Shown here one piece after another: positions 1 to 64,000 of a DNA stretch of 64,000 bases. The stretch spans positions 37,164,609 to 37,228,608 of the forward strand of contig CM039464.1 in assembly GCA_022414725.1 (NCBI GenBank), in the 5' to 3' direction. The notes beneath the pieces were generated by a model. It was not told the DNA's origin. It saw nothing but the letters and a program-made list of their open reading frames with translations, and did no database searches. The position numbers were made by a program, and so were the translations under genes. Every line of letters begins with the position of its first letter. Positions within the stretch are counted from its first letter, which is position 1. The DNA is from Microglena sp. YARC (lineage: Eukaryota; Chlorophyta; Chlorophyceae; Chlamydomonadales; Chlamydomonadaceae).

Positions 1-15
1 AATACAATTGTGTAA

Positions 16-455
16 CACCGTTTACCAGAGGGAGAGAGAGGGGGGGGGGGAGGTAATTTGCATCATTGGATCATGCTATAACGTTATTAAGCTGAATAGA
101 CAGTTTAATGATTTGTCCAGGTCCAGGTGTGTAATTTTGCGTCTGGGTGGTACCTTTGGTGCGTGGCAGGGTACTTCCAAGCGCGCACTTTTGCGCGCTG
201 GCGCGCTGCCTTTTTGAGCCCCACTGCACGTTTCGCGCAATCTTTTGCAACCCCATGTGGGCGCAGCAATTTTTGCGTTTTTTGCACTACAAAGCGCAGT
301 TTTGTTTTTCAAGTGCGCTAAAGCACTGGCCAATTTGGTCAATGGAAGTACCCTGGTCAAGCTACCGTTCACCAGAGAGAGAGAGGAAATGAAAGAGAGA
401 ATGGGGGGAGGGAGGGAGGACAATTAATTTGCATCATCGGATCTTGCTATAACGT
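16..455 (+). repeat. Dispersed repeat R1, split by a MITE
   Basis: A purine-rich stretch followed by a TTTGCATCATnGGATC-type segment occurs at about 16-92 and again at about 366-455. A related copy lies at 52925-53090. In that paralogue the segment matching 115-165 runs straight into the segment matching 360-455. Here the two are separated by a 189-base insertion at 167-355. No coding potential is recognised. The element class is unknown. Confidence 0.6.
167..355. mobile_element. hAT-like MITE, CAGGGTAC family, copy 1
   Basis: The 189-base segment has perfect 13-base terminal inverted repeats, CAGGGTACTTCCA at the left and its reverse complement at the right. The interior is rich in GCGC and AAGCGC words and is shared with copies at 2164-2348 and 3052-3244. 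It encodes nothing, so it must be non-autonomous. No clear 8-base target duplication is seen here, unlike the other two copies. It interrupts repeat R1. Assignment to hAT rests on the CAGGG terminus and on the 8-base duplications of its relatives. Confidence 0.75.
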
Positions 456-687
456 CCCAAGGCTTGTATGGCTATCTGGACGTGAACACAAATACAAAGG
501 TGATCCGTGTCCTTACAAGCAGAGTTAACCCTGACCACCCCCTTTGACTTCGACAATTCGTATACTTGTCGGTGTAGAGATGCGGACGTTTCTATAATCG
601 GTATGAGATCGAACCATGGTTTCCGTGGTTATCACACGGGGGGAGTATTGTATTCTGCAGACGATTAGATGCCGAATTGTCGGTTGA

Positions 688-760
688 AGTTGGACTCGTT
701 TGCATGACTCCAGCCAGTAATTTGGCTGCTCACCGTCTTTGGCAATGAACAATGAGCAGG
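688..760 (+). repeat. Fragment of dispersed repeat R2
   Basis: This segment resembles the CAGCCAGCAATTTGGCTG-containing repeat found at 1690-1760, 2024-2073 (inverted), 4190-4248 (inverted) and 53676-53795. The rest of 456-1191 holds no gene that I recognise. Confidence 0.45.
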
Positions 761-842
761 AATTGCCGGCGTATAGAACCTTGTAACAATTCCTCCTGAC
801 TACCCCAGGTTGCCCCTGACTAAGCTACAGAGACTGGTCGCT

Positions 843-962
843 AGTGATTAAGGCTTCGGTGACCGGAGTTTGAGCCCCGCTGCCGGAAGACGGCGGGTGG
901 TTTTCTCGAGTCCGACTTTAGGGCGGTGTTGTTTCACTGCTAGGACATGAGCCCCTTGTAAC
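843..962 (+). repeat. Dispersed repeat R3, single copy
   Basis: It contains a GAGTTTGAGCCCCGCTG-like word, a GGCGGGTGG word and an end reading ACATGAGCCCCTTGTAA. The same order is seen at 46640-46745 and, reversed, in the tandem copies at 46778-47330. A SINE-like origin is possible because the GAGTTTGAGCC word resembles a decayed pol III B box, but no A box was found. Confidence 0.5.
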
Positions 963-1199
963 CTTAGTGATTATGTACACCGTGTTGTGTTAAATCCCAA
1001 TCAAGGATATGTACTTGCGTGGTGGCAATGGTAGAGCACATGTAAGCATGGCTTGCGCGTAGCATGGTTTGCAGGTTTGTTCAAGGGTACTCTCAATCTA
1101 CGTAGGGCCAACAAGGGTTATATACAGTTAGCACAAGGGTTGATATGGCATTTAAACGGTTGTTTTTTCTGGTCCATATTTCAGCCACTGACACATAAT

Positions 1200-1680
1200 T
1201 AGGGCTGTCAATACCGTACGGTATTTTCAATTACCATACGATATATCGTGATATACCGTACGGTATCGATACAGTTCGGTATTTTTATACCCTGTTTTGG
1301 GAAAATCAGTATAAGACCAAGGGGATATAACAGGAAATACCGTTTACACGTCCATACACTTAAAATCAAGCCAAATGGACCAATAATGAGGGAGATAGAA
1401 AAACACGCTACTATCGTGGTCTATTACCGTACGATATATCGTGATATATCGTACGGTATAAATTCCCTGACCCAGACTCAGGTGCTTCTGACGAGAATCC
1501 AACTTCCGACCTGCCGAGTCGCAAGCCCAAGCCAAAGCCGATTTGGACCAAACACGATATATCGTGTTTACCATACGATGGATCCCAAAAATACCGTACG
1601 CTGGAACTTTATTGCCGTACGATATATCGTACGGTACACGGTAAAATACATACTGGGCGATATAAAGCTTGACAGCCCTA
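1200..1680. mobile_element. hAT-like MITE, TAGGGCTGTCAA family
   Basis: The 481-base element has perfect 12-base terminal inverted repeats (TAGGGCTGTCAA and its complement). The flanking 8-mers CACATAAT (1192-1199) and CAAATAAT (1681-1688) match at 7 of 8 positions, as expected for an aged hAT target duplication. The interior is built from nested palindromes such as TACCGTACGGTA and CGATATATCG, so a transcript could fold strongly. The open frames across it are by-products of the palindromes; no transposase is encoded. Confidence 0.8.
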
Positions 1681-1689
1681 CAAATAATA

Positions 1690-2073
1690 CTTGAACTTGA
1701 ACTTGGTTACATAGCTTCAGCCAGCAATTTGGCTGCTCGCCGTCTTCGGCAGTAAAACAATTATTACCAGGAAAATGTAAACTCGAACAAATCATTTGTT
1801 TTTCCATTTTTTCCATTTTGCATTTGACACATAATACGGTATGGACGTGGACACGTCTTTAAACTCTTTACATCCATCTGAATAGTTTATGTATTCTGTA
1901 TTCTCGTGGTGTGGTGTAGTAGCGTTTGTACTTCGTACTATGTATGAATGTATACATATGGTCAAGAATATTTCGATCAGAATGCTTAGATTTTGATTGA
2001 TTCGTTTTTGTATTTGTGATCAAGATGGCGAGCAGCCAAATTGCTGGCTGGAGCTATGTAACCAAGTTTAGAT
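1690..2073. mobile_element. Foldback element of repeat family R2
   Basis: About 50 bases at 1690-1745 (GAACTTGGTTACATAGCTTC onward, then a palindromic CAGCCAGCAATTTGGCTG core) recur inverted at about 2024-2073. Together they bound a 384-base segment with long imperfect terminal inverted repeats. Single arms of the family lie at 4190-4248 and 53676-53795. No open frame of note and no confident target duplication. Confidence 0.55.
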
Positions 2074-2163
2074 TACCTACGTTTACTCTACCTGCAGACA
2101 ATGACCAACCCGAGCACTGTTGGTTATAAACCGGTATACAAACGTGCCAAAACGTGTAACCAC

Positions 2164-2348
2164 CAGGGTACTTCAAATGGCCGAATTGGCCAGCGCTATA
2201 GCGCATTTGAAAACAAAAAAAATGCGCTTTGTAGTGCAAAAAGCGCAGAGATTGCTTGCTGCGCCCACAGGGGGTTGCAAAAAATTGCGCTTAAAGCGCA
2301 GAGGGGGTCAAAAAGTCAGCGCTCAAAAGCGCGCTTCGAATTACCCTG
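2164..2348. mobile_element. hAT-like MITE, CAGGGTAC family, copy 2
   Basis: Starts CAGGGTACTTC and ends TACCCTG, with GCGC-rich interior shared with 167-355 (reversed). It is flanked by a perfect 8-base target duplication GTAACCAC at 2156-2163 and 2349-2356. That duplication length supports the hAT superfamily. Non-coding and non-autonomous. Confidence 0.85.
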
Positions 2349-2356
2349 GTAACCAC

Positions 2357-3043
2357 ATCTGGCCCTGGCTACCCCCCCCCCCCCCCCCCCCCAAAGGCCG
2401 CTCATTTTACGCAGGACATCTGAACGACCAAAGGCCGGATTTCCCCCCGCTAGGGCCCGAATTAACTATCGTAGCCCCTAATTTGCCCCTAACGTGGCCC
2501 TGAATTGACCATTGTGAGCCCTTAACTAGCCGTTACTCGGCCTTTAATTGGCCCTTACATGGACATTATAGAGAAAAGGGTCCACAGAATTCCAGGAGAT
2601 TTTCGGCATCGACCGCTAACACTTCCTGATAAACACGCACTGGCCCCGCCAGACTTTTTATGGCGTTTCGCATTGTGTCAGCGTAAGCTGTTCCATTCCC
2701 TCATAACTCCGACACCTTGGTGCATATCTAAAAATACCCTCATTAAGTTTGCTTTGATAGGGTGTACAAAGTGACTATGTGTTACAATCCAGGGGTAGGC
2801 CAAATAGGCCAAAGGGACTTGCCCAACCATGATAGGAAGGGCTTAAAAAGTGATTATACGGACCATGTAATCTAGAGGCCTGAAGGGTGGAAAAAAGGGT
2901 GCGCGACAAGGGGTGCGGAATGGAAGGGTGCCATTAAGCTTGGAATATGTTACAGTTGCCGTCAAGGGCAGCATCTAAGAGCAGGAAATATGTCGTTCAG
3001 GAGGGTTCCATTCCATGGGAAACCCTACCGAGAGGTCTATAGG
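2357..3043. other. Intergenic, dispersed repeat fragments only
   Basis: A poly-C run lies at about 2372-2392. The segment 2569-2700 (AAAAGGGTCCACA, then GATTTTCGGCATCGACC) has a relative at 54616-54750. The segment 2782-2836 (AGGGGTAGGCCAAATAGG onward) is repeated at 3839-3898. No gene is recognised. Confidence 0.5.
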
Positions 3044-3051
3044 GGCCAGGG

Positions 3052-3244
3052 CAGGGTACTACTTCTTGCCAAAGTGGTCAGCGCTTAAAGCACACAAACG
3101 TCAAATTGGTCAGCGCTTTTTAGTGCAAAAGCGCAAAAACTGCACGCTGTGCCTACAGGGGGTTGAAAAACTGCGCGAAACGTGCAGAGGGGCTCAAAAA
3201 GGCCGCGCGGCACCGCGCTGCCGCGCGCGCTTGGTAGTACCCTG
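3052..3244. mobile_element. hAT-like MITE, CAGGGTAC family, copy 3
   Basis: A 193-base member that starts CAGGGTACTAC and ends GTAGTACCCTG. A perfect 8-base target duplication GGCCAGGG flanks it at 3044-3051 and 3245-3252. The right-hand duplication includes the CAGGG terminus of the next element, so this copy inserted into the end of an older relative. Confidence 0.87.
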
Positions 3245-3247
3245 GGC

Positions 3248-3440
3248 CAGGGTACTTCAGGAGGACCCCCAGCTCTGCTGCCTGCGACGCAACCAATTGT
3301 ATAGCCAGTGTCCTGCGACGCAACGGACCCTTCCTTCTGGTCAACGGACCCTCCCCGCGTTGCGTCTTGCGACGCACCAGACCTTTTTGACGTTGCGTCT
3401 GCGACGGAGGACGCAGCGTCCTGAACAACCCCGGTGGTAT
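3248..3440. mobile_element. Partial hAT-like element with GACGCAAC repeats
   Basis: It starts CAGGGTACTTCAGGAGG and carries several inverted GCGACGCAAC/GTTGCGTC words, as does the complete 320-base element at 53240-53559. Its left terminus was the landing site of the MITE at 3052-3244. The right terminus has decayed and the boundary near 3440 is approximate. Confidence 0.6.
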
Positions 3441-4150
3441 AGGCTATGACTCACTGGTCATAGCGAGTCATATCATAGCAAGTGCCAATTGAATGATGGC
3501 AGGGTGCCAATTAAAAAAATATATATGATTATATATATACGATTATATATATGATTATATATATGATTTAATATATAATGTTAGAGCGGTGCTACAATGG
3601 AGGTTTATAATATTTTTAAGGAGATAACTTCAGGGGGGGCGTGGTGTTAAGGGGACCCTCCGTATGCCACAGCTAGGGAAAGTCACCATGGCAGACATAG
3701 CAAGTGTCACGCCCCAGACGGGTTATTCTCTTGAGGTAATGCAAATAGAAACAAGTATCTAGTACATCGCTCCCATGTACTACAAGTATCTAGTACATCG
3801 CTCCCATGTACTACAAGTATCTAGTACATCGCTCCCATGTGTTACAGTTCAGGGGTAGGCCAAATAGGCGAAAGGGACTTGCCCAACCGTGACTGGGAGT
3901 GCAATCAAGAAATAGTATTGATGAACTGAACCCCAAACAATCTTTTTACCGAGGGGGGCCCTGAGTTCGTGCTACAGTGATAACTGAATTCTATAATATA
4001 ATATCGATCCCAACAACATAAGTGCGTTATTTAAATGATGTTGGGCGAAAAATAGTAGTACCGGAAACTAGTACTGGAACCTTAATAGGACTGGAAACAG
4101 TTGGGGGGTCTGCTATTTAGACCAGGCGGAAAATTACGTTAAGTGCCCTA
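3441..4150. other. Intergenic, AT-rich and low complexity
   Basis: Contains an ATATATGATTAT microsatellite at about 3517-3572, three copies of a 31-base unit (3752-3843) and a duplicate (3839-3898) of the segment at 2782-2836. No coding sequence or RNA gene is visible. Confidence 0.5.
3752..3843 (+). repeat. 31-base tandem repeat, three copies
   Basis: A unit starting CAAGTATCTAGTACATCGC repeats exactly every 31 bases at 3752, 3783 and 3814. Confidence 0.85.
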
Positions 4151-4250
4151 CACCCGATAACTACATTTTGTCATTTTGGGTAGCTTCAAAAGCGCAGCCA
4201 AATTGCTGGCTGAAGCTATGCAACCAAGTTCAAGTTCAAGTTCAAAAGTG

Positions 4251-4530
4251 CAACTGCCTTTTATGGGTTGCTTCATCAGCGCAACTGCCTCATTTGGGTT
4301 GCTTCTAATAGCAACTGCCTTTTATGGGTTGCTTCATCAGCGCAACTGCCTCATTTGGGTTGCTTCTAATAGCAACTGCCTTTTATGGGTTGCTTCATCA
4401 GCGCAACTGCCTCATTTGGGTTGCTTCTAATAGCAACTGCCTTTTATGGGTTGCTTCATCAGCGCAACTGCCACATTTGGGTTGCTTCTAATAGCAACTG
4501 CCTCATTTGGGTTGCTTCAAAAGCACAACT
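4251..4530 (+). repeat. 61-base minisatellite
   Basis: Unit starts at 4251, 4312, 4373 and 4434 (CAACTGCCTTTTATGGGTTG onward), followed by degenerate half-units to about 4530. Each unit holds two related half-units ending GGGTTGCTTC. An inverted R2 arm (4190-4248) adjoins on the left. The open frame over the array has no start context or relatives to suggest a gene. Confidence 0.85.
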
Positions 4531-4699
4531 GCCTTGAAAACTCTGCGGGCTACCTTTAGAAACTACTATTCTCGCGCAACTGCCATTTTTGTGCGCTTTA
4601 CTGAGTTTACTAGGGGCAGCTTGTGATTTAGCAGTAAGCAAATTAGCAGAATCAAATTGATGCCTTCACTCTGAGGTCTCCATTTCAGACCAGGCGACA

Positions 4700-7600
4700 A
4701 ATAACATTAATTGCCCTACACACGCTCAAGTCTCCATTGAAGGTTAGACAACAGGTTACGTCGTATGGGGTGGGGGTGGTGGCAGTGGGGGTGGTGAGGG
4801 GTTGGTGGGGCGGTGGTGGTGTTGGTGGGATGGGCGGTCGTAGTGGTTGTGGTGGTACATGGGGGTGGTGGTGTGGTGGTGGTGGTGTGGTGTGGTGGGG
4901 GTGGGGTGGGGGAGGGGGGGGGGAGGTTGCCCTACACACACTGATGTCTGCTTTAGAGGCCAGGCGACACATCATGATTATTGCCCTACGCACCCTTAGG
5001 TCTGTTTTTGAGGGCAGGTGATAAATTACGTCAACTGCCATACACACGCTCAGTTCCCCAGTTTAAGCAAGGCAACAAATGATGTCAACTGCCCTACACA
5101 CACTGAAGTCTGCTTTTGAGGCCAGACGACACATCACGTTAAGTGCCCTACACACGCTGATTTCTGCTTTTGAGGCCAGGCGACAAATTACGTTAAGTGC
5201 CCCACACAGGCTGAGGTCTCCATTTCAGGCCAGGCGAGAAAACACGTCAAGTGCCCTTCACACACTGAGGTCTGCTTTTGAGGCCAGACGACACACCACG
5301 TTAAGTGCCCTACACACCCTAAGGTCTGCTTTTGAGGCCAGACACCAGTGCACATTCAGTGTCCTCTTAGACCTGCTTTTCAGGCCAGGCGGCACATCAC
5401 GTTCAGAGCCCTACACAGGCGGTGGTCTCCATTTGAGGCCAGGCGACAAATTATGTCAAGTGCTCTACACACTCTGAAGCCTGCTTTTGAGGACGGCAAT
5501 GTACATCAAGTGCTCTACACACACTGAGGTCTGCTTTTTAGGCAAGGCGACACTGTACATGAAGTGTCCTAAACTCTGAGGTCTGCTTTTTAGGCAAGGC
5601 GACACTGTACATGAAGTGTCCTAAAATCTGAGGTCTGCTTTTTAGGCAAGGCAACAAATTACGTCAAGTGCCCTAAACACACCGAGGTCTGTTTTTGAGG
5701 GCAGGCGATGAATTATGTCAAGTGCCCTACACACACTGAGGCCTGCTTTTGAGACCAGGCATATGCTGTTTCAGCAGCATTTGGTTAAGGCTGTTGCTCC
5801 TATGTCTTGTCATGCCTGAGAACGCCAAGTGCCCTACACACGCCGAGGTCTGTTTTTTAGGGCAGGTGAGTAATTACGTCAAGTGCCCTACACACACTGA
5901 GGTCTGCTGTTGAGTCCAGGCAACATTATAGGTCGAGTGCCCTACACACACCGAGGTCTGTTTTTTTAGGCAAGGCGACACTGTACGTTAAGTGCTCTAC
6001 ACGCACTGAAGTCTGTTTTTGAGCGCAGGTAACGAATTACGTCAAGTGCCCTACGCTCTGAGGCCTGCTTTTGAGCCCAGACAGCAATGTACGTTAAGTG
6101 CCCTACACACTCTGCAGTCAGTTTTTTAGGGCAGGTGACGAATTACGTCAAGTGGCCTACGCTCTGAGGCCTGCTTTTGAGTCCAGGCGGCAATGAACGT
6201 TAAGTGCCCTACACACTCTCAGGTGTTTGGAAAGTCCAAATCTAAATCATCCACTGAATGGCTATAAGGCCAGGCGACACATAACTCCTATGTCTTGCCA
6301 TGCCCGAGAACAAAGGCTCCAGAGTAGTCCTGTCTTTGCCTCGAGGGGAGCCTGAATCGGAGGCAAAATATTATGCTAAGTGGCCCCCGCTCTGAAGCCT
6401 GCTTCTAAGCCCAGGCATACGCCCATTCAGCAGTATTTGGCAAAGGCTGTTGCTCCAATGTCTTGCCATGCCTGAGAACGCTAAGTGCCCTACACAAACC
6501 GAGGTCTGCTTTTGAGGGCAGGTGAGTAATAAAGTTAAGTGCCCTACGCTCTGAGGCCTGCTTCTAAGCCCAGGCATACGCTCATTCAGCAGTATTTGGC
6601 GAAGGCTGTTGCTCTAATGTCTTGCCATGCCTGAGAACGCTAAGCGCCCTACGCTAGCTGAGGTCTGTTTTATAGGCCACACGACCCTGTACATGAAGTG
6701 TCCTAAACGCTGAGGCCTGCTTTTGAGGCCAGGCGACACATTACCTTCAGTGCCCTTCACACACTGAGGCCTGCTTTTGAGACCAGGCACCTGCTGGTTC
6801 AGCAGCACTTAGCGAAGGCTGTTGCTCCTATGTCTTGCCATGCCTGATGAGAACGAAGGTTCCAGAGTAATCCTGTCTTTGCCTCGAGGGGAGCCAGGCT
6901 CGGAGGCGACAAATTATCTTCAGTGCCCTACGCTCTGCGGTCTGCTTTTGAGACCAGACATACGCTGTTTCAGCAGCATTTGGCGAAGGCTGTTGCTCCT
7001 ATGTCTTGCCATGCCTGAGAACGCTAAGTGCCCTACACACACTGAGGTCTGCTTTTGAGGCCAGGCGACACATTACGTCAGGTGCCCCACGCTCAGAGGC
7101 CTGCTTTTGAGTCCAGGCGGCAATGAACGTTAAGAGCCCTACACACTCTGCAGTCTCTTTCTTAGGGCAGGTGACGAATGACATCAAGTGGCCTACGCTC
7201 TGAGGCCTGCTTCTGAGTCCAGGCGGCAATGAACGTTAAGTGCCCTACACACTCTGCAGTCTGTTTCTTAGGGCAGGTGACGAATGACATCAAGTGGCCT
7301 ACGCTCTGAGGCCTGCTTTTGAGTCCAGGCGGCAATGAACGTTAAGTGCCCTACACACTCTGCAGTCTGTTTCTTAGGGCAGGTGACGAATTACATCAAG
7401 TGGCCTACGCTCTGAGGCCTGCTTTTGAGTCCAGGCGGCAATGAACGTTAAGTGCCCTACACACTCTGCAGTCTCTTTCTTAGGGCAGGTGACGAATTAC
7501 ATCAAGTGGCCTACGCTCTGAGGCCTGCTTCTGAGTCCAGGCAGCAATGAACGTTAAGTGCCCTACACACTCTGCAGTCTGTTTCTTAGGGCAGGTGACG

Positions 7601-7970
7601 AATTACGTCAAGTGGCCTACGCTCTGAGGCCTGCTTTTGAGTCCAGGCGGCAATGAACGGTAAGTGCCCTACACACTCTGCAGTCTCTTTCTTAGGGCAG
7701 GTGACGAATTACGTCAAGTGGCCTACGCTCTGAGGCCTGCTTTTGAGTCCAGGCGGCAATGAACGTTAAGTGCCCTACACACTCTGCAGTCTGTTTCTTA
7801 GGGCAGGTGACGAATTACGTCAAGTGGCCTACGCTCTGAGGCCTGCTTTTGAGTCCAGGCGGCAATGAACGTTAAGAGCCCTACACACTCTGCAGTCTGT
7901 TTTTTAGGGCAGGTGACGAATTACGTCAAGTCCCCTACGCTCTGAGGCCTGCTTCTGAGACCAGGCATAC
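4700..7970 (-). repeat. 53/106-base tandem array next to putative exon I
   Basis: A degenerate unit of about 53 bases (GCCCTACACAC, TGAGGTCTGCTTTTGAGG, CCAGGCGAC) fills the segment. From about 7080 it becomes a regular 106-base dimer of two diverged monomers. Embedded at about 5760, 6280, 6416, 6576, 6785 and 6958 are copies of the downstream end of the putative exon at 7971-8124 (GGCATGGCAAGACATAGG on the minus strand). The array therefore looks like tandem duplication of that exon's 5' splice-site edge. Confidence 0.75.
4763..4926 (+). repeat. GGT/GGGGT microsatellite
   Basis: Nearly pure G and T in GGTGGT and GGGGT words, inserted within the 53-base array. It gives long spurious Gly/Val/Trp and His/Pro frames. 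Confidence 0.8.
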
Positions 7971-8124
7971 GCTGGTTCAGCAACATTTGCCGAAGGCTGT
8001 TGCTCCTATGTCTTGCCATGCCTGAGAACGAAGGTTCCAGAGTAATCCTGTCTTTGCCTCGAGGGGAGCCGGGCTCCGAGAGGCGGTCGTCAAGAATCTT
8101 GCCGCATGACTCCTTCTCACCAGA
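7971..8124 (-). CDS. Putative exon I of the large minus-strand gene
   Basis: On the minus strand a 3' splice site (CACTGCTCAG) opens a 154-base segment at 8124. Possible donors lie near 7971 (GTATGC) or a few bases beyond. One frame reads SGEKESCGKILDDRL and continues to SLRQMLLNQR; a second frame is also open, so the reading frame is uncertain. I recognise no domain. The exon call rests on architecture: its 5' edge recurs at about 9985-10015 and its 3' edge recurs through 4700-7970, the same pattern as the recognised helicase exons. It could also belong to a different gene. Confidence 0.3.
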
Positions 8125-11100
8125 CTGAGCAGTGGATGAAAGGGGTGCAAAGGGGTGGGCAAAGGGGTGGGGAAGGGTTTGGCAAAGGGGTGTGCAAAAG
8201 GGTTGTTATTAGGGGGTGTGCAAAGGGGTGTTATTAGGGTGTCGGCAACGGGGTGGGCAAAGGGGTGTAATGAGGGTGTGTAAAAGGGGTGGGCAAAGGG
8301 GTGTGGAAGGAGTGTGGAAGGGGTGTGCAAAGGGTGGGGAAGGGTTTGGCAAAGGGGTGTGCAAAAGGTTGTTATTAGGGGGGGGGCAAAGGGTTTGTTA
8401 TTAGGGAGGTGCAAAGGGGTGTTATTATGGTGTGTAAAAGGGGTGGGCAAGGGGTGTGAAGGGGTGTGGAAGGAAGTGTGGAAGGGTGTGAAGCGGTGTG
8501 GAAAGGGGTGTGAAGGGGTGTGGAAGGGTGGGGGTGTGGAAGGGGTGTGGAAGGGTGTGGAAGGGGTGTGGCAAAGGGGTGTGGCCAAGCGGTGTGGAAG
8601 GGGTGTGGAAAGGGGTGTGAAGGGGTGTGGAAGGGGTGTGTGGAAGGGGTGGAAAGTGTGGAAGGGGTGTGCAAAGGGGTGTGGAAGGGTGTGTGGAAGG
8701 GGTGTGGAAGGGGTGTGCAAAAAGGGGTGTGTGGAAGGGGGTGTGTGGAAGGGGTGTGCAAGGGTGTGTGGAAGGGTGTGCAAAGGGGTGTGGCAAAGGG
8801 TGTGTGGAAAGGGGTGTGGAGGGGTGTGCAAAGGGGTGTGGAAGGGGGTGTGGAAGGGGTGTGGAAGGGGTGTGGAAGGGGTGTGCAAAGGGTGTGGAAG
8901 GGGGTGTGGACAAGGGGTGTGGAAGGGGTGTGGAAGGGGTGGAAAAAGGGGTGTGGAAGGGGTGTGCAAAGGGTGTGGAAGGGGTGTGGAAGGGTGTGCA
9001 AAGGGTGTGGAAGGGGTGTGGAAGGGTGTGCAAAGGGGTGTGGAAGGCGTGAAGGGGTGTGGAAGGGTGTGGCAAAGGGGTGTGGAAGGGGTGTGGAAGG
9101 GAGTGTGGAAGGGGTGTGAAAGGGGTGTGGAAGGGGTGTGGAAGGGGTGTGGAAGGGGTGTGCGAAAGGGGTGTGGAAGGGGTGTGAAGGGTGTGGAAGG
9201 GTGTGGGAGGGGTGTGGAAGGTGTGTGGAAGGGGTGTGGAAAGGGTGTGTGGAAGGGGTGTGCAAAGGGGTGGGGAAGGGGTGTGAAGGGTGTGGATAAG
9301 GGGTGTGGAAGGGTGAGAAAAGGGTGTGGAAGGGTGTGTGGAAGGGGTGTGCAAAGGGGTGTGCCAAGGAGTGTGGAAGGGGTGTGTGGAAGGGTGTGGA
9401 AGGGGTGTGGAAGGGTGTTAGGAAGGGGTGTGCAAAGGGTGTGGAAGAAGGTGTGGAAGGGTGTCAAGGGTGCAAAGGTGTGGAATGGTGTGGAATGTGC
9501 AAGGGGGTGCAAAAGGGATGTGGAAGGGTGTGTGGAAGGGGTGTGCAAGGGGTGTGCAAGGTGTGTGGAAGGGTGTGCAGGTGTGGAAGGTGGAAAGGGG
9601 TGTGAAGGTGTGTGGAAGGGGTGTGGAAGATGTGGAAGTGTGTAAAGGGTGTGCAAAGGGGTGTGGAAGGGTGTGCAAAGGGTGTGGGAAGGGTGTGTGG
9701 AAGGGTGTGGAAGGGGTGTGGGGGGTGTGCAAAGGGGTGTGGAAGGGGTGTGGAAGGGTGTGTGGAAGGGTGTGATAAGGGTGTGATAAGGGGTGTGGAA
9801 AGGGTGTGGAAGGGGTGTGGAAGGGGTGTGGAAGGGTGTGTGGAAGGGGTGTGATAAGGGGTGTGATAAGGGGTGTGAAAGGGGTATGCGAGGGGTGTGG
9901 AAGGGGTGCACAAAGGGGTGTGCAAATGGGTATGGAAGGGGTGTGGAAGGGGTGTGCAAAGGTGTGTGGGTCTATTATTAGGCGATATTGTGCCTTCTCG
10001 CAAGACTGAGCAGTGGTGCAAGGTTGTGCACGGTGTGGAAGGGGTGTGCAAAGGGGTGTGTGCAAAAGGGGTGTTATTAAAGGGTGTGTGCAAGGGGTGT
10101 TTATTAGGGTGTGTGCCAAGGGGTGTTATTAGGGTGTGTGCAAGGGTGGGTGTTATTAGGTGTGTGCCAAGGGGTGTTATTAGGGTGTGTGAAGGGGTTA
10201 TTAGGTGTTGTGCACAAGGGGTGTTATTAGGGTGTGTGCCAAGGGGTGTTATTAGGGTGTGTGCCAAGGGGTGTTATTAGGGTGTGCGCAAAGGGGTGTG
10301 GAAGGTGTGTTATTAGGGTGTGTGCAAAGGGGTGTGGAAGGTGTGTGGAAGGTGTGTTTTTAGGGTGTGTGCAAAGGGGTGTGGACGGGGTGTGGAAGGT
10401 GTGTTATTAGGGTGTGTGCAAAGGGGTGTGGAAGGGGTGTGGAAGGTGTGTTATTAGGGTGTGTGCAAATAGTATGGAAGGTGTGTTATTAGGGTGTGTG
10501 CAAGGGGTGTGGAAGGTGTGTGGAAGATGTGTTTTTAGGGTGTGTGCAAAGGGGTGTGGACGGGGTGTGGAAGGTGTGTTATTAGGGTGTGTGCAAAGGG
10601 GTGTGGAAGGGGTGTGGAAGGTGTGTTATTAGGGTGTGTGCAAAGGAGTATGGAAGGTGTGTTATTAGGGTGTGTGCAAAGGTGTGGAAGGGTGTGTGGA
10701 AGGTGTGTGCAAAAGGGGTGTGGAGGGGGTGTGGAAGTGTGTTATTAGGGGGTGTGTGGGTTGTGGAAGGGTGTGGAAGGATGTGTTTTTTTAGGGTGTG
10801 TGCAAAGGAGTGGACGAGGTGTGCAAGTGTTTATATAGGGTTTGTGTGCCAAAGGGGGTTGGAAGGGTGTGAAGGTGGTGTTATTAGGGTGTGTGCAAAA
10901 GTGTAAGTGTGTAAAGTGTGGTTTATTAGGGTGTGTGCAAAAAGCGTGTGTGGAAGGTGTGTGGAAGATGTGTTTTTAGGGTGTGTGCAAAGGAGTGTGG
11001 ACGGGGTGTGGAAGGTGTGTTATTAGGGTGTGTGCAAAGGGGTGTGGAAGGGGTGTGGAAGGTGTGTTATTAGGGTGTGTGCAAAGGAGTATGGAAGGTG

Positions 11101-12250
11101 TGTTATTAGGGTGTGTGCAAAGGGGTGTGGAAGGTGTGTGGGAATGTGTTTTTAGGGTGGTGCAAAGGTGTTTTTGGGCGGGGTGTGGAAGGTGTGTTAT
11201 TTAGGGGGTGTGCAGGGGTGTGGAAGGGGTGGTGGAAGGTGTGTTATTAGGGGTGTTGTTGCAAAGGAGCTATTGGAAGGTGTGTTATTAGGGTGTGTGC
11301 AAACTGGAAGGTGTGTTATTAGGGTGTGTGCAAAAAGGGTGTGGAAGTGTGTTATAGGGTGTGTGCAAAGGGGTGTGGAAGGGTGTGGAGGTGTGTTTTA
11401 GGGTGTGTGCAAATGGGTGTGGAGTGTTGAGACGTCGTGTGCAAAAGGGGTGTGGAAGGGTGTGGAAGGTGTGTGGGTAAATGTTATTAGGGTGTGTGCA
11501 AAGGAGTATGGTGTTATTAGGGTGTGTGCAAAAGGAGGTGTGGAAGGTGTGTTATTAGGCGTGTGTGCAATTGGGTTGCAAAGGGTGTGTAGGAGGTGAT
11601 TAGGTGTGTGTATTAGGGGTGTGGAAGGTGTGTTTATTGGGTAGGTGCAAAGGGGGTGGAAGGCTCAACAGGAGTAGGGTGAACGTGCAAGGGGTGTTAT
11701 TAGAAGTTGTGCAAAGGGGTGTGTGTTGTTATTAGGGTGTGTGCAAAGGGGTGTGGAAGGTGTGTTATTAGGGTGTGTGCAAAGAGTGGAAGGATGTGTT
11801 ATTAGGGTGTGTGCAAAAAGGGTGTGGAGGTGTGTTATAGGGTGTGTTAGGAGTGTGGCAAAGGAAGGTGTGTTTATTAGAGGGTGGTGCAAAGGGGGTG
11901 TGAACGGACGTTTATTAGGAATGGGGTGTGGAAGGTGTGTTATTAGGGTGTGTGCAAAGGGGTGTGGAAGGTGTGTTATTAGGGTGTGTGCAAAGGAGTG
12001 TGGAAGGGAGGGGTGTGTGCAAGGAGTGTGTGTGTTATTGGGTGTGTGCTCTATTAGGGTGTAGGGTGTGTGCGGGGTGTGGAAGGTATGTTTATATAGG
12101 TGTGTGAAGGGGTGTGGGGTGTAGGGTCTGTGTGCTTAGGTGTGTGCACAGGGGTGTGTGGCAATGGGTGGCAAATGGGTGTGCAAAGGAGGTGGTGGTG
12201 CAAATGGGTGTTATTAGGGGGGGAGCAAAGGGGTGAGGACTGTTATTAGG
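8125..12250 (+). repeat. G-rich 11-12-base satellite (GGTGTGGAAGGG / GGTGTGCAAAGG)
   Basis: From about 8140 to 9960 the plus strand is almost free of C, in words GGTGTGGAAGG and GGTGTGCAAAGG. From about 10070 the units also hold GTGTTATTAGGGTGTGTGC. At 9985-10015 a copy of the exon I acceptor edge (CAAGACTGAGCAGTGG) recurs, dividing the array in two. The stop-free frames of several hundred codons on both strands follow from the unit length and composition and are not genes. Strong G-quadruplex potential. Confidence 0.85.
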
Positions 12251-13580
12251 GATAGGGGACTCTATGTGATGTATGTAAGTACCTTCTCCTTTCTGGCACT
12301 GGAATTAAGGGGGATGGAAACTCAATAGCACCTTCTTAAAGGGGTCCTTGTTATTATAGATAGGGAATATGATTTCCTTATAAGGGGGCCTGGGAAACTC
12401 AGTAGCACTTTCTTTACGGGGTCCTTGTTATTAGGGATAGGGAATATGATATAAGGGGGCCTGGGAAATTCAAGAGTACTTTCTCTACGGGGTCCTTGCT
12501 ATTTAGGGACAGACTTGTTGATATGATCAGATTGATAGGGGTGAGCTGTGGCTATGATCAGAATTTCTTACGGGGTCCTCATACAGTATTGGACATGATG
12601 TGTATGTACTTTTGATGTGGTATGTACACACCTCATACGTTTGGACAATGAGTATGTATTTTTTTGATGTACACCTCCATAACGTGTAATCACTCAGATG
12701 TTTTGACATGAGTATTCTTGTATTTTTATGTACACACACTCGATAGTGTTGGACTATGAGTATTGTGTGTACTTTTTGATGTACACACCTCAATACGTTT
12801 GGACAGATGAGTATGTACTTTTGAGTTTGGACTGTACAACCCATACGTTTTGGACATGAGTATGTACTTTTTGATGTAACTCATAGGTTTTGGACATGAT
12901 ATGTACTTTTTGATGTAACATCATACGTTGGAATGATATGTACTTTTTGATGTACAACATCATAGTTTGGAAATGAAGTATGTACTTTTTTGAAGTAATC
13001 TACGTTTGAAAATAGAGTATTTTTTTGATGTAAAACTCATACGTTTGAACATGAGTATGTTTTTTTGATGTACAATATAGTTTGGATGAGTAATGTATTT
13101 TTGATTGTAACTGATAGTTTGCATGAGTATGGGTATTTTTGATTGTAACTCATAGTTTGATGAGTACTTGTTGCTTTTTGATGTACACATCATACGTTTG
13201 GACATGAAGTATGTACTTTTGATGTACACACTCAATACGTTTGGACATAGTATGTACTTTTTGATGTATGACCTATACGTTTGTAACATGAGTAATGTAC
13301 TTTTGATGTACACACCTCATACGTTTTGGAATGAGTATGTACTTTTTGATGTAACACTCATACTTTGAACATGATAGTGTATTTTTGATGAAGCAACCTA
13401 TAGGTTTGGACGGATGAGTATGTACTTTTTGATGAACAACTCATAGGTTTGGACATGAGTATGTTTTTGATTGTAACTCAATATCGTTTGGAATGAGTAT
13501 TACTTTTGATGTACAACTCAATACGTTTGGACATGAGTATGTATTTTTGATGTACACTCGTGGAGTATAGGTTTGGATAA
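12251..13580 (+). repeat. Degenerate satellite, TTTTTGATGTACAC unit
   Basis: From 12251 to about 12570 there are roughly 110-base units containing GGGATAGGGAATATGAT and GGGGTCCTTG. From 12580 a unit of about 40 bases follows (CATACGTTTGGACATGAGTATG, TACTTTTTGATGTACAC). Copies differ mainly by single-base insertions and deletions. Confidence 0.7.
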
Positions 13581-13589
13581 TATATGTAG

Positions 13590-16500
13590 CGTATGAATAA
13601 TTGTGAATGTATGATCATACGTGATGAATATGTGAATGTATGATATACGTTGAATAATGTGAATGTATGTATACGTATGAATAATGTGAATGTTATGATA
13701 ACGTATGAATTTATGGTGAATGTATGATCATACGTATGAGTATGTGAATGTATGATCATACGTATGAATATGTGAATGTATGATCATACGTATGAGTATG
13801 TGAATGTATGATCATACGTATGAATATGTGAATGTATGATCATACGTATGAATATGTGAATGTATGATCATACGTATGAGTATTGTGAATGTATGATAGT
13901 ACGTATGAATAATGTGAATGTATGATCATACGTGAATATGTGAATGTATGATATAGACGTATGAGTATGTGACTGTGAATATGATCATCGTATGAATATG
14001 TGACTGTATGATCATACGTTAGTAATAGTGAATGTATGATGCATAACGTTGAATATGTGTGAATGTATGATATGACGTCTGAATAAGTGAATGTAGATCA
14101 TACGTTGAGTATGTGAAACTGTATGATGCATACGTATGAATATGTGAATGTATGATCATACGTATGAATAAATGTGAATGTATGATCATACGTATGGAAT
14201 ATGTGAAATGTATGAATCATACGTATGAATAATGTGAATGTAATGATTCATACGTATGAATATGTGAATGTATGATCATACGTAATGAGTATGTTAGAAT
14301 GTATGATCATAATATGAATATTGTGAATGTATGACATACGTATGAGTATGTGAATGTATGATCATACGTATGAATACTGTGAAGTGTAATGATCATACGT
14401 ATGAATATGTGAATGGGATGATCATACGTATGAGTTAATGTGAATGTATGATCATACGTATGAATAATGTGAATTAATGATCATACGTTGAAAGTGAATG
14501 TATGATGCATACGTATGATATGTGATGTGATGTCATACGTATGAATTGTGACTGTATGATCTACGTATGAGTATGGAATGTATGATCATACGTATGAATA
14601 ATGTGAATGTATGATCATACGTATGAATATGTTGAATGTATGATCATCAGACGTATGAGTGTGAAATGTATGATCATAAGTATGAAATAATGTGAAGTGT
14701 ATGTATCATACAGCTCACACAATATGTGAATGTAATGATACATCACGTATGAATAGTTGTGAATGTAGTGATCATGACTATGCATATGGAATGTTGATAT
14801 CGCTATGATATGGCTGAATGTATGATCATACGTATGAGTATGTGAATGTATGATCATACGTATGAATATGTGAATGTATGATCATACGTATGAATATGTG
14901 AATGTATGATCATACGTATGAATATGTGAATGTATGATCATACGTATGAGTATGTGAATGTATGATCATAAGTCATTTTGAATATGTGAATGTATGAATC
15001 ATACGTATGATTATGTGCTGTATGATCCATTCGTATGAATATAGTTGAATGTAATGATCAATCACGTACTGAGTATGTGAATGTATGATCATGACGTTAT
15101 GAGTATGTGAATGCTTATGATCATACGAATTGAGTATGGGTGAATGTATGATCAATAACGTATGAGTATGTGACTGCATGTGATCAAATACGTTGAATAT
15201 GTGAATGTATGATCATAGGATATGTAAGATATGGATCATACGTATGAATTGTGAGATATGATCCATACGTAGAGTATGTGAATTGTATGATCTACGTATG
15301 AATATGGTGAATGTATGATCATACGTATAATATGTGAATGTATGATCATACGTATGTAATGATGTTGAACCAGTATTATCGAATTATACTGATAGGACTA
15401 CGCATATGATGAAGTGTATGATTTGGGTGACGTCGTGTGATATTAGTGGAATGTATGATACAATAACGTATGAATATGGTGAACTGTATGATCATACGGT
15501 GTGAATTGTGAATGTATGATCATACGTATGAATATGTGAATGTTGATCATTCGGTATGAGTTGTGAAATGTATATCATAACGTATGGGATATGTGAAATG
15601 TATGATCAATACGTATGAATATGTGAATCGTATGAATATAATAATGATATGTGAATTATGAATCATACCAGGTGACTCTGTAAAAATGTGTCTAGAAAGG
15701 ATCCATATCGTATAATAATGTGAATGCATGATCATACGTAATGAATATGTGAATTATGATCATACGTATGATATGTGAATGTTGATCAATACCGTAAATA
15801 TGTTGAAATGTATGATCATATCGTTAATGAATATGTGAATGTTATGATCAATACGTATGAATATGTGAATGTTATATCATACGTATGAATGTGTGAATGT
15901 ATGATAATACGTTGAGTATGATGAATGTATGATCATACGTATGAATATGATAATGTATGTCATAGTAATGATATGTGAAATAGGTAATGATCATAAGTAG
16001 AATAAAGTGAATTGTATGATCCATAAGTATGAATATGTGAAATGTAATGATCATACGTATGAGTATGTGAATGTATGATCAATACGTATGACTATGTGAA
16101 TGTAATGATCATACGTTATGAAGTATGTGAATGTATTGATCATACGTATGAAATATGTGAATGTATGATCATACGTCATGAATTGACATAGGGGATTAGG
16201 CAGAATTGTGAGATGTACATGAACTGATGCGATATTGTGAATGGTATGATCAATGTGATGTAAAAGGACGACGGTTTGTGTATGGTGAATGTATGATCAA
16301 TACGTTGAATAATGTGAATGTATGATGCATACCGTATGAGTATGGTTGAATGGTATGAATCATACGGTATAGAGTGATTCGTGTAAGATGCTAGTGGATA
16401 AGTCTGGAGTAGATGAATGGTATGAGTCAAGTGGGAAGAATAGGTGAGATTGTATGCTATCAATAGGAGATGAAGGTGATGGAGTACGCTCTAGATATGT

Positions 16501-18751
16501 AGACTTGAATCACATGCAGCGATAGATATAGCAAGCTGAATTGTAAGAGTTCATGGAGCTACTCAGCAGCTAAACACGTGATGTACGTGATCATACGTGA
16601 TGGTACGGTAGGTGCGCTGAATGTAGTGGATCTAAGGAGTCATGGTTTGGAATCGTTATGGATCATAGGAAATATAGTATGGTGAATGCTGAGAGCTCGC
16701 ATTCAGCTATTACGTATGAGTCATGTGAAATGTATGAAATCATACGTATGAGTATGGGTGATTGGGTAATGATCATACGTATGAAGTATGGTGAATGTAA
16801 TGATCATAAACGTATGAGTATGTGAATGTAAATGATCATACGTATGAGTATTTTGCTATGGATCATTACGTATGAGTAATGTGATGTATGATCATACGTA
16901 TGAGTATGTGAATGTATGATCATACGTATGAGTCTGTGAATGTATGATCATACGTATGAGTCTGTGAATGTATGATCATACGTATGAGTATGTGAATGTA
17001 TGATCATACGTATGAGTATGTGAATGTATGATCATACGTATGAGTCTGTGATGTTGATACGTATGAGTCCTGTGAATGTATGATCATACTATGAGTTTGA
17101 ATGTATGATTCATACGTATGAAGTCTGTGAATGTATGCCTCATACACCGTATTGAGTCTTGTGAAATGTATGTATCAATAGTATGAGTATGTGAATGTTG
17201 ATCATACGTATGAGTCTGTGAATGTATGATCAATACGTATGAGTTGTGAATGTATGAATCATACGTATGAGTTGTGAATGTATGATCTACGTATGAGTAG
17301 TGTGAAGTGTATGATCATACGTATGAGTATGTGAATGTCATTGATTCATACCGTATGAGTATGTGAATGTATGATCATACGTATGAGTATGTGAATGTAT
17401 GATCATACGTATGAGTATGTGAATGTACGACATAACGTTTGAAGTAATTGTGAATGTATGATCATACGTATGAGGTATGTGAATGTATGATCATAATACG
17501 TATGAGTCTGTGAAGTGGTATGAAATCATACGTTATGATCTGTGAATGCTTTGGCATATGATGCAGTAATTGTGATGTTGCATATAACGTATGAGTATGT
17601 GAATGTAATGATCAATCGTAGAGTTATGTGAATGTATGATCATACGTATGAGTATGTGAATGTATGATCATACGTATGAGTATGTGAATGTATGATCATA
17701 CGTATGAGTCTGGTGAATATTGTATGTCATAGCGTTATGAGTCTGTGAATGTATGATCATTAGTCTGTGATGTATGATTCATAAGTATGAGTATGTGATA
17801 GTGTATGTATCAGTATGACGTATGAGTCTGTGGATGTATGATCATAACGTATGAGTCTGGTGAAGATGTATGATCATCACGCGTATGAGTATGTGAATGT
17901 ATGACATAACGTATGAGTAATGTGAATGGTATGATATACGTATGAGTATGTGAATGTATGATCATACGTAGAGTATGTGAATGTATGATCATACGTATGA
18001 AGTTGTGAATGTATGATCATACGTATGAGTATGTGAATGTATGATCATACGTATGAGTATGTGAATGTATGATCATACGTATGAGTATGTGAATGTATGA
18101 TCATACGTATGAGTATGTGAATGTATGATCATACGTATGAGTATGTGAACTGTATGATCTACGTATGGTATGTGAATGTATGATCTAATACGTATGGTAT
18201 GCGTGAATGTAATGATCATACGTATGAGTACTGTGATGTATGATCATAGTATGAGTATTGAATGTATGATCATCGTATGGTATGATGAATGTATGATCAT
18301 ACGTATGAGTATGGTGAATGTATGATCATACGTATGAGTATGTGATGTATTGATCATAGTATGAGTATGTGAATGTATGATCATACGTTAGAGTATCTGA
18401 ATGTATGATCATTACATATGAGTATGTGAATGTATGATCTATATAGTACGTATGAGTATGTGAATTGTTATGATCATACGTATGAGTCATGTGAAATGTA
18501 TGATCATACCGGTATGAGTTGTGAATGTATGATGCTACGTTGGTATGTGAATGTATGAATCATATCATAATCGAGTATGTGAATGTAATAGATATACGTA
18601 TGAAGTATGTGAATGTATGTATAATCGCTATGAGTATGTGAATGTATGATCATACGTATGAGTATGTGAATGTATGATCATACGTATGAGTATGTGAATG
18701 TATGATCATACGTATGAGTATGTGAATGTATGATCATACGTATGAGTATGT
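13590..18751. repeat. 28-base palindromic satellite
   Basis: The unit contains TATGATCATA and CATACGTATG palindromes followed by GAATATGTGAATG; the exact period is 28 bases. Clean blocks occur at about 13740-13870, 14820-14960, 16890-17040, 18000-18140 and 18640-18751. Between them almost every unit carries single-base indels. The clean-to-noisy alternation points to local consensus error as well as true divergence. The array runs into the assembly gap, so its true length is unknown. Confidence 0.85.
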
Positions 18752-19751
18752 NNNNNNNNNNNNNNNNNNNNNNNNNNNNNNNNNNNNNNNNNNNNNNNNN
18801 NNNNNNNNNNNNNNNNNNNNNNNNNNNNNNNNNNNNNNNNNNNNNNNNNNNNNNNNNNNNNNNNNNNNNNNNNNNNNNNNNNNNNNNNNNNNNNNNNNNN
18901 NNNNNNNNNNNNNNNNNNNNNNNNNNNNNNNNNNNNNNNNNNNNNNNNNNNNNNNNNNNNNNNNNNNNNNNNNNNNNNNNNNNNNNNNNNNNNNNNNNNN
19001 NNNNNNNNNNNNNNNNNNNNNNNNNNNNNNNNNNNNNNNNNNNNNNNNNNNNNNNNNNNNNNNNNNNNNNNNNNNNNNNNNNNNNNNNNNNNNNNNNNNN
19101 NNNNNNNNNNNNNNNNNNNNNNNNNNNNNNNNNNNNNNNNNNNNNNNNNNNNNNNNNNNNNNNNNNNNNNNNNNNNNNNNNNNNNNNNNNNNNNNNNNNN
19201 NNNNNNNNNNNNNNNNNNNNNNNNNNNNNNNNNNNNNNNNNNNNNNNNNNNNNNNNNNNNNNNNNNNNNNNNNNNNNNNNNNNNNNNNNNNNNNNNNNNN
19301 NNNNNNNNNNNNNNNNNNNNNNNNNNNNNNNNNNNNNNNNNNNNNNNNNNNNNNNNNNNNNNNNNNNNNNNNNNNNNNNNNNNNNNNNNNNNNNNNNNNN
19401 NNNNNNNNNNNNNNNNNNNNNNNNNNNNNNNNNNNNNNNNNNNNNNNNNNNNNNNNNNNNNNNNNNNNNNNNNNNNNNNNNNNNNNNNNNNNNNNNNNNN
19501 NNNNNNNNNNNNNNNNNNNNNNNNNNNNNNNNNNNNNNNNNNNNNNNNNNNNNNNNNNNNNNNNNNNNNNNNNNNNNNNNNNNNNNNNNNNNNNNNNNNN
19601 NNNNNNNNNNNNNNNNNNNNNNNNNNNNNNNNNNNNNNNNNNNNNNNNNNNNNNNNNNNNNNNNNNNNNNNNNNNNNNNNNNNNNNNNNNNNNNNNNNNN
19701 NNNNNNNNNNNNNNNNNNNNNNNNNNNNNNNNNNNNNNNNNNNNNNNNNNN
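18752..19751. other. Assembly gap, 1,000 N
   Basis: Exactly 1,000 unknown bases, a conventional scaffold gap size. Satellite lies to the left and different C-rich DNA to the right, so no spanning array can be assumed. Any helicase exons between exons H and I may lie in the gap or in the noisy satellite. Confidence 0.98.
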
Positions 19752-21160
19752 CGCGGATTGCATGGGGTTGTGGTGGTGGTGGGGAGAAGCTTCAACGTTC
19801 ATCAATGGAGTTACTTGACATCACTAAGACCCTCACATCTTGGCTTAACACCGCATCCTAGCATGCAGGTCCCCCCCCCCCCCAACCAACCCCACCCCAC
19901 ACACACACCACCCTTGGAGTTGACCCCCCCCCCCCCCCTTGAGTCTGAACCCCACCCCACACCACCCCCACCCGACCGAGGCTACCCCTTGAGTCTGAAC
20001 CCACCACACACCACACCGACCACCACACACACCACACCACCCCTTGATTCTGACTCCCCCCCCCCCCCCCCCCCCCCCCACACACAGCACACAATCCATC
20101 CTGCGTCTGACGCCCCCCCCCCCCCACCGCCACACACATTGAGTCTGAACCCCCACCCACCCACACACCACACACACACCACCTTGAGTCTGAACCCCCC
20201 CCCCACCCACAACCACCCCCCCGCACACCCACCCCTTTGATGTCTGAACCCCACACACACAAACACACACCACACACACGGCCACCCCTTGATTCTGACC
20301 CCCCCCCCCCCACACGCCCACACAACCACCCCTTGAGTCGACCCCCCCCCCCCCCCGCACATACACACACCACGCGGCCCTTGAAGTCTGACCCCCCCCC
20401 CCCCCCCCACACAACCACACCTGAGTGGACCCCCCCCCCCCCCCCACACACAGCACACACCACCCCTTGAGTCTGAACCCTCCCCCCCTTCCCCCCCCAC
20501 ACACCACCCCCCTTGGTCTGAACCCTCCCCCACCCCCACACACACAACCACCCTTGAAGTCTGCCCCACCGCCCGCCCACCTCTCCACCTCACGTAACAC
20601 ACACCACCCCTTGAGTCTGAACCCTCCCCCCCCCCGCCGCCTTCCCCCCCACAGCACACAACCACCCTTGAGTCTGAACCCTCCCCCCCCCGCCCACAAC
20701 ACCACACGCACCCTTGAGTCTGAACCCCCCCCCCCTCCCCACAGCACCACACCACCCCCTTGAGTCTGACACCCCCCACATCACACACAGCACACAAACA
20801 CACACCACCCTTGAGTCTGAATCCCCCCCCCCCACCACACGCACAACACCCCTTGAGTCTGAACGCCCCCCCCACCCCCCCTTCCCCGCGCCCACACACA
20901 CACCACCCTTGAGTCTGACCCCCCCCCGCCCCCCCCCCCCTCTCCCCCCACACACACACCACCCCTTGAGTCTGACCCCCCCCCCCCCCTTCCCCCCCCC
21001 ACACACCACACACCACCCTGAGTCTGAACACCCCACCCACCACCCCCCAGTCCCTGAAACCCCATTCACTCCCCACCATCCAGTCCGACCACCAACACCA
21101 ACACCACCCACACACTCATGACATCAGTCTGACCACCCGCCCCATCCCCACCCCACCTCC
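19752..21160 (-). repeat. C-rich tandem array carrying TTGAGTCTGAA
   Basis: After a short unique piece (19752-19860), units of about 40-60 bases alternate C runs and CACACACC words with CCTTGAGTCTGAACCC. On the minus strand this word reads GGGTTCAGACTCAAGG, close to the bases after exon H's 3' edge. The array may therefore be a further-diverged part of the exon H donor-edge array. Homopolymer lengths are probably unreliable. Confidence 0.7.
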
Positions 21161-21179
21161 AGTAAATGACCCCTTCAGC

Positions 21180-22394
21180 TCTCACTTGTCTCGTGCTGAT
21201 TGCTTCATCCTCACAGCCAGTTTATCAGTAGCCATCTCTTCAGCAAAGCATCCCACCCCACCCCAGCCAATAGCCCAGTCCCAGCCTAGCCCCCCAAACC
21301 AGCCCAGTCCTCTGGTTCAGTTCTGAACCCACCTTCTCAGCTTCTCCAATTTGTCGCGTGCTGATGTGCTTCAACTTCACAGCGCAGTCTTACCAGTAGC
21401 CATCTCTTCAGGCCAAAGCTATCCCAACCCCATCCAGCCAGTCCGCCACACTCCAAACCAGCCCACCCCACCAGGCCCAGTCTCTAGTCTTCAGTCTGAA
21501 CCCACCCTTCAGCTTCTCCAATTTGTCGCGTGCGTGATTGCTTCATCCTCACAGCCAGTTTTTACCAGATAGCACATCTCTTCGGCCAAGGCATCCCACC
21601 CACCCCAGCCCACCCAGTCCAACCTAGCCACCCCCACCCAGCCCCAGTCCTCTGGTCTTCAGTCTGAACCCACCCTTCAGACTTCTCCAATTGTCTCGTG
21701 CTGATTGCTTCAATTCCTCACAGCCAGTTTATCAGTAGCCATCTCTTCAGCAAAATCCCACGCCCCAGCCCACCCAGTCCAGCTAAGCCCACCCGCACAC
21801 CCAGTCCTCTCAGTCTTCAGTCTGAACCACCCCTTCAGCTTCCATCCAATTTTGTCGCGTGCTGGATTGCTTCATCCTCCACAGCCAGTTTACAGTAGCC
21901 ATCTTTCGGCCAAGGCAATCCCACCCAGCCCAGCCAGCCCAGTACCAACCTAGCCCACCGCCCCATCCCCCACCCCAACCTCCCAGTCGAACCACCCCTT
22001 CAGCCTCTCCACCTTCTCAAGTTAATTGCTTCATCCCTCACAGCCAGTTTACCAGTAGCATCTCTTCGGCCAAGAATCCCACCAGCCCAGCCCAGCCCAG
22101 TCCAACCTAGCCCACCCGCCTTCCCCCCAACCACCCTCCAAGTCATAGACACACAGACCTTCAGCGCTCTCCACTTGTCTCATGTTAATTGCTTCATCGC
22201 TCATCAGCCCAGTTTACCAAGTAGCCATCTCTTCATGCCAAGAGTGTCCATGCCCAGCCCAGCGAAGCCCAGCAACTGTAACCGCCCACCCCCACCAGCC
22301 CAGCCCACCCCCCACCCAGCCCACCAGCCCATCCTACCCACCCCACTGCCGCCCACCATCCACCCGTCTGTCTTCAGTTTTGAACCCAGAACAC
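21180..22394 (-). repeat. Donor-edge array of exon H
   Basis: About seven units of roughly 165 bases. On the minus strand each unit carries a coding-like segment readable as LAEEMATGKLAVRMKQSARD followed by KLEKLKG and a G-rich intronic tail. The same segment forms the second half of exon H (22395-22510). Units differ by many small indels. Confidence 0.75.
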
Positions 22395-22510
22395 CCTTCA
22401 GCCTCTCCAATTTGTCGGCGTGCATGATTGCTTATCCTCAAGCCAGTTTAACCATAGCTGTTTTTTCCGCAAGGCATCGACGATGAGCATGACGAAGAGA
22501 TTCCGCGCAC
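22395..22510 (-). CDS. Helicase exon H, frame disrupted
   Basis: This is the only place where the acceptor edge (CTGACAG then GTGCGCG) of the array at 22511-24300 meets the donor edge of the array at 21180-22394. By comparison with array copies it should encode a helical stretch beginning VRESLRH and ending KLEKLK, as expected just after motif Ia in IGHMBP2/UPF1-like helicases. The given sequence has several indels relative to its copies and contains an in-frame stop. I infer local sequence error or decay; exact ends are tentative. Confidence 0.5.
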
Positions 22511-25500
22511 CTGTCAGTTTGAGTTCGGGGTTGGGTCAGGTGTTTGGGGTTAAGGGTCTGATTCCTTGGGTTTTAAGTGTTTGGTTTTAAAATTGGTTTC
22601 AGTGCTTCCGCAAGGCATCGATGAGTGGAGATGACGAAGAAGATTCGCGCACCTGTCAGTTTGAGTTCGGGTTTGGGTTTCAGGGTTTGGTTTGGGTCCT
22701 GCTTCCTTGGGCTGTTTTTAAGTTTGGGTTTTAAAATTGGGTTTCAGTGCCTTCGCGCCAAGGCATCGAGAGTGATGATGACGAAGAGATTCGCCAGCAC
22801 CAGTCAGTTTGGGTCCGGGTTTGGTTCAGGGTTTTGGGTTTAGGGTCTGTTTCCTTGGACCTTGTTTTTAAGTTTGGGTTTTAAAATTGGGTTTCAGTGC
22901 CTTCTGCCAATGTATTGAGAGAGAGATGGCGTAGAGACTTGCGCACCAGTCAGTTTGGGTTTGGGGTTTTGAGTTTTAAGTTTTGGTTTTGTTCTTTTGG
23001 GGCTTGGTTTTTGGTTTTAGTTTAGGGTTTGGGTTTGTTTTTTTGCGTTTCATGTTTGGGTTTCAGTGCCTTCTGCCAATGTATTGAGAGTGAGATGGCG
23101 TAGAGACTTGCGCACCAGTCAGTTTGGGTTTGGGGCTTGAGTTGAAAGTTTGGGTTTGTTTTTTGGGGTTTGGGTTTGGTTTTTGGTTTAGTTTTTTTTT
23201 TTTTTTTTTGCGTTTCATGTTTGGGTTTCAGTGCCTTCTGCCAATGTATTGAGAGTGAGATGGCGTAGAGACTTGCGCACCAGGCAGTTTGGGTTTGCGG
23301 TTTGAGTTGAAGGTTTGGGTTTGTTTTTGGGGGTTTGGGTTTTGGTTTGGTGTTAGGGTTTTGGTTTTGTTTTTTTGCTGTTTCATGTTTGGTTTCAGTG
23401 CCTTCTTCCAATGTATTGAGAGTGAGATGGCGTAGAGACTTGCGCACATGGCGTAGAGACTTGCGCACAGTTTGGATCGAAACTTACTTGAACCCCCCTT
23501 ATATGCAACCCATTAAACTTTGCAAATGGCTCATCAGCTGGCACATGGGTCCGCTGTGAAAGTGCAGTGGCTTCAGCTGGCACATGGTGCTCGCATGTTG
23601 AAATTTGCAGTGGCTCATCAGCTGGCACATGGTGCTCGCTCATGTGAATTGAAGTGGCTTTCAGCTGGCACATGGTGCTCGCTTGTGAATTGAAGTGTGG
23701 CTTCAGCTGGCACATGATGCTCGCATGTAAATTTGCCAGTGGCTTCAGCTAGCACATGGTGTCGCATTCTGTGAAAGATTGGAGACAAAGATAAGAAGGC
23801 CCATGGCCGGGGCGGCCAAGTAAATATGAAATGCAAATGCGACCACACCCACCCGATTACAGAGACGAAGATTGCGCACTTCTAAAGTGGTACACAGCAT
23901 GCGAGGAGGTGTTTTTGACTCAACGCGCCCAAAAATGTAATCAACCCCTACCACACAGGGTGTCAACGACTCACGCACCTGTCAGCCAGATATGGGTTGG
24001 GGTTTTGCTTTGTTTGTTGTGTCGTTTAAGGGTGGTTTTTGGTGTCTTCTGCACTGTATCGAGGGTGAGATACTCCGCGCGCAGGCAAAACACCACTTGA
24101 ACCCCCTTTTTGTAACCCTACACAAGGTGGTCCACGACTCACGCACCTGTCAGTCAGTATGGGTTTGGGGTTCGTGCTTTGTTTTTGTCTGTTTTTGGTT
24201 GGCTTTCAGTGTCTTTTGCCAATGTATCGAGAGTGAGATACTCGCGCGCGACAAAACCACTTGAACCCCCCTTTTTTGACAACCCTACACCGAGGTAGTC
24301 AGCGACAGCATTGGTGCCGCCACGTCATTCAAGTATCTATAACAGTCTACATAGTATGCGTTATATAAAAAGTACCGATCTTAAAAACACGGCTCTAACA
24401 CTCAACAGACTTACCTTGGCTGGCTGCACTACATGAACCACCTGCACCCCCCTTTTTGCACCCCCTTTGTGTACAAGGTTGTCGATCCGGCACATTGGTT
24501 GTCGCCACGTCATTCAGCGTATTTATATAAAGTCTACATATTATGCGTGATATAAAATGATGACTCTTAGGGTTTTAGGGTTAAGGGTTTAGGTTTTAGG
24601 GTTTGGGTTTACACACGGCTCTAACAAGCACCAACAGACTTACCTTGGCTGGCTGCCCAACACAAACCACTCGAAGCCCTTGTCTGTGCAATAACTCAAC
24701 ACGATTGTCAACGGTAGCGTTGGTTTCGGCACATCATTCAAGTTTCTCTAACAGTCTACAAAGTATGCGTTATCTAAAAGTAACCCTCCCACCTAAAAAC
24801 ACAGCTCTTACACTCAATAGACTTGACTTGGCTGCTGTCCACAAAACCACTCGAAGCCCTTGTTTGTGCAATCCCTATACAAGCTTGTCCACTGCAGCAT
24901 TGGTGTCGTCACCTCATTCAAGTATCTTTAACAGTCTACATATTATGCGTTATATAAAAGTAACTCTTAGGGTTTAGGGTCTAGGGTTTTAGGGTTTGGG
25001 GTTTAACACGGCTCTAACACTCAACAGACTTACCTTGGCTGGCTGCCCAACGCGAACCACTCGAAGCCCTTGTTTGTGCAATCCTTCTACAAGGTTGTCC
25101 ACTGCAGCATTGGTGTCGTCACGTCATTCAAGTATCTATAACAGTCTACATATTATGTGTTATATAAAAGTAACTCTTAGGGTTTAGGGTCTAGGGTTTT
25201 AGGGTTTGGGGGTTTAAACACGGCTCTAACCACTCAACAGACTTACCTTGGCTGGCTGCCCAACGCGAACCACTCGAAGCCCTTGTTTGTGCAATCCTTC
25301 TACAAGGTTGTCCACTGTAGCATTGGTGTCAGTACATCACATAAGTATCTCTCACAACACACCTCCAACAATCAACAGACTTACCTTGGCTGGCTGCCCA
25401 ACTCAAACCACTCGAAGCCCTTGTTTGTGCAATCCCTCGACAAGGTTGTCCACTGCAGCATTGGTGTCGCCACACCCTACAAATACCTCTTACACTCAAA

Positions 25501-28500
25501 CATGCATACCTTGGCTGGCTGCCCAACGCAAACCACGCGAAGCCCTTGTTTGTAAAAATCCCTGTACAAGCTTGTCCACTGCAGCATTGGTGTCAGTACA
25601 TCACACAAGTATCTCTAACACATCTCCAACAATCAACAGACTAACCTTAGCAGGCTGCCCAACGCGAACCACACGAAGCCCTTGTTTGTGCAATCCCTCG
25701 ACAAGGTTGTCTACTGCAGCATTGGTGTCGCCACACGCGAGAATGGTCCCCATCTCCTTCCACCTAGCTGCACTGCGAGATGCCGTCTGGACCAGCACTC
25801 CAACTAGGGCCAACAGGGTTCGCGTTTTGCCGGTCCCAGGCGGGCCTTGCCACAAAGTGAAGGTACGAACCTGTTGTTGGTGTTGTGGGTGGTGGTGTGG
25901 TGGTGGTGGGTGGGGGCGTTGTACTGCTACATGCTGAAGGTACAAACCTGTTTGGTGTGGGGTGTGTGCTGTGGGGGTGTGTGTTGGGGTGTGTGTGGGG
26001 GGGGGCTGTACTGCTGCATGCTGAAGGGACAAACCTGTTGTTGTTGTTGTTTGTTGGGGTAGGGGGGGTTGAGCGCTGTACTGCCCACAAAGTGAAGGTA
26101 CGGACCTGGTGGTGGTGTGTGTGTGTGGCGGGGGGGTGAGCGTTGTACTGCTACATGCTGAAGGTACGAACCTGCTGGTGGGGGGACGAATGATGTGCTG
26201 CTACATGCTGAAGGTACACACATGTTGGAGGGGGGGTGAGTGTTGTCCTGCTACATGCTGAAGGTACACACATGTTGGAGGGGGGGTGAGTGTTGTCCTG
26301 CTACATGCTGAAGGTAGTGAATAAATAAATGCATACATACTTTATAAACCTTATTACGAGGCGTGGGGTTGAGGGGGCCAGCCCATTTGCTTGCACTAGG
26401 GCCAACCACCCAATTATTCCCCCCAAGGTATTATGTTTATGCATCCATCCATCCATCCAATCCAATCCATCCACCATCCATACACTCAAATTTAAGTATG
26501 TATTTCCTGGTGACTTCTCCTCTGCCCTCCTCTCCCACTCTCCCTCCCATCTGCTCCTCGTTCACCATCCTCTCTCTCCATCTCCTCCCCTCCTCTCTGT
26601 CCACAGCATTAGCTGCTGCTAGATCGTGTCATCTGCTGAGGTGGCAATGGCTAGGAAAAGCAGAACAGATACGCCAGACATACGCTCCTCCCCACCACCA
26701 CACACACCAGGCACTAGTGCACCCATTCATTCACCCATTTGCAGATATTCACAAGTATATTTGCACCAGCTCCCCCCTTAATCCCCCCCTACCCCCCCCT
26801 GCTTCTTCCCTTCCTCCCCCCCTCTCTCTCCCTCCTCCCTTCTTCTTCCCTTCCTTCCTTTCTATCTCCTTCCCCCCTTCTTCTTCCCCTCTCCCTTCTA
26901 TCTCCCCCCCCCCCTTCTTCTTCCCTTACTCCCTTTCTATCTCCCTCCCCCCCTTCTTCTTCCCTTCCTTTCCTCCCTACCCCAACTCTCTCCCTCCTCC
27001 TCTTTTCTTCCCCTCCTCCCCTCCTGCCCTCCTCCTCCCTCTCACCACAGCACGAGCTGCTGTGTGCTGCTGTCTGCTGTGCTGTGTCGTGCTGTGCTTT
27101 GCTGCCTGTGCTGCTGCTGTGTGCTGCTGTGCTGTGCGTGCTGTGCCGTGCTGTGCTGTGCTGGCCTGTGCTGTGCTGCTGTGTGCTGCTGCTGAACGCT
27201 GCGAGTTAACGAGGTGGTGTCGGCCGTTCAGAGCAGCACTTATGTACTCACTCCAGGCACTAATGTATCCCTCTATTACTCTATCACACACATATTTTAC
27301 CAGCTACCCCCAGCCCTTCCTCCCCCCCTTCTCCCTCCCCCCTTCTTCTTCTTCCCTCCTCTCCCTTCTCCCCTTACCTCCCCCCCCTTTTTTCCCCCTT
27401 CTCCCCTCCCCCCTTCTCTCTCCCTCCCCTTCCTCCCTCCCCCTTCTCTCTCCCTCCTTCCCTTCTTCTTCCCTTCCAACCCTCTTCCCCTTCTCTCTTC
27501 CCCCCCCCCCCCCCCCTTCTTTCTGCCTGACCCCTTCGTCTCCCCCTCCTCCCCTCATGCCCTTCTTCCTCATTCTCACCACAGGATGAGCTGCTGCTCG
27601 ATGCTGCGAGTTCTTTGAGGTGGCGCCGGCCGTTCAGGAGCAGTCCTTATGTACTCACTCCAGGCACTAATTGATCTGTCCATTACTCCTATCACACGCA
27701 TTTGTTCACCTGCTGCCCCCAGCCCTTCCTCCATCTTTCTCCCTCCCCTCCTTTCTTCCCTCCCTCTCCCTTCTCCCTTACCCCCCCTTCTCTCCCCCCC
27801 CCTTCTTTCTCCTCCTCCCCCTTGTCTTCCCTTCCTCTTCTCCTCCCCTTCTTTTTTCTCCCCCCTCCCCCCCCCTCTCTCCCCTCCTCTCCATTTCTCC
27901 CCCCCCCCATTATCTATCCCCCGCCCTCCCCTCTCCCTCCCTCCTCCTCCCTTATTTCCTTCCCCCCTCCCCCCCTCTCTCCCTCCTCCTCCCTTTCTCC
28001 CCCCCCATTATCTATCCCCCCCCCCCCCCCCCTAATCTCCCTCCTCCTCCCCTTCTTCTTCCCCTCCTTCCCCTTCTTCCTCCCTCTCACCACCTCATTA
28101 TCTGCTGCTTGACAAAGTTAATTGTTGATGTGGAGTTTGCTTGCAATAGCAGCACTTATGTACTCACTCCAGGCACTAATTAATCCATTCATTACTCTGT
28201 CAGATGTATACTTTCACCCTTCTCCCCCACCCCCCAACATACACACACACCCTGTCCTTCCTCCCCTCCCCCACTCCCCACCCTTCTCTCCTCCTCCTCC
28301 CCTTCTTCTTCCCTCTCACCATGGCGTTAGTACAAAGCACACATGTACCACTACAAAGTACACATGTACCACTACAAAGTACACATGCAGTACAAAGCAC
28401 ACATGTACCACTACAAAGTTCACATGTACCACTACAAAGTACACATGTAGTACAAAGCACACATGTACCGCTACAAAGTACACATGTAGTACAAAGCACA

Positions 28501-31500
28501 CATGTACCACTACAAAGTACACATGTACACGACATTAACATGTCTTCACACCAGGCAGTGTATTGAATCCATACGGGATGCTGTGCCAAGTATATTATCA
28601 CCCCCTTCCCCCCCTCCTCCCCTTCTACTTCCCTCTCACCACGGCGTTTGCTGCAGCTCGACGTTGCGAGTTGTTGAGGTTGGGGTGGCCTTTAAGAGCA
28701 GCACGGATGTCCTCACACCAGTCAGCGTCTTGAACCCACAAGGGACGCTGTGCGGCGATAATCTTGCTGTTTGGCGACCCAACTGGGTAGTGTGGATCAG
28801 GGTTCAGGGTTCAGGGTTTAGAGTTTGGGGTTTGGATTTAACTGAGATGGTCATTAGCTGTGCCGGGATGCTCTTGCAGTTCGGCGGTCCAACTGGGTAG
28901 AGTGGATCTGAGTCCAGGGTTCACGGTTCAGGGTTCAGGGTACGGGTTTAAGAGTTTGGGTTAAATTTTGATGGTTTTTATCTGTGCAGCGATGCTCTTG
29001 CTGTTTGGCGACCCAACTGGGTAGTGTGGATCAGGGTCCAGGGTCCAGGGTCCAGGGTTCAGGGTTCAGGGTTTAGAGTTTAGGGTTTGGGTTTACCTGA
29101 GATGGTAATTAGCTGTGCCGCTACGCTCTTGCTGTTTGGCGACCCAACTGGGTAGAGTGGATCTGAGTTCAGGGTTCAGGGTTCAGGGTACGGGGTTAAG
29201 AGTTTGGGTTAAACTTTGATGGTTTTTATCTGTGCGGCGATGCTCTTGCTGTTTGGCGACCCAACTGGGTAGAGTGCATCAGGGTTCAGGGTTCAGGGTT
29301 CAGGGTTCAGGGTTTAGAGTTTAGGATTTGGGTTAAACTGAGATGGTAATTATCTGTGCCAAGATGCTCTTGCTGTTCGGCGACCCAACTGGGTAGAATG
29401 GATCAGGGCTTAGGGTTCAGGAACTAGATTTTAGGGTTTGGGTTTAACTAGGATGGTCATTAGCTGTGCCGCGATACTCATGCCGTTCGGCGACCCAACT
29501 GGGTAGAATGGATCAGGGTTCAGGGCTCAGGAACTAGAGTTTAGGGTTTGGGTTTAACTAGGATGGTCATTACTGGGATGGTCATTAGCTGTGCCGCGAT
29601 ACTCATGCCGTTCGGCGACCCAACTGGGTAGAGTGAATCAGGGTTCAGGGTTCAGGGTTTAGAGTTTAGGTTTGGGGTTAAATTGGGATGGTCATTAGCT
29701 GTGCGGCGATGCTCTTGCTGTTCGGCGATCCAACTGGGTAGAGTTAGGGAATGGCTATGTTAGTGCATATTAGTGAATGAATCATATGAGTGAATGTTAG
29801 ATAATATTAGTAGCCGAGCCGTCTTATATTGGCAAGATTTGAACCGCGATGCTTATGCTGTTTGGCGAGCCAACTGGGTAGAGTTAGGGAACGCCTATGT
29901 TAGTTAATAGTAGTGAACGTTAGTTAATATAAGTTGGCCAAGCCATCTACAATTCACAAGATTTGAACCGCAATGCTCTTGCTGTTCGACGACCCAACTG
30001 GGTATAGTTAGGGAACAGCTATGTTAGCACATATTGGTGAATGAATGCTATTAGTGGATGTTAGTTAAGATTAGCGGAGCCGTCTAATATTGGCAAGATT
30101 TGAACCGCGATGCTTCTTCTGTCCGGCGATCCAACTGGGTAGAGTCAGGGAATGGCTATGTCAGTACATATTGGTGAATGAATTATATTAGTGAATGTTA
30201 GTTAAGATTAGTAGCCGAGCCGTCTAATATTGGCAAGATTTGAACCGTAATGCTTTTGCTGTTTGGCGATCCAACTGGGTAGAGTTAGGGAACGGCCATG
30301 TTAGTTAATATTAGTTCATATTAGTTCATATTAGTTGGCCAAGCCATCTAATATTAACAAGATTTGAACCGCAATGCTGTTGCTGTTCGGCAATCCAACC
30401 GAAATAAGCTAAAGGGACTTGCCCAACACAAACCTTGATATATACAATTCATCGCAGACATGTTCTATAGCACAGACATGTTCTAAACAAATGAAAAGAG
30501 CACAGTCGTACCTATCACGCATCGCACGAGAACTTCCGTCGGGGACCGAGGATCTGTGAATGAATTCAATCTCTCAACTGCCTCCACACGCCTCTCTGAA
30601 GTTGGGTCACGGAAGGATTGGTCAATTCGCCACAGTGCTCCCTAGGAGAGTGACAAATAAAGGTCGTTAGTAAAAATAACTGTTCAAAGCAAAGTAGTTT
30701 ATTCTATGAGTGCTGCGCAGAGAAGTGGTGGGGTCGTGGAAGGATTGGTCAATTCGCCACAGCGCTCCCTGGGAGAGTGACAAATAAAGGTTGTTAGTAA
30801 AAACCTCTGTACACAGCAAAGCAGCTTATTTTATGAGTGCTGCAGAGAATAAAAGTAGTGGGGTCATGGAAGGATTGGTCAATTTGCCACAAAGCGCTCC
30901 CTGGGAGAGTGATAAATGAAGTAGATCATTTTATGAGTGCAGCGGGGAGAAGAAGTAGTGGGGTTGTGGAAGGATTGGTCAATTTTGCCACAGCGCTCCC
31001 TGGGCTGGAAGAGTGACAAATAAAGGTTATGACTTGGTTGTGAGTAAAGCAACTGTACAAAGCAAAGTAAATAGATTCAATCTCTCAAGTGCCTCTCAGT
31101 AGTGGGGTCACAGACAGATTGGTTAATCCCACACAGCGCTCCCTGGGAGAGTGATAAGTAAAGGTTGTGAGTAAAATAACTGTTCAAAGCAAAGTAAATA
31201 GATTCAATCTATCAAGTGCCTCCACACGCCTCTCAGTAGTGGGGTCACAGACAGATTGGTTTATTCACCACAGCGCTCCCTGGGAGAGTGATAAGTAAAG
31301 GTTGTGAGTAAAATAACTGTTCAAAGCAAAGTAAATAGATTCAATCTCTCAAGTGCCTCCACACGCCTCTCAGTAGTGGGGTCACAGACAGATTGGTTTA
31401 TTCACCACAGCGCTCCCTGGGAGAGTGATAAGTAAAGGTTGTGAGTAAAATAACTGTTCAAAGCAAAGTAGTTCATTTTATGAGTGCCGTGGAGAGATGA

Positions 31501-34500
31501 AGAAGTGGGGTAACGGAAGGATTGGTCAATTCGTCACAGCGCTTCCTGGAAGAGTGATACATAGAGTACTTAATTTCATGAGTGCTGCGGAGAGAAGAAG
31601 AAGTGGGGTACCGGAAGGATTGGTCAATTCGTCACAGCGCTTCCTGGAAGAGTGATACATAAAGGTTATGACCTGATTATGAGTAAAAACAACTGTACAA
31701 AACGACAAGTAGCTCGTTTTATGAGTGCAGCGGAGAGTAGAAGTAGTGGGGTCAATTCGCCACAGCGCTCCCTGGGAGAGTGACAAATAAAGGTTGTTAG
31801 TAAAAACAACTGTACACAATACATAGAGTACTTAATTTCATGAGTACTGCGGAGAGAAGAAGTAGTGGGGTCGTGGAAGGACTGGTCAATTTGCCACAGC
31901 GTTCCCTAGGCGAGTGATAAAGAAAGGTTGTAAGTAAAAACAACTGTACAAAGCAAAGTAGGTCATTGTATGAGTGCGGCGGAGAGTGGAATTAGTTGGG
32001 TCACGGAAGGATTGGTCGATCCGCCATAGTGCTCCTTGGGCGGGTGCCCTTCAAAGAAAGCTGCTCAGCTTTCTTGTGCCTTCAAACTTTGAGGCACAAG
32101 GCACTGCCTTTAGAGGCAAAGGTCTGCTCTTGCATTTACAAAAAAGGAGAGCCACGGAGAAACTACGCCGGGTCGTGGAAAGATTAATTTGCCGGGTCGT
32201 GAAAACGCCGGGTCGTGAAAAGGGTCGTGAAAAGGGTCGTGAAAAGGGTCGTGAAAACGCCGGGTCGTGAAAACGCCGGGTCGTGAAAAGGGTCGTGAAA
32301 AGGGTCGTGAAAAGGGTCGTGAAAAGGGTCGTGAAAACGCCGGGTTGTGAAAAGGGTCGTGAAAACGCCGGGTCGTGAAAACGCCGGGTCGTGAAAAGGT
32401 TAATTTGCCACAATGGTCTCTGCGTGAAGGATAGGTTCAGGGTTCCGAGTTTAGGGTTGAAGGGGACACCTGGTTTTTTAAATGAGGTGATATTTACACC
32501 ACACATATTTACACCGACACATGACACCAGCATTACCTTGTAACACCCGACACCTGACACCCGCATTACCTTGTCACACCCCACACCTGACACCTGGCAC
32601 CAGCATTACATTGTAACACCCGACACCTGACACCCGCATTACCTTGTCACACCCCACACCTGACACCTAGCACCAGCATTACATTGTAACACCCGAAACC
32701 TGACACCCGCATTACCTTGTTCAGGCTAGCCTCCTCCAGCCTATCACAAGGGCCATCATCAGGGGTGATCAGCACGTGGCCCTTCTTCACCTCACCCACA
32801 CCCGAATGACACCCAACCACCCACACCTACCCACCCACACCCAAGCACACCCACCAACCCACACCTGACACCCGCAGTACCTTGTCCAGGCAAGCCTCCT
32901 CGAGCCTACCACTAGCGCCATCATCAAGGGTGATCAGCACGTGGCCCTTCTTCACCTCACCCACACCCGAATGACACCCAACCACCCACACCTACCCACC
33001 CACACCCAAGCACACCCACCAACCCACACCTGACACCCGCAGTACCTTGTCCAGGCAAGCCTCCTCGAGCCTACCACTAGCGCCATCATCAAGGGTGATC
33101 AGCACGTGGCCCTTCTTCACCTCACCCACACCCAACACCTGACACCCACCCACCCACCCACCCGCACCCACACCCATCAACCCACACCTGACACCCGCAT
33201 TACCTTGTCCAGGCAAGCTTCAACAAGCCTATCACTAGCGCCATCATCAAGGATGACCAGCACATGGCCCTTCTTCACCTCATTCACACCTGACCCCTGA
33301 CACCCACCCACACACACCTAACACCCGCATTACCTTGTCCAGGCAAGCTTCCTCGAGCATATCACTAGTGCCATCATCAAGGGTGATCAGAATGTGGCCC
33401 TTCTTCACCTCACCCACACCTGACACCTGACACCCACACCCACCCACCCACCCACCCACACCAGACACCCGCATCACCTTGTCCAGGCAAGTCTCCTCGA
33501 GCCTATCATTAGCGCCATCATCAAGGGTGATCAGCACATGGCCCTTCTTCACCTCACCCACACCTGACACCTGACACCCACCCACACCTACCCACCCACA
33601 CCAGACACCCGCATTACCTTGTCCAGGCAAGCTTCCTCAAGCCTATCACTAGCGCCATCATCAAGGGTGATCAGCACGTGCCCCTTCTTCACCTCACGCA
33701 CCCCTGACACCCACCCACCCGCACCCAACCACCCGCACCCATCCACCCCTGACACCCGCATTACCTTGTCCAGGCAAGCTTCCTCAAGCCTATCACTAGC
33801 GCCATCATCAAGGGTGATCAGCACGTGCCCCTTCTTCACCTCACGCACCCCTGACACCCACCCACCCGCACCCAACCACCCGCACCCATCCACCCCAGAC
33901 ACCCGCATTACCTTGTCCAGGCAAGCCTCCTCGAGCCTATCGCTAGCGCCATCATCAAGGGTGATCAGCACGTGCCCCTTCTTCACCTCACGCACCCCTG
34001 ACACCGACCCACCCGCACCCAACCACCCGCACCCATCCACCCCTGACACCCGCATTACCTTGTCCAGGCAAGCTTCCTCAAGCCTATCACTAGCGCCATC
34101 ATCAAGGGTGATCAGCACGTGCCCCTTCTTCACCTCACGCACCCCTGACACCCACCCACCCGCACCCAACCACCCGCACCCATCCACCCCTGACACCCGC
34201 ATTACCTTGTCCAGGCAAGCCTCCTCGAGCCTATCGCTAGCGCCATCATCAAGGGTGATCAGAAGGTGGCCCTTCTTTACTTCAAGCACACATGCGTCCA
34301 TTAGTTGTGATGCCTGGGCCGAGATCTTTCTCTCAGGCTGGCCCACTCCATCATCATCAGCGCTGACACTGCTGCCTGCGTCAATGTTTCCCCCTCTTGG
34401 CACTACACGGGAGAGGAACGCAGTGCAGGGTTATTACATTACATTACATTACATTGCATTGCATTAGTTGCGATGCCTGGGTCAAGGTCTTTCTCTCAGG

Positions 34501-34566
34501 CTGGCCCACTCCATCATCATCAGCGCTGACACTGCTGCTTGCGTCATTGTTTCCCCCTCTTGGCAC

Positions 34567-34597
<31 letters not shown>

Positions 34598-37500
34598 TGG
34601 AAAGAACATGTTTGGATTGGAGTCTCCTGGTTGCCTAGACTCGATCTGGATAATAATGCAAGGTTGGTACATTTTTGTACTGCCTACTTGGATACCTGTA
34701 CTGAATCACACACACAGTACATATCTTGCCCACCCCGTCACCTTTTTGGATGGGGTGTTGGGTGCCACGACATTGTCCCCCAGCTTAAATTGATTGTAGG
34801 GCAACCCCGACTACAGCGATTTTGTACTGCCTACGTGGATACAACCCTGAGCTTTGTGTACTGCCTACTTGTATACCTGTACTGTACCACACACACACTA
34901 CATCTCTTGCCCACCCCCTCACACTTTTTTGATGCAGTGTAGGGTGCCACGATTACACTGTCCAGCTGCTAAATTCGATTATACGGCTATCCCAGGCTTT
35001 TCCCTTTCTCTGCTGCTGTGCAGACACACTACACACAAGAGCGGTACAGCTACCCCTGCCAGGCTGGAGTTAAACTAAGATAACATATATCTTGCCCACC
35101 CTCTCACCTTTCCAGGACGGAGTGTTTAGTGCCACAATCACACTGCCCCCTGCCAAATTCGATTATAAGGCTAACCCGAGCTTTTCTCTTTTTCTGCTGT
35201 TGTGCTGACACACTGCACACAAGAGTGGTACAGCTACACCTGGATAGGAACATACATAACCATATATCTTGACTACCCCCTCACCTTTCTTGGATGGAGT
35301 GTAGGGTGCCAGGACCACACTGTCCCCCTGCTCAACCCAGTTGTACGGCTATCCCGAGCTTTTCCTTTTTTCTGCTGCTGTGCTGACACACAATACACGA
35401 GAGCTGTACAGCTACACCTGGATCGGAACATACATAACCATACATCTTGCCCACCCCCTCATCTTTCTTGGATGAAGTGTAGGGTGCCACGATCACACTG
35501 TCCCCCTGCTTAAATCGGTTGTAGGGCAATCCCGAGATTTTCCCTTTCTCTGCTGCTGTGCTGACACACTGCACACTAGAGTGGTACAGCTACCTTTTGA
35601 CTGGAACATACATAACCATATATCTTGCCCACCCTCTCACCTTTCCTGGACAGAGTGTAGGGTGCCACGATCACACTGTCCCCCTGATTAAATCGGTTGT
35701 AGGGCGATCCCGACCTTTTCCCGTTCTCTGGTGCTGTGCTGACACACTACACACTAGAGCGGTACAGCTACCCTTTGACTGGAACATACATAACCATATA
35801 TCATTGCACCTTGGAAGGACCAGGGAACAGACGACCCCACTACACCCCCACCCCCCACACACACTAAAACCCATATCCTCCAGCCTACAAACACACTCAA
35901 TTAACACCAACAAACTCATCGCACCTTGGAAGGACCAGGGAAGAGCTCGCTTTCACCCCACCCCCTCACCTTTCCTGGACGGAGTGTAGGGTGCCACGAT
36001 CACACTGTCCCCCTGCTTAAATCGGTTGTAGGGCAATCCTGAGCTTTTCCCTTTCTCTGGTGCTGTGCTGAAACGCCACACACGAGAGCGGTACAGGACA
36101 CCCTGGGTTTCAGCCCTCAGAGCCAGCAGTACAGCTCCCTCGTTTTGGAGTTGTCGGACGTTTCCTGAGCCATAAATGTCCATAAACACTTTTTCGCCAG
36201 CATCCTGAATTTGATTCAAGTTGTTTGAGTTAATTTGACTTGATTTGTGATAATTTGCATTCTTGTGCTGTATTTCCATACACCTGATCTCACCAGCATC
36301 CAAATTTGATTCAAGTTGATTTGAGATAATTTGAGGAAAGTTTCGTTAATTTTGAGAAAAATTGAGAACATTTGCATTCATGTGCTGTAAGCTCCATAAA
36401 CACTTTTTCACCAGCATACTGAGATTGATTCGAGTTGTTTGAGTTTCTTTGAGTTTCTTTGAGTTTCTTTGAGTTTCTTTGAGTTTATTCGAGTTTATTT
36501 GAGTTTCTTTGAGTTTCTTTGAGTTTCTTTATGTTTCTTTCAATTTCTTTAAGTTTCTTTGAGTTTCTTAGAGTCAATCAGAGTTCATTTCAGTTTATTA
36601 GAGTCAAATATAGTTGATTAGAGTTTTTTGAGTCAATTTGAGTTTATTTGAATTTATTTGAGAAAAATTGCATTGATGTGCTGTATAGCTCCATGAACAC
36701 GTTTTCACCAGCATTCTGAATTTGATTCAAGTTGTTCAAATTGATTTGAGTTAATTTGACTTAATTTGCATGCATTTTATATGATTTGCACTGATGTGAT
36801 GTATAGCTCCATAAAACACTTTTTCACAAGCCTACGGAGATGAATCAAGTTGTTCAAATTGATTTGGGTTAATTTGACTTAATTTGCATGCATTTGCACT
36901 GATGTGCCTTATGGCTCTATAAACACTTTTTCACAAGCTACCGAAGATTGAATCAAGTTGTTCAAATTGATTTGGGTTAATTTGACTTAATTTGCATGCA
37001 TTTGATATGATGTGCTGTATAGCTCCATAGACACTTTTTCACAAAGCTACCGAGGTTAATCAAGTTGTTCAAATTGATTTGGGTTAATTTGACTTAATTT
37101 GCATGCATTTGATATGATGTGCTGTATAGCTCCATAGACACTTTTTCACAAGCTACCCGAGGTTGAATCAAGTTGTTCAAATTTATTTGGGTTAATTTGA
37201 CTTAATTTGCATGCATTTGCACTGATGTGCTGTATAGCTCCATAAACACTTTTTCACAAGCTACTGGAGATTGAATCAAGTTGTTCAAATTGATTTAGGT
37301 TAATTTGACTTAATTTGCATGCATTTAATATGATGTGCTGTAAAGCTCCATAAACACTTTTTCACAAGCTACCGGAGATTGAATCAAGTTGTTCAAATTG
37401 ATTTGGGTTTATTTGACTTAATTTGCATGCATTTAATATGATGTGCTGTAAAGCTCCATAAACAATTTTTCACAAGCTACCAGAGATTGAATCAAGTTGT

Positions 37501-39882
37501 TCAAATTTATTTGGGTTAATTTGACTTAATTTTCATGCATTTCATATGATGTGCTGTAAAAGCTCCATAAAACACTTTTCACAAGCTACCCGAGGTTGAT
37601 TCAAGTTGTTTCATATATTTGATTTAATCTGCGATGATTTGCATTAATGTGTGTGTGTGTTTGTGTGTGTGTTTGTGTGTGTATGTGTGTGTGGGTGTGG
37701 ATGGGTGTGGGTGGGTGGGTGGGTGGGTAAGGGGTGCAAAGGTGACGCAGTCGAAGGGGAACAATACAAGAAAACCATTTCTGCTTACCTGCTTTGCTTT
37801 CATGTGTCAGTGTGTGATGGTAGATTGGTAGTGATGGTGGTGGTAGTGCGTGCGTGCGTGTTTGTGTGTGTTTGTTTCTGTGTGTGTGTGTTGGGGGGGG
37901 GGGGGGGGGAGGGGTACAAAGTGACGCATTCGGAGGGAACAATACAATAAAACCATTTCTGCCTTACCTGCTTGCGTTGATGTGTGATGGTAGATTGGTA
38001 GTGATGGTGGTGGTGGTGGTGGTGCATGCGTGTGTCTGTAACACAAAAGACCATTACTGCTCACCTGCTCTGCTTCATATGTCAGTGTGTGATGGTAGAT
38101 TGGTAGTGATGGTGGTGGGTGGTGGTTTGTGTGTGTCTGTGTGTTTGGGGAGGGGGTGGGGGTGGGGGTATAAGGGACAATTGTAGGAGAACAACACAAG
38201 AAGATCATTCCTGTTTAATTGCTTTACTTTCATGTGTCAGTGTGTGATGGTAGATTGGTAGTGGTGTGTGTGTGCTTTTCGGGGGGGAAGAAGGGGGGGG
38301 GGGGGAGGGGATATGATGGTGCACACTTGTAGGAGAACAACTCAAGACGACCATTCCTGCTAACCTGCTCTCCTTTTATATGTCGGTGTGTGATGGTATA
38401 TTGGTTGTGTGTGCGTGTGTGAGTGTTTGGGGGGGGGGGGGAGGGATATGATGGTGGCACACTTGTAGGAGAACAACACAAGACGACCATTCCTGCTAAC
38501 CTGCTCTACTTGTATATGTCAGTATGTGATGGTATATTGGTTGTGTGTGTGTGAGTGTTTGGGGGGGGGGGGGGGAGGGGATATGATGGTGGCACACTTG
38601 TAGGAGAACAACTCAAGACGACCATTCCTGCCAACCTGCTCTCCTTTTATATGTCAGTATGTGATGGTATATTGGTTGTGTGTGTGTGAGTGTTTGGGGG
38701 GCGGGGGGGGGGCGGGGGGGGTTATAAGGATGCCCAATTGTAGGAGAACAACACAAGACGACCATTCCTGCTAACCTGCTCTGCTTTTATTCCACCCAGC
38801 AGTCGCTGCTGCAGCTCCGGAACCGCCCTTGCCATCGCCCGCAAATCGTTTTCATAGCCCACCATGATCCACTTCCCGTCCTGCTGCTGCTTCAGGTGGG
38901 GGACTACAGGGGCTGCTGGCTTCTTGTTGGCTTCCTCCAACTTCCTCTTAGCTTCTGCTGCTAAGGCCTCCTGCCTTGCCTTCCACCTGGCCGCAAACGC
39001 AGCATCTGCTACAGTTGTATCCTGTGAGGGGTTTACAGTCAGGTCGGGGTTACAGGCCAGGGTAGGGTGGGGGGGTGGGGTGGGGTGGGGTAGGGTAGGG
39101 TGGGTGGGGTAGGGGTGGGGTGGGGATGGGGTGGGGTGGGTGGGGTGGGGTGGGTGGGGTGGGGTGGGGTGGGGTGGGGTGGGGTGGGTAGGGCATCCGA
39201 TGCAGTTGTATCCTGTCAGGGGTTACAGTTCAGTTCAGTTTTCAGTTCAGTTCAGTTCAGGGTGGGGTAAGGTGGTGTGTGGTGTGGGTGGGGTGGGTCA
39301 TCCGACCAGTCGCATCCTGTGAGGGTTTACAGGTCAGGGTGTGGTGTGAAGTGGGATGGGGTGGGGTGGGGTGGTGCATCCGACGCACTCGTATCCTGTG
39401 AGGGGTTACAGGTCAGGGTGTGGTGTGGTGTGGAGTGGATGGGTGGGGTGGGGTGTGCATCCGACGCACTCGTATCCTGTGAGGGGTTACAGGTCAGGGT
39501 GTGGTGTGGGGTGGAGTGGGATGGGGGTGGGTGGGGTGGTGCATCCGACGCACTCGTATCCTGTGAGGGTTACAGTCAGGGTGTGGTGTGGTGTGGAGTG
39601 GGATGGGGTGGGGTGGGGTGGTGTGCATCCGACGCACTCGTATCCTGTGAGGGTTACAGGCCGGTGTATATGTCTGATTTCTGGACACCCACAGCCCCCT
39701 CCCCCCACCCCACCCCACCCACCCCCACCCCCACCCCACAGCACCACCCACACCCCACCCACACCCCCACAGCCCCCCCCCCCCCCCCCCCTTGCACCCC
39801 GTGATAACCTCAAGCATACTGTCTATTGCATAACACTGCAAAATTCCATATTTCAACCAAAACACCCAACCACATGCCCCCA

Positions 39883-39915
<33 letters not shown>

Positions 39916-40052
39916 CCACCCCCACACGCACACCACACACCCTCCCCCCAGCCCATCTAGCATCCCATGCAACCTTGCCTACCTGTGGCATGACTGCTTT
40001 ATACAATTGGCTTGGCTTCCTGTTTTGTCAGCTCTAAGGCACCTCCCCCCCC

Positions 40053-40083
<31 letters not shown>

Positions 40084-41836
40084 CACACACACTTCCCCTC
40101 AGCCCCCCTTGCATGCCATAAAACCTTGCCCAGCTGTGGCATGCTGCTGAGAAAATTTGCCTTGGCTTCCTGTTTTGTCAGCTTCAAGCCCCCTCCCCTC
40201 CCCCACCCACCCCACCCACCCACCCACCCACACCCACACCCACACACACACACACAACCCACACATTCCTCCCAGCCCCTCATGCTTTCCTTGCAACCCT
40301 TACCTACCTGTAGCATGGCTGCTGAGACAATTGGCTTGGCCTCCTGTGTCGTCAGCTTCAATGCCCCACGCCACCCCACCCCACACACCCTTCCCCCCAG
40401 CCCCCCTTGCATCCCTTGCAACCCACACACACACCATACTCCACCCACCCACCCTTGCAACCCTTGCCTACCTGTGGCATGGCTGCCTGAGACAATTGGC
40501 TGGGCTTCCTGTGTCGTCAGCTTCCAGGCCCCCACCCACACCCACCCCACAACACCCCTCCCCCCAGCCCCCACTTGCATCCCCTGCAACAACCACACAC
40601 ACACTATACTCACACACCCACCCTTGCAACCCTTGCCTACCTGTGGCATGGCTGCTGAGACAATTGCTTGGCCTCCTGTGTCGTCAGCTTCCAGCCCCCA
40701 CCCCACCCACCCACACACCCTTCCCCCCAGCGCCCCTTGCATCCCCTGCAACCCACACACACCACTATACTGCACACACACACCCTTGCAACCCTTGCCT
40801 ACCTGTGGCATGGCTGCTGAGACAATTGGCTGGGCTTCCTGTGTCGTCAGCTTCCAGGCCCCCACCCCACCCCACCCACACACCCCTCCCCCAGCGCCCC
40901 TTGCATCCCCTGCAACCCACACACACACTATACTCCACACACCCACCCTTGCAACCCTTGCCTACCTGTGGCATGGCTGCTGAGACAATTGGCTGGGCTT
41001 CCTGTGTCGTCAGCTTCAATGCCCCCACACCCACCCCACACCACCCCTTCCCCCCAGCCCCCTTGCATCCCTTGCAACCCACACACACACCATACTCCAC
41101 CCACCCACCCTTGCAAACCCTTGCTACTGTGGCATGGCTGCTGAGACAATTGGCTTGGCCTCCTGTGTCGTCAGCTTCCAGGCCCCTTCCCCCACCCCAC
41201 CCCACACACCCTCCCCCCAGCCCCACTTGCATCCCTGCAACCCACACACACACTATACTCCACACACCCACCCTTGCAACCCTTGCCTACCTGTGGCATG
41301 GCTGCTGAGACAATTGGCTGGGCTTCCTGTGTCGTCAGCTTCAAGGCCCTCACCCAACCCACCCCACACACCCCTCCCCAGCGCCCTTTGCATCCCTTGC
41401 AACCCACACACACACTAAACTCCACCCACCCACCCTTGCAACCCTTGCCTACCTGTGGCATGGCTGCTGAGACAATTGGTTGGGCCTCCTGTTTAGTCAG
41501 CTTCAAGGCCCCCATCAATCGTTGCCGCAGTTCCGCCTTGGTCTCTGCCAAGGTCTTTTTAGGAGGAGGCATAGGCTTTTTAGAGGGTGCAGTGTCTGTA
41601 TTTGTCTCAGGTGCTGATCCTCCGGACCCACTGGGGACGCCAGCAGGAGCTGATGGAAGAGGAGAACCCAAACTCGCAAGCTTGTTTGTGGAGGCATGGG
41701 CCATAGCAGCAGTAGCAGGGGCAGGAGCAGCAGCAGTAGCAGGCGTAGGAGCAGGAGCACTAGCAGTAGAAGTAGCAGCAGCAACGGCAGCAGTAGCAGT
41801 AGCAGCAGCAGCAGCAGGAGCAGGAGCACTAGCAGT

Positions 41837-41895
<59 letters not shown>

Positions 41896-42955
41896 CAGGA
41901 GCAGGAGCAGCAGCAGCAGCAGGAGCAGCAGCAGTAGGAGCAGTATCAGTAGCAGAAGCAGCAGAGTGTGTTGCTGAGGATGGAGGTGAAGGGGGGGGTG
42001 AGTTGGTCTTAGCAAACGGATTCAAGCGGGAAGGGTCGGATGGAGAGGAGGCTGAGGATGGCAGAGTGTCTGACGTGGTCTGGGCCGAAGACTTGGGGGA
42101 TGTAGGGCTTGTGGACGATGGCAGAGGGGTGTGTGCTGAGGAAGAAGATGTCGGTGGGGGTGAAAAAGGATCTGCCTTTGTTTTGGCTGCTGCCTTTCGG
42201 GTTGTAGGGATTGCTGGCAATAGGAGTGAGGGCGAGTCGGTAGGCAGAGATAAGGGTGTGGATACCTTCGTCTTGGCTGCTGACTTCCGGGGTGTAGGGC
42301 TTGCTGGCGATAGGAGAGAGGGCGATTCGGTTGACGGGGATAGGGGTGGGGATACCTTTGTTTTGGCTGCTGCCTTTCGGGGTGTAGGGCTTGCTGGTGA
42401 TAGGAGAGAGGGCGATTCGGTCGACAGGGATATGGTTGGGGATACCTTTGTTTTGGCTGCTGACTCCCGGGGAGTAGGGCTTGCTGGTGATAGGAGAGAG
42501 GGGGATTCGGAAGACAGGGATAGGGGTGGGGATACTTTCATCTTGGCTTTGCCCACACGTGGTAGTCTGCCTGATCCAGATAAGGCTTGTTTGATCGCTG
42601 CTCGTGTTAGTGCTGGTGCTGGTGCTGGTGCTAGCGCTGGCGCTGGTGCTGGTACTTGAGCTGCTGCCGCTGCTGCTGCTGCTGCTGGCGCTGCTACTAC
42701 TGGTACTTGAGCTGCTGCTGCTGCTGCTGGTGCTACTGCTGCTGCTGGTGCTGGTGCTACTGCTACTGCTGAAGCTAATGTTGAGGCATTCTGTTGGGGA
42801 GTGCTGCTGGGTGCCTCTGTGGGGGAGACTGTAGGTAGGCTACGCTTCCTTCCTCGTGGTGGAACCACAGGCAGGGGAGGTGGATTGACAGGCTGGGAGG
42901 GGGGGGCGCTGATAGCTTCAGGTGTGTCCTCTAGTCTGGCAAATGGAATAACCAC
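22395..42955 (-). CDS. SF1 helicase, IGHMBP2/SMUBP-2-like, giant gene (partial model)
   Basis: Minus-strand gene with exons 42955-41453, 39021-38776, 36204-35970, 34402-34206, 30641-30512, 28782-28640, 25870-25646 and noisy 22510-22395. Intron phases are 0, 0, 1, 0, 1, 0, 0, and every junction keeps one frame; the seven clean exons give 893 codons. Order: about 500 low-complexity residues, a basic helical segment, an IGHMBP2-like region with LPYNRF and GDSVIV, a Q motif LNNSQ, Walker A GPPGTGKT at about residues 827-834, then motif Ia DTNAAVDNLVEGL and VRVGQPAK. The family comprises ATP-dependent RNA/DNA helicases acting in translation, RNA decay or DNA metabolism. DEAD-like motif II and motifs III-VI are not found, so the 3' part is missing, in the gap or further downstream. 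The start codon is unresolved. Confidence 0.8.
22511..24300 (-). repeat. Acceptor-edge array of exon H
   Basis: At least nine copies of a minus-strand unit in which a 3' splice site (CTGACAG or a relative) is followed by GTGCGCAAGTCTCTACGCC-like sequence, readable as VRKSLRHLTLNTLAEGTE. Copies lie near 22640, 22790, 22940, 23105, 23275, 23450, 23960 and 24140. Between units are TTTGGGTTT-rich intronic stretches. These are incomplete copies of the start of exon H. Confidence 0.75.
23530..23770 (+). repeat. 43-base tandem repeat (CAGCTGGCACATGGTGCTCG)
   Basis: Five to six copies of a roughly 43-base unit, CAGCTGGCACATGGTGCTCG followed by CATGTGAATTTGCAGTGGC-like sequence, inside the exon H acceptor-edge array. 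No function is visible. Confidence 0.8.
24310..25645 (-). repeat. Donor-edge array of exon G (motif Ia)
   Basis: About eight copies of the last third of exon G. Each reads, on the minus strand, DTNAAVDNLVEGLHKQGLRV then VRVGQPAK, followed by a GTAAGT or GTTAGT donor. They are separated by intronic sequence that includes TTTAGGG-type words near 24570-24610, 24968-25005 and 25178-25212. Upstream of the coding part the units have no obvious acceptor except an internal GCTGCAG, so they are mostly donor decoys. Confidence 0.85.
25646..25870 (-). CDS. Helicase exon G: Walker A and motif Ia
   Basis: A 225-base exon (75 codons, phase 0 at both ends) between an ACAACAG acceptor and an AAG/GTTAGT donor. 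It encodes VRTFTLWQ, then the P-loop GPPGTGKT, a linker, ILACGDTNAAVDNLVEGLHK (motif Ia) and LRVVRVGQPAK. The P-loop binds ATP phosphates; motif Ia contacts nucleic acid. The NAAVDNLVE and RVGQPAK words are diagnostic of the UPF1/IGHMBP2/SEN1 group of SF1B helicases. Arrays of its edges flank it on both sides. Confidence 0.9.
25871..26325 (-). repeat. Acceptor-edge array of exon G
   Basis: About six or seven units ending, on the minus strand, with an acceptor and GTACCTTCA followed by GCATGTAGCAG or CTTTGTGGGCAG. These mimic the first 15-20 bases of exon G. Several units have GTACCTTCAGCATGTAG, which would stop after six codons if spliced. Units are separated by GT-rich stretches. Confidence 0.8.
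26510..28639 (-). repeat. Donor-edge array of exon F with pyrimidine-rich spacers
   Basis: Five or more long units. On the minus strand each carries a decayed copy of the end of exon F (for example near 27590-27680 and 28085-28165), then GTGAGAG-like donor sequence, then long GGGAAGAAGAAGG runs (CCTTCTTCTTCCC on the plus strand). Long Pro/Ser/Leu frames on the plus strand come from this CT-rich DNA and are not genes. Confidence 0.7.
28326..28530 (+). repeat. 18-base ACATGTAC minisatellite
   Basis: Alternating ACAAAGCACACATGTACC and ACAAAGTACACATGTA words, about eleven copies, inside the exon F donor-edge array. Confidence 0.85.
28640..28782 (-). CDS. Helicase exon F: Q motif
   Basis: A 143-base exon that starts after CTACCCAG and ends at GTG/GTGAGAG. 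The first two bases complete a codon begun in exon E; the rest is 47 codons. It encodes QRPLWVQDADWCEDIRAAL followed by GHPNLNNSQRRAAANAV. The LNNSQ word is the SF1 Q-motif position, where the glutamine contacts adenine just before the Walker A exon. Its start is duplicated upstream about sixteen times and its end downstream about five times. Confidence 0.88.
28783..30410 (-). repeat. Acceptor-edge array of exon F
   Basis: About sixteen units. Each minus-strand unit ends TACCCAG followed by TTGGGTCGCCAAACAGCAAG and GCATCGCCGCACAG, matching the first bases of exon F. Units at 28783-29700 have GGGTTCAGGG/TTTAGGG-like spacers; those at 29740-30410 have AT-rich spacers with ATATTAGT words. Every unit presents a plausible 3' splice site. 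Confidence 0.87.
30512..30641 (-). CDS. Helicase exon E
   Basis: A 130-base exon between CTCTCCTAG and ATAG/GTACGA, giving 43 codons and one extra base. It encodes GALWRIDQSFRDPTSERRVE followed by AVERLNSF and a short tail. The position, after the region with GDSVIV and before the Q motif, and the GALWRID word fit the linker before the helicase core of IGHMBP2-like proteins. It is the only copy that continues beyond the duplicated edge. No donor-edge array follows it, an exception in this gene. Confidence 0.85.
30642..32060 (-). repeat. Acceptor-edge array of exon E
   Basis: About twelve units of 90-140 bases. On the minus strand each has CACTCTCCCAG then GGAGCGCTGTGGCGAATTGA and CAATCC, the start of exon E (GALWRIDQSF). 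All keep a polypyrimidine tract and AG. Spacers contain TTTACTCACAACCTTTA-like sequence. Confidence 0.9.
32165..32405 (+). repeat. GGGTCGTGAAAA minisatellite
   Basis: Alternating 12-base GGGTCGTGAAAA and 16-base CGCCGGGTCGTGAAAA units. On the minus strand the unit resembles the TTCACGACCC end of the exon E edge copies, so it appears to be a secondary amplification within that array. Confidence 0.85.
32500..34205 (-). repeat. Donor-edge array of exon D
   Basis: About eleven units of roughly 140-150 bases. Each reads on the minus strand GAGGTGAAGAAGGGCCACGT and on to GACAAG/GTAATG, encoding EVKKGHVLITLDDG and ASDRLEEACLDK, then a GGTGTCAGG/GGTGGGTG spacer. Units at 33620-34205 are nearly identical, showing recent amplification. 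If spliced from the GTGAG or CAG before the unit, each could behave as a cassette exon of 84 bases. Confidence 0.9.
34206..34402 (-). CDS. Helicase exon D
   Basis: A 197-base exon that starts after CGTGTAG; its first two bases complete the codon split from exon C. It ends GACAAG/GTAATG. It encodes PRGGNIDAGSSVSADDDGVG, QPERKISAQASQLMD and then VLEVKKGHLLITLDDG with SDRLEEACLDK. It lies in the domain before the helicase core. The upstream partial copy (34465-34575) has an alternative CTTGCAG acceptor for the same edge. Confidence 0.85.
34403..34575 (-). repeat. Single acceptor-edge copy of exon D with ATTAC tract
   Basis: The first half of exon D is repeated at about 34465-34565 with a few substitutions and a CTTGCAG acceptor. 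An (ATTAC)n/(ATTGC)n tract at 34431-34462 sits at the junction. The same pentamer tract forms the tail of the LINE at 61477, so a LINE-like tail may have been involved; this is only an inference. Confidence 0.75.
34725..35969 (-). repeat. Donor-edge array of exon C
   Basis: About six units of roughly 180 bases. Each carries on the minus strand the end of exon C (LPYNRFKQGDSVIVAPYT) followed by a GTGAGAGG-type donor, then spacer with GGGCAAGATATATGG-like sequence. Several copies retain an open frame through the edge. Confidence 0.88.
35970..36204 (-). CDS. Helicase exon C
   Basis: A 235-base exon starting after AAATTCAG and ending GGAAAG/GTGAGG, with 78 codons plus one base. It encodes DAGEKVFMDIYGSGNVRQLQ, NEGAVLLALRAETQGVLYRS, RVWRFSTAPEKGKSSG and LPYNRFKQGDSVIVAPYT. 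The order LQ..G..LL, LY..R, LP.N.F..GD matches the domain 1B region of IGHMBP2-like helicases, which packs on the motor core and contributes to substrate binding. Both its edges are tandemly amplified in the neighbouring introns. Confidence 0.87.
36205..37625 (-). repeat. Acceptor-edge array of exon C
   Basis: About ten to twelve units of roughly 118 bases. On the minus strand each reads TGAATCAAnnTC, then a short AG-containing junction, then TGTGAAAAAGTGTTTATGGA, the start of exon C (EKVFMD). At 36430-36560 the spacer is itself a 10-base GAGTTTCTTT tandem repeat. Confidence 0.85.
37640..38775 (-). repeat. Donor-edge array of exon B
   Basis: About seven units. Each has on the minus strand AAAGCAGAGCAG/GTTAGCAGG or a variant (the last codons of exon B and its donor), then AATGGTCGTCTTGTGTTG, then GT-rich and poly-G spacers. 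Some donors read GTAAGC or GTGAGC. Confidence 0.87.
38776..39021 (-). CDS. Helicase exon B
   Basis: A 246-base exon (82 codons, phase 0) between CCCCTCACAG and GCAGAGCAG/GTTAGC. It encodes DTTVADAAFAARWKARQEAL, a lysine- and alanine-rich helix ending EEANKKPAA, then DGKWIMVGYENDLRAMARAV and PELQQRLLGGIKAEQ. A helical region before the helicase domain is typical of the family, though I see no diagnostic motif. It connects in frame with exons A and C. Confidence 0.83.
39022..39665 (-). repeat. Acceptor-edge array of exon B
   Basis: About six to seven units. Each on the minus strand ends CCCCTCACAG then GATACGAGTGCGTCGGATGC, matching the start of exon B (GATACAACTGTAGCAGATGC). Spacers are GGGGT-rich on the plus strand (39060-39190). 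Confidence 0.87.
39690..41452 (-). repeat. Donor-edge array of exon A
   Basis: About nine units of 155-170 bases, with donors near 39979, 40131, 40308, 40470, 40638, 40801, 40966, 41126 and 41290. Each reads on the minus strand LKLTTQEAQPIVSAAMPQ followed by GTAGGCAAGG, a copy of the last 18 codons of exon A plus its 5' splice site. Spacers are C- and CA-rich on the plus strand. Confidence 0.92.
41453..42955 (-). CDS. Helicase exon A: low-complexity N-terminal region
   Basis: A 1,503-base exon (501 codons) that starts after CTCCTCTAG and ends CCACAG/GTAGGC. It begins VVIPFARLEDTPEAIS. An alanine/proline-rich segment follows (42600-42780), then five copies of a roughly 30-residue repeat with AKTKVSPPLSL and SPSLLSPASPTPRK, then a second polyalanine tract from a GCT/GCA microsatellite, then KKTLAETKAELRQRLMGALK and the C-terminal LTKQEAQPIVSAAMPQ. 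The Ser/Pro/Lys repeats suggest a disordered, phosphorylatable tail. This region is not part of the helicase family consensus. Confidence 0.78.
41700..41985 (-). repeat. Triplet microsatellite coding for polyalanine
   Basis: AGC/AGT and AGG triplets on the plus strand give uninterrupted GCT/GCC/GCA alanine codons in exon A and no stops in other frames. A second tract lies at about 42600-42780. Repeat number is likely to vary between strains. Confidence 0.9.
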
Positions 42956-43155
42956 CTAGAGGAGGAGAGGGGCGGTTATAGGTGGTTATGAGTGGTTATA
43001 GGTGGTTTTAGGGGGTTATGAGTGGTTATAGGTGGTTATAGGAGGCTATAGGTCGTTTTAGGTGTGCCCTTCAACCCGGCACTTGGAATGGGAGGGGGAG
43101 CGCTGGTAGCATCAGGTGTGTCCTCTAGTCTGGCACTTGTATTATCCACCTTCAT
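42956..43155 (-). repeat. Acceptor-edge copies of exon A and possible start codon
   Basis: Between 42965 and 43055 a CCTATAACCACTCATAACCA-type repeat (minus strand) fills the intron. At 43060-43155 the start of exon A recurs (GCCAGACTAGAGGACACACC), preceded by ATGAAGGTGGAT with the ATG at 43155-43153. This may be the true translation start or a decoy; no donor that would join it cleanly to exon A is certain. Confidence 0.55.
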
Positions 43156-43989
43156 GTGGTAGGAGGTGGCTAGGAGTAACAAATACACTGACACACAAAC
43201 ACGAACACAAAAATACGCTTACACACAAATACCCTAACACACTAACTAACACATACATACACACACAATACACATGCATGTGTATTGTGTGTATATTCAC
43301 ATGGAATGCATGTGTTACCTTTCTTCCTCTGACCCCTCTGACATTCCCCACGAGCACATGACTCCTGCATGCAAGCCCATGGTGCATGGTTGTTGCCTTG
43401 GTTAGGGTTGCTTGGCCGCCAGTTGCGCTATATGGCGCAGCTGTATGACTATGAATGCTCGGCCTGGGGTGGATTTCGTAGCTTCAACTCGCAATTGCAT
43501 TAGGGGCAGAATTGCATGGATGGCGATCGATGGATGGCGACTGACAGATGCGAGATGGGGATAGATTTGGCTTGGCTTGGCCTAGGTGGTGGCAGAGTCC
43601 GAGGTTTCAGATTCGAAGGACTGGGTGCTTGTTCGCGATACCGCTCCTATGCGATTGTTGATTGGGTGAATTGATAGTATGTCGGTCAGTGCAGAAACGA
43701 GCAGAACGTGGCGGATGGTGGATGGTGGCTTGATGCCATGAGTGACAGCTGTGCAGCCAGCCAGGCGTGACAGGCAGCGCGAGTCTGGGGCTAGACTCGC
43801 CCCGGGCCTGGGTGAATTCGGGTGAATTGTGGCCCGAAGCCCGCCCTAGCCCTAGTTAGCTTTTGCCTCCTGCGCCAAACTGCTGCAGGAATTCAAACTC
43901 TGCGGATTTGACTCTTGCCTGAACGCTTCGAAAATCATACTTCGATTCCTGAACCTTGTTTGCGTTAAGTTTAGTCTCTACGAACAGCC
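43156..43989. promoter_or_regulatory. Divergent intergenic region, helicase (-) and calmodulin-like (+)
   Basis: About 830 bases separate the presumed 5' ends of two head-to-head genes, so both promoters probably lie here. A CA-rich microsatellite occurs at 43190-43275. The rest is non-repetitive. I see no clear TATA box upstream of 43990. The sequence just before that ATG (CGAACAGCC) fits a translation start context. Confidence 0.45.
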
Positions 43990-46900
43990 ATGGCCTCGCA
44001 ATTCTCCGCAGATCGCGTCGCTGAGCTGAAAGAAGCCTTTCAGCTATTTAGCAAGTCCGGAGATGGTGAGCTTCGCTTCCTGTAGTTGCATTAGATCTTG
44101 TGTCTCAATTGTATTGCAAAACAACCCGAATGGCTGAAATGATAGCTTTCTCCTTGCGACCCGGGGATATAGATCGCCTTAGGGAAGCTACACGCACCGC
44201 TTCTTCGCCTCTAACAACAAAATTGGACTAACAGCTGTAATTTGCCACCTGAGATTTTATTGTCGCCGTTCATGTCCAACCGGCTCTGAATATTCAGAAA
44301 ATGTTTCAAGCCAGCGCCTCGATTCCCAAATATGTCCCCAACCCTCCTAGCTTAATGTTAATGCATTCCCACCGCCTTCCTTGCTGACAAGCGGGTGGCA
44401 TTTTCCTATTGACCCCATCCTTGTTCCCACGAGCTTGCATAGCTCGCTTGCTTTTTCTTTCCACCTCGCCCTTTGCTAAACTCGCACTTCCACCACTCCC
44501 CGCAGGCTCCATTCTAGCAAAGGACTTGGGAACAGTGATGCGAGCTGTAGGCAAGAGCCCTACCGAGGCCCAGATCAAGACCATCGTGGCCGAGGTAGGT
44601 TAGAGTCTTGATAGAAGCTTCTTGTCTATCTTTGCTTCCTTGCTTTCTGGGCTATTAAGCTTCGTATCCATCTCAGCTTCGTTCCCATGAGCGGTATGAC
44701 CACCCAATCCTTCCTAACCCTCCTCACCGGCTCTCCTCTACCCAGATCGACCCCGAGGGCCGTGGCTCATTGGACTTCAATGGTGAGATCAGGTTCTGGA
44801 GGCTAGGGCATTGATTACTGGTGTGTGTGCGTGTGTGTGTGTGAGGGGGGGGGGGGGGGGGGGGGGGGGGGTATTGGCAGGGTATTGCAGGGATATTGGG
44901 GATGAGGCAAATTAAGTTTGGTGTGGAGTGGTGGGGCATGCAATTGTTCTGTTGAGTATTCAGAGGATTGGATTGGGGGTCAAAGATCACAGAAATGTTG
45001 GATGTGAAGTGGATGACGAAGTAAGGATTCCATGCATTGATTAACCTAGAGTAGGGAGCTGCTCACCAAGAAATTATACCGAACGGTCAACACTACTGAA
45101 ACAAGTAAAATCCCGCTGCACAGCGTCCGGGGGGGTCTCCCTACTATTCTTTAGTTCGTACGCAAATATACTCTCCTTCCTAATATCTGAACACAGCAAA
45201 AAATATATTTTGGCAGAGCCAAATGGGAGGACTTGTCCGTAGGTTGGCTGACAACACAGTCAAACTATGGCAACCCATGCCACAAATGCATGAAAGCCAC
45301 AAGCACGTTACGTGCATGCATGGCCTCAAGCATGTCCACTCAGGCACGCAGCTGGCTTATATGCATATTTTGGCACACAGGACCACTACATGCATTTTCA
45401 GGATCTATCATACTCTACCAGTGCACCTAAATGAACATCTAATTATGGTTGGGATCCTGGTAGCGATTTGGGTAGGTGGCCCGAAGAGCCGCCCTGCCTG
45501 GCTGGCCCGGGGGGAGGGGGGGGGGGGCGGGGGGGTCAGATCTGATCATCTGTCTATTCAGGTGCATGTGGCATGCATTTGCGCAGACAACCATCCCACG
45601 CATGGAAGCATGAATAAATAGGGTTGAGTCGACACGTAAACGTATAATATACGTCGATACGTATAAATACGCTGTATATTTTCTCGAATCAATGTTGCAT
45701 ACGTTTTATAACATATATTCTGTACTTTGTGAAGTACAGCACGCAGCCCGGCACTTCACTTTCTTGGTTTTCATTCAATTTTGATTTATATAATAGGTCA
45801 ATAGCTCATGGGAAAACTATTGACCTCCTCTATCACAATATGCAATACAATTAAACTTGCACATTTGTGTACAAATTTGGCCTAAAGTTTGATTTAGATA
45901 GCCAGGATGTCACACACATCCGAGCGTCAGCTAGCCTTCCATTCCAGAAGCTATGCTCCTTCGTGGGCTTGAAGGATTGATGGTGCAAGCCTAGTGCAAT
46001 GTGGAGATGGACAATATTGCAATACAGTTATGTACTTAAATTAGTTTCCCCCAATCCCGGGCTAATCCAGTTATATAATAGAACAACAGGCATTTAATGA
46101 TTCCCTTAGATCGGCACCGCGCTCCTTGGTCGGCGCGCTTTCTGTTCGGGATTTCTTTTTCTGTGAGTTGAACAATCTGAACTTGCCAGATATTTTTTCT
46201 GTGAGTTGATTTGTGATGCCACTGAAATTAGGAACGCGGCAATACCTTCAAACCCATGTAAAAGTATTTTCTCCAGAAGCGCAAAAATATTTCATACGTT
46301 TATATGCAAACGTTATACGACTTAGACAATCACAAATATACGTTTGCTTCCCAACCCTATAAATAAATGAATACGCAGAACAAGCATGCCAGCATAGATG
46401 GTATTAAGGGAGCCCTGGCGGTAGAGAACGGGCTGCTACTTTACCTGGACAGTGCTACCATGGCGTTTGACAGCGACCGTCAGCATTGTAGCGCACCGAA
46501 GGGATTAGAACCCAGCACCTTCTTTGGTCCAGCAAAATGATAAACCATTGAACCATTCACCTAGCCGGGATCACTGTCATAAAATGTATGCTCATACGGG
46601 CTCATATATCAAACTTATTTTTAAACTGTTTATTTAGAGTAAAAAGGTAGGAGTTAGAGCCCCGTTGCTGGAGGACAGCGGGTGGTTTCTTGAGTCCGAC
46701 TTCAGGGCGGTCTTGTTTCACTGCTCCGACATGAGCCCCTTGTAATCTTTCTTTCTCTCTTTCTAAAAAGATGTAGAAAGATCACAAGGGGCTCGTGAAC
46801 ATGGCAGCAACATAGTGCCGTCATACTTGTTGACGCAAGAAACCCCCCGCTATCTTCCGGCAGCAGGTCTCAAACTCTCAACGTCGAAGCCATAGTGTCG

Positions 46901-49900
46901 GGGGCCGTACCATAGAAAGATCACAAGAGGCTCTTGAACCTAGCAGCAACATAATGCTGCTCATATTTCTGGATGCGAGAAACCCCCGCTATCTTGAAGC
47001 AGCGGGTGTCAAACTCCCAACGTTATAGCCATTGCATCGGGGGCCGGACGATAGAAAGATCACAAGGGGCTCTTGAACCTAGCAGCAACATAATGCTGCT
47101 CATATTTCTGGACGCGAGAAACCCCCGCTATCTTCAAGCAGCGGGTCTTGAATTTCCAAGGTCAAAGCCGTTGCATCGGGGGCCGCACTATAGAAAGATC
47201 ACAAGGGGCTCTTGAACCAGGCAGCAACATAATGCTGCTCATATTGGTAGACGCAAGAAACCCCCGCTATCTTCAAGCAGCGGGTCTCCAACTCCCGCTT
47301 CGAAGTCGTTGCGTCGGAGGCTGGGCCATTAATCAACCCTGCCCAGCCTAGGGTGAATGAAATACAAATATGTGTGTAATCTATGCATTTGGACCATGGT
47401 GGTAGCTCAATAATAACAGGTTTAATATGTCATATCTTGAACCTATACGAAAAATTAAACAGTACAAATACCATACCAAAAACCTGAAGTACAAAACTGG
47501 TATTATCAGTAAAAAAAATACTTTTCAACTGATTGCCTTCTGCAGAGTTTCTGATTGCCATGGGTCCTTTACGAACAATTAAACAATAAAAATACCATAC
47601 TACCGCAGAAATGTTAGGGTTCCCGAATAATTATCGTTTTTGCCCCCCCCCCACCCCCCACCCCCCCGCAAACCTGCATTCGCGATGCGAAAATAATATT
47701 TTTGCCGCCCGCGGTACGATTAAAAAATGGGGTCGGCCTCAGATCAGCACCAGCACCCAGGAACTAGAATTGGGGCAGTACTGCCTGATTGCCAATACAT
47801 ATTTCAAGGGGTTCCTCCTCCCGCTTCGCAACTCTTCGCTCCCATCGTCTGAAATTGTTGCTCCTGCTCCGCCTTCAACATGGAGGCCGAAGTTGACACG
47901 TCTGATCTTGTAATAGTCGAATCTGACACTCCTGATCTCGAAATAGCCGGTGAGAAAAGCCCCGATGTTCAAGTAGTGAAGATCGTGAATGTGTTGAAGG
48001 ACTCGGATGGCAATCAGAAGATTCAAGGCAGTAGTGGCTCGAACCCCTCTCGAGGAACATGAGGAAGATGATGATTGCCTGCCCCTGGGACAACTTGTGC
48101 GCGCCATGCGAGATGCAACAACTCCACCTCCACCGCAAGATCTTTTTGTGAATGAGGGCGCTGAGTTCACTCGCCTTGACGAGGAAGAAATGTAAGCTCA
48201 GGCCAATCTGGATGCCATGTTAGCAGAGGAGTTGGCTGATCTGGCTGCTTCCATGATGGGGGACATTGATAATGCATCGCTGTTGGCTAGGACGTTGAGG
48301 AAGAAGGGCAGGAAGGCCGCAGCTAAGGCTAAGCCAACTGGACCCAAGAAAGGGGCAGGCCTAGAAAAGAGCCTAGAGCTGATGATGATGAGGGGGCAAA
48401 GAAGAGCATCAAGGGGAAGAAGTTGAAGAAGAAGAAGAAACAGATCTGATGATCTGATTAGAGAAGGCAGAGCTAGGGCTACAAATTTATTTTTCCATAG
48501 CAAATTGTTTTCTCACAATCTGAGGTAGTGGGTGTGATGGACAAATACCGGTAGATGATACCGGTAGTGATGTCGGTATGATAGTAAAAGACGGTACCAT
48601 ATGTAAAGGAATACAATGACTTGGCAGTTCTTCTGTCATTTAATACATGCCTCCATTATTCCCAATGTTTGCCCCGGGATGTAGCTTCAAAATCCCCCCC
48701 CCCCCCCCCCGGGAATGATATAAAAACTCTTGGCCCCCCCCCCCCCCCCCCCCCCGGGAAGTAAAAAATAAATTACAGTCTCCGGACCCCCGGGAACCCT
48801 AAGCTCCAGTACGGTATAATCCAAAAGCACAAGACTGGTATTATCAGTAAAAATAATATTCAACTGATTGCCTTCCGCAGAGTTTCTGGTTGCCATGGGT
48901 GAAGACATCCCCATGTTTGGCAGCGAGGAGGAGTTGGTAGCTACCTGGAAGGTGTATGACTCAGATAAATTCAACTGATAACAAGTAAAAATAATATTCA
49001 ACTGATTGCCTCCCGCAGAGTTTCTGGTTGCCATGAGTAAAGACATCCCCATGTTTGGCAGCTAGAAGGATTTGGTAGCTGCCTGGAAGGTGTATGGCTC
49101 AGACAAATTCAACTGATAATCAGTAAAAATAATATTCAACTGATTGCCTCCCGCAGAGTTTCTGGTTGCCATGGGTCCTTTACAAGCAATTTAACAATAC
49201 AAATACCATACTATAATCCAAGAGGACAAGACTGGTATTATAAGTAAAAATAATATTCAAATGATTGCCTCCCGCAGAGTTTCTGGTAGCCATGGGTAAA
49301 GACATCCCCATGTTTGACAGCGAGAAGGATTTGGTAGCTGCCTGGAAGGTGTTTGACTCAGACAACAAGGGCTTTGTCACCACCTCCCAGTTGCGACATG
49401 TCTTGGCCAGCATTGGGGAGAAGCTTAGCCCTGAGGTGAGGGGTGTGTGGGGTGCTTGATTGATCAATGCCATTGCTGATGTCCTAGCTATTGGAGTGTT
49501 GTTGTTGCCCTGAGGTGGTGGGTGTGGGTGTGGGGTGCTTGATTAAGCAATGCCATTGTTGATGTCCTAGCTATTGGGGTGTTGTTCTTGCCCTGAGGTG
49601 GCGGGTGTGGGTAGAGGTTGCTTGATTGAGCAATGCCATTGTTGATGTCCTAGCTATTGGGGTGTTGTGGTTGCTTTGAAGTGAGTGGTCTGTAGGGTGC
49701 TTGATTGATCAATGTCATTGCTGATGTCCTAGCTATTGGAGTGGTGCTGTTGCCCTGAGGTGAGGGGTGCTCGATTGAGCGATGTCATTGTTGATGTCCT
49801 AGCTATTGGAGTGTTGTGGTTGCCCTGAGGTTAGTGGCGTGGGTGAGGGGTGCTTGATTGAGCAATGTCATTGTTGATGTCCTAGCTATTGGAGTGTTGT

Positions 49901-51628
49901 GGTTGCCCTGAGGTTAGTGGCGTGGGTGAGGGGTGCTTGATTGAGCAATGTCATTGTTGATGTCCTAGCTATTGGAGTGTTGTGGTTGCCCTGAGGTTAG
50001 TGGCGTGGGTGAGGGGTGCTTGATTGAGCAATGTCATTGTTGATGTCCTAGCTATTGGAGTGTTGTGGTTGCCCTGAGGTTAGTGGCGTGGGTGAGGGGT
50101 GCTTGATTGAGCAATGTCATTGTTGATGTCCATGAGCTATTGGAGTGTTGTGGTTGCCCTGAGGTTAGTGGCGTGGGTGAGGGGTGCTTGATTGAGCAAT
50201 GTCATTGTTGATGTCCTAGCTATTGGAGTGTTGTGGTTGCCTGAGGTTAGTGGCGTGGGTGAGGGGTGCTTGATTGAGCAATGTCATTGTTGATGTCCTA
50301 GCTATTGGAGTGTTGTGGTTGCCCTGAGGTTAGTGGCGTGGGTGAGGGGTGCTTGATTGAGCAATGTCATTGTTGATGTCCTAGCTATTGGAGTGTTGTG
50401 GTTGCCCTGAGGTTAGTGGCGTGGGTGAGGGGTGCTTGATTGAGCAATGTCATTGTTGATGTCCTAGCTATTGGAGTGTTGTGGTTGCCCTGAGGTTAGT
50501 GGCGTGGGTGAGGGGTGCTTGATTGAGCAATGTCATTGTTGATGTCCTAGCTATTGGAGTGTTGTGGTTGCCCTGAGGTTAGTGGCGTGGGTGAGGGGTG
50601 CTTGATTGAGCAATGTCATTGTTGATGTCCTAGCTATTGGAGTGTTGTGGTTGCCCTGAGGTTAGTGGCGTGGGTGAGGGGTGCTTGATTGAGCGATGTC
50701 ATTGTTGATGTCCTAGCTATTGGAGTGTTGTGGTTGCCCTGAGGTTAGTGGCGTGGGTGAGGGGTGCTTGATTGAGCTGAATGTCTTGATTTGTTTTGAT
50801 GTCCTAGCTATTGGAGTGTTGTGGTTGCCCTGAGCTTTTCCATCTGAAATGTGTCTGTCCAATGTAGTGCTAGAGCTTTTCTTCCATCTGAAATTTGTCC
50901 GGGCATATTGCCAGAGATTGTCCATCTGAAATATGTTCGGACATAGTGCCAGGATGTGTTCATCTGAAATGTGTCCGGACGTAGTGCCAGAGCTTGTCTT
51001 CCATCAGAAATGTGTCCATCTGAAATATGTTCGGACATAGTGCCAGGATGTGTTCATCTGAAATGTGTCCGGACATAGTGCCAGAGCTTGTCTTCCATCA
51101 GAAATGTGTCCATCTGAAATATGTTCGGACATAGTGTCTGGATGTGTTCATCTGAAATGTGTCCGGACATAGTGCCAGAGCTTGTCTTCCATCTGAAATG
51201 TGTCCATCTGAAATTTGTTTGGACATAGTGTCAGGATGTGTTCATCTGAAATGTGTCCGGGCATAGTGCCAGAGGTTGTCTTCCATCTGAAATATGTCCA
51301 TCTGAAATATGTTCGGACAGAGTGCCAGAGCTTGTCCTCCATCTGATAATGTGTCTGCCTGACGTGGAGCTAGAGCTTGTCTTCCATCTGAAGTGTGTAC
51401 GGACACAGTGCCAGAGCGTGTCCATCTGATATGTGTCCAACATAGTGCCAGAGCGTGTCTTCCACCTGAAATGTGTATGTCTGACGTAGTGCCAGAGGTT
51501 GTCTTCCATCTGAAATGTGTATGTCTTGGTGCGCGCAGGAGTTGGAGGACTTGTGCAAAGAGAGCGACCCTAACAACACTGGCAAGATTGAGCGTGATGA
51601 GTTCATCAGGATGATGCAGGCTAAGTAG
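43990..51628 (+). CDS. Calmodulin-like EF-hand protein, five exons
   Basis: Exons 43990-44065, 44506-44594, 44746-44782, 49278-49435 and 51539-51628 join in frame to 149 codons plus stop, exactly calmodulin length. All introns are GT-AG. Loops sit at residues 21-32, 57-68, 94-105 and 130-141. Loop 1 has Ser at positions 1 and 3 and Asp at 12; loop 2 has Arg at 5; loop 3 has Lys at 5 and Gln at 12; only loop 4 (DPNNTGKIERDE) could plausibly bind calcium. The protein therefore looks like a calmodulin-fold light chain rather than a four-site sensor; flagellar or myosin light chains are possible. Intron 3 is 4,495 bases and full of insertions and decoy copies of exon 4. Confidence 0.88.
45619..46359. 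mobile_element. hAT-like element in calmodulin-like intron 3
   Basis: Ends are TAGGGTTGAG and CCCAACCCTA, matching for eight bases as inverted repeats. Flanks TGAATAAA (45611-45618) and TAAATAAA (46360-46367) agree at 7 of 8 positions. The interior holds palindromic ACGTATAATATACGT-like words and no long frame. Non-autonomous. Confidence 0.6.
46400..46575 (-). mobile_element. tRNA-derived SINE, copy 1
   Basis: On the minus strand an A-box-like TGGTTCAATGG lies about 45 bases before a B-box-like GGTTCTAATCC. The body then reads CGCCATGGTAGCACTGTCCA and GGCTCCCTTAATACC. Head and body align with the plus-strand copy at 52583-52770. The body is not part of any tRNA, so this is a SINE rather than a tRNA gene. 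It lies in intron 3 of the calmodulin-like gene. Confidence 0.7.
46640..47335. repeat. Dispersed repeat R3: one plus copy and four tandem inverted copies
   Basis: 46640-46745 matches 843-962 in the plus orientation. From 46778 four units of about 138 bases run in the opposite orientation, each with AGATCACAAGGGGCTC, GCAGCAACATAATGCTGCTC, GAAACCCCCGCTATCTT and GCAGCGGGT. The facing orientations form a large potential hairpin. Confidence 0.7.
47603..48814. mobile_element. 1.2-kb insertion inside a decoy-array unit
   Basis: Neighbouring array units read ATACCATAC directly into TATAATCCAA. Here the two halves are separated by 1.2 kb, with TA at both junctions (47601-47602 and 48815-48816). Perfect 12-base inverted repeats TTAGGGTTCCCG / CGGGAACCCTAA lie just inside the ends (47614-47625 and 48791-48802). 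This is empty-site evidence for a mobile insertion. It carries the broken reading frame at 47880-48449 and three poly-C runs. Superfamily unknown; TA duplication would suit Tc1/mariner, the TAGGG word would suit hAT. Confidence 0.65.
47880..48449 (+). pseudogene. Broken intronless reading frame carried by the insertion
   Basis: Starts MEAEVDTSDLVIVESDTPDL after a gene-like leader. A shift near 48040 moves to a frame with EEHEEDDDCLPLGQLVRAMR and DEEEM then a TAA. The next stretch reads MLAEELADLAASMMGDIDNA and a lysine-rich tail whose likely end is KGKKLKKKKKQI at 48449, in yet another frame. Codon-like structure in pieces with three frames indicates a decayed gene or captured gene fragment. 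I do not recognise the family. No introns or poly-A tract are seen. Confidence 0.5.
49436..50835 (+). repeat. Donor-edge array of calmodulin-like exon 4
   Basis: About seventeen copies of an 83-base unit start with CCTGAG/GTTAGTGG or CCTGAG/GTGAGG, matching the last bases of exon 4 (AGCCCTGAG) and its donor. The rest of the unit is GGGTGCTTGATTGAGCAATG and GATGTCCTAGCTATTGG. Units from 49830 on are almost identical, so amplification is recent. Many offer intact 5' splice-site sequences. Confidence 0.92.
50836..51538 (+). repeat. Tandem array before calmodulin-like exon 5
   Basis: Degenerate units with CCATCTGAAATGTGTCCGGA and CATAGTGCCAGAGCTTGTCTT run up to the acceptor GGTGCGCGCAG. Here the unit is intronic and does not include exon 5 bases, unlike the exon 4 arrays. 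Confidence 0.85.
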
Positions 51629-51905
51629 GGAGTGTCGGCATGGCTTTTATTTTTGGCTACGAGGAGCAGCTTGTAGGCAGCTGCTCTGGCTTGCAAACCA
51701 GTCAAACCTAAAGCAACGCAGTGCATCTGGAAGCTGATAAAATCAGCTTTCCTTCACTCTTAGAAATTGGGGTATTGGCTGAGTTATCAGGATGATGCAG
51801 GCTAAGTAGTGAGTGTCGGCATAGCTTTTATTTTCGGCTACGAGGAGCAGCTTGTAGGCAGCTCCTCTGGCTTGCCAATTAGTCAAACCTAGAGCAACGC
51901 TGGGT
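51607..51905 (+). repeat. Tandem duplication of the calmodulin-like gene's 3' end
   Basis: The last coding bases, stop codon and about 90 bases of 3' UTR (ATCAGGATGATGCAGGCTAA onward) at 51607-51720 are repeated at 51786-51901 with about ten differences. The repeated UTR includes GGCTACGAGGAGCAGCTTGT, an arm of the foldback family seen at 55608. Confidence 0.85.
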
Positions 51906-52582
51906 AGGTGATTGGTTGATACGCTGAATATATCGTCTGATTTGCTTTTTCTTGCTCCACATATGGTTCATGGTCATGGTTGCAGCACCAATGGATAGGC
52001 CTTTTAAAGCTGTATGCACCTTACCTTGACCCCTCTAATTATTCTTGTGGGATGATATAATTGCCTCCAAGTGGGTTCTTGAGCCAGGGGGGGGTGTAGG
52101 CTGCTCAGCCAACTGAACGATTTTTAGGCATGGGGTTGCATGGTGTCTGGTGATTTAGTTTTGCCCCATTCCTCGCTTGGCAACGATTTTTTATCCAGCC
52201 CATCTCTGTTCATGGACGGGATTGAATTTGTACATGATTTTACAGCTAGCCTGGGCAGACTATGTAACCCAAATAACACACTCTGTGAACATGTAAGACA
52301 AGCAAATTGAGGTTTTGCCAACTTTTTTTCCCCCTCACCCCCCACCCCCTCGGATTATCAGCAAGAAACTAAGCGGGATAAAGGCAGCTTCCAATTGCAC
52401 TGGGCTGGTTTATATATGTTAAATTGGTACCGGCCAACCAGGGGAGCTGACTAGCAGCTGCTGTGCGAAGCCAAGACCAGTTTACTCTAGGTGGCTGGCA
52501 TCTTCACTGTACTTGCTTGCACCACACTCCCTGTCAACGAATGTAGTTACATAGGAATGTAATCAATGTGTTAGCCTCTTTA

Positions 52583-52770
52583 GCGATTACAATGGTCTAA
52601 TGGTAGACCAGATTGCTAAGGAACGAAGAGTCGGGGGTTCGACTCCCCCTTCGGGCGCTCTTGGCGTGGCAGGTCGTCGTCAACTGCGATGGTAGCTTGT
52701 CCAGTTGAGGTAGGAGACCGCTCCCTACCCGCGTACGACGGTCTCCCTTGACACCACGCCCCACCAGGCG
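52583..52770 (+). mobile_element. tRNA-derived SINE, copy 2
   Basis: A perfect pol III A box TGGTCTAATGG (52593-52603) and a perfect B box GGTTCGACTCC (52636-52646) lie 43 bases apart. The D-arm and T-arm can fold, but no matching acceptor or anticodon stem forms. Downstream the body (GCGATGGTAGCTTGTCCAGT, ACGGTCTCCCTTGACACCAC) aligns with the minus-strand copy at 46400-46575. The intact boxes suggest it may still be transcribed. Confidence 0.75.
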
Positions 52771-52924
52771 TTATCATTACCTTTTTATGTTTACTTGTTG
52801 GATTTGATTGTTACGGTACATGGTTATTCATCCAACTCCTGGATGCTCACCGTCTTCCAATACCAAGTCCCCCCCTGCGATACCTACGGAAAACAGGGAG
52901 CTTATTTAGCTGATAAGACTGTTT

Positions 52925-53090
52925 AAAAATGTGTCCAGGTTCCAGGTCGAGGTGTTTCATTATGCGTCTGGGTGGTTTCTCCGGTTTGTACTACCATTCG
53001 CCAGAGATAGAGAATGGGGGTGGGGGGGGGGGGGGCGGGAGGACATTAATTTGCATCATCGGATCATGTTACTACGTGAAGACAGTCGTG
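52925..53090 (+). repeat. Dispersed repeat R1, uninterrupted copy
   Basis: Matches 115-165 and 366-455 (GCGTCTGGGTGG, then CGCCAGAGATAGAGA, poly-G, ATTTGCATCATCGGATCATG) without the MITE found at 167-355. It serves as an empty-site relative. Confidence 0.65.
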
Positions 53091-53239
53091 CGAATATGCG
53101 ATGGAGGAGTTTGAGACCCCACCCCAGCACCAGTCTTCCAAGGGTTACACATTCCCTCCGTAACAAGTCATATTTGTATCCATCTGATTGTATTATGACC
53201 TCAATAGTGTGGTGAAGTAACGTTTACACTACCCCCGTT

Positions 53240-53559
53240 CAGGGTAGTGCAGGACGCAGCGTCCTGCGTCGCAGGACGCAACATGGGGAGGGTCCGTTGC
53301 GTCGCAGACGCAACATGGGAGGGTTCGTTGCGTCCCAGACGCAGGTTCAGGATGGCGGTTGCGTCTCACCCATCAGTTGATTGGCCCGCCACCACTCCAT
53401 TGCCGTGGACAACGGGTCCAGTTGATAGTAGGACACAGCCTAAACTCTTGACTGTGTCTTAGGACGCAACATACCAGATTGGGTGCGGTCCAGGATGCAA
53501 CCTACTGAATTAGGGTGCGTCTCAGGACGCAACCCCTGGGGTCCGTTTGAAGTACCCTG
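53240..53559. mobile_element. hAT-like element with GACGCAAC repeats
   Basis: The 320-base element starts CAGGGTAGTGCAGG and ends GAAGTACCCTG. A perfect 8-base target duplication CCCCCGTT flanks it (53232-53239 and 53560-53567). Its interior has many inverted GTTGCGTC/GACGCAAC words, as in 3248-3440. Non-coding. Confidence 0.85.
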
Positions 53560-53675
53560 CCCCCGTTGACTCCACCTGCATAGACGAGGCTGATAGACTA
53601 TGTAATACTTTTAATTCATACTGTGGAGTATGGACGTGTGCTTCAGGGGGTTCTCCAGCATAACATATAGCGGTG

Positions 53676-53795
53676 AACTTGAACCTGAACTTGGTTACGT
53701 AGATTCAGCCAGCAATTTGGCTGCTCGCCGTCTTCGTTAGTAAAAACAAATGTAAACGCGAACAAATGATTTTTTCCTTTTCCATTTTTGTATAT
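53676..53795 (+). repeat. Dispersed repeat R2, single arm
   Basis: GAACTTGGTTACGTAGATTC, CAGCCAGCAATTTGGCTG and CTCGCCGTCTTC match the left arm of the foldback element at 1690-2073. No right arm is seen nearby. Confidence 0.6.
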
Positions 53796-53888
53796 AGCGG
53801 TGATGGCCAACAGGCATCATACGAGGCCATTGAGCCAAACTCATTACAATCGTTGATGGTGCCTCAGTAGCAACCCCATTGTTACAGT

Positions 53889-54051
53889 TAGGGAACGGCA
53901 AATCATATGATGTTGACCAAATACGAGTATGATATCATATGATATCATACACAGATCATATGATTTGATGCCCCAGGCCAAAGTTATCTAGTCAAACCGC
54001 CGGCATCATATGATATCACATGATGACATTATATCATATTGCCGATCCCTA
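53889..54051. mobile_element. hAT-like MITE with ATCATATGAT palindromes
   Basis: The 163-base element has ends TAGGGAACGGCAA and TTGCCGATCCCTA, inverted repeats matching at 12 of 13 positions. Flanks GTTACAGT (53881-53888) and GTTATAGT (54052-54059) match at 7 of 8. The interior repeats the palindrome ATCATATGAT/GATATCATATGATATC. Confidence 0.8.
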
Positions 54052-54059
54052 GTTATAGT

Positions 54060-55590
54060 ACGGCTAATACCGTATGCTGTAACTTGTGTCACACGTAGGT
54101 ATCTGCTAGAGGCCACGTGTCCACCATGTCCAGTCAGCTTGTGACTGTGACCACGCCAGCTAGTTTTACCGCTGGCGTGTACTGAGGTTAGATCATACCT
54201 AACCCTCCTCGAGGTGCCTTGCTACTTGCTCCTTAATGCCTGCGCACCTCTCTGCTCTTAACGATTGTAATCACTTCATCATGCATAGAATCCATGGCCC
54301 GAACAAGGGTTGTTTAAAGCCCTCCGAGAGGTTACAACACACACGCAAAAGGCCCTCAACTGTGCGTGAAATCACGCACGTCCCTGTCAAAAACTGTATG
54401 GAAACAGGTGCAACACATGCAATTCAGTCAAAATCTGAAACTGTCAAAGTGTGTTTGTACCGGTATATCCCAGATACGTGACCCCTTGGGAGTTATTTTC
54501 TATTTCACCCAGTAAGTGGGTCCCTGTACACAACCCAGAACAAGTTAGAAATACCCTGGAAATACCTGGAAAAAGTTGTGTGTGTGTGTAGTGGGTGGGG
54601 GTGGGAAGGAGGGACCCCAGAAAAGGATCCACATAATTTCACAAGATTTTCGCAATCGACCTCTTACACCCTAATTTAACCGCTACCACTTCTCGATACC
54701 CGCACACCGACCCTTCCTGACTTCGCTTGTGGCGCTCCTACTGCCACAGACCATAATTATAGAACCCCCCAAAACAGGCCCTGTGCAGTTTAGTCAATAC
54801 AAATAGTTTCCCACACCCCAGCTTGATACAGTATATTTGATTTAAACACCTCTCCATGGGTAGCGTCTTCAATACATCAAGCGTACTGCCGGAAGAGCAA
54901 AACAGGTGCGCTGCAGGCCCAAGGGTTCGGTGCTAAGTTGCATGCGCACCACGCCACATGTATATTACGTCACGTCACCCTCACTCGTCATGCTCAGATG
55001 CAGTCACGTCACCTCACTCTCATTGGCAGTCACGTCACGCCACGTCACAAGCGCAGTATACGAGACACACATTCCGCAAGAACAGCCACGAGGGCAGCAA
55101 CAAGGTTACGCACACCGCATACAAAACAACCCTAGTGACAGCAGGGCTCGACGGAGCTCCCCATCCCCATCCCAAGCGGATCCCCTGGTCCAACACAAGG
55201 TCGGTCACGCCCTTGTTCGGATCTCAGATGCCACGAAGGCAGCAACACGGTACGACACAATTAAACCCTAGTGACAGCGGGGATCAAAATCCAAACGAGC
55301 GGTCCCATCCTGGTTTCTAAATCCGTAGCAAAAGTCCTGTTCAGCTCACTACAAACAGATCTAGTGCCATTCTTGCATATTGGGAGCTAGGGTAACCTGC
55401 AAGGATTTTTTCCCCTGCTATATATAGTTTCGTCCCCATTTCAGCGAAATTATCGCTACCCCCCCCCCCCCCCCCCCCCCCCTAAAAATCAATAAAAAAC
55501 ACTAAAACGCTGTCCCTGGAGGAGGCCTAAAACCATAAAGCTAGGGAAAAACCACTTTCAGATTTGAAAAAAAATCACTGGGCTAGGGTA
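54060..55590. other. Intergenic, fragments of dispersed repeats
   Basis: 54616-54750 is related to 2569-2700. 55100-55320 contains two related segments around AACCCTAGTGACAGC. CACGTCAC words cluster at 54960-55050. A poly-C run lies at about 55460-55482, and GGGCTAGGGTAACCTnCAAGGATTTT occurs in similar form near 55388 and 55577. No gene or RNA is recognised. Confidence 0.45.
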
Positions 55591-55607
55591 ACCTACAAGG
55601 ATTTTCC

Positions 55608-55797
55608 TTTCGGCTACGAGCAGCAGCTTCTAGGCAGCTCCCTGAGCTAGTCATTCAATCGAGCTAAGCCCAAAGATTTCAACAGTTATGGACAGTTGGT
55701 TACGTCAGCTTCCAGATGCACTGAGTTGTATTAGCTTTGGCTTAATAGCCAGTCAGGGGAGCTAACTAGAAGCTTCTGCTCGTAGCCGAAAAGAAAA
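55608..55797. mobile_element. Foldback MITE downstream of the ARM-RING gene
   Basis: The left arm CGGCTACGAGCAGCAGCTTC continues to TAGGCAGCTCCC, and the right arm contains the complement (GGGGAGCTAACTAGAAGCTT then CTGCTCGTAGCCG). The arms are about 36 bases. Related arms occur at 51650-51690, 52445-52485 and 58355-58385, usually close to gene ends. No target duplication was settled. It lies within the probable 3' UTR of the ARM-RING gene. Confidence 0.65.
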
Positions 55798-55828
55798 GCA
55801 ATGAGGTTGACCTGTATGGTTGCCTCAC

Positions 55829-58101
55829 TCACTTCTCCAGCACCACATGCTCTAACACCCGGGCGCGACAAATGGGGCAAACTGATGACTTCGCCAACAC
55901 CTCATCACAGCAGCGGGAGCACAGGATAATATGGCCGCAGGGCTGCAATAACACATCTCGCTGCCTATCCAAACACACAACACACAGCTCTTCATCATCA
56001 TCATCACCCCCACTTGGCTCCACGCCACCACTCCCACCACCCTCCCCTGGAGATTGCTGAATCGGATTCTTCTCTGCATCCTTCCCCTTCTTATTTTTCT
56101 TCTTCTCCTTCAGCCGCTGCTTCTTCCCTTTCTTGGATTTAGCCTTGGTCTCCTTCATAGCTTTCTCCCTCTCTTCCTCTTCCAACAATTCCTGGGGTGA
56201 ACGCAGTGAAAGCAAGAGTGAACAGATTTCTACATTTCCTTGTGGATGTGCATGTACATATCTTAATCAGCGCTTACCTACACCTTACCACAACTCTATA
56301 CGACGTGATGAGTGCTTCGTTTGATAAACTATCAGGATCAGCACCAGATTAAGGAACACATCATGCTCAGCCCTCCTGGTAGTAAGAGCCATATTCAGGT
56401 CCACAAACCCATCACAACCACCATCATTGTGTCAGCAGCAGCAGCACCATCACCACTGTCACCTGCACTGTTGTCACCACCACCACCACTGGTGTCAACT
56501 TCCCACCATGCCCATCACCATTGTCACGCCTGCCCCCATCTCCCTCATCCCCTCCCACACCATCACCCTGCCATCAACATACCACGAGCTCTCACCTGCA
56601 TAAGCTTGTCTGAGTCCACAGTCTCCGCAACAGAGGTGGTGGCCCCGGGATGTTCAAGCGCAGATGTTGAACTACCATCACTTGAAGGCTGCCCACTCAG
56701 ACTCTTGGATACGCAATACGGGCACGAGCACACGTCCTGCAATAACACATGGACCATTTCCAGCTTCTCTTGCACCTCAGGTGGGATGCTTCTGGCAGCC
56801 TGTACTGCCAGTAGAGGAAGAATGATACCAGCCGCGGCCAGCTCTCTCTGGATGCTCAGACTAATAGAAGCGAGATCGCTTAGAACACTTGAAGTCCCAA
56901 ACAGCACATGCTCTTGAGAATCGACTCGCAACAAGGCCAACAAAGGGAGAAAGGATGTAAACATTACACAAGCACGAAATTCAGACAAGAATGTCGTGAT
57001 AAGCGATGATGCAGCCAAAAATACAGGAGCAGCCGTGCAAGGATTAGTCATCAGTCCCACCAAGGGAGAGATGGCATCGGCATGCAACAGAGACTCCACT
57101 AACTGCAGCTGCAAAACAGGAGAGCTTGTGGCAGACAGCAAACCCACCAGGGGGGGAATGCCGTCAGCAGATACCACCTTGACCTGGTTGTCACAGTTGT
57201 TGTGAGATAGTTGTGCAAGAGCACCTCCTATCACCTCTTGCACACAGTGTGGAGTGTTGGCGGACAACAATGCAACCAAGGACGGAATTGCACCGGCAGC
57301 AGCCACGTTGCCCTGGTTTCTAGTATTGCTGTTAACTAGATTTGAAATAGCATTTGCTGCATGATACAGTACAACTCCTGGAGTGCTGGCGGATAACAAT
57401 GCAACCAAGGGAGGGATGGCACCAGCAAATGCCACTATGCCCTGGTTGTCAGGGTTGTTTCCAACTAGATATGCAAGAGCACTTGCTGCTGCCTCCTGCA
57501 CACAAGCTGGATTGCTGGTGGACAACATTGCAATCAAGAGAGGGATGGCACCAGCAGCAGCCACCTTGCCTTGGTTACTGGCATTATTGCCAACTAGATG
57601 TCCTAGAGCACATGCTGCCTCCTCTTTCACACCAGCTGGAGTGTTGGCGGACAACAATGCAATCAAGGGAGGGATGGCACCAGCAGATGCCAACTTGCGT
57701 TTGTTGCCAGCATTGTTGGCAACTATATGTGCAAGAGCCTTTGCTGCCTCCTCTTGCACACCTGCTGGAGTGTTGGCAGACAACAATGCAACCAAGGGAG
57801 GGATGCCACACGCAGCAGCCACCATACCCTGGGTGTCAAGGTTATGAAAAGCTAGAGAGGCAAGCGCCCGTGCTACATCCTCATGTATGTCGTGTGGTAA
57901 CTCAGGCGACAACAAGGCTACCAGGTTGGGGATGACACTGGCATAGGTAACAACCTTGTACCTATCTTCCAATGCTAGAGCCTTCAGTTCCCGTGCTCCG
58001 ATACGCTTGTCAGTGAGGCTGGATGTAGGACTAATTCTCAAGATGTTGTGGAGAATGTCAGGATTGTCTGGTTGGTTATCTAAGTCCTTCTTGGCTGACA
58101 T
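55829..58101 (-). CDS. ARM-repeat protein with C-terminal RING finger (putative E3 ligase)
   Basis: Exon 1 is 58101-56596 (502 codons) and ends ATGCAG/GTGAGA. Exon 2 is 56191-55829 (120 codons plus stop) after TTCACCCCAG. The intron is 404 bases, phase 0. Residues about 50-440 hold some eight armadillo-type repeats with GAIPPLVALLSANTPAGVQE- and NNxxNQGKVAAA-like words. Residues about 503-545 are acidic then strongly lysine-rich. A C3HC4 RING follows, with Cys572, Cys575, Cys587, His589, Cys593, Cys596, Cys607 and Cys610. RING proteins recruit E2 enzymes for ubiquitin transfer; ARM repeats bind substrates. Plant ARM ligases usually carry a U-box in front of the repeats, so a RING behind them is unusual. 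Adjacent ARM repeats are similar at DNA level, suggesting recent internal duplication. Confidence 0.88.
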
Positions 58102-59819
58102 GGTTTTAAGTAAGCCGCAGCTTTTCTTTCCAGATTAAAATCCCCTAGCCCTGGGCGGATGCTGTATGACAGTCCTAAGCCTGTTTTGCCAAACCCAGAG
58201 CTGCTGACCTGCGTGCAGAGATAGAGTGGGGGGTGGGTTGTATATGAGGCATGGAAGTAGGTTAAGCAGGGGATCCATGAAGACATGCGATAAGTGGACA
58301 CCGGTATGGTAAATATGCACATGCCAGATCACTAAAGCAGAGCTTTTCTTTATGGCTTTTCCAAGCAGCTTCTAGGCAGCTCCCCAAGCCAGCAACTGTG
58401 GTACATCTACATTTCTATACCTGGCTAGGGCATAGTCATTCCTCCTCCTATCCATTTCCGGAGAAGTTGAAGTGCATACAAGCTGTAACATCGTCTCCAG
58501 GGATGCTCTGGTAAGGGGGGAAATGGTAGCTCGAGTCGAAGTTGAACAAGGCAGAAAAACGAGGCCCCGATAATTCGTGTGCATGGGAGGGTAAGAAATA
58601 GAGAACGCTGCTGGCGCGCTTCTTGTCGATGGTGGTTAAGGCGCTCGGGGATGGGGCGACAAGGTGGGGAAGTGGGGGACAGAAGCAGATGTTGAGTAGG
58701 AGCTTCGAGTGAGTACGAGGTCAGACTGTCTTGTCTGGAATGAGACGAAGAGGTATAACCATAGCAAGGTTAGTTGTCGCTCATAAATATTGACGTGCTT
58801 GGGACGAGAACGCTGGGTGCGGAAAATGCACTCTTGCTGGTTGGCGTGGACTGGGAACTCGACAAGTCAACAAAATAATCTCTTCGCGACGTATCCCAAC
58901 AGTCTTGCGGGTTCAAATCAGGGGAGGAGATTTTTGGCGGTACCGCGAGTATAGAAGCGCTTCTTACTATGCCCTGCTTTCTGTGTGCACAAAGGAGGTC
59001 GTGGCTAAACGTGGCTACTGCAGCATTGTGAGCAGGATTGCGAGAACCAGGGGTGTGCGCTGTGAAACGAGAACGAGGCGTCTCCAGCTATTTTCAAATT
59101 GGGCCTGGGTGCTGACTGTATACATCCCCTGGACTTCCTAACCTCCTGGGTCAGCGGCCAACCGGCAACCGTCTACGCGTTGCAGGCAGAGGTTTGCAGG
59201 CGCGTACATGCGCGTACAGGGGGCGGGGGACGCGTATGCGCGCGTGTATCGTCTTGCGTCGCCCAGCGTGACCGCCGCGCCCATTTTTATCACAAGGCCG
59301 CTTCCTCGCAGCTTCCACCAGCTTCGGGCCTTTCGCCCAGACGCCCACTGTACAGCGCTTTACAGCCCACTTTGGGGCAGGTCTGTCGCCCAGCGTGACC
59401 ATGTTCACTCTCTATTACATGCACCATTGCTGGACTATACACCTCCGACCAGGAACTCCACCCCTGCACTGAATTCACGCACTCGATCTGTTCACCGCGC
59501 CATCCTTTCCCCCTTGTTCCTGTGTGGTGGATAACGATCCTCCCACTGAGTTGCCACGCGGTGGTGACGACTTTCCGACAGATGACGAACGACTTCTGTA
59601 GGCAGTTGAAACCGAGCGAATTGACCTACTGATCAGTGTCTGATCAGCTACTCGGGAATACCTAAAACGAGGGTTCCATTAGGGTCTAGACGCGCTGGAA
59701 GCGGGAAGGGATTCTTGAGCCGTGCTTCTGACTCTTAGGGCCGTCTAAACTCCTGAGATCATTTCTTAGGCTTCCAGTTACAAGACACTCCGTGTTACAA
59801 GGTATTCATATACCACAAT
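58102..59819. other. Intergenic; probable promoter of ARM-RING gene and possible 5' LTR
   Basis: 58102-58330 is the likely 5' flank of the minus-strand gene. A foldback arm lies at 58355-58385. From about 58880 to 59819 the sequence is non-coding and could contain the 5' LTR of the retrotransposon, but the partner LTR lies beyond the window, so this cannot be tested here. Confidence 0.35.
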
Positions 59820-59832
59820 TGGTTTCGGAGCC
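59820..59832 (+). other. Candidate primer-binding site of the Gypsy element
   Basis: TGGTTTCGGAGCC matches the initiator-tRNA primer-binding sequence of plant LTR elements (TGGTATCAGAGCC) at 11 of 13 positions. It follows TATACCACA, a possible LTR end, and precedes gag by about 90 bases. Confidence 0.4.
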
Positions 59833-59907
59833 TGGTCGCGCTTTCAAACCGCGCCACTCGCTTTACTCCCCACCCCCGACGTCCCCTCGAGCCCACCATC
59901 ACCGAGT

Positions 59908-60306
59908 ATGGCCTCTTCTTCAGCCAAGCTGCTGCGGCTCACACTTCTGAGGTCCCGGATGTTGACGACATGGACCACGAGGAGCTCGTCCAGCAAGTCA
60001 AGGCTTGGGAGCTGCACAAGCTCTCCAAGGAGAAAAAGAAAAGGCGCTGGAGGGCCGGCACCTTCGCCTCCCGACCTTTCAGCTACCGAGAAGGAGCTGA
60101 AGGAAGCGCGGATGGCTGTCAAAGTCAATGGCAAGAAGGTCGCCACAAGGCCTGACTCTACGCCGCTTGGCAAGGCTGCCGCGCACGTTGCCCTCGTGGA
60201 GAAGGACAGGGTGATCGCTAGCCTCGAACTTCTTCACCATGACGAGGGCCGAGGCCACCGGCATCCAAGCACCTTGAGGAGATGGCTCGGCTCCAAATGC
60301 GAATGA
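59908..60306 (+). pseudogene. N-terminal part of gag, frame-shifted
   Basis: Fragments in two frames look like one charged helical protein: DDMDHEELVQQVKAWELHKL with KEKKKRRW in one frame, then ATEKELKEARMAVKVNGKKV and VALVEKDRVIASLELLHHDE in another. The frame of the main gag follows at about 60260. Gag N-termini are often coiled coils. The true start codon is uncertain. Confidence 0.5.
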
Positions 60307-61476
60307 GGGATGCCGAACAGGAGACACTTCGAGTTTCCGCTCTCCTGAAGGCCAGCAAACGCCCCCCGCTGGACCACCTGAGTGCCCCGCTGCTGGATCG
60401 CCTGCAACGCCCCCCGCCCCCGCTGGACCACCGGATGGCCCCGCTGCTGGATCGCCTGCAACGCCCCCCGCCCCCGCTGGACAACCCGCGGCCCCACAGC
60501 TGGACTGCCTGCGGGCCCCCTGCTGATGGATCGCCTGCTGCTGGCCAGCCCGCTGCTGAAGCGCCCGCTGCAGGACCGCCCGCTGTTGGCCCTCCCGCTG
60601 GACCTCATTCGGACGCTTTAATTGCTCTACGTGCCCAGATTGAGCAGCTGGAGGCCAAGGCCAAAGTGGCTGAGCTACAAGCTGCGGCAGCTAAGGTAGA
60701 GTCACATGTTTTGCCCTTGGTCCCGAGGCCCTTAGTTGGCAAGTATGAACGTCCATCCCTTTGGACTGGGGTAGAAGATAAGAAGCTCCCGAGGGGTAGG
60801 ATTTGGTGGAAGTTGCTAGAGTCATATTGCACGTTGCACCATATGTTAGTACCATCCAACATACCAAACTTCTTTGGTGGGGTAGCTGCCGAGTGGCTAG
60901 ACCACCTTATGACCGCGTCACCGGCCATTACGTGGGCTGAGATAAAAACTCAGTTCCTAAACTTCTATGACCCCTGCCATGCTGACGACGACATCAATGC
61001 ACGCCAACGGCTGCATGCCAACTCGATTCGGCAGACCTCGACGGTTAGGCATTACGCTATGGCTTTCCAAAACGAAGTGCGCATTGGCGGGGGTATGCAA
61101 TTGGATGATCAGCTAGTTCTGTTTCGGTTTGGTCTGATTCCAACCATCGAGGCACGATGCCGCATACGTACTGCTGCACAAGGAGGCCGATTTTCCTCTT
61201 TAGACGAGCTTGTCGAACATGCTGCTGCCTTTGAAACTGAACTTGCTGCCACCAAAACACCAACCCCTACCTCGGCCATGTACGTCCAGGCAAAAGGCAA
61301 ACGGCCTGGTGGACCTCACGAGGGGTCCACCCAGCACAAGCACAAGAAGGGCACGGCCCAGACTCCAGCTGCAACGGGCCCGCCGCCCTTTTCCAGCCCT
61401 GCGGGACAGCTACAATTTGCTGAAAAGCATAAGTGGAAGCAGGCTGACGGTCAGCCCTGGACACCGGATGCTATTA
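60282..61476 (+). CDS. Gag polyprotein, main part, interrupted
   Basis: Begins in a coiled-coil-like ARLQMRMRDAEQETLRVSAL. A Pro/Leu/Asp-rich stretch made of a 60-base DNA repeat (60370-60490) follows, then AQIEQLEAKAKVAELQAAAA. A retrotransposon gag domain starts near residue 170: WWKLLESYCTLHHM, FFGGVAAEWLDHL, WAEIKTQFLNFYDP and LRFGLI-like VLFRFGLIPTIEARCR. Gag forms the particle and packages RNA. The frame is broken at 61477 by a LINE and resumes at 62371. Confidence 0.8.
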
Positions 61477-62362
61477 CATTACATTACATTACATGTTAAA
61501 GTCTACTTGACACCGCGAGGGTGTATGAGACTCTGTGCTTTAAACAAAAAGAAAAAGCACCCACAAAGCAAAAAACCCATTACATCAGGGGTGTGTCGAG
61601 GACAAACAAACCAAACTCCCAACCACCGTTTTGGTGGCGTAGGTATTAAACCCCTTAGAGCAGGACCCAGATCTCAACCACTTACAGTGGCGGAGGTAAG
61701 AAGCTAACAAATGAGAAGTCTCAAGAAGAAAAAAAAGGGATAATAAATTACGGTGCCACTAAGCAGTCCAGGGCTTCCTGTCTTGCTCTTTTACAAGTAG
61801 AAAGATAGTCGGCTAGGTTGCTCCAAAAAGACTTAGTGCCATTTCCATTCATAAAGGTTCTGAATGTGGAATCGCAGAATTCCACATTCCATACGGTTAA
61901 GTCGGTATCCTCATGGACATGCCTATAAATATCTGTAAACAGATTCTGGTAGCGGAGGCGAATATCATTATAAAAAGGGCACTCAAACATATGCATTTCA
62001 TCCTCAGTTTTTTTTGGAAACCCACACATTTGACAGTGTCTCATTGAGCGAGGGATGTGTGCTCTATCCACCACCCTCATTCTTTCTGTGTTCAGCCAAT
62101 GGGAACCCATTCTAAACTGTGCTATAGAACGAATCTGATCCTGCTTATGTAAGGCGGATGTAAAGGGAATCAAGCCATTCTCATCATTGCTGTTGGCTGC
62201 GAACCATTTTTGGTATCGGAGGCGTTTAAAGCCAACCCTTCTCTCATCAGGGATGTCTCTAACTGCATTGGTGTCACTTGGGTACTTAAACCTCCATGAC
62301 TCAAAAACTTCAGACATAATACCTTCGACATCGACAGCCTCCAAAATGTTAAATGTTATTAT
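61477..62362 (-). mobile_element. 5'-truncated LINE inserted in gag
   Basis: An 886-base minus-strand insertion. Its 3' end is a (TAATG)n tail, seen as ATTACATTACATTACATTAC on the plus strand. An 8-base target duplication TGCTATTA flanks it (61469-61476 and 62363-62370). Removing one duplication and the insertion would restore the host's reading frame. Simple-repeat tails are typical of several non-LTR families in algae. Confidence 0.85.
61748..62362 (-). CDS. LINE ORF2, C-terminal fragment
   Basis: Open from the truncation point to a stop at 61748. It contains SIAQFRMGSHWLNTERMR and a zinc-finger word CQMCGFPKKTEDEMHMFECP (C-x2-C-x10-H-x3-C), then PFYNDIRLRYQNLF. This arrangement is typical of the end of non-LTR retrotransposon ORF2 after the reverse transcriptase. 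The catalytic domains are absent, so it is non-functional. Confidence 0.8.
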   Translation of the reverse strand: MITFNILEAVDVEGIMSEVFESWRFKYPSDTNAVRDIPDERRVGFKRLRYQKWFAANSNDENGLIPFTSALHKQDQIRSIAQFRMGSHWLNTERMRVVDRAHIPRSMRHCQMCGFPKKTEDEMHMFECPFYNDIRLRYQNLFTDIYRHVHEDTDLTVWNVEFCDSTFRTFMNGNGTKSFWSNLADYLSTCKRARQEALDCLVAP

Positions 62363-62370
62363 TGCTATTA

Positions 62371-62477
62371 AACTAGCTAAGGAGGGTAACTTATGTTACA
62401 AGTGTGGTACGAAGCGCACGGCCGCTACAGCCACTGCCCCCTCCAAGTGCCCTAGCTGCCCTACCGTTAGGAAGTAG
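62371..62477 (+). CDS. Gag C-terminal tail with Cys pairs
   Basis: Continues the gag frame after the LINE: LAKEGNLCYKCGTKR, then KCPSCPTVRK and UAG at 62475-62477. The cysteines are spaced C-x2-C-x14-C-x2-C. The usual CCHC knuckle (C-x2-C-x4-H-x4-C) is absent, so this may be a zinc-ribbon-like RNA-binding tail or a degenerate knuckle. Confidence 0.65.
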
Positions 62478-63008
62478 GATGTAGGTCTGCTTGTAGACAT
62501 AGATAGGGATGTTCTGTTTCAGTTTCCGTCCCCTACTATCTGTGTAACACCATCTACTGCACAGACCACATCCCCTCCTTGCCTTCCGACCCTGCCCCCG
62601 CCTCCTGCCATTCCATGCATATCTGCTTGCACAACAGCTTGTGTCCACGCAGACCAAGCTACCGCACACTTTGAGGCCACCCTATCGGGGGTATCTGGCA
62701 AAGTTGTCATTGACAGTGGAGCAGACTCTGTCTTCGTAGACGCAGAATTCTATGCTAGGGCAGGTTTAGCCACCTTTACGGGCTCACCAGTCATGGTGCG
62801 GGTAGCTGATGGATCCCAAGTCCTCACTACTACGAGAACGAGTTTTGTCCTGAACTTAGGCAAACATAGGTCAGAAATTAAATCTGCTTATGTCTTCCCT
62901 ACGCTAGGGCCCGGCACCACCGCACTTCTCGGAAGAAGTTGGATGATGCAGACGGGGTGCTGCATTGGTTTTGAAGAGACACGTCTCAGAGCCAGTTTTC
63001 AAAAATAG
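62478..63008 (+). CDS. Retroviral-type aspartic protease (pro)
   Basis: In the same frame as gag, directly after a single UAG. After a Pro/Thr/Cys-rich linker it reads FEATLSGVSGKVVIDSGADS (active site DSGA at about 62712-62723), then MVRVADGSQVLTTTRTSF and TTALLGRSWM, with the flap-like and ALLG(R) positions of retropepsins. It would cleave the polyprotein. It ends in a stop at 63006-63008, next to an A5 run where the downstream frame changes. Confidence 0.75.
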   Translation, partial: DVGLLVDIDRDVLFQFPSPTICVTPSTAQTTSPPCLPTLPPPPAIPCISACTTACVHADQATAHFEATLSGVSGKVVIDSGADSVFVDAEFYARAGLATFTGSPVMVRVADGSQVLTTTRTSFVLNLGKHRSEIKSAYVFPTLGPGTTALLGRSWMMQTGCCIGFEETRLRASFQK

Positions 63009-64000
63009 CTAAAAAGCATAAACGTAGAGTAGCAGTCGAACTGAACTCCACCCGACTCGAGTCGGAACCTCTCTCCATCAAGGAATTGGTTGCTTATACT
63101 TTGGCACGTATCGAATTTTTTGACACAGCACAGCGAAAAACGCTAGGAGTCCTGTCTAACAGAGCACTTAAAAAGTTTATCCGCAAATCAAAACAAAAAA
63201 CTCAATTGTTTCGAAGTCCTAGTCACATCAGTGGACCAAGACGACGATGCCTTTACAATTCGAGTAACGGCAGCACAAGCAAACACGGTGCAACAAACGA
63301 AACACGAACGGATAATCTCGGGTTGCGAAACGGACTTTAAAAAGGTCTTCGCCCCGGCGGACAAGATTTCTGACCTTAGGGCTGACACCCCATTCGTATG
63401 CCCCCTCACGGAGGCGGCATCCCACAATTCTCTCGAGGACACCGGTTGTCCCCCGCAGAACTGCTAGAGGTCCAAAACCAAGTTAAAGACTTGTTGGCCA
63501 AAGGCTACATCAGCCCTAGCTCGAGCCCGTGGGGCGCACCAGTCCTTTTCATCGCCAAACCCGATGGCTCTTGGAGGATGGCTATCGACTATCGTAAATT
63601 GAACAAGGTCACGGTACCAAATCGCTATCCCCTCCACGAATTGACGATCTGTTTGACTCAGTTCGAGGAGCTCGTGTGTTCTCAAATCTGGATTTACGTA
63701 ATGCATACCACAACATACGGTTACATGATTCAGACGTCCCGAAAACTGCGTTCATAACCCCGATGGGACTCTATGAATTCAAGGTTCTCCCTTTTGGGCT
63801 AGCAAATGCACCCTCGGCCTTTACAAAAGTCATGAACACCGTGTTCAGAGATTTAATTGGAAAATTCGTCGTCATTTACTTGGATGATATTCTCATCTAC
63901 AGCAGTAATGATGAAGAACACGAAAAAACACATTCGAATTGTGTTACAACGTCTTGAAGATAACCACCTCTTTCTTAAACGAGAAAAGTGTTTCTTCTAT
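63009..64000 (+). pseudogene. Reverse transcriptase, frame-shifted, truncated by window end
   Basis: Pieces in several frames: IKELVAYTLARIEFF, then DDDAFTIRVTAAQANT, then [34 protein letters not shown] and [16 protein letters not shown], then [24 protein letters not shown] and YLDDILIYS (catalytic YLDD at 63878-63889). Frame changes fall at or beside homopolymers 63001-63005, 63195-63200, 63401-63405, 63629-63636 and 63923-63928. RT copies the element's RNA. RNase H and integrase are outside the window. Confidence 0.85.

What the first reader, a model, noticed from the sequence alone, without database searches (positions are those of the whole stretch)
21180..43155. Introns of the helicase gene are built from tandem copies of exon-intron boundaries
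In introns A-B, B-C, C-D, D-E, F-G and G-H, the 5' part is a tandem array whose unit begins with the end of the upstream exon plus its 5' splice site. The 3' part is a second array whose unit ends with the 3' splice site plus the start of the downstream exon. Intron E-F shows only the acceptor array. Array periods differ between introns (about 83 to 180 bases), so each amplified on its own. The real exon is the unique place where both edges are joined, and the exons so defined keep one frame over seven junctions. I know of no named mechanism that gives this both-sides pattern; boundary-anchored tandem duplication or template switching are candidates.
Basis: partly seen in the sequence, partly recalled or inferred. 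Interest (0 to 1): 0.96.

Follow-up and report, generated by a model that had tools for sequence, protein, structure and literature searches.

The report
Introns built from copied exon edges
In a helicase gene of what is likely a green alga, most introns consist largely of tandem repeats whose unit includes the neighbouring exon edge and its splice site, a pattern reported before on a small scale in lancelets, and it likely arose by repeated local DNA duplication that is tolerated because the outermost splice sites would still mark the true exon.

Summary
In the helicase gene 15 of 17 splice edges carry tandem copies of the exon edge plus its splice site; donor copies lie in the downstream intron, acceptor copies in the upstream intron. 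Exons 0 and A-G read as one frame; H, as printed, does not. It is not unheard of: lancelet "mirages" are the same kind of structure. New are the extent, most of the intron length of one gene, and the lineage. The copies are not hidden exons: in 11 arrays tested, fixed exon-versus-array differences fall by codon position as 13:10:32, variants among copies as 107:82:118, near the intronic rate. Helicase introns minus edge arrays are 193-684 bases in seven of eight cases; two long introns of the next gene stay long (2783, 803). Copies resemble the exon less with distance from it in 12 of 15 arrays. A stop-codon edge next door is duplicated too. Best explanation: neutral tandem duplication filtered by selection on the coding exon, with splicing that would follow exon definition. 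A preference for edges is not excluded. No reads, cDNA or genome-wide search were available.

The parts
43319..43387 (-). helicase exon 0 (assumed start codon, no donor array)
42894..43172 (-). acceptor duplication of exon A: one extra copy, exonic 62 nt at 85%
41453..42955 (-). exon A; holds an internal in-frame 90-nt repeat (4 copies)
39770..41514 (-). donor array of exon A: 10 junction-spanning copies, about 163 nt apart, up to 62 exonic nt
39001..39665 (-). acceptor array of exon B: 6 copies about 80 nt apart, about 21 exonic nt
   Evidence: not significant on exonic bases alone
38776..39021 (-). exon B
37745..38791 (-). donor array of exon B: 7 copies about 136 nt apart, about 16 exonic nt
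   Evidence: not significant on exonic bases alone
36160..37631 (-). acceptor array of exon C: 11 copies about 108 nt apart; AG kept in 4 of 11
35970..36204 (-). exon C
34747..36096 (-). donor array of exon C: 6 copies about 178 nt apart, up to 127 exonic nt
34299..34565 (-). acceptor duplication of exon D: one extra copy, 104 exonic nt at 94%
34206..34402 (-). exon D
32630..34291 (-). donor array of exon D: 11 copies, 124-165 nt apart, GT kept in 11 of 11
30598..32060 (-). acceptor array of exon E: 11 copies, AG kept in 10 of 11
30512..30641 (-). exon E (no donor array)
28747..30285 (-). acceptor array of exon F: 12 copies, AG kept in 12 of 12
28640..28782 (-). exon F
26600..28724 (-). donor array of exon F: 5 copies 153-606 nt apart, with polypurine and simple repeats between
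25850..26295 (-). acceptor array of exon G: 6 copies, AG kept in 4 of 6
25646..25870 (-). exon G (Walker A motif GPPGTGKT; AAA_11)
24415..25735 (-). donor array of exon G: 7 copies, about 90 exonic nt
22465..23447 (-). acceptor array of exon H: 5 copies counted, AG kept in 1 of 5
22396..22510 (-). exon H as printed in the assembly; frame broken; the donor GT is probably one base further on
21173..22458 (-). donor array of exon H: 6 copies counted, 160-173 nt apart
43990..51628 (+). calmodulin-like gene, five exons (43990-44065, 44506-44594, 44746-44782, 49278-49435, 51539-51628); its protein is identical to P0142
47498..49352 (+). acceptor array of calmodulin-like exon 4: 4 junction-spanning copies
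49428..50834 (+). 83-nt donor array of calmodulin-like exon 4: 14 copies counted, only 8-10 exonic nt
51598..51809 (+). tandem duplication of the last 31 nt of the CDS, the stop codon and following 3' UTR (the same pattern at a stop codon)

Best explanation
The introns carry tandem arrays whose units span the exon edge and splice site, and these likely arose by repeated local tandem duplication (slippage or unequal exchange) of roughly 60-180-base segments, of which selection would keep only those that leave the coding exon readable. Shown in this window: units join exon and intron; polarity and strand are uniform; the exon side differs from its arrays as coding sequence does, and the copies vary nearly like intron; helicase introns minus their edge arrays are mostly short; copies tend to resemble the exon less with distance from it; the same duplication occurs at a stop codon. 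Inferred: a duplication across a donor or acceptor is nearly neutral because the original exon keeps an intact acceptor-to-donor pair, and that pair is the only such adjacency between the arrays. Splicing by exon definition would choose it, while pairing the nearest donor with the nearest acceptor would not. The exon, kept by selection, would act as a lasting master copy, so arrays grow from the exon outward and lengthen the intron. Duplications inside exons would survive only if in frame.
For: 15 of 17 edges with copies. All 70 listed non-self exon hits have one strand and the expected intron. Donor and acceptor copies do not interleave in 6 of 6 introns that have both. In 11 of 17 arrays (A and D acceptor with one copy, G acceptor, calmodulin exon 4 donor and the two H arrays not counted) fixed exon-versus-array differences by codon position are 13:10:32 over about 200 sites each (p=4e-4), copy variants 107:82:118, pooled 0.51 exonic and 0.56 intronic variant states per site. 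Intron length minus edge-array extent is 193-684 nt in seven of eight helicase introns; median introns of six core-Reinhardtinia algae are 198-343 nt (passages). Identity falls with rank from the exon in 12 of 15 arrays, alignment score in 14 of 15. Units of 15 arrays share nothing once low complexity is masked. Exonic share of the unit 0.10-0.71. Stop-codon duplication in the calmodulin-like gene. The exon-internal repeat has period 90, a multiple of 3, while 12 of 17 edge units are not multiples of 3 (unit lengths entered by hand). Relatives' proteins are gap-free across the calmodulin-like junctions and across E/F and F/G of the helicase, and P0066 goes on with VREGLRHLTLEALAE after G.
Against: Edge arrays outnumber interior ones (15 to 4, interior counted by eye) more than random placement predicts unless ancestral introns were about 250 nt (P 0.20 at 250 nt, 0.03 at 320, 0.005 at 400, 0.001 with the array-subtracted lengths, 3e-12 at today's lengths). 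Array-subtracted length stays large in G-H (1273) and in the two long calmodulin introns (2783 and 803), and other Chlamydomonadales have mean introns of 516-934 nt (passages), so the match to short ancestral introns is loose. One search measures extents, which at F include simple repeats. Copy variants dip at codon position 2 (p=0.03), and single arrays differ widely between exonic and intronic rates. F acceptor, H donor and calmodulin exon 4 donor show no fall in identity from the exon. E donor, calmodulin exon 3 donor and exon 5 acceptor lack arrays although their introns are long. Relatives vary in length around the D/E junction. The stop-codon score of 54 was passed by the best of 190 random pairs in that repeat-rich stretch (58). 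No transcript of this organism was seen, so the use of the outermost sites rests on reading frame and protein conservation.
Confidence: 0.7

Rival explanations
1. A boundary-specific process, such as splicing- or transcription-linked breaks or R-loops at splice sites, makes duplications start at exon edges.
For: 15 of 19 counted array families in the helicase introns span an edge; excess over random placement if ancestral introns were 320 nt or longer; both ends are hit in six of the seven introns A-B to G-H.
Against: Stop-codon duplication; many arrays at 4-18.7 kb, where I established no gene; exonic share varies 0.10-0.71; three short introns of the neighbouring genes lack edge arrays.
Confidence: 0.15
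2. The copies are functional alternative exons or decoy splice sites kept by selection to regulate the helicase mRNA.
For: GT kept in 55 of 60 donor copies (H left out) and AG in 42 of 56 acceptor copies, calmodulin exon 4 included; a public gene prediction of this locus uses array copies as exons (P0064).
Against: Copies vary almost evenly over codon positions and pooled at about the intronic rate; 12 of 17 units are not multiples of 3; relatives' proteins lack such inserts at E/F and F/G.
Confidence: 0.05
3. The introns were created by tandem duplication of an exonic segment with a proto-splice site (the Rogers-type intron gain model, details recalled).
For: Tandem duplication and splice signals are involved; PMC3087553 links mirages to intron gain (passages).
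Against: That model puts downstream-exon sequence at the intron 5' end and upstream-exon sequence at its 3' end. No such hit was listed, and wrong-side scores were 8-20 except F acceptor at 32, which I read as the F donor unit reaching back to nt 30 of the exon.
Confidence: 0.03
4. Assembly artefact from noisy long reads.
For: The exon H part near the 1000-N gap is indel-rich.
Against: Copies differ by fixed and private variants, and fixed differences follow codon position, which an assembler would not produce; exons 0 and A-G are open.
Confidence: 0.05
5. Introner-like transposable insertions.
For: Introns of one gene are repeat-filled.
Against: Units of 15 arrays share nothing with each other after low-complexity masking; without it one 35-nt opposite-strand match.
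Confidence: 0.02

Closest known systems
[quoted passage not shown] Adh3, TnC, globins BflGb6 and BflGb9, PGBD5)
   Same: Units span exon end or start plus the splice site; both boundary types occur; unit lengths overlap (150-160 and 157 bp in globins); many copies keep AG/GT; regular splicing is inferred here and was reported there from RT-PCR (PMC3087553 passages; PMC3902484 passage)
   Different: Likely a green alga; 15 of 17 edges of one gene; array extents cover over half of seven of eight introns; copies are more alike each other than to the exon in only 5 of 12 arrays, whereas homogenisation with an excluded boundary copy was reported for BflGb6
Intron gain by tandem duplication of proto-splice sites (Rogers-type model, details recalled; cited in PMC3087553)
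   Same: Tandem duplication meets splice signals
   Different: Opposite polarity: here the intron's 5' part copies the upstream exon and its 3' part the downstream exon
Introner elements (recalled)
   Same: Repeated sequence inside introns
   Different: Units are specific to each edge within this window

Membership tests
Amphioxus-type mirages | tandem repeat unit spans an exon-intron boundary and includes the splice site | tested here: met
   15 of 17 helicase edges, 2 of 8 in the calmodulin-like gene (one with only 8-10 exonic nt), 0 of 2 in the ARM-RING gene
Amphioxus-type mirages | either the 5' or the 3' boundary can be duplicated | tested here: met
   7 donor and 8 acceptor edges in the helicase gene (D acceptor)
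Amphioxus-type mirages | copies homogenised among themselves, boundary copy excluded | tested here: inconclusive
   copy-copy identity above exon-copy identity in 5 of 12 arrays
Amphioxus-type mirages | regular splicing not disturbed | tested here: inconclusive
   open frame and gap-free relatives only; no transcript of this organism
Amphioxus-type mirages | length polymorphism and somatic instability | not testable with these tools
   one haplotype, no reads
Intron gain by tandem duplication of proto-splice sites | intron 5' end copies the downstream exon, intron 3' end the upstream exon | tested here: not met
Introner elements | one sequence family shared by many introns | tested here: not met
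   within this window only

The most novel reading that the evidence does not exclude
In this algal lineage introns lengthen by a conveyor: each exon edge, kept clean by selection, is the master copy from which boundary-spanning units are shed into the intron, youngest next to the exon and oldest in the middle. Long introns are then little more than two such arrays meeting, and the genome is a natural test that splicing here follows exon definition.
Probability: 0.35. Interest if true: 0.8.

Novelty: new variant of a known kind. Interest (0 to 1): 0.62.

Why it matters
If true, it is a concrete route by which introns get long: edge-spanning tandem duplication instead of transposons. It supplies dozens of near-identical competing splice sites per gene in which position, not sequence, would have to decide, so it could test exon definition directly. 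It also warns annotators: a public gene prediction of this locus already contains array copies as exons. The codon-position test used here can be applied genome-wide to tell true exons from their copies.

Tried and rejected
Whole-genome tests failed: the genome search on the own assembly did not complete, so no genome-wide count was possible. A scan of viral contigs for a related locus found none, and plasmids none. Rfam at gathering thresholds and ARAGORN (bacterial code) found nothing, so a tRNA-like stretch that I noted by eye near 52600 is not supported. Duplicated start-codon edges in three genes: none; the ARM-RING stop codon: none; only the calmodulin-like stop codon is duplicated (score 54; 190 random pairs had mean 18.6 and maximum 58 in that repeat-rich stretch). 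In the same call the extra test with 200 nt of UTR is void because query and target overlapped. Microhomology at the duplication breakpoints was not tested, because it cannot be separated from the unit itself. Template switching had no test of its own. Literature: eight searches; in the listings and in the passages I opened boundary-spanning tandem duplications appeared only for lancelets. The library lacks most subscription journals, and no paper was read whole. The species was not identified.

Full report
Setting. The window is eukaryotic. The finding lies in a minus-strand gene for a superfamily-1 helicase: AAA_11 at 3e-19, with UPF1, SMUBP-2 and SEN1 among the solved relatives. The nearest named relatives are chlorophytes (Volvox, Chlorella, Tetrabaena, Astrephomene), so the source is likely a green alga; the species was not identified. 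Two proteins in the public database seem to come from the same assembly: P0064 (518 aa), whose pieces read from the helicase locus, and P0142 (149 aa), identical to the calmodulin-like protein next door.

Gene models. Exons 0 and A-G of the helicase translate without a stop and every intron is GT..AG. Exon H as printed has a stop; its arrays carry many indels, and the assembly has a 1000-N gap about 2.8 kb further on. The plus-strand calmodulin-like gene has five exons and the minus-strand ARM-RING gene two.

The copies. Exons A-H compared with the window give 70 listed non-self hits: 10, 0, 10, 11, 11, 14, 8 and 6 for A to H; for exon A only hits touching its two ends were listed (11 of 66 with itself). 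All are on one strand and in the expected intron. With exonic bases alone 13 of 17 helicase edges beat all 200 shuffles, 1 of 8 in the calmodulin-like gene and 0 of 2 in the ARM-RING gene. Queries spanning the junction add the two B edges, where the exonic part is only about 16 and 21 nt. Junction-spanning copies number 10, 7, 6, 11, 5, 7 and 6 for donors A, B, C, D, F, G and H, and 1, 6, 11, 11, 12, 6 and 5 for acceptors A, B, C, E, F, G and H; D acceptor has one copy whose intronic half does not align. Calmodulin-like exon 4 has 4 acceptor and 14 donor copies, the latter with 8-10 exonic nt. Counting exon 4 too, GT is kept in 55 of 60 donor copies (H left out because its GT is set one base off) and AG in 42 of 56 acceptor copies; 11 of the 14 AG losses are at C and H. 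The donor that gives the open frame is the first, the acceptor the last, and donor and acceptor copies do not interleave in the six introns that have both.

What the copies are. Eleven of the 17 arrays were used (one-copy arrays, G acceptor, exon 4 donor and the H arrays not counted). Fixed exon-versus-array differences fall 13:10:32 by codon position (p=4e-4), so the exon has evolved as coding sequence since the duplications. Variants among copies fall 107:82:118, pooled 0.51 variant states per exonic and 0.56 per intronic site. The copies therefore vary nearly like intron, with a mild dip at position 2 (p=0.03) and wide scatter between arrays. This argues against hidden exons and against an assembly artefact.

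How the introns got long. Taking off the edge-array extents leaves 230, 193, 254, 408, 684, 256, 412 and 1273 bases for the eight helicase introns; at F the extent includes simple repeats. The introns without edge arrays in the neighbouring genes are 440, 151 and 404, but the two long calmodulin introns stay at 2783 and 803. Median introns of six core-Reinhardtinia algae are 198-343 (PMC8226300, passages); means in other Chlamydomonadales are 516-934 (PMC11247165, passages). Identity to the exon falls with distance from it in 12 of 15 arrays with four or more copies, alignment score in 14 of 15, as expected if new copies arise next to the exon; F acceptor, H donor and exon 4 donor do not show it in identity.

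Is the boundary special? The exonic share of the unit varies from 0.10 to 0.71. A stop codon with 31 bases of CDS is duplicated in the calmodulin-like gene, 181 bases apart. Large arrays fill 4-18.7 kb, where only an ORF list was made and no gene established. An exon-internal repeat has period 90, a multiple of 3. These fit random duplication filtered by selection. Against this, 15 of 19 array families in the helicase introns span an edge (interior families counted by eye), where random placement gives 0.42-0.67 depending on the assumed intron length, P from 0.001 to 0.20, and 0.10 with P 3e-12 if introns already had today's length. A preference for edges remains open.

Splicing. Between the arrays a true exon is the only place where an acceptor is followed by a donor copy. 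Recognition across the exon would choose it, pairing the nearest sites across the intron would not. This is inference, supported by reading frame, by relatives that are gap-free at E/F, F/G and the calmodulin-like junctions but vary in length around D/E, and by the lancelet precedent, not by transcripts of this organism. The public prediction P0064 includes array copies as exons at 40343-40308, 33296-33204 and 25452-25387.

Relation to known things. Lancelet mirages are the same kind of structure: boundary-spanning units of 150-160 bp (BflGb6), 157 bp (BflGb9) and 10-72 bp (Adh3), on either boundary, with regular splicing suggested by RT-PCR (PMC3087553, passages), also named for TnC and PGBD5 (PMC3902484, passage). 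The present case differs in extent and lineage. Rogers-type intron gain predicts the opposite polarity and introners predict shared units; neither is seen here.

Limits. One window, one haplotype, no reads, no transcripts of the species, and no answer from the whole-genome search (nine tries). How general the pattern is in this genome is unknown.

Noticed in passing
51598-51809 (+): Tandem duplication of the CDS end, stop codon and 3' UTR of the calmodulin-like gene, two copies 181 bases apart.
   Followed up: yes
4250-18751: Over 12 kb of diverse tandem arrays (54, 61, 106, 159, 11-50, 28/56/84 bases) next to a 1000-N gap.
   Followed up: no
P0064 against 40343-40308, 33296-33204, 25452-25387: A public gene prediction of this locus includes array copies as exons, so automated annotations of such genomes may hold false exons.
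   Followed up: yes
60243-64000 (+): Reading frames that look like a gypsy-type LTR retrotransposon (gag-like, protease-like, reverse transcriptase-like), judged by eye.
   Followed up: no
42143-42502 (-): Exon A has a 90-base in-frame repeat (4 copies), and long Ala/Pro runs elsewhere.
   Followed up: partly
19760-24500: By eye this part looks poorly polished; the H arrays in it have raised indel rates.
   Followed up: partly
32191-32399: A 12-base tandem array inside intron D-E, not tied to an exon edge.
   Followed up: no
46774-47296 (+): A 139-base tandem array inside calmodulin-like intron 3, not tied to an exon edge.
   Followed up: no
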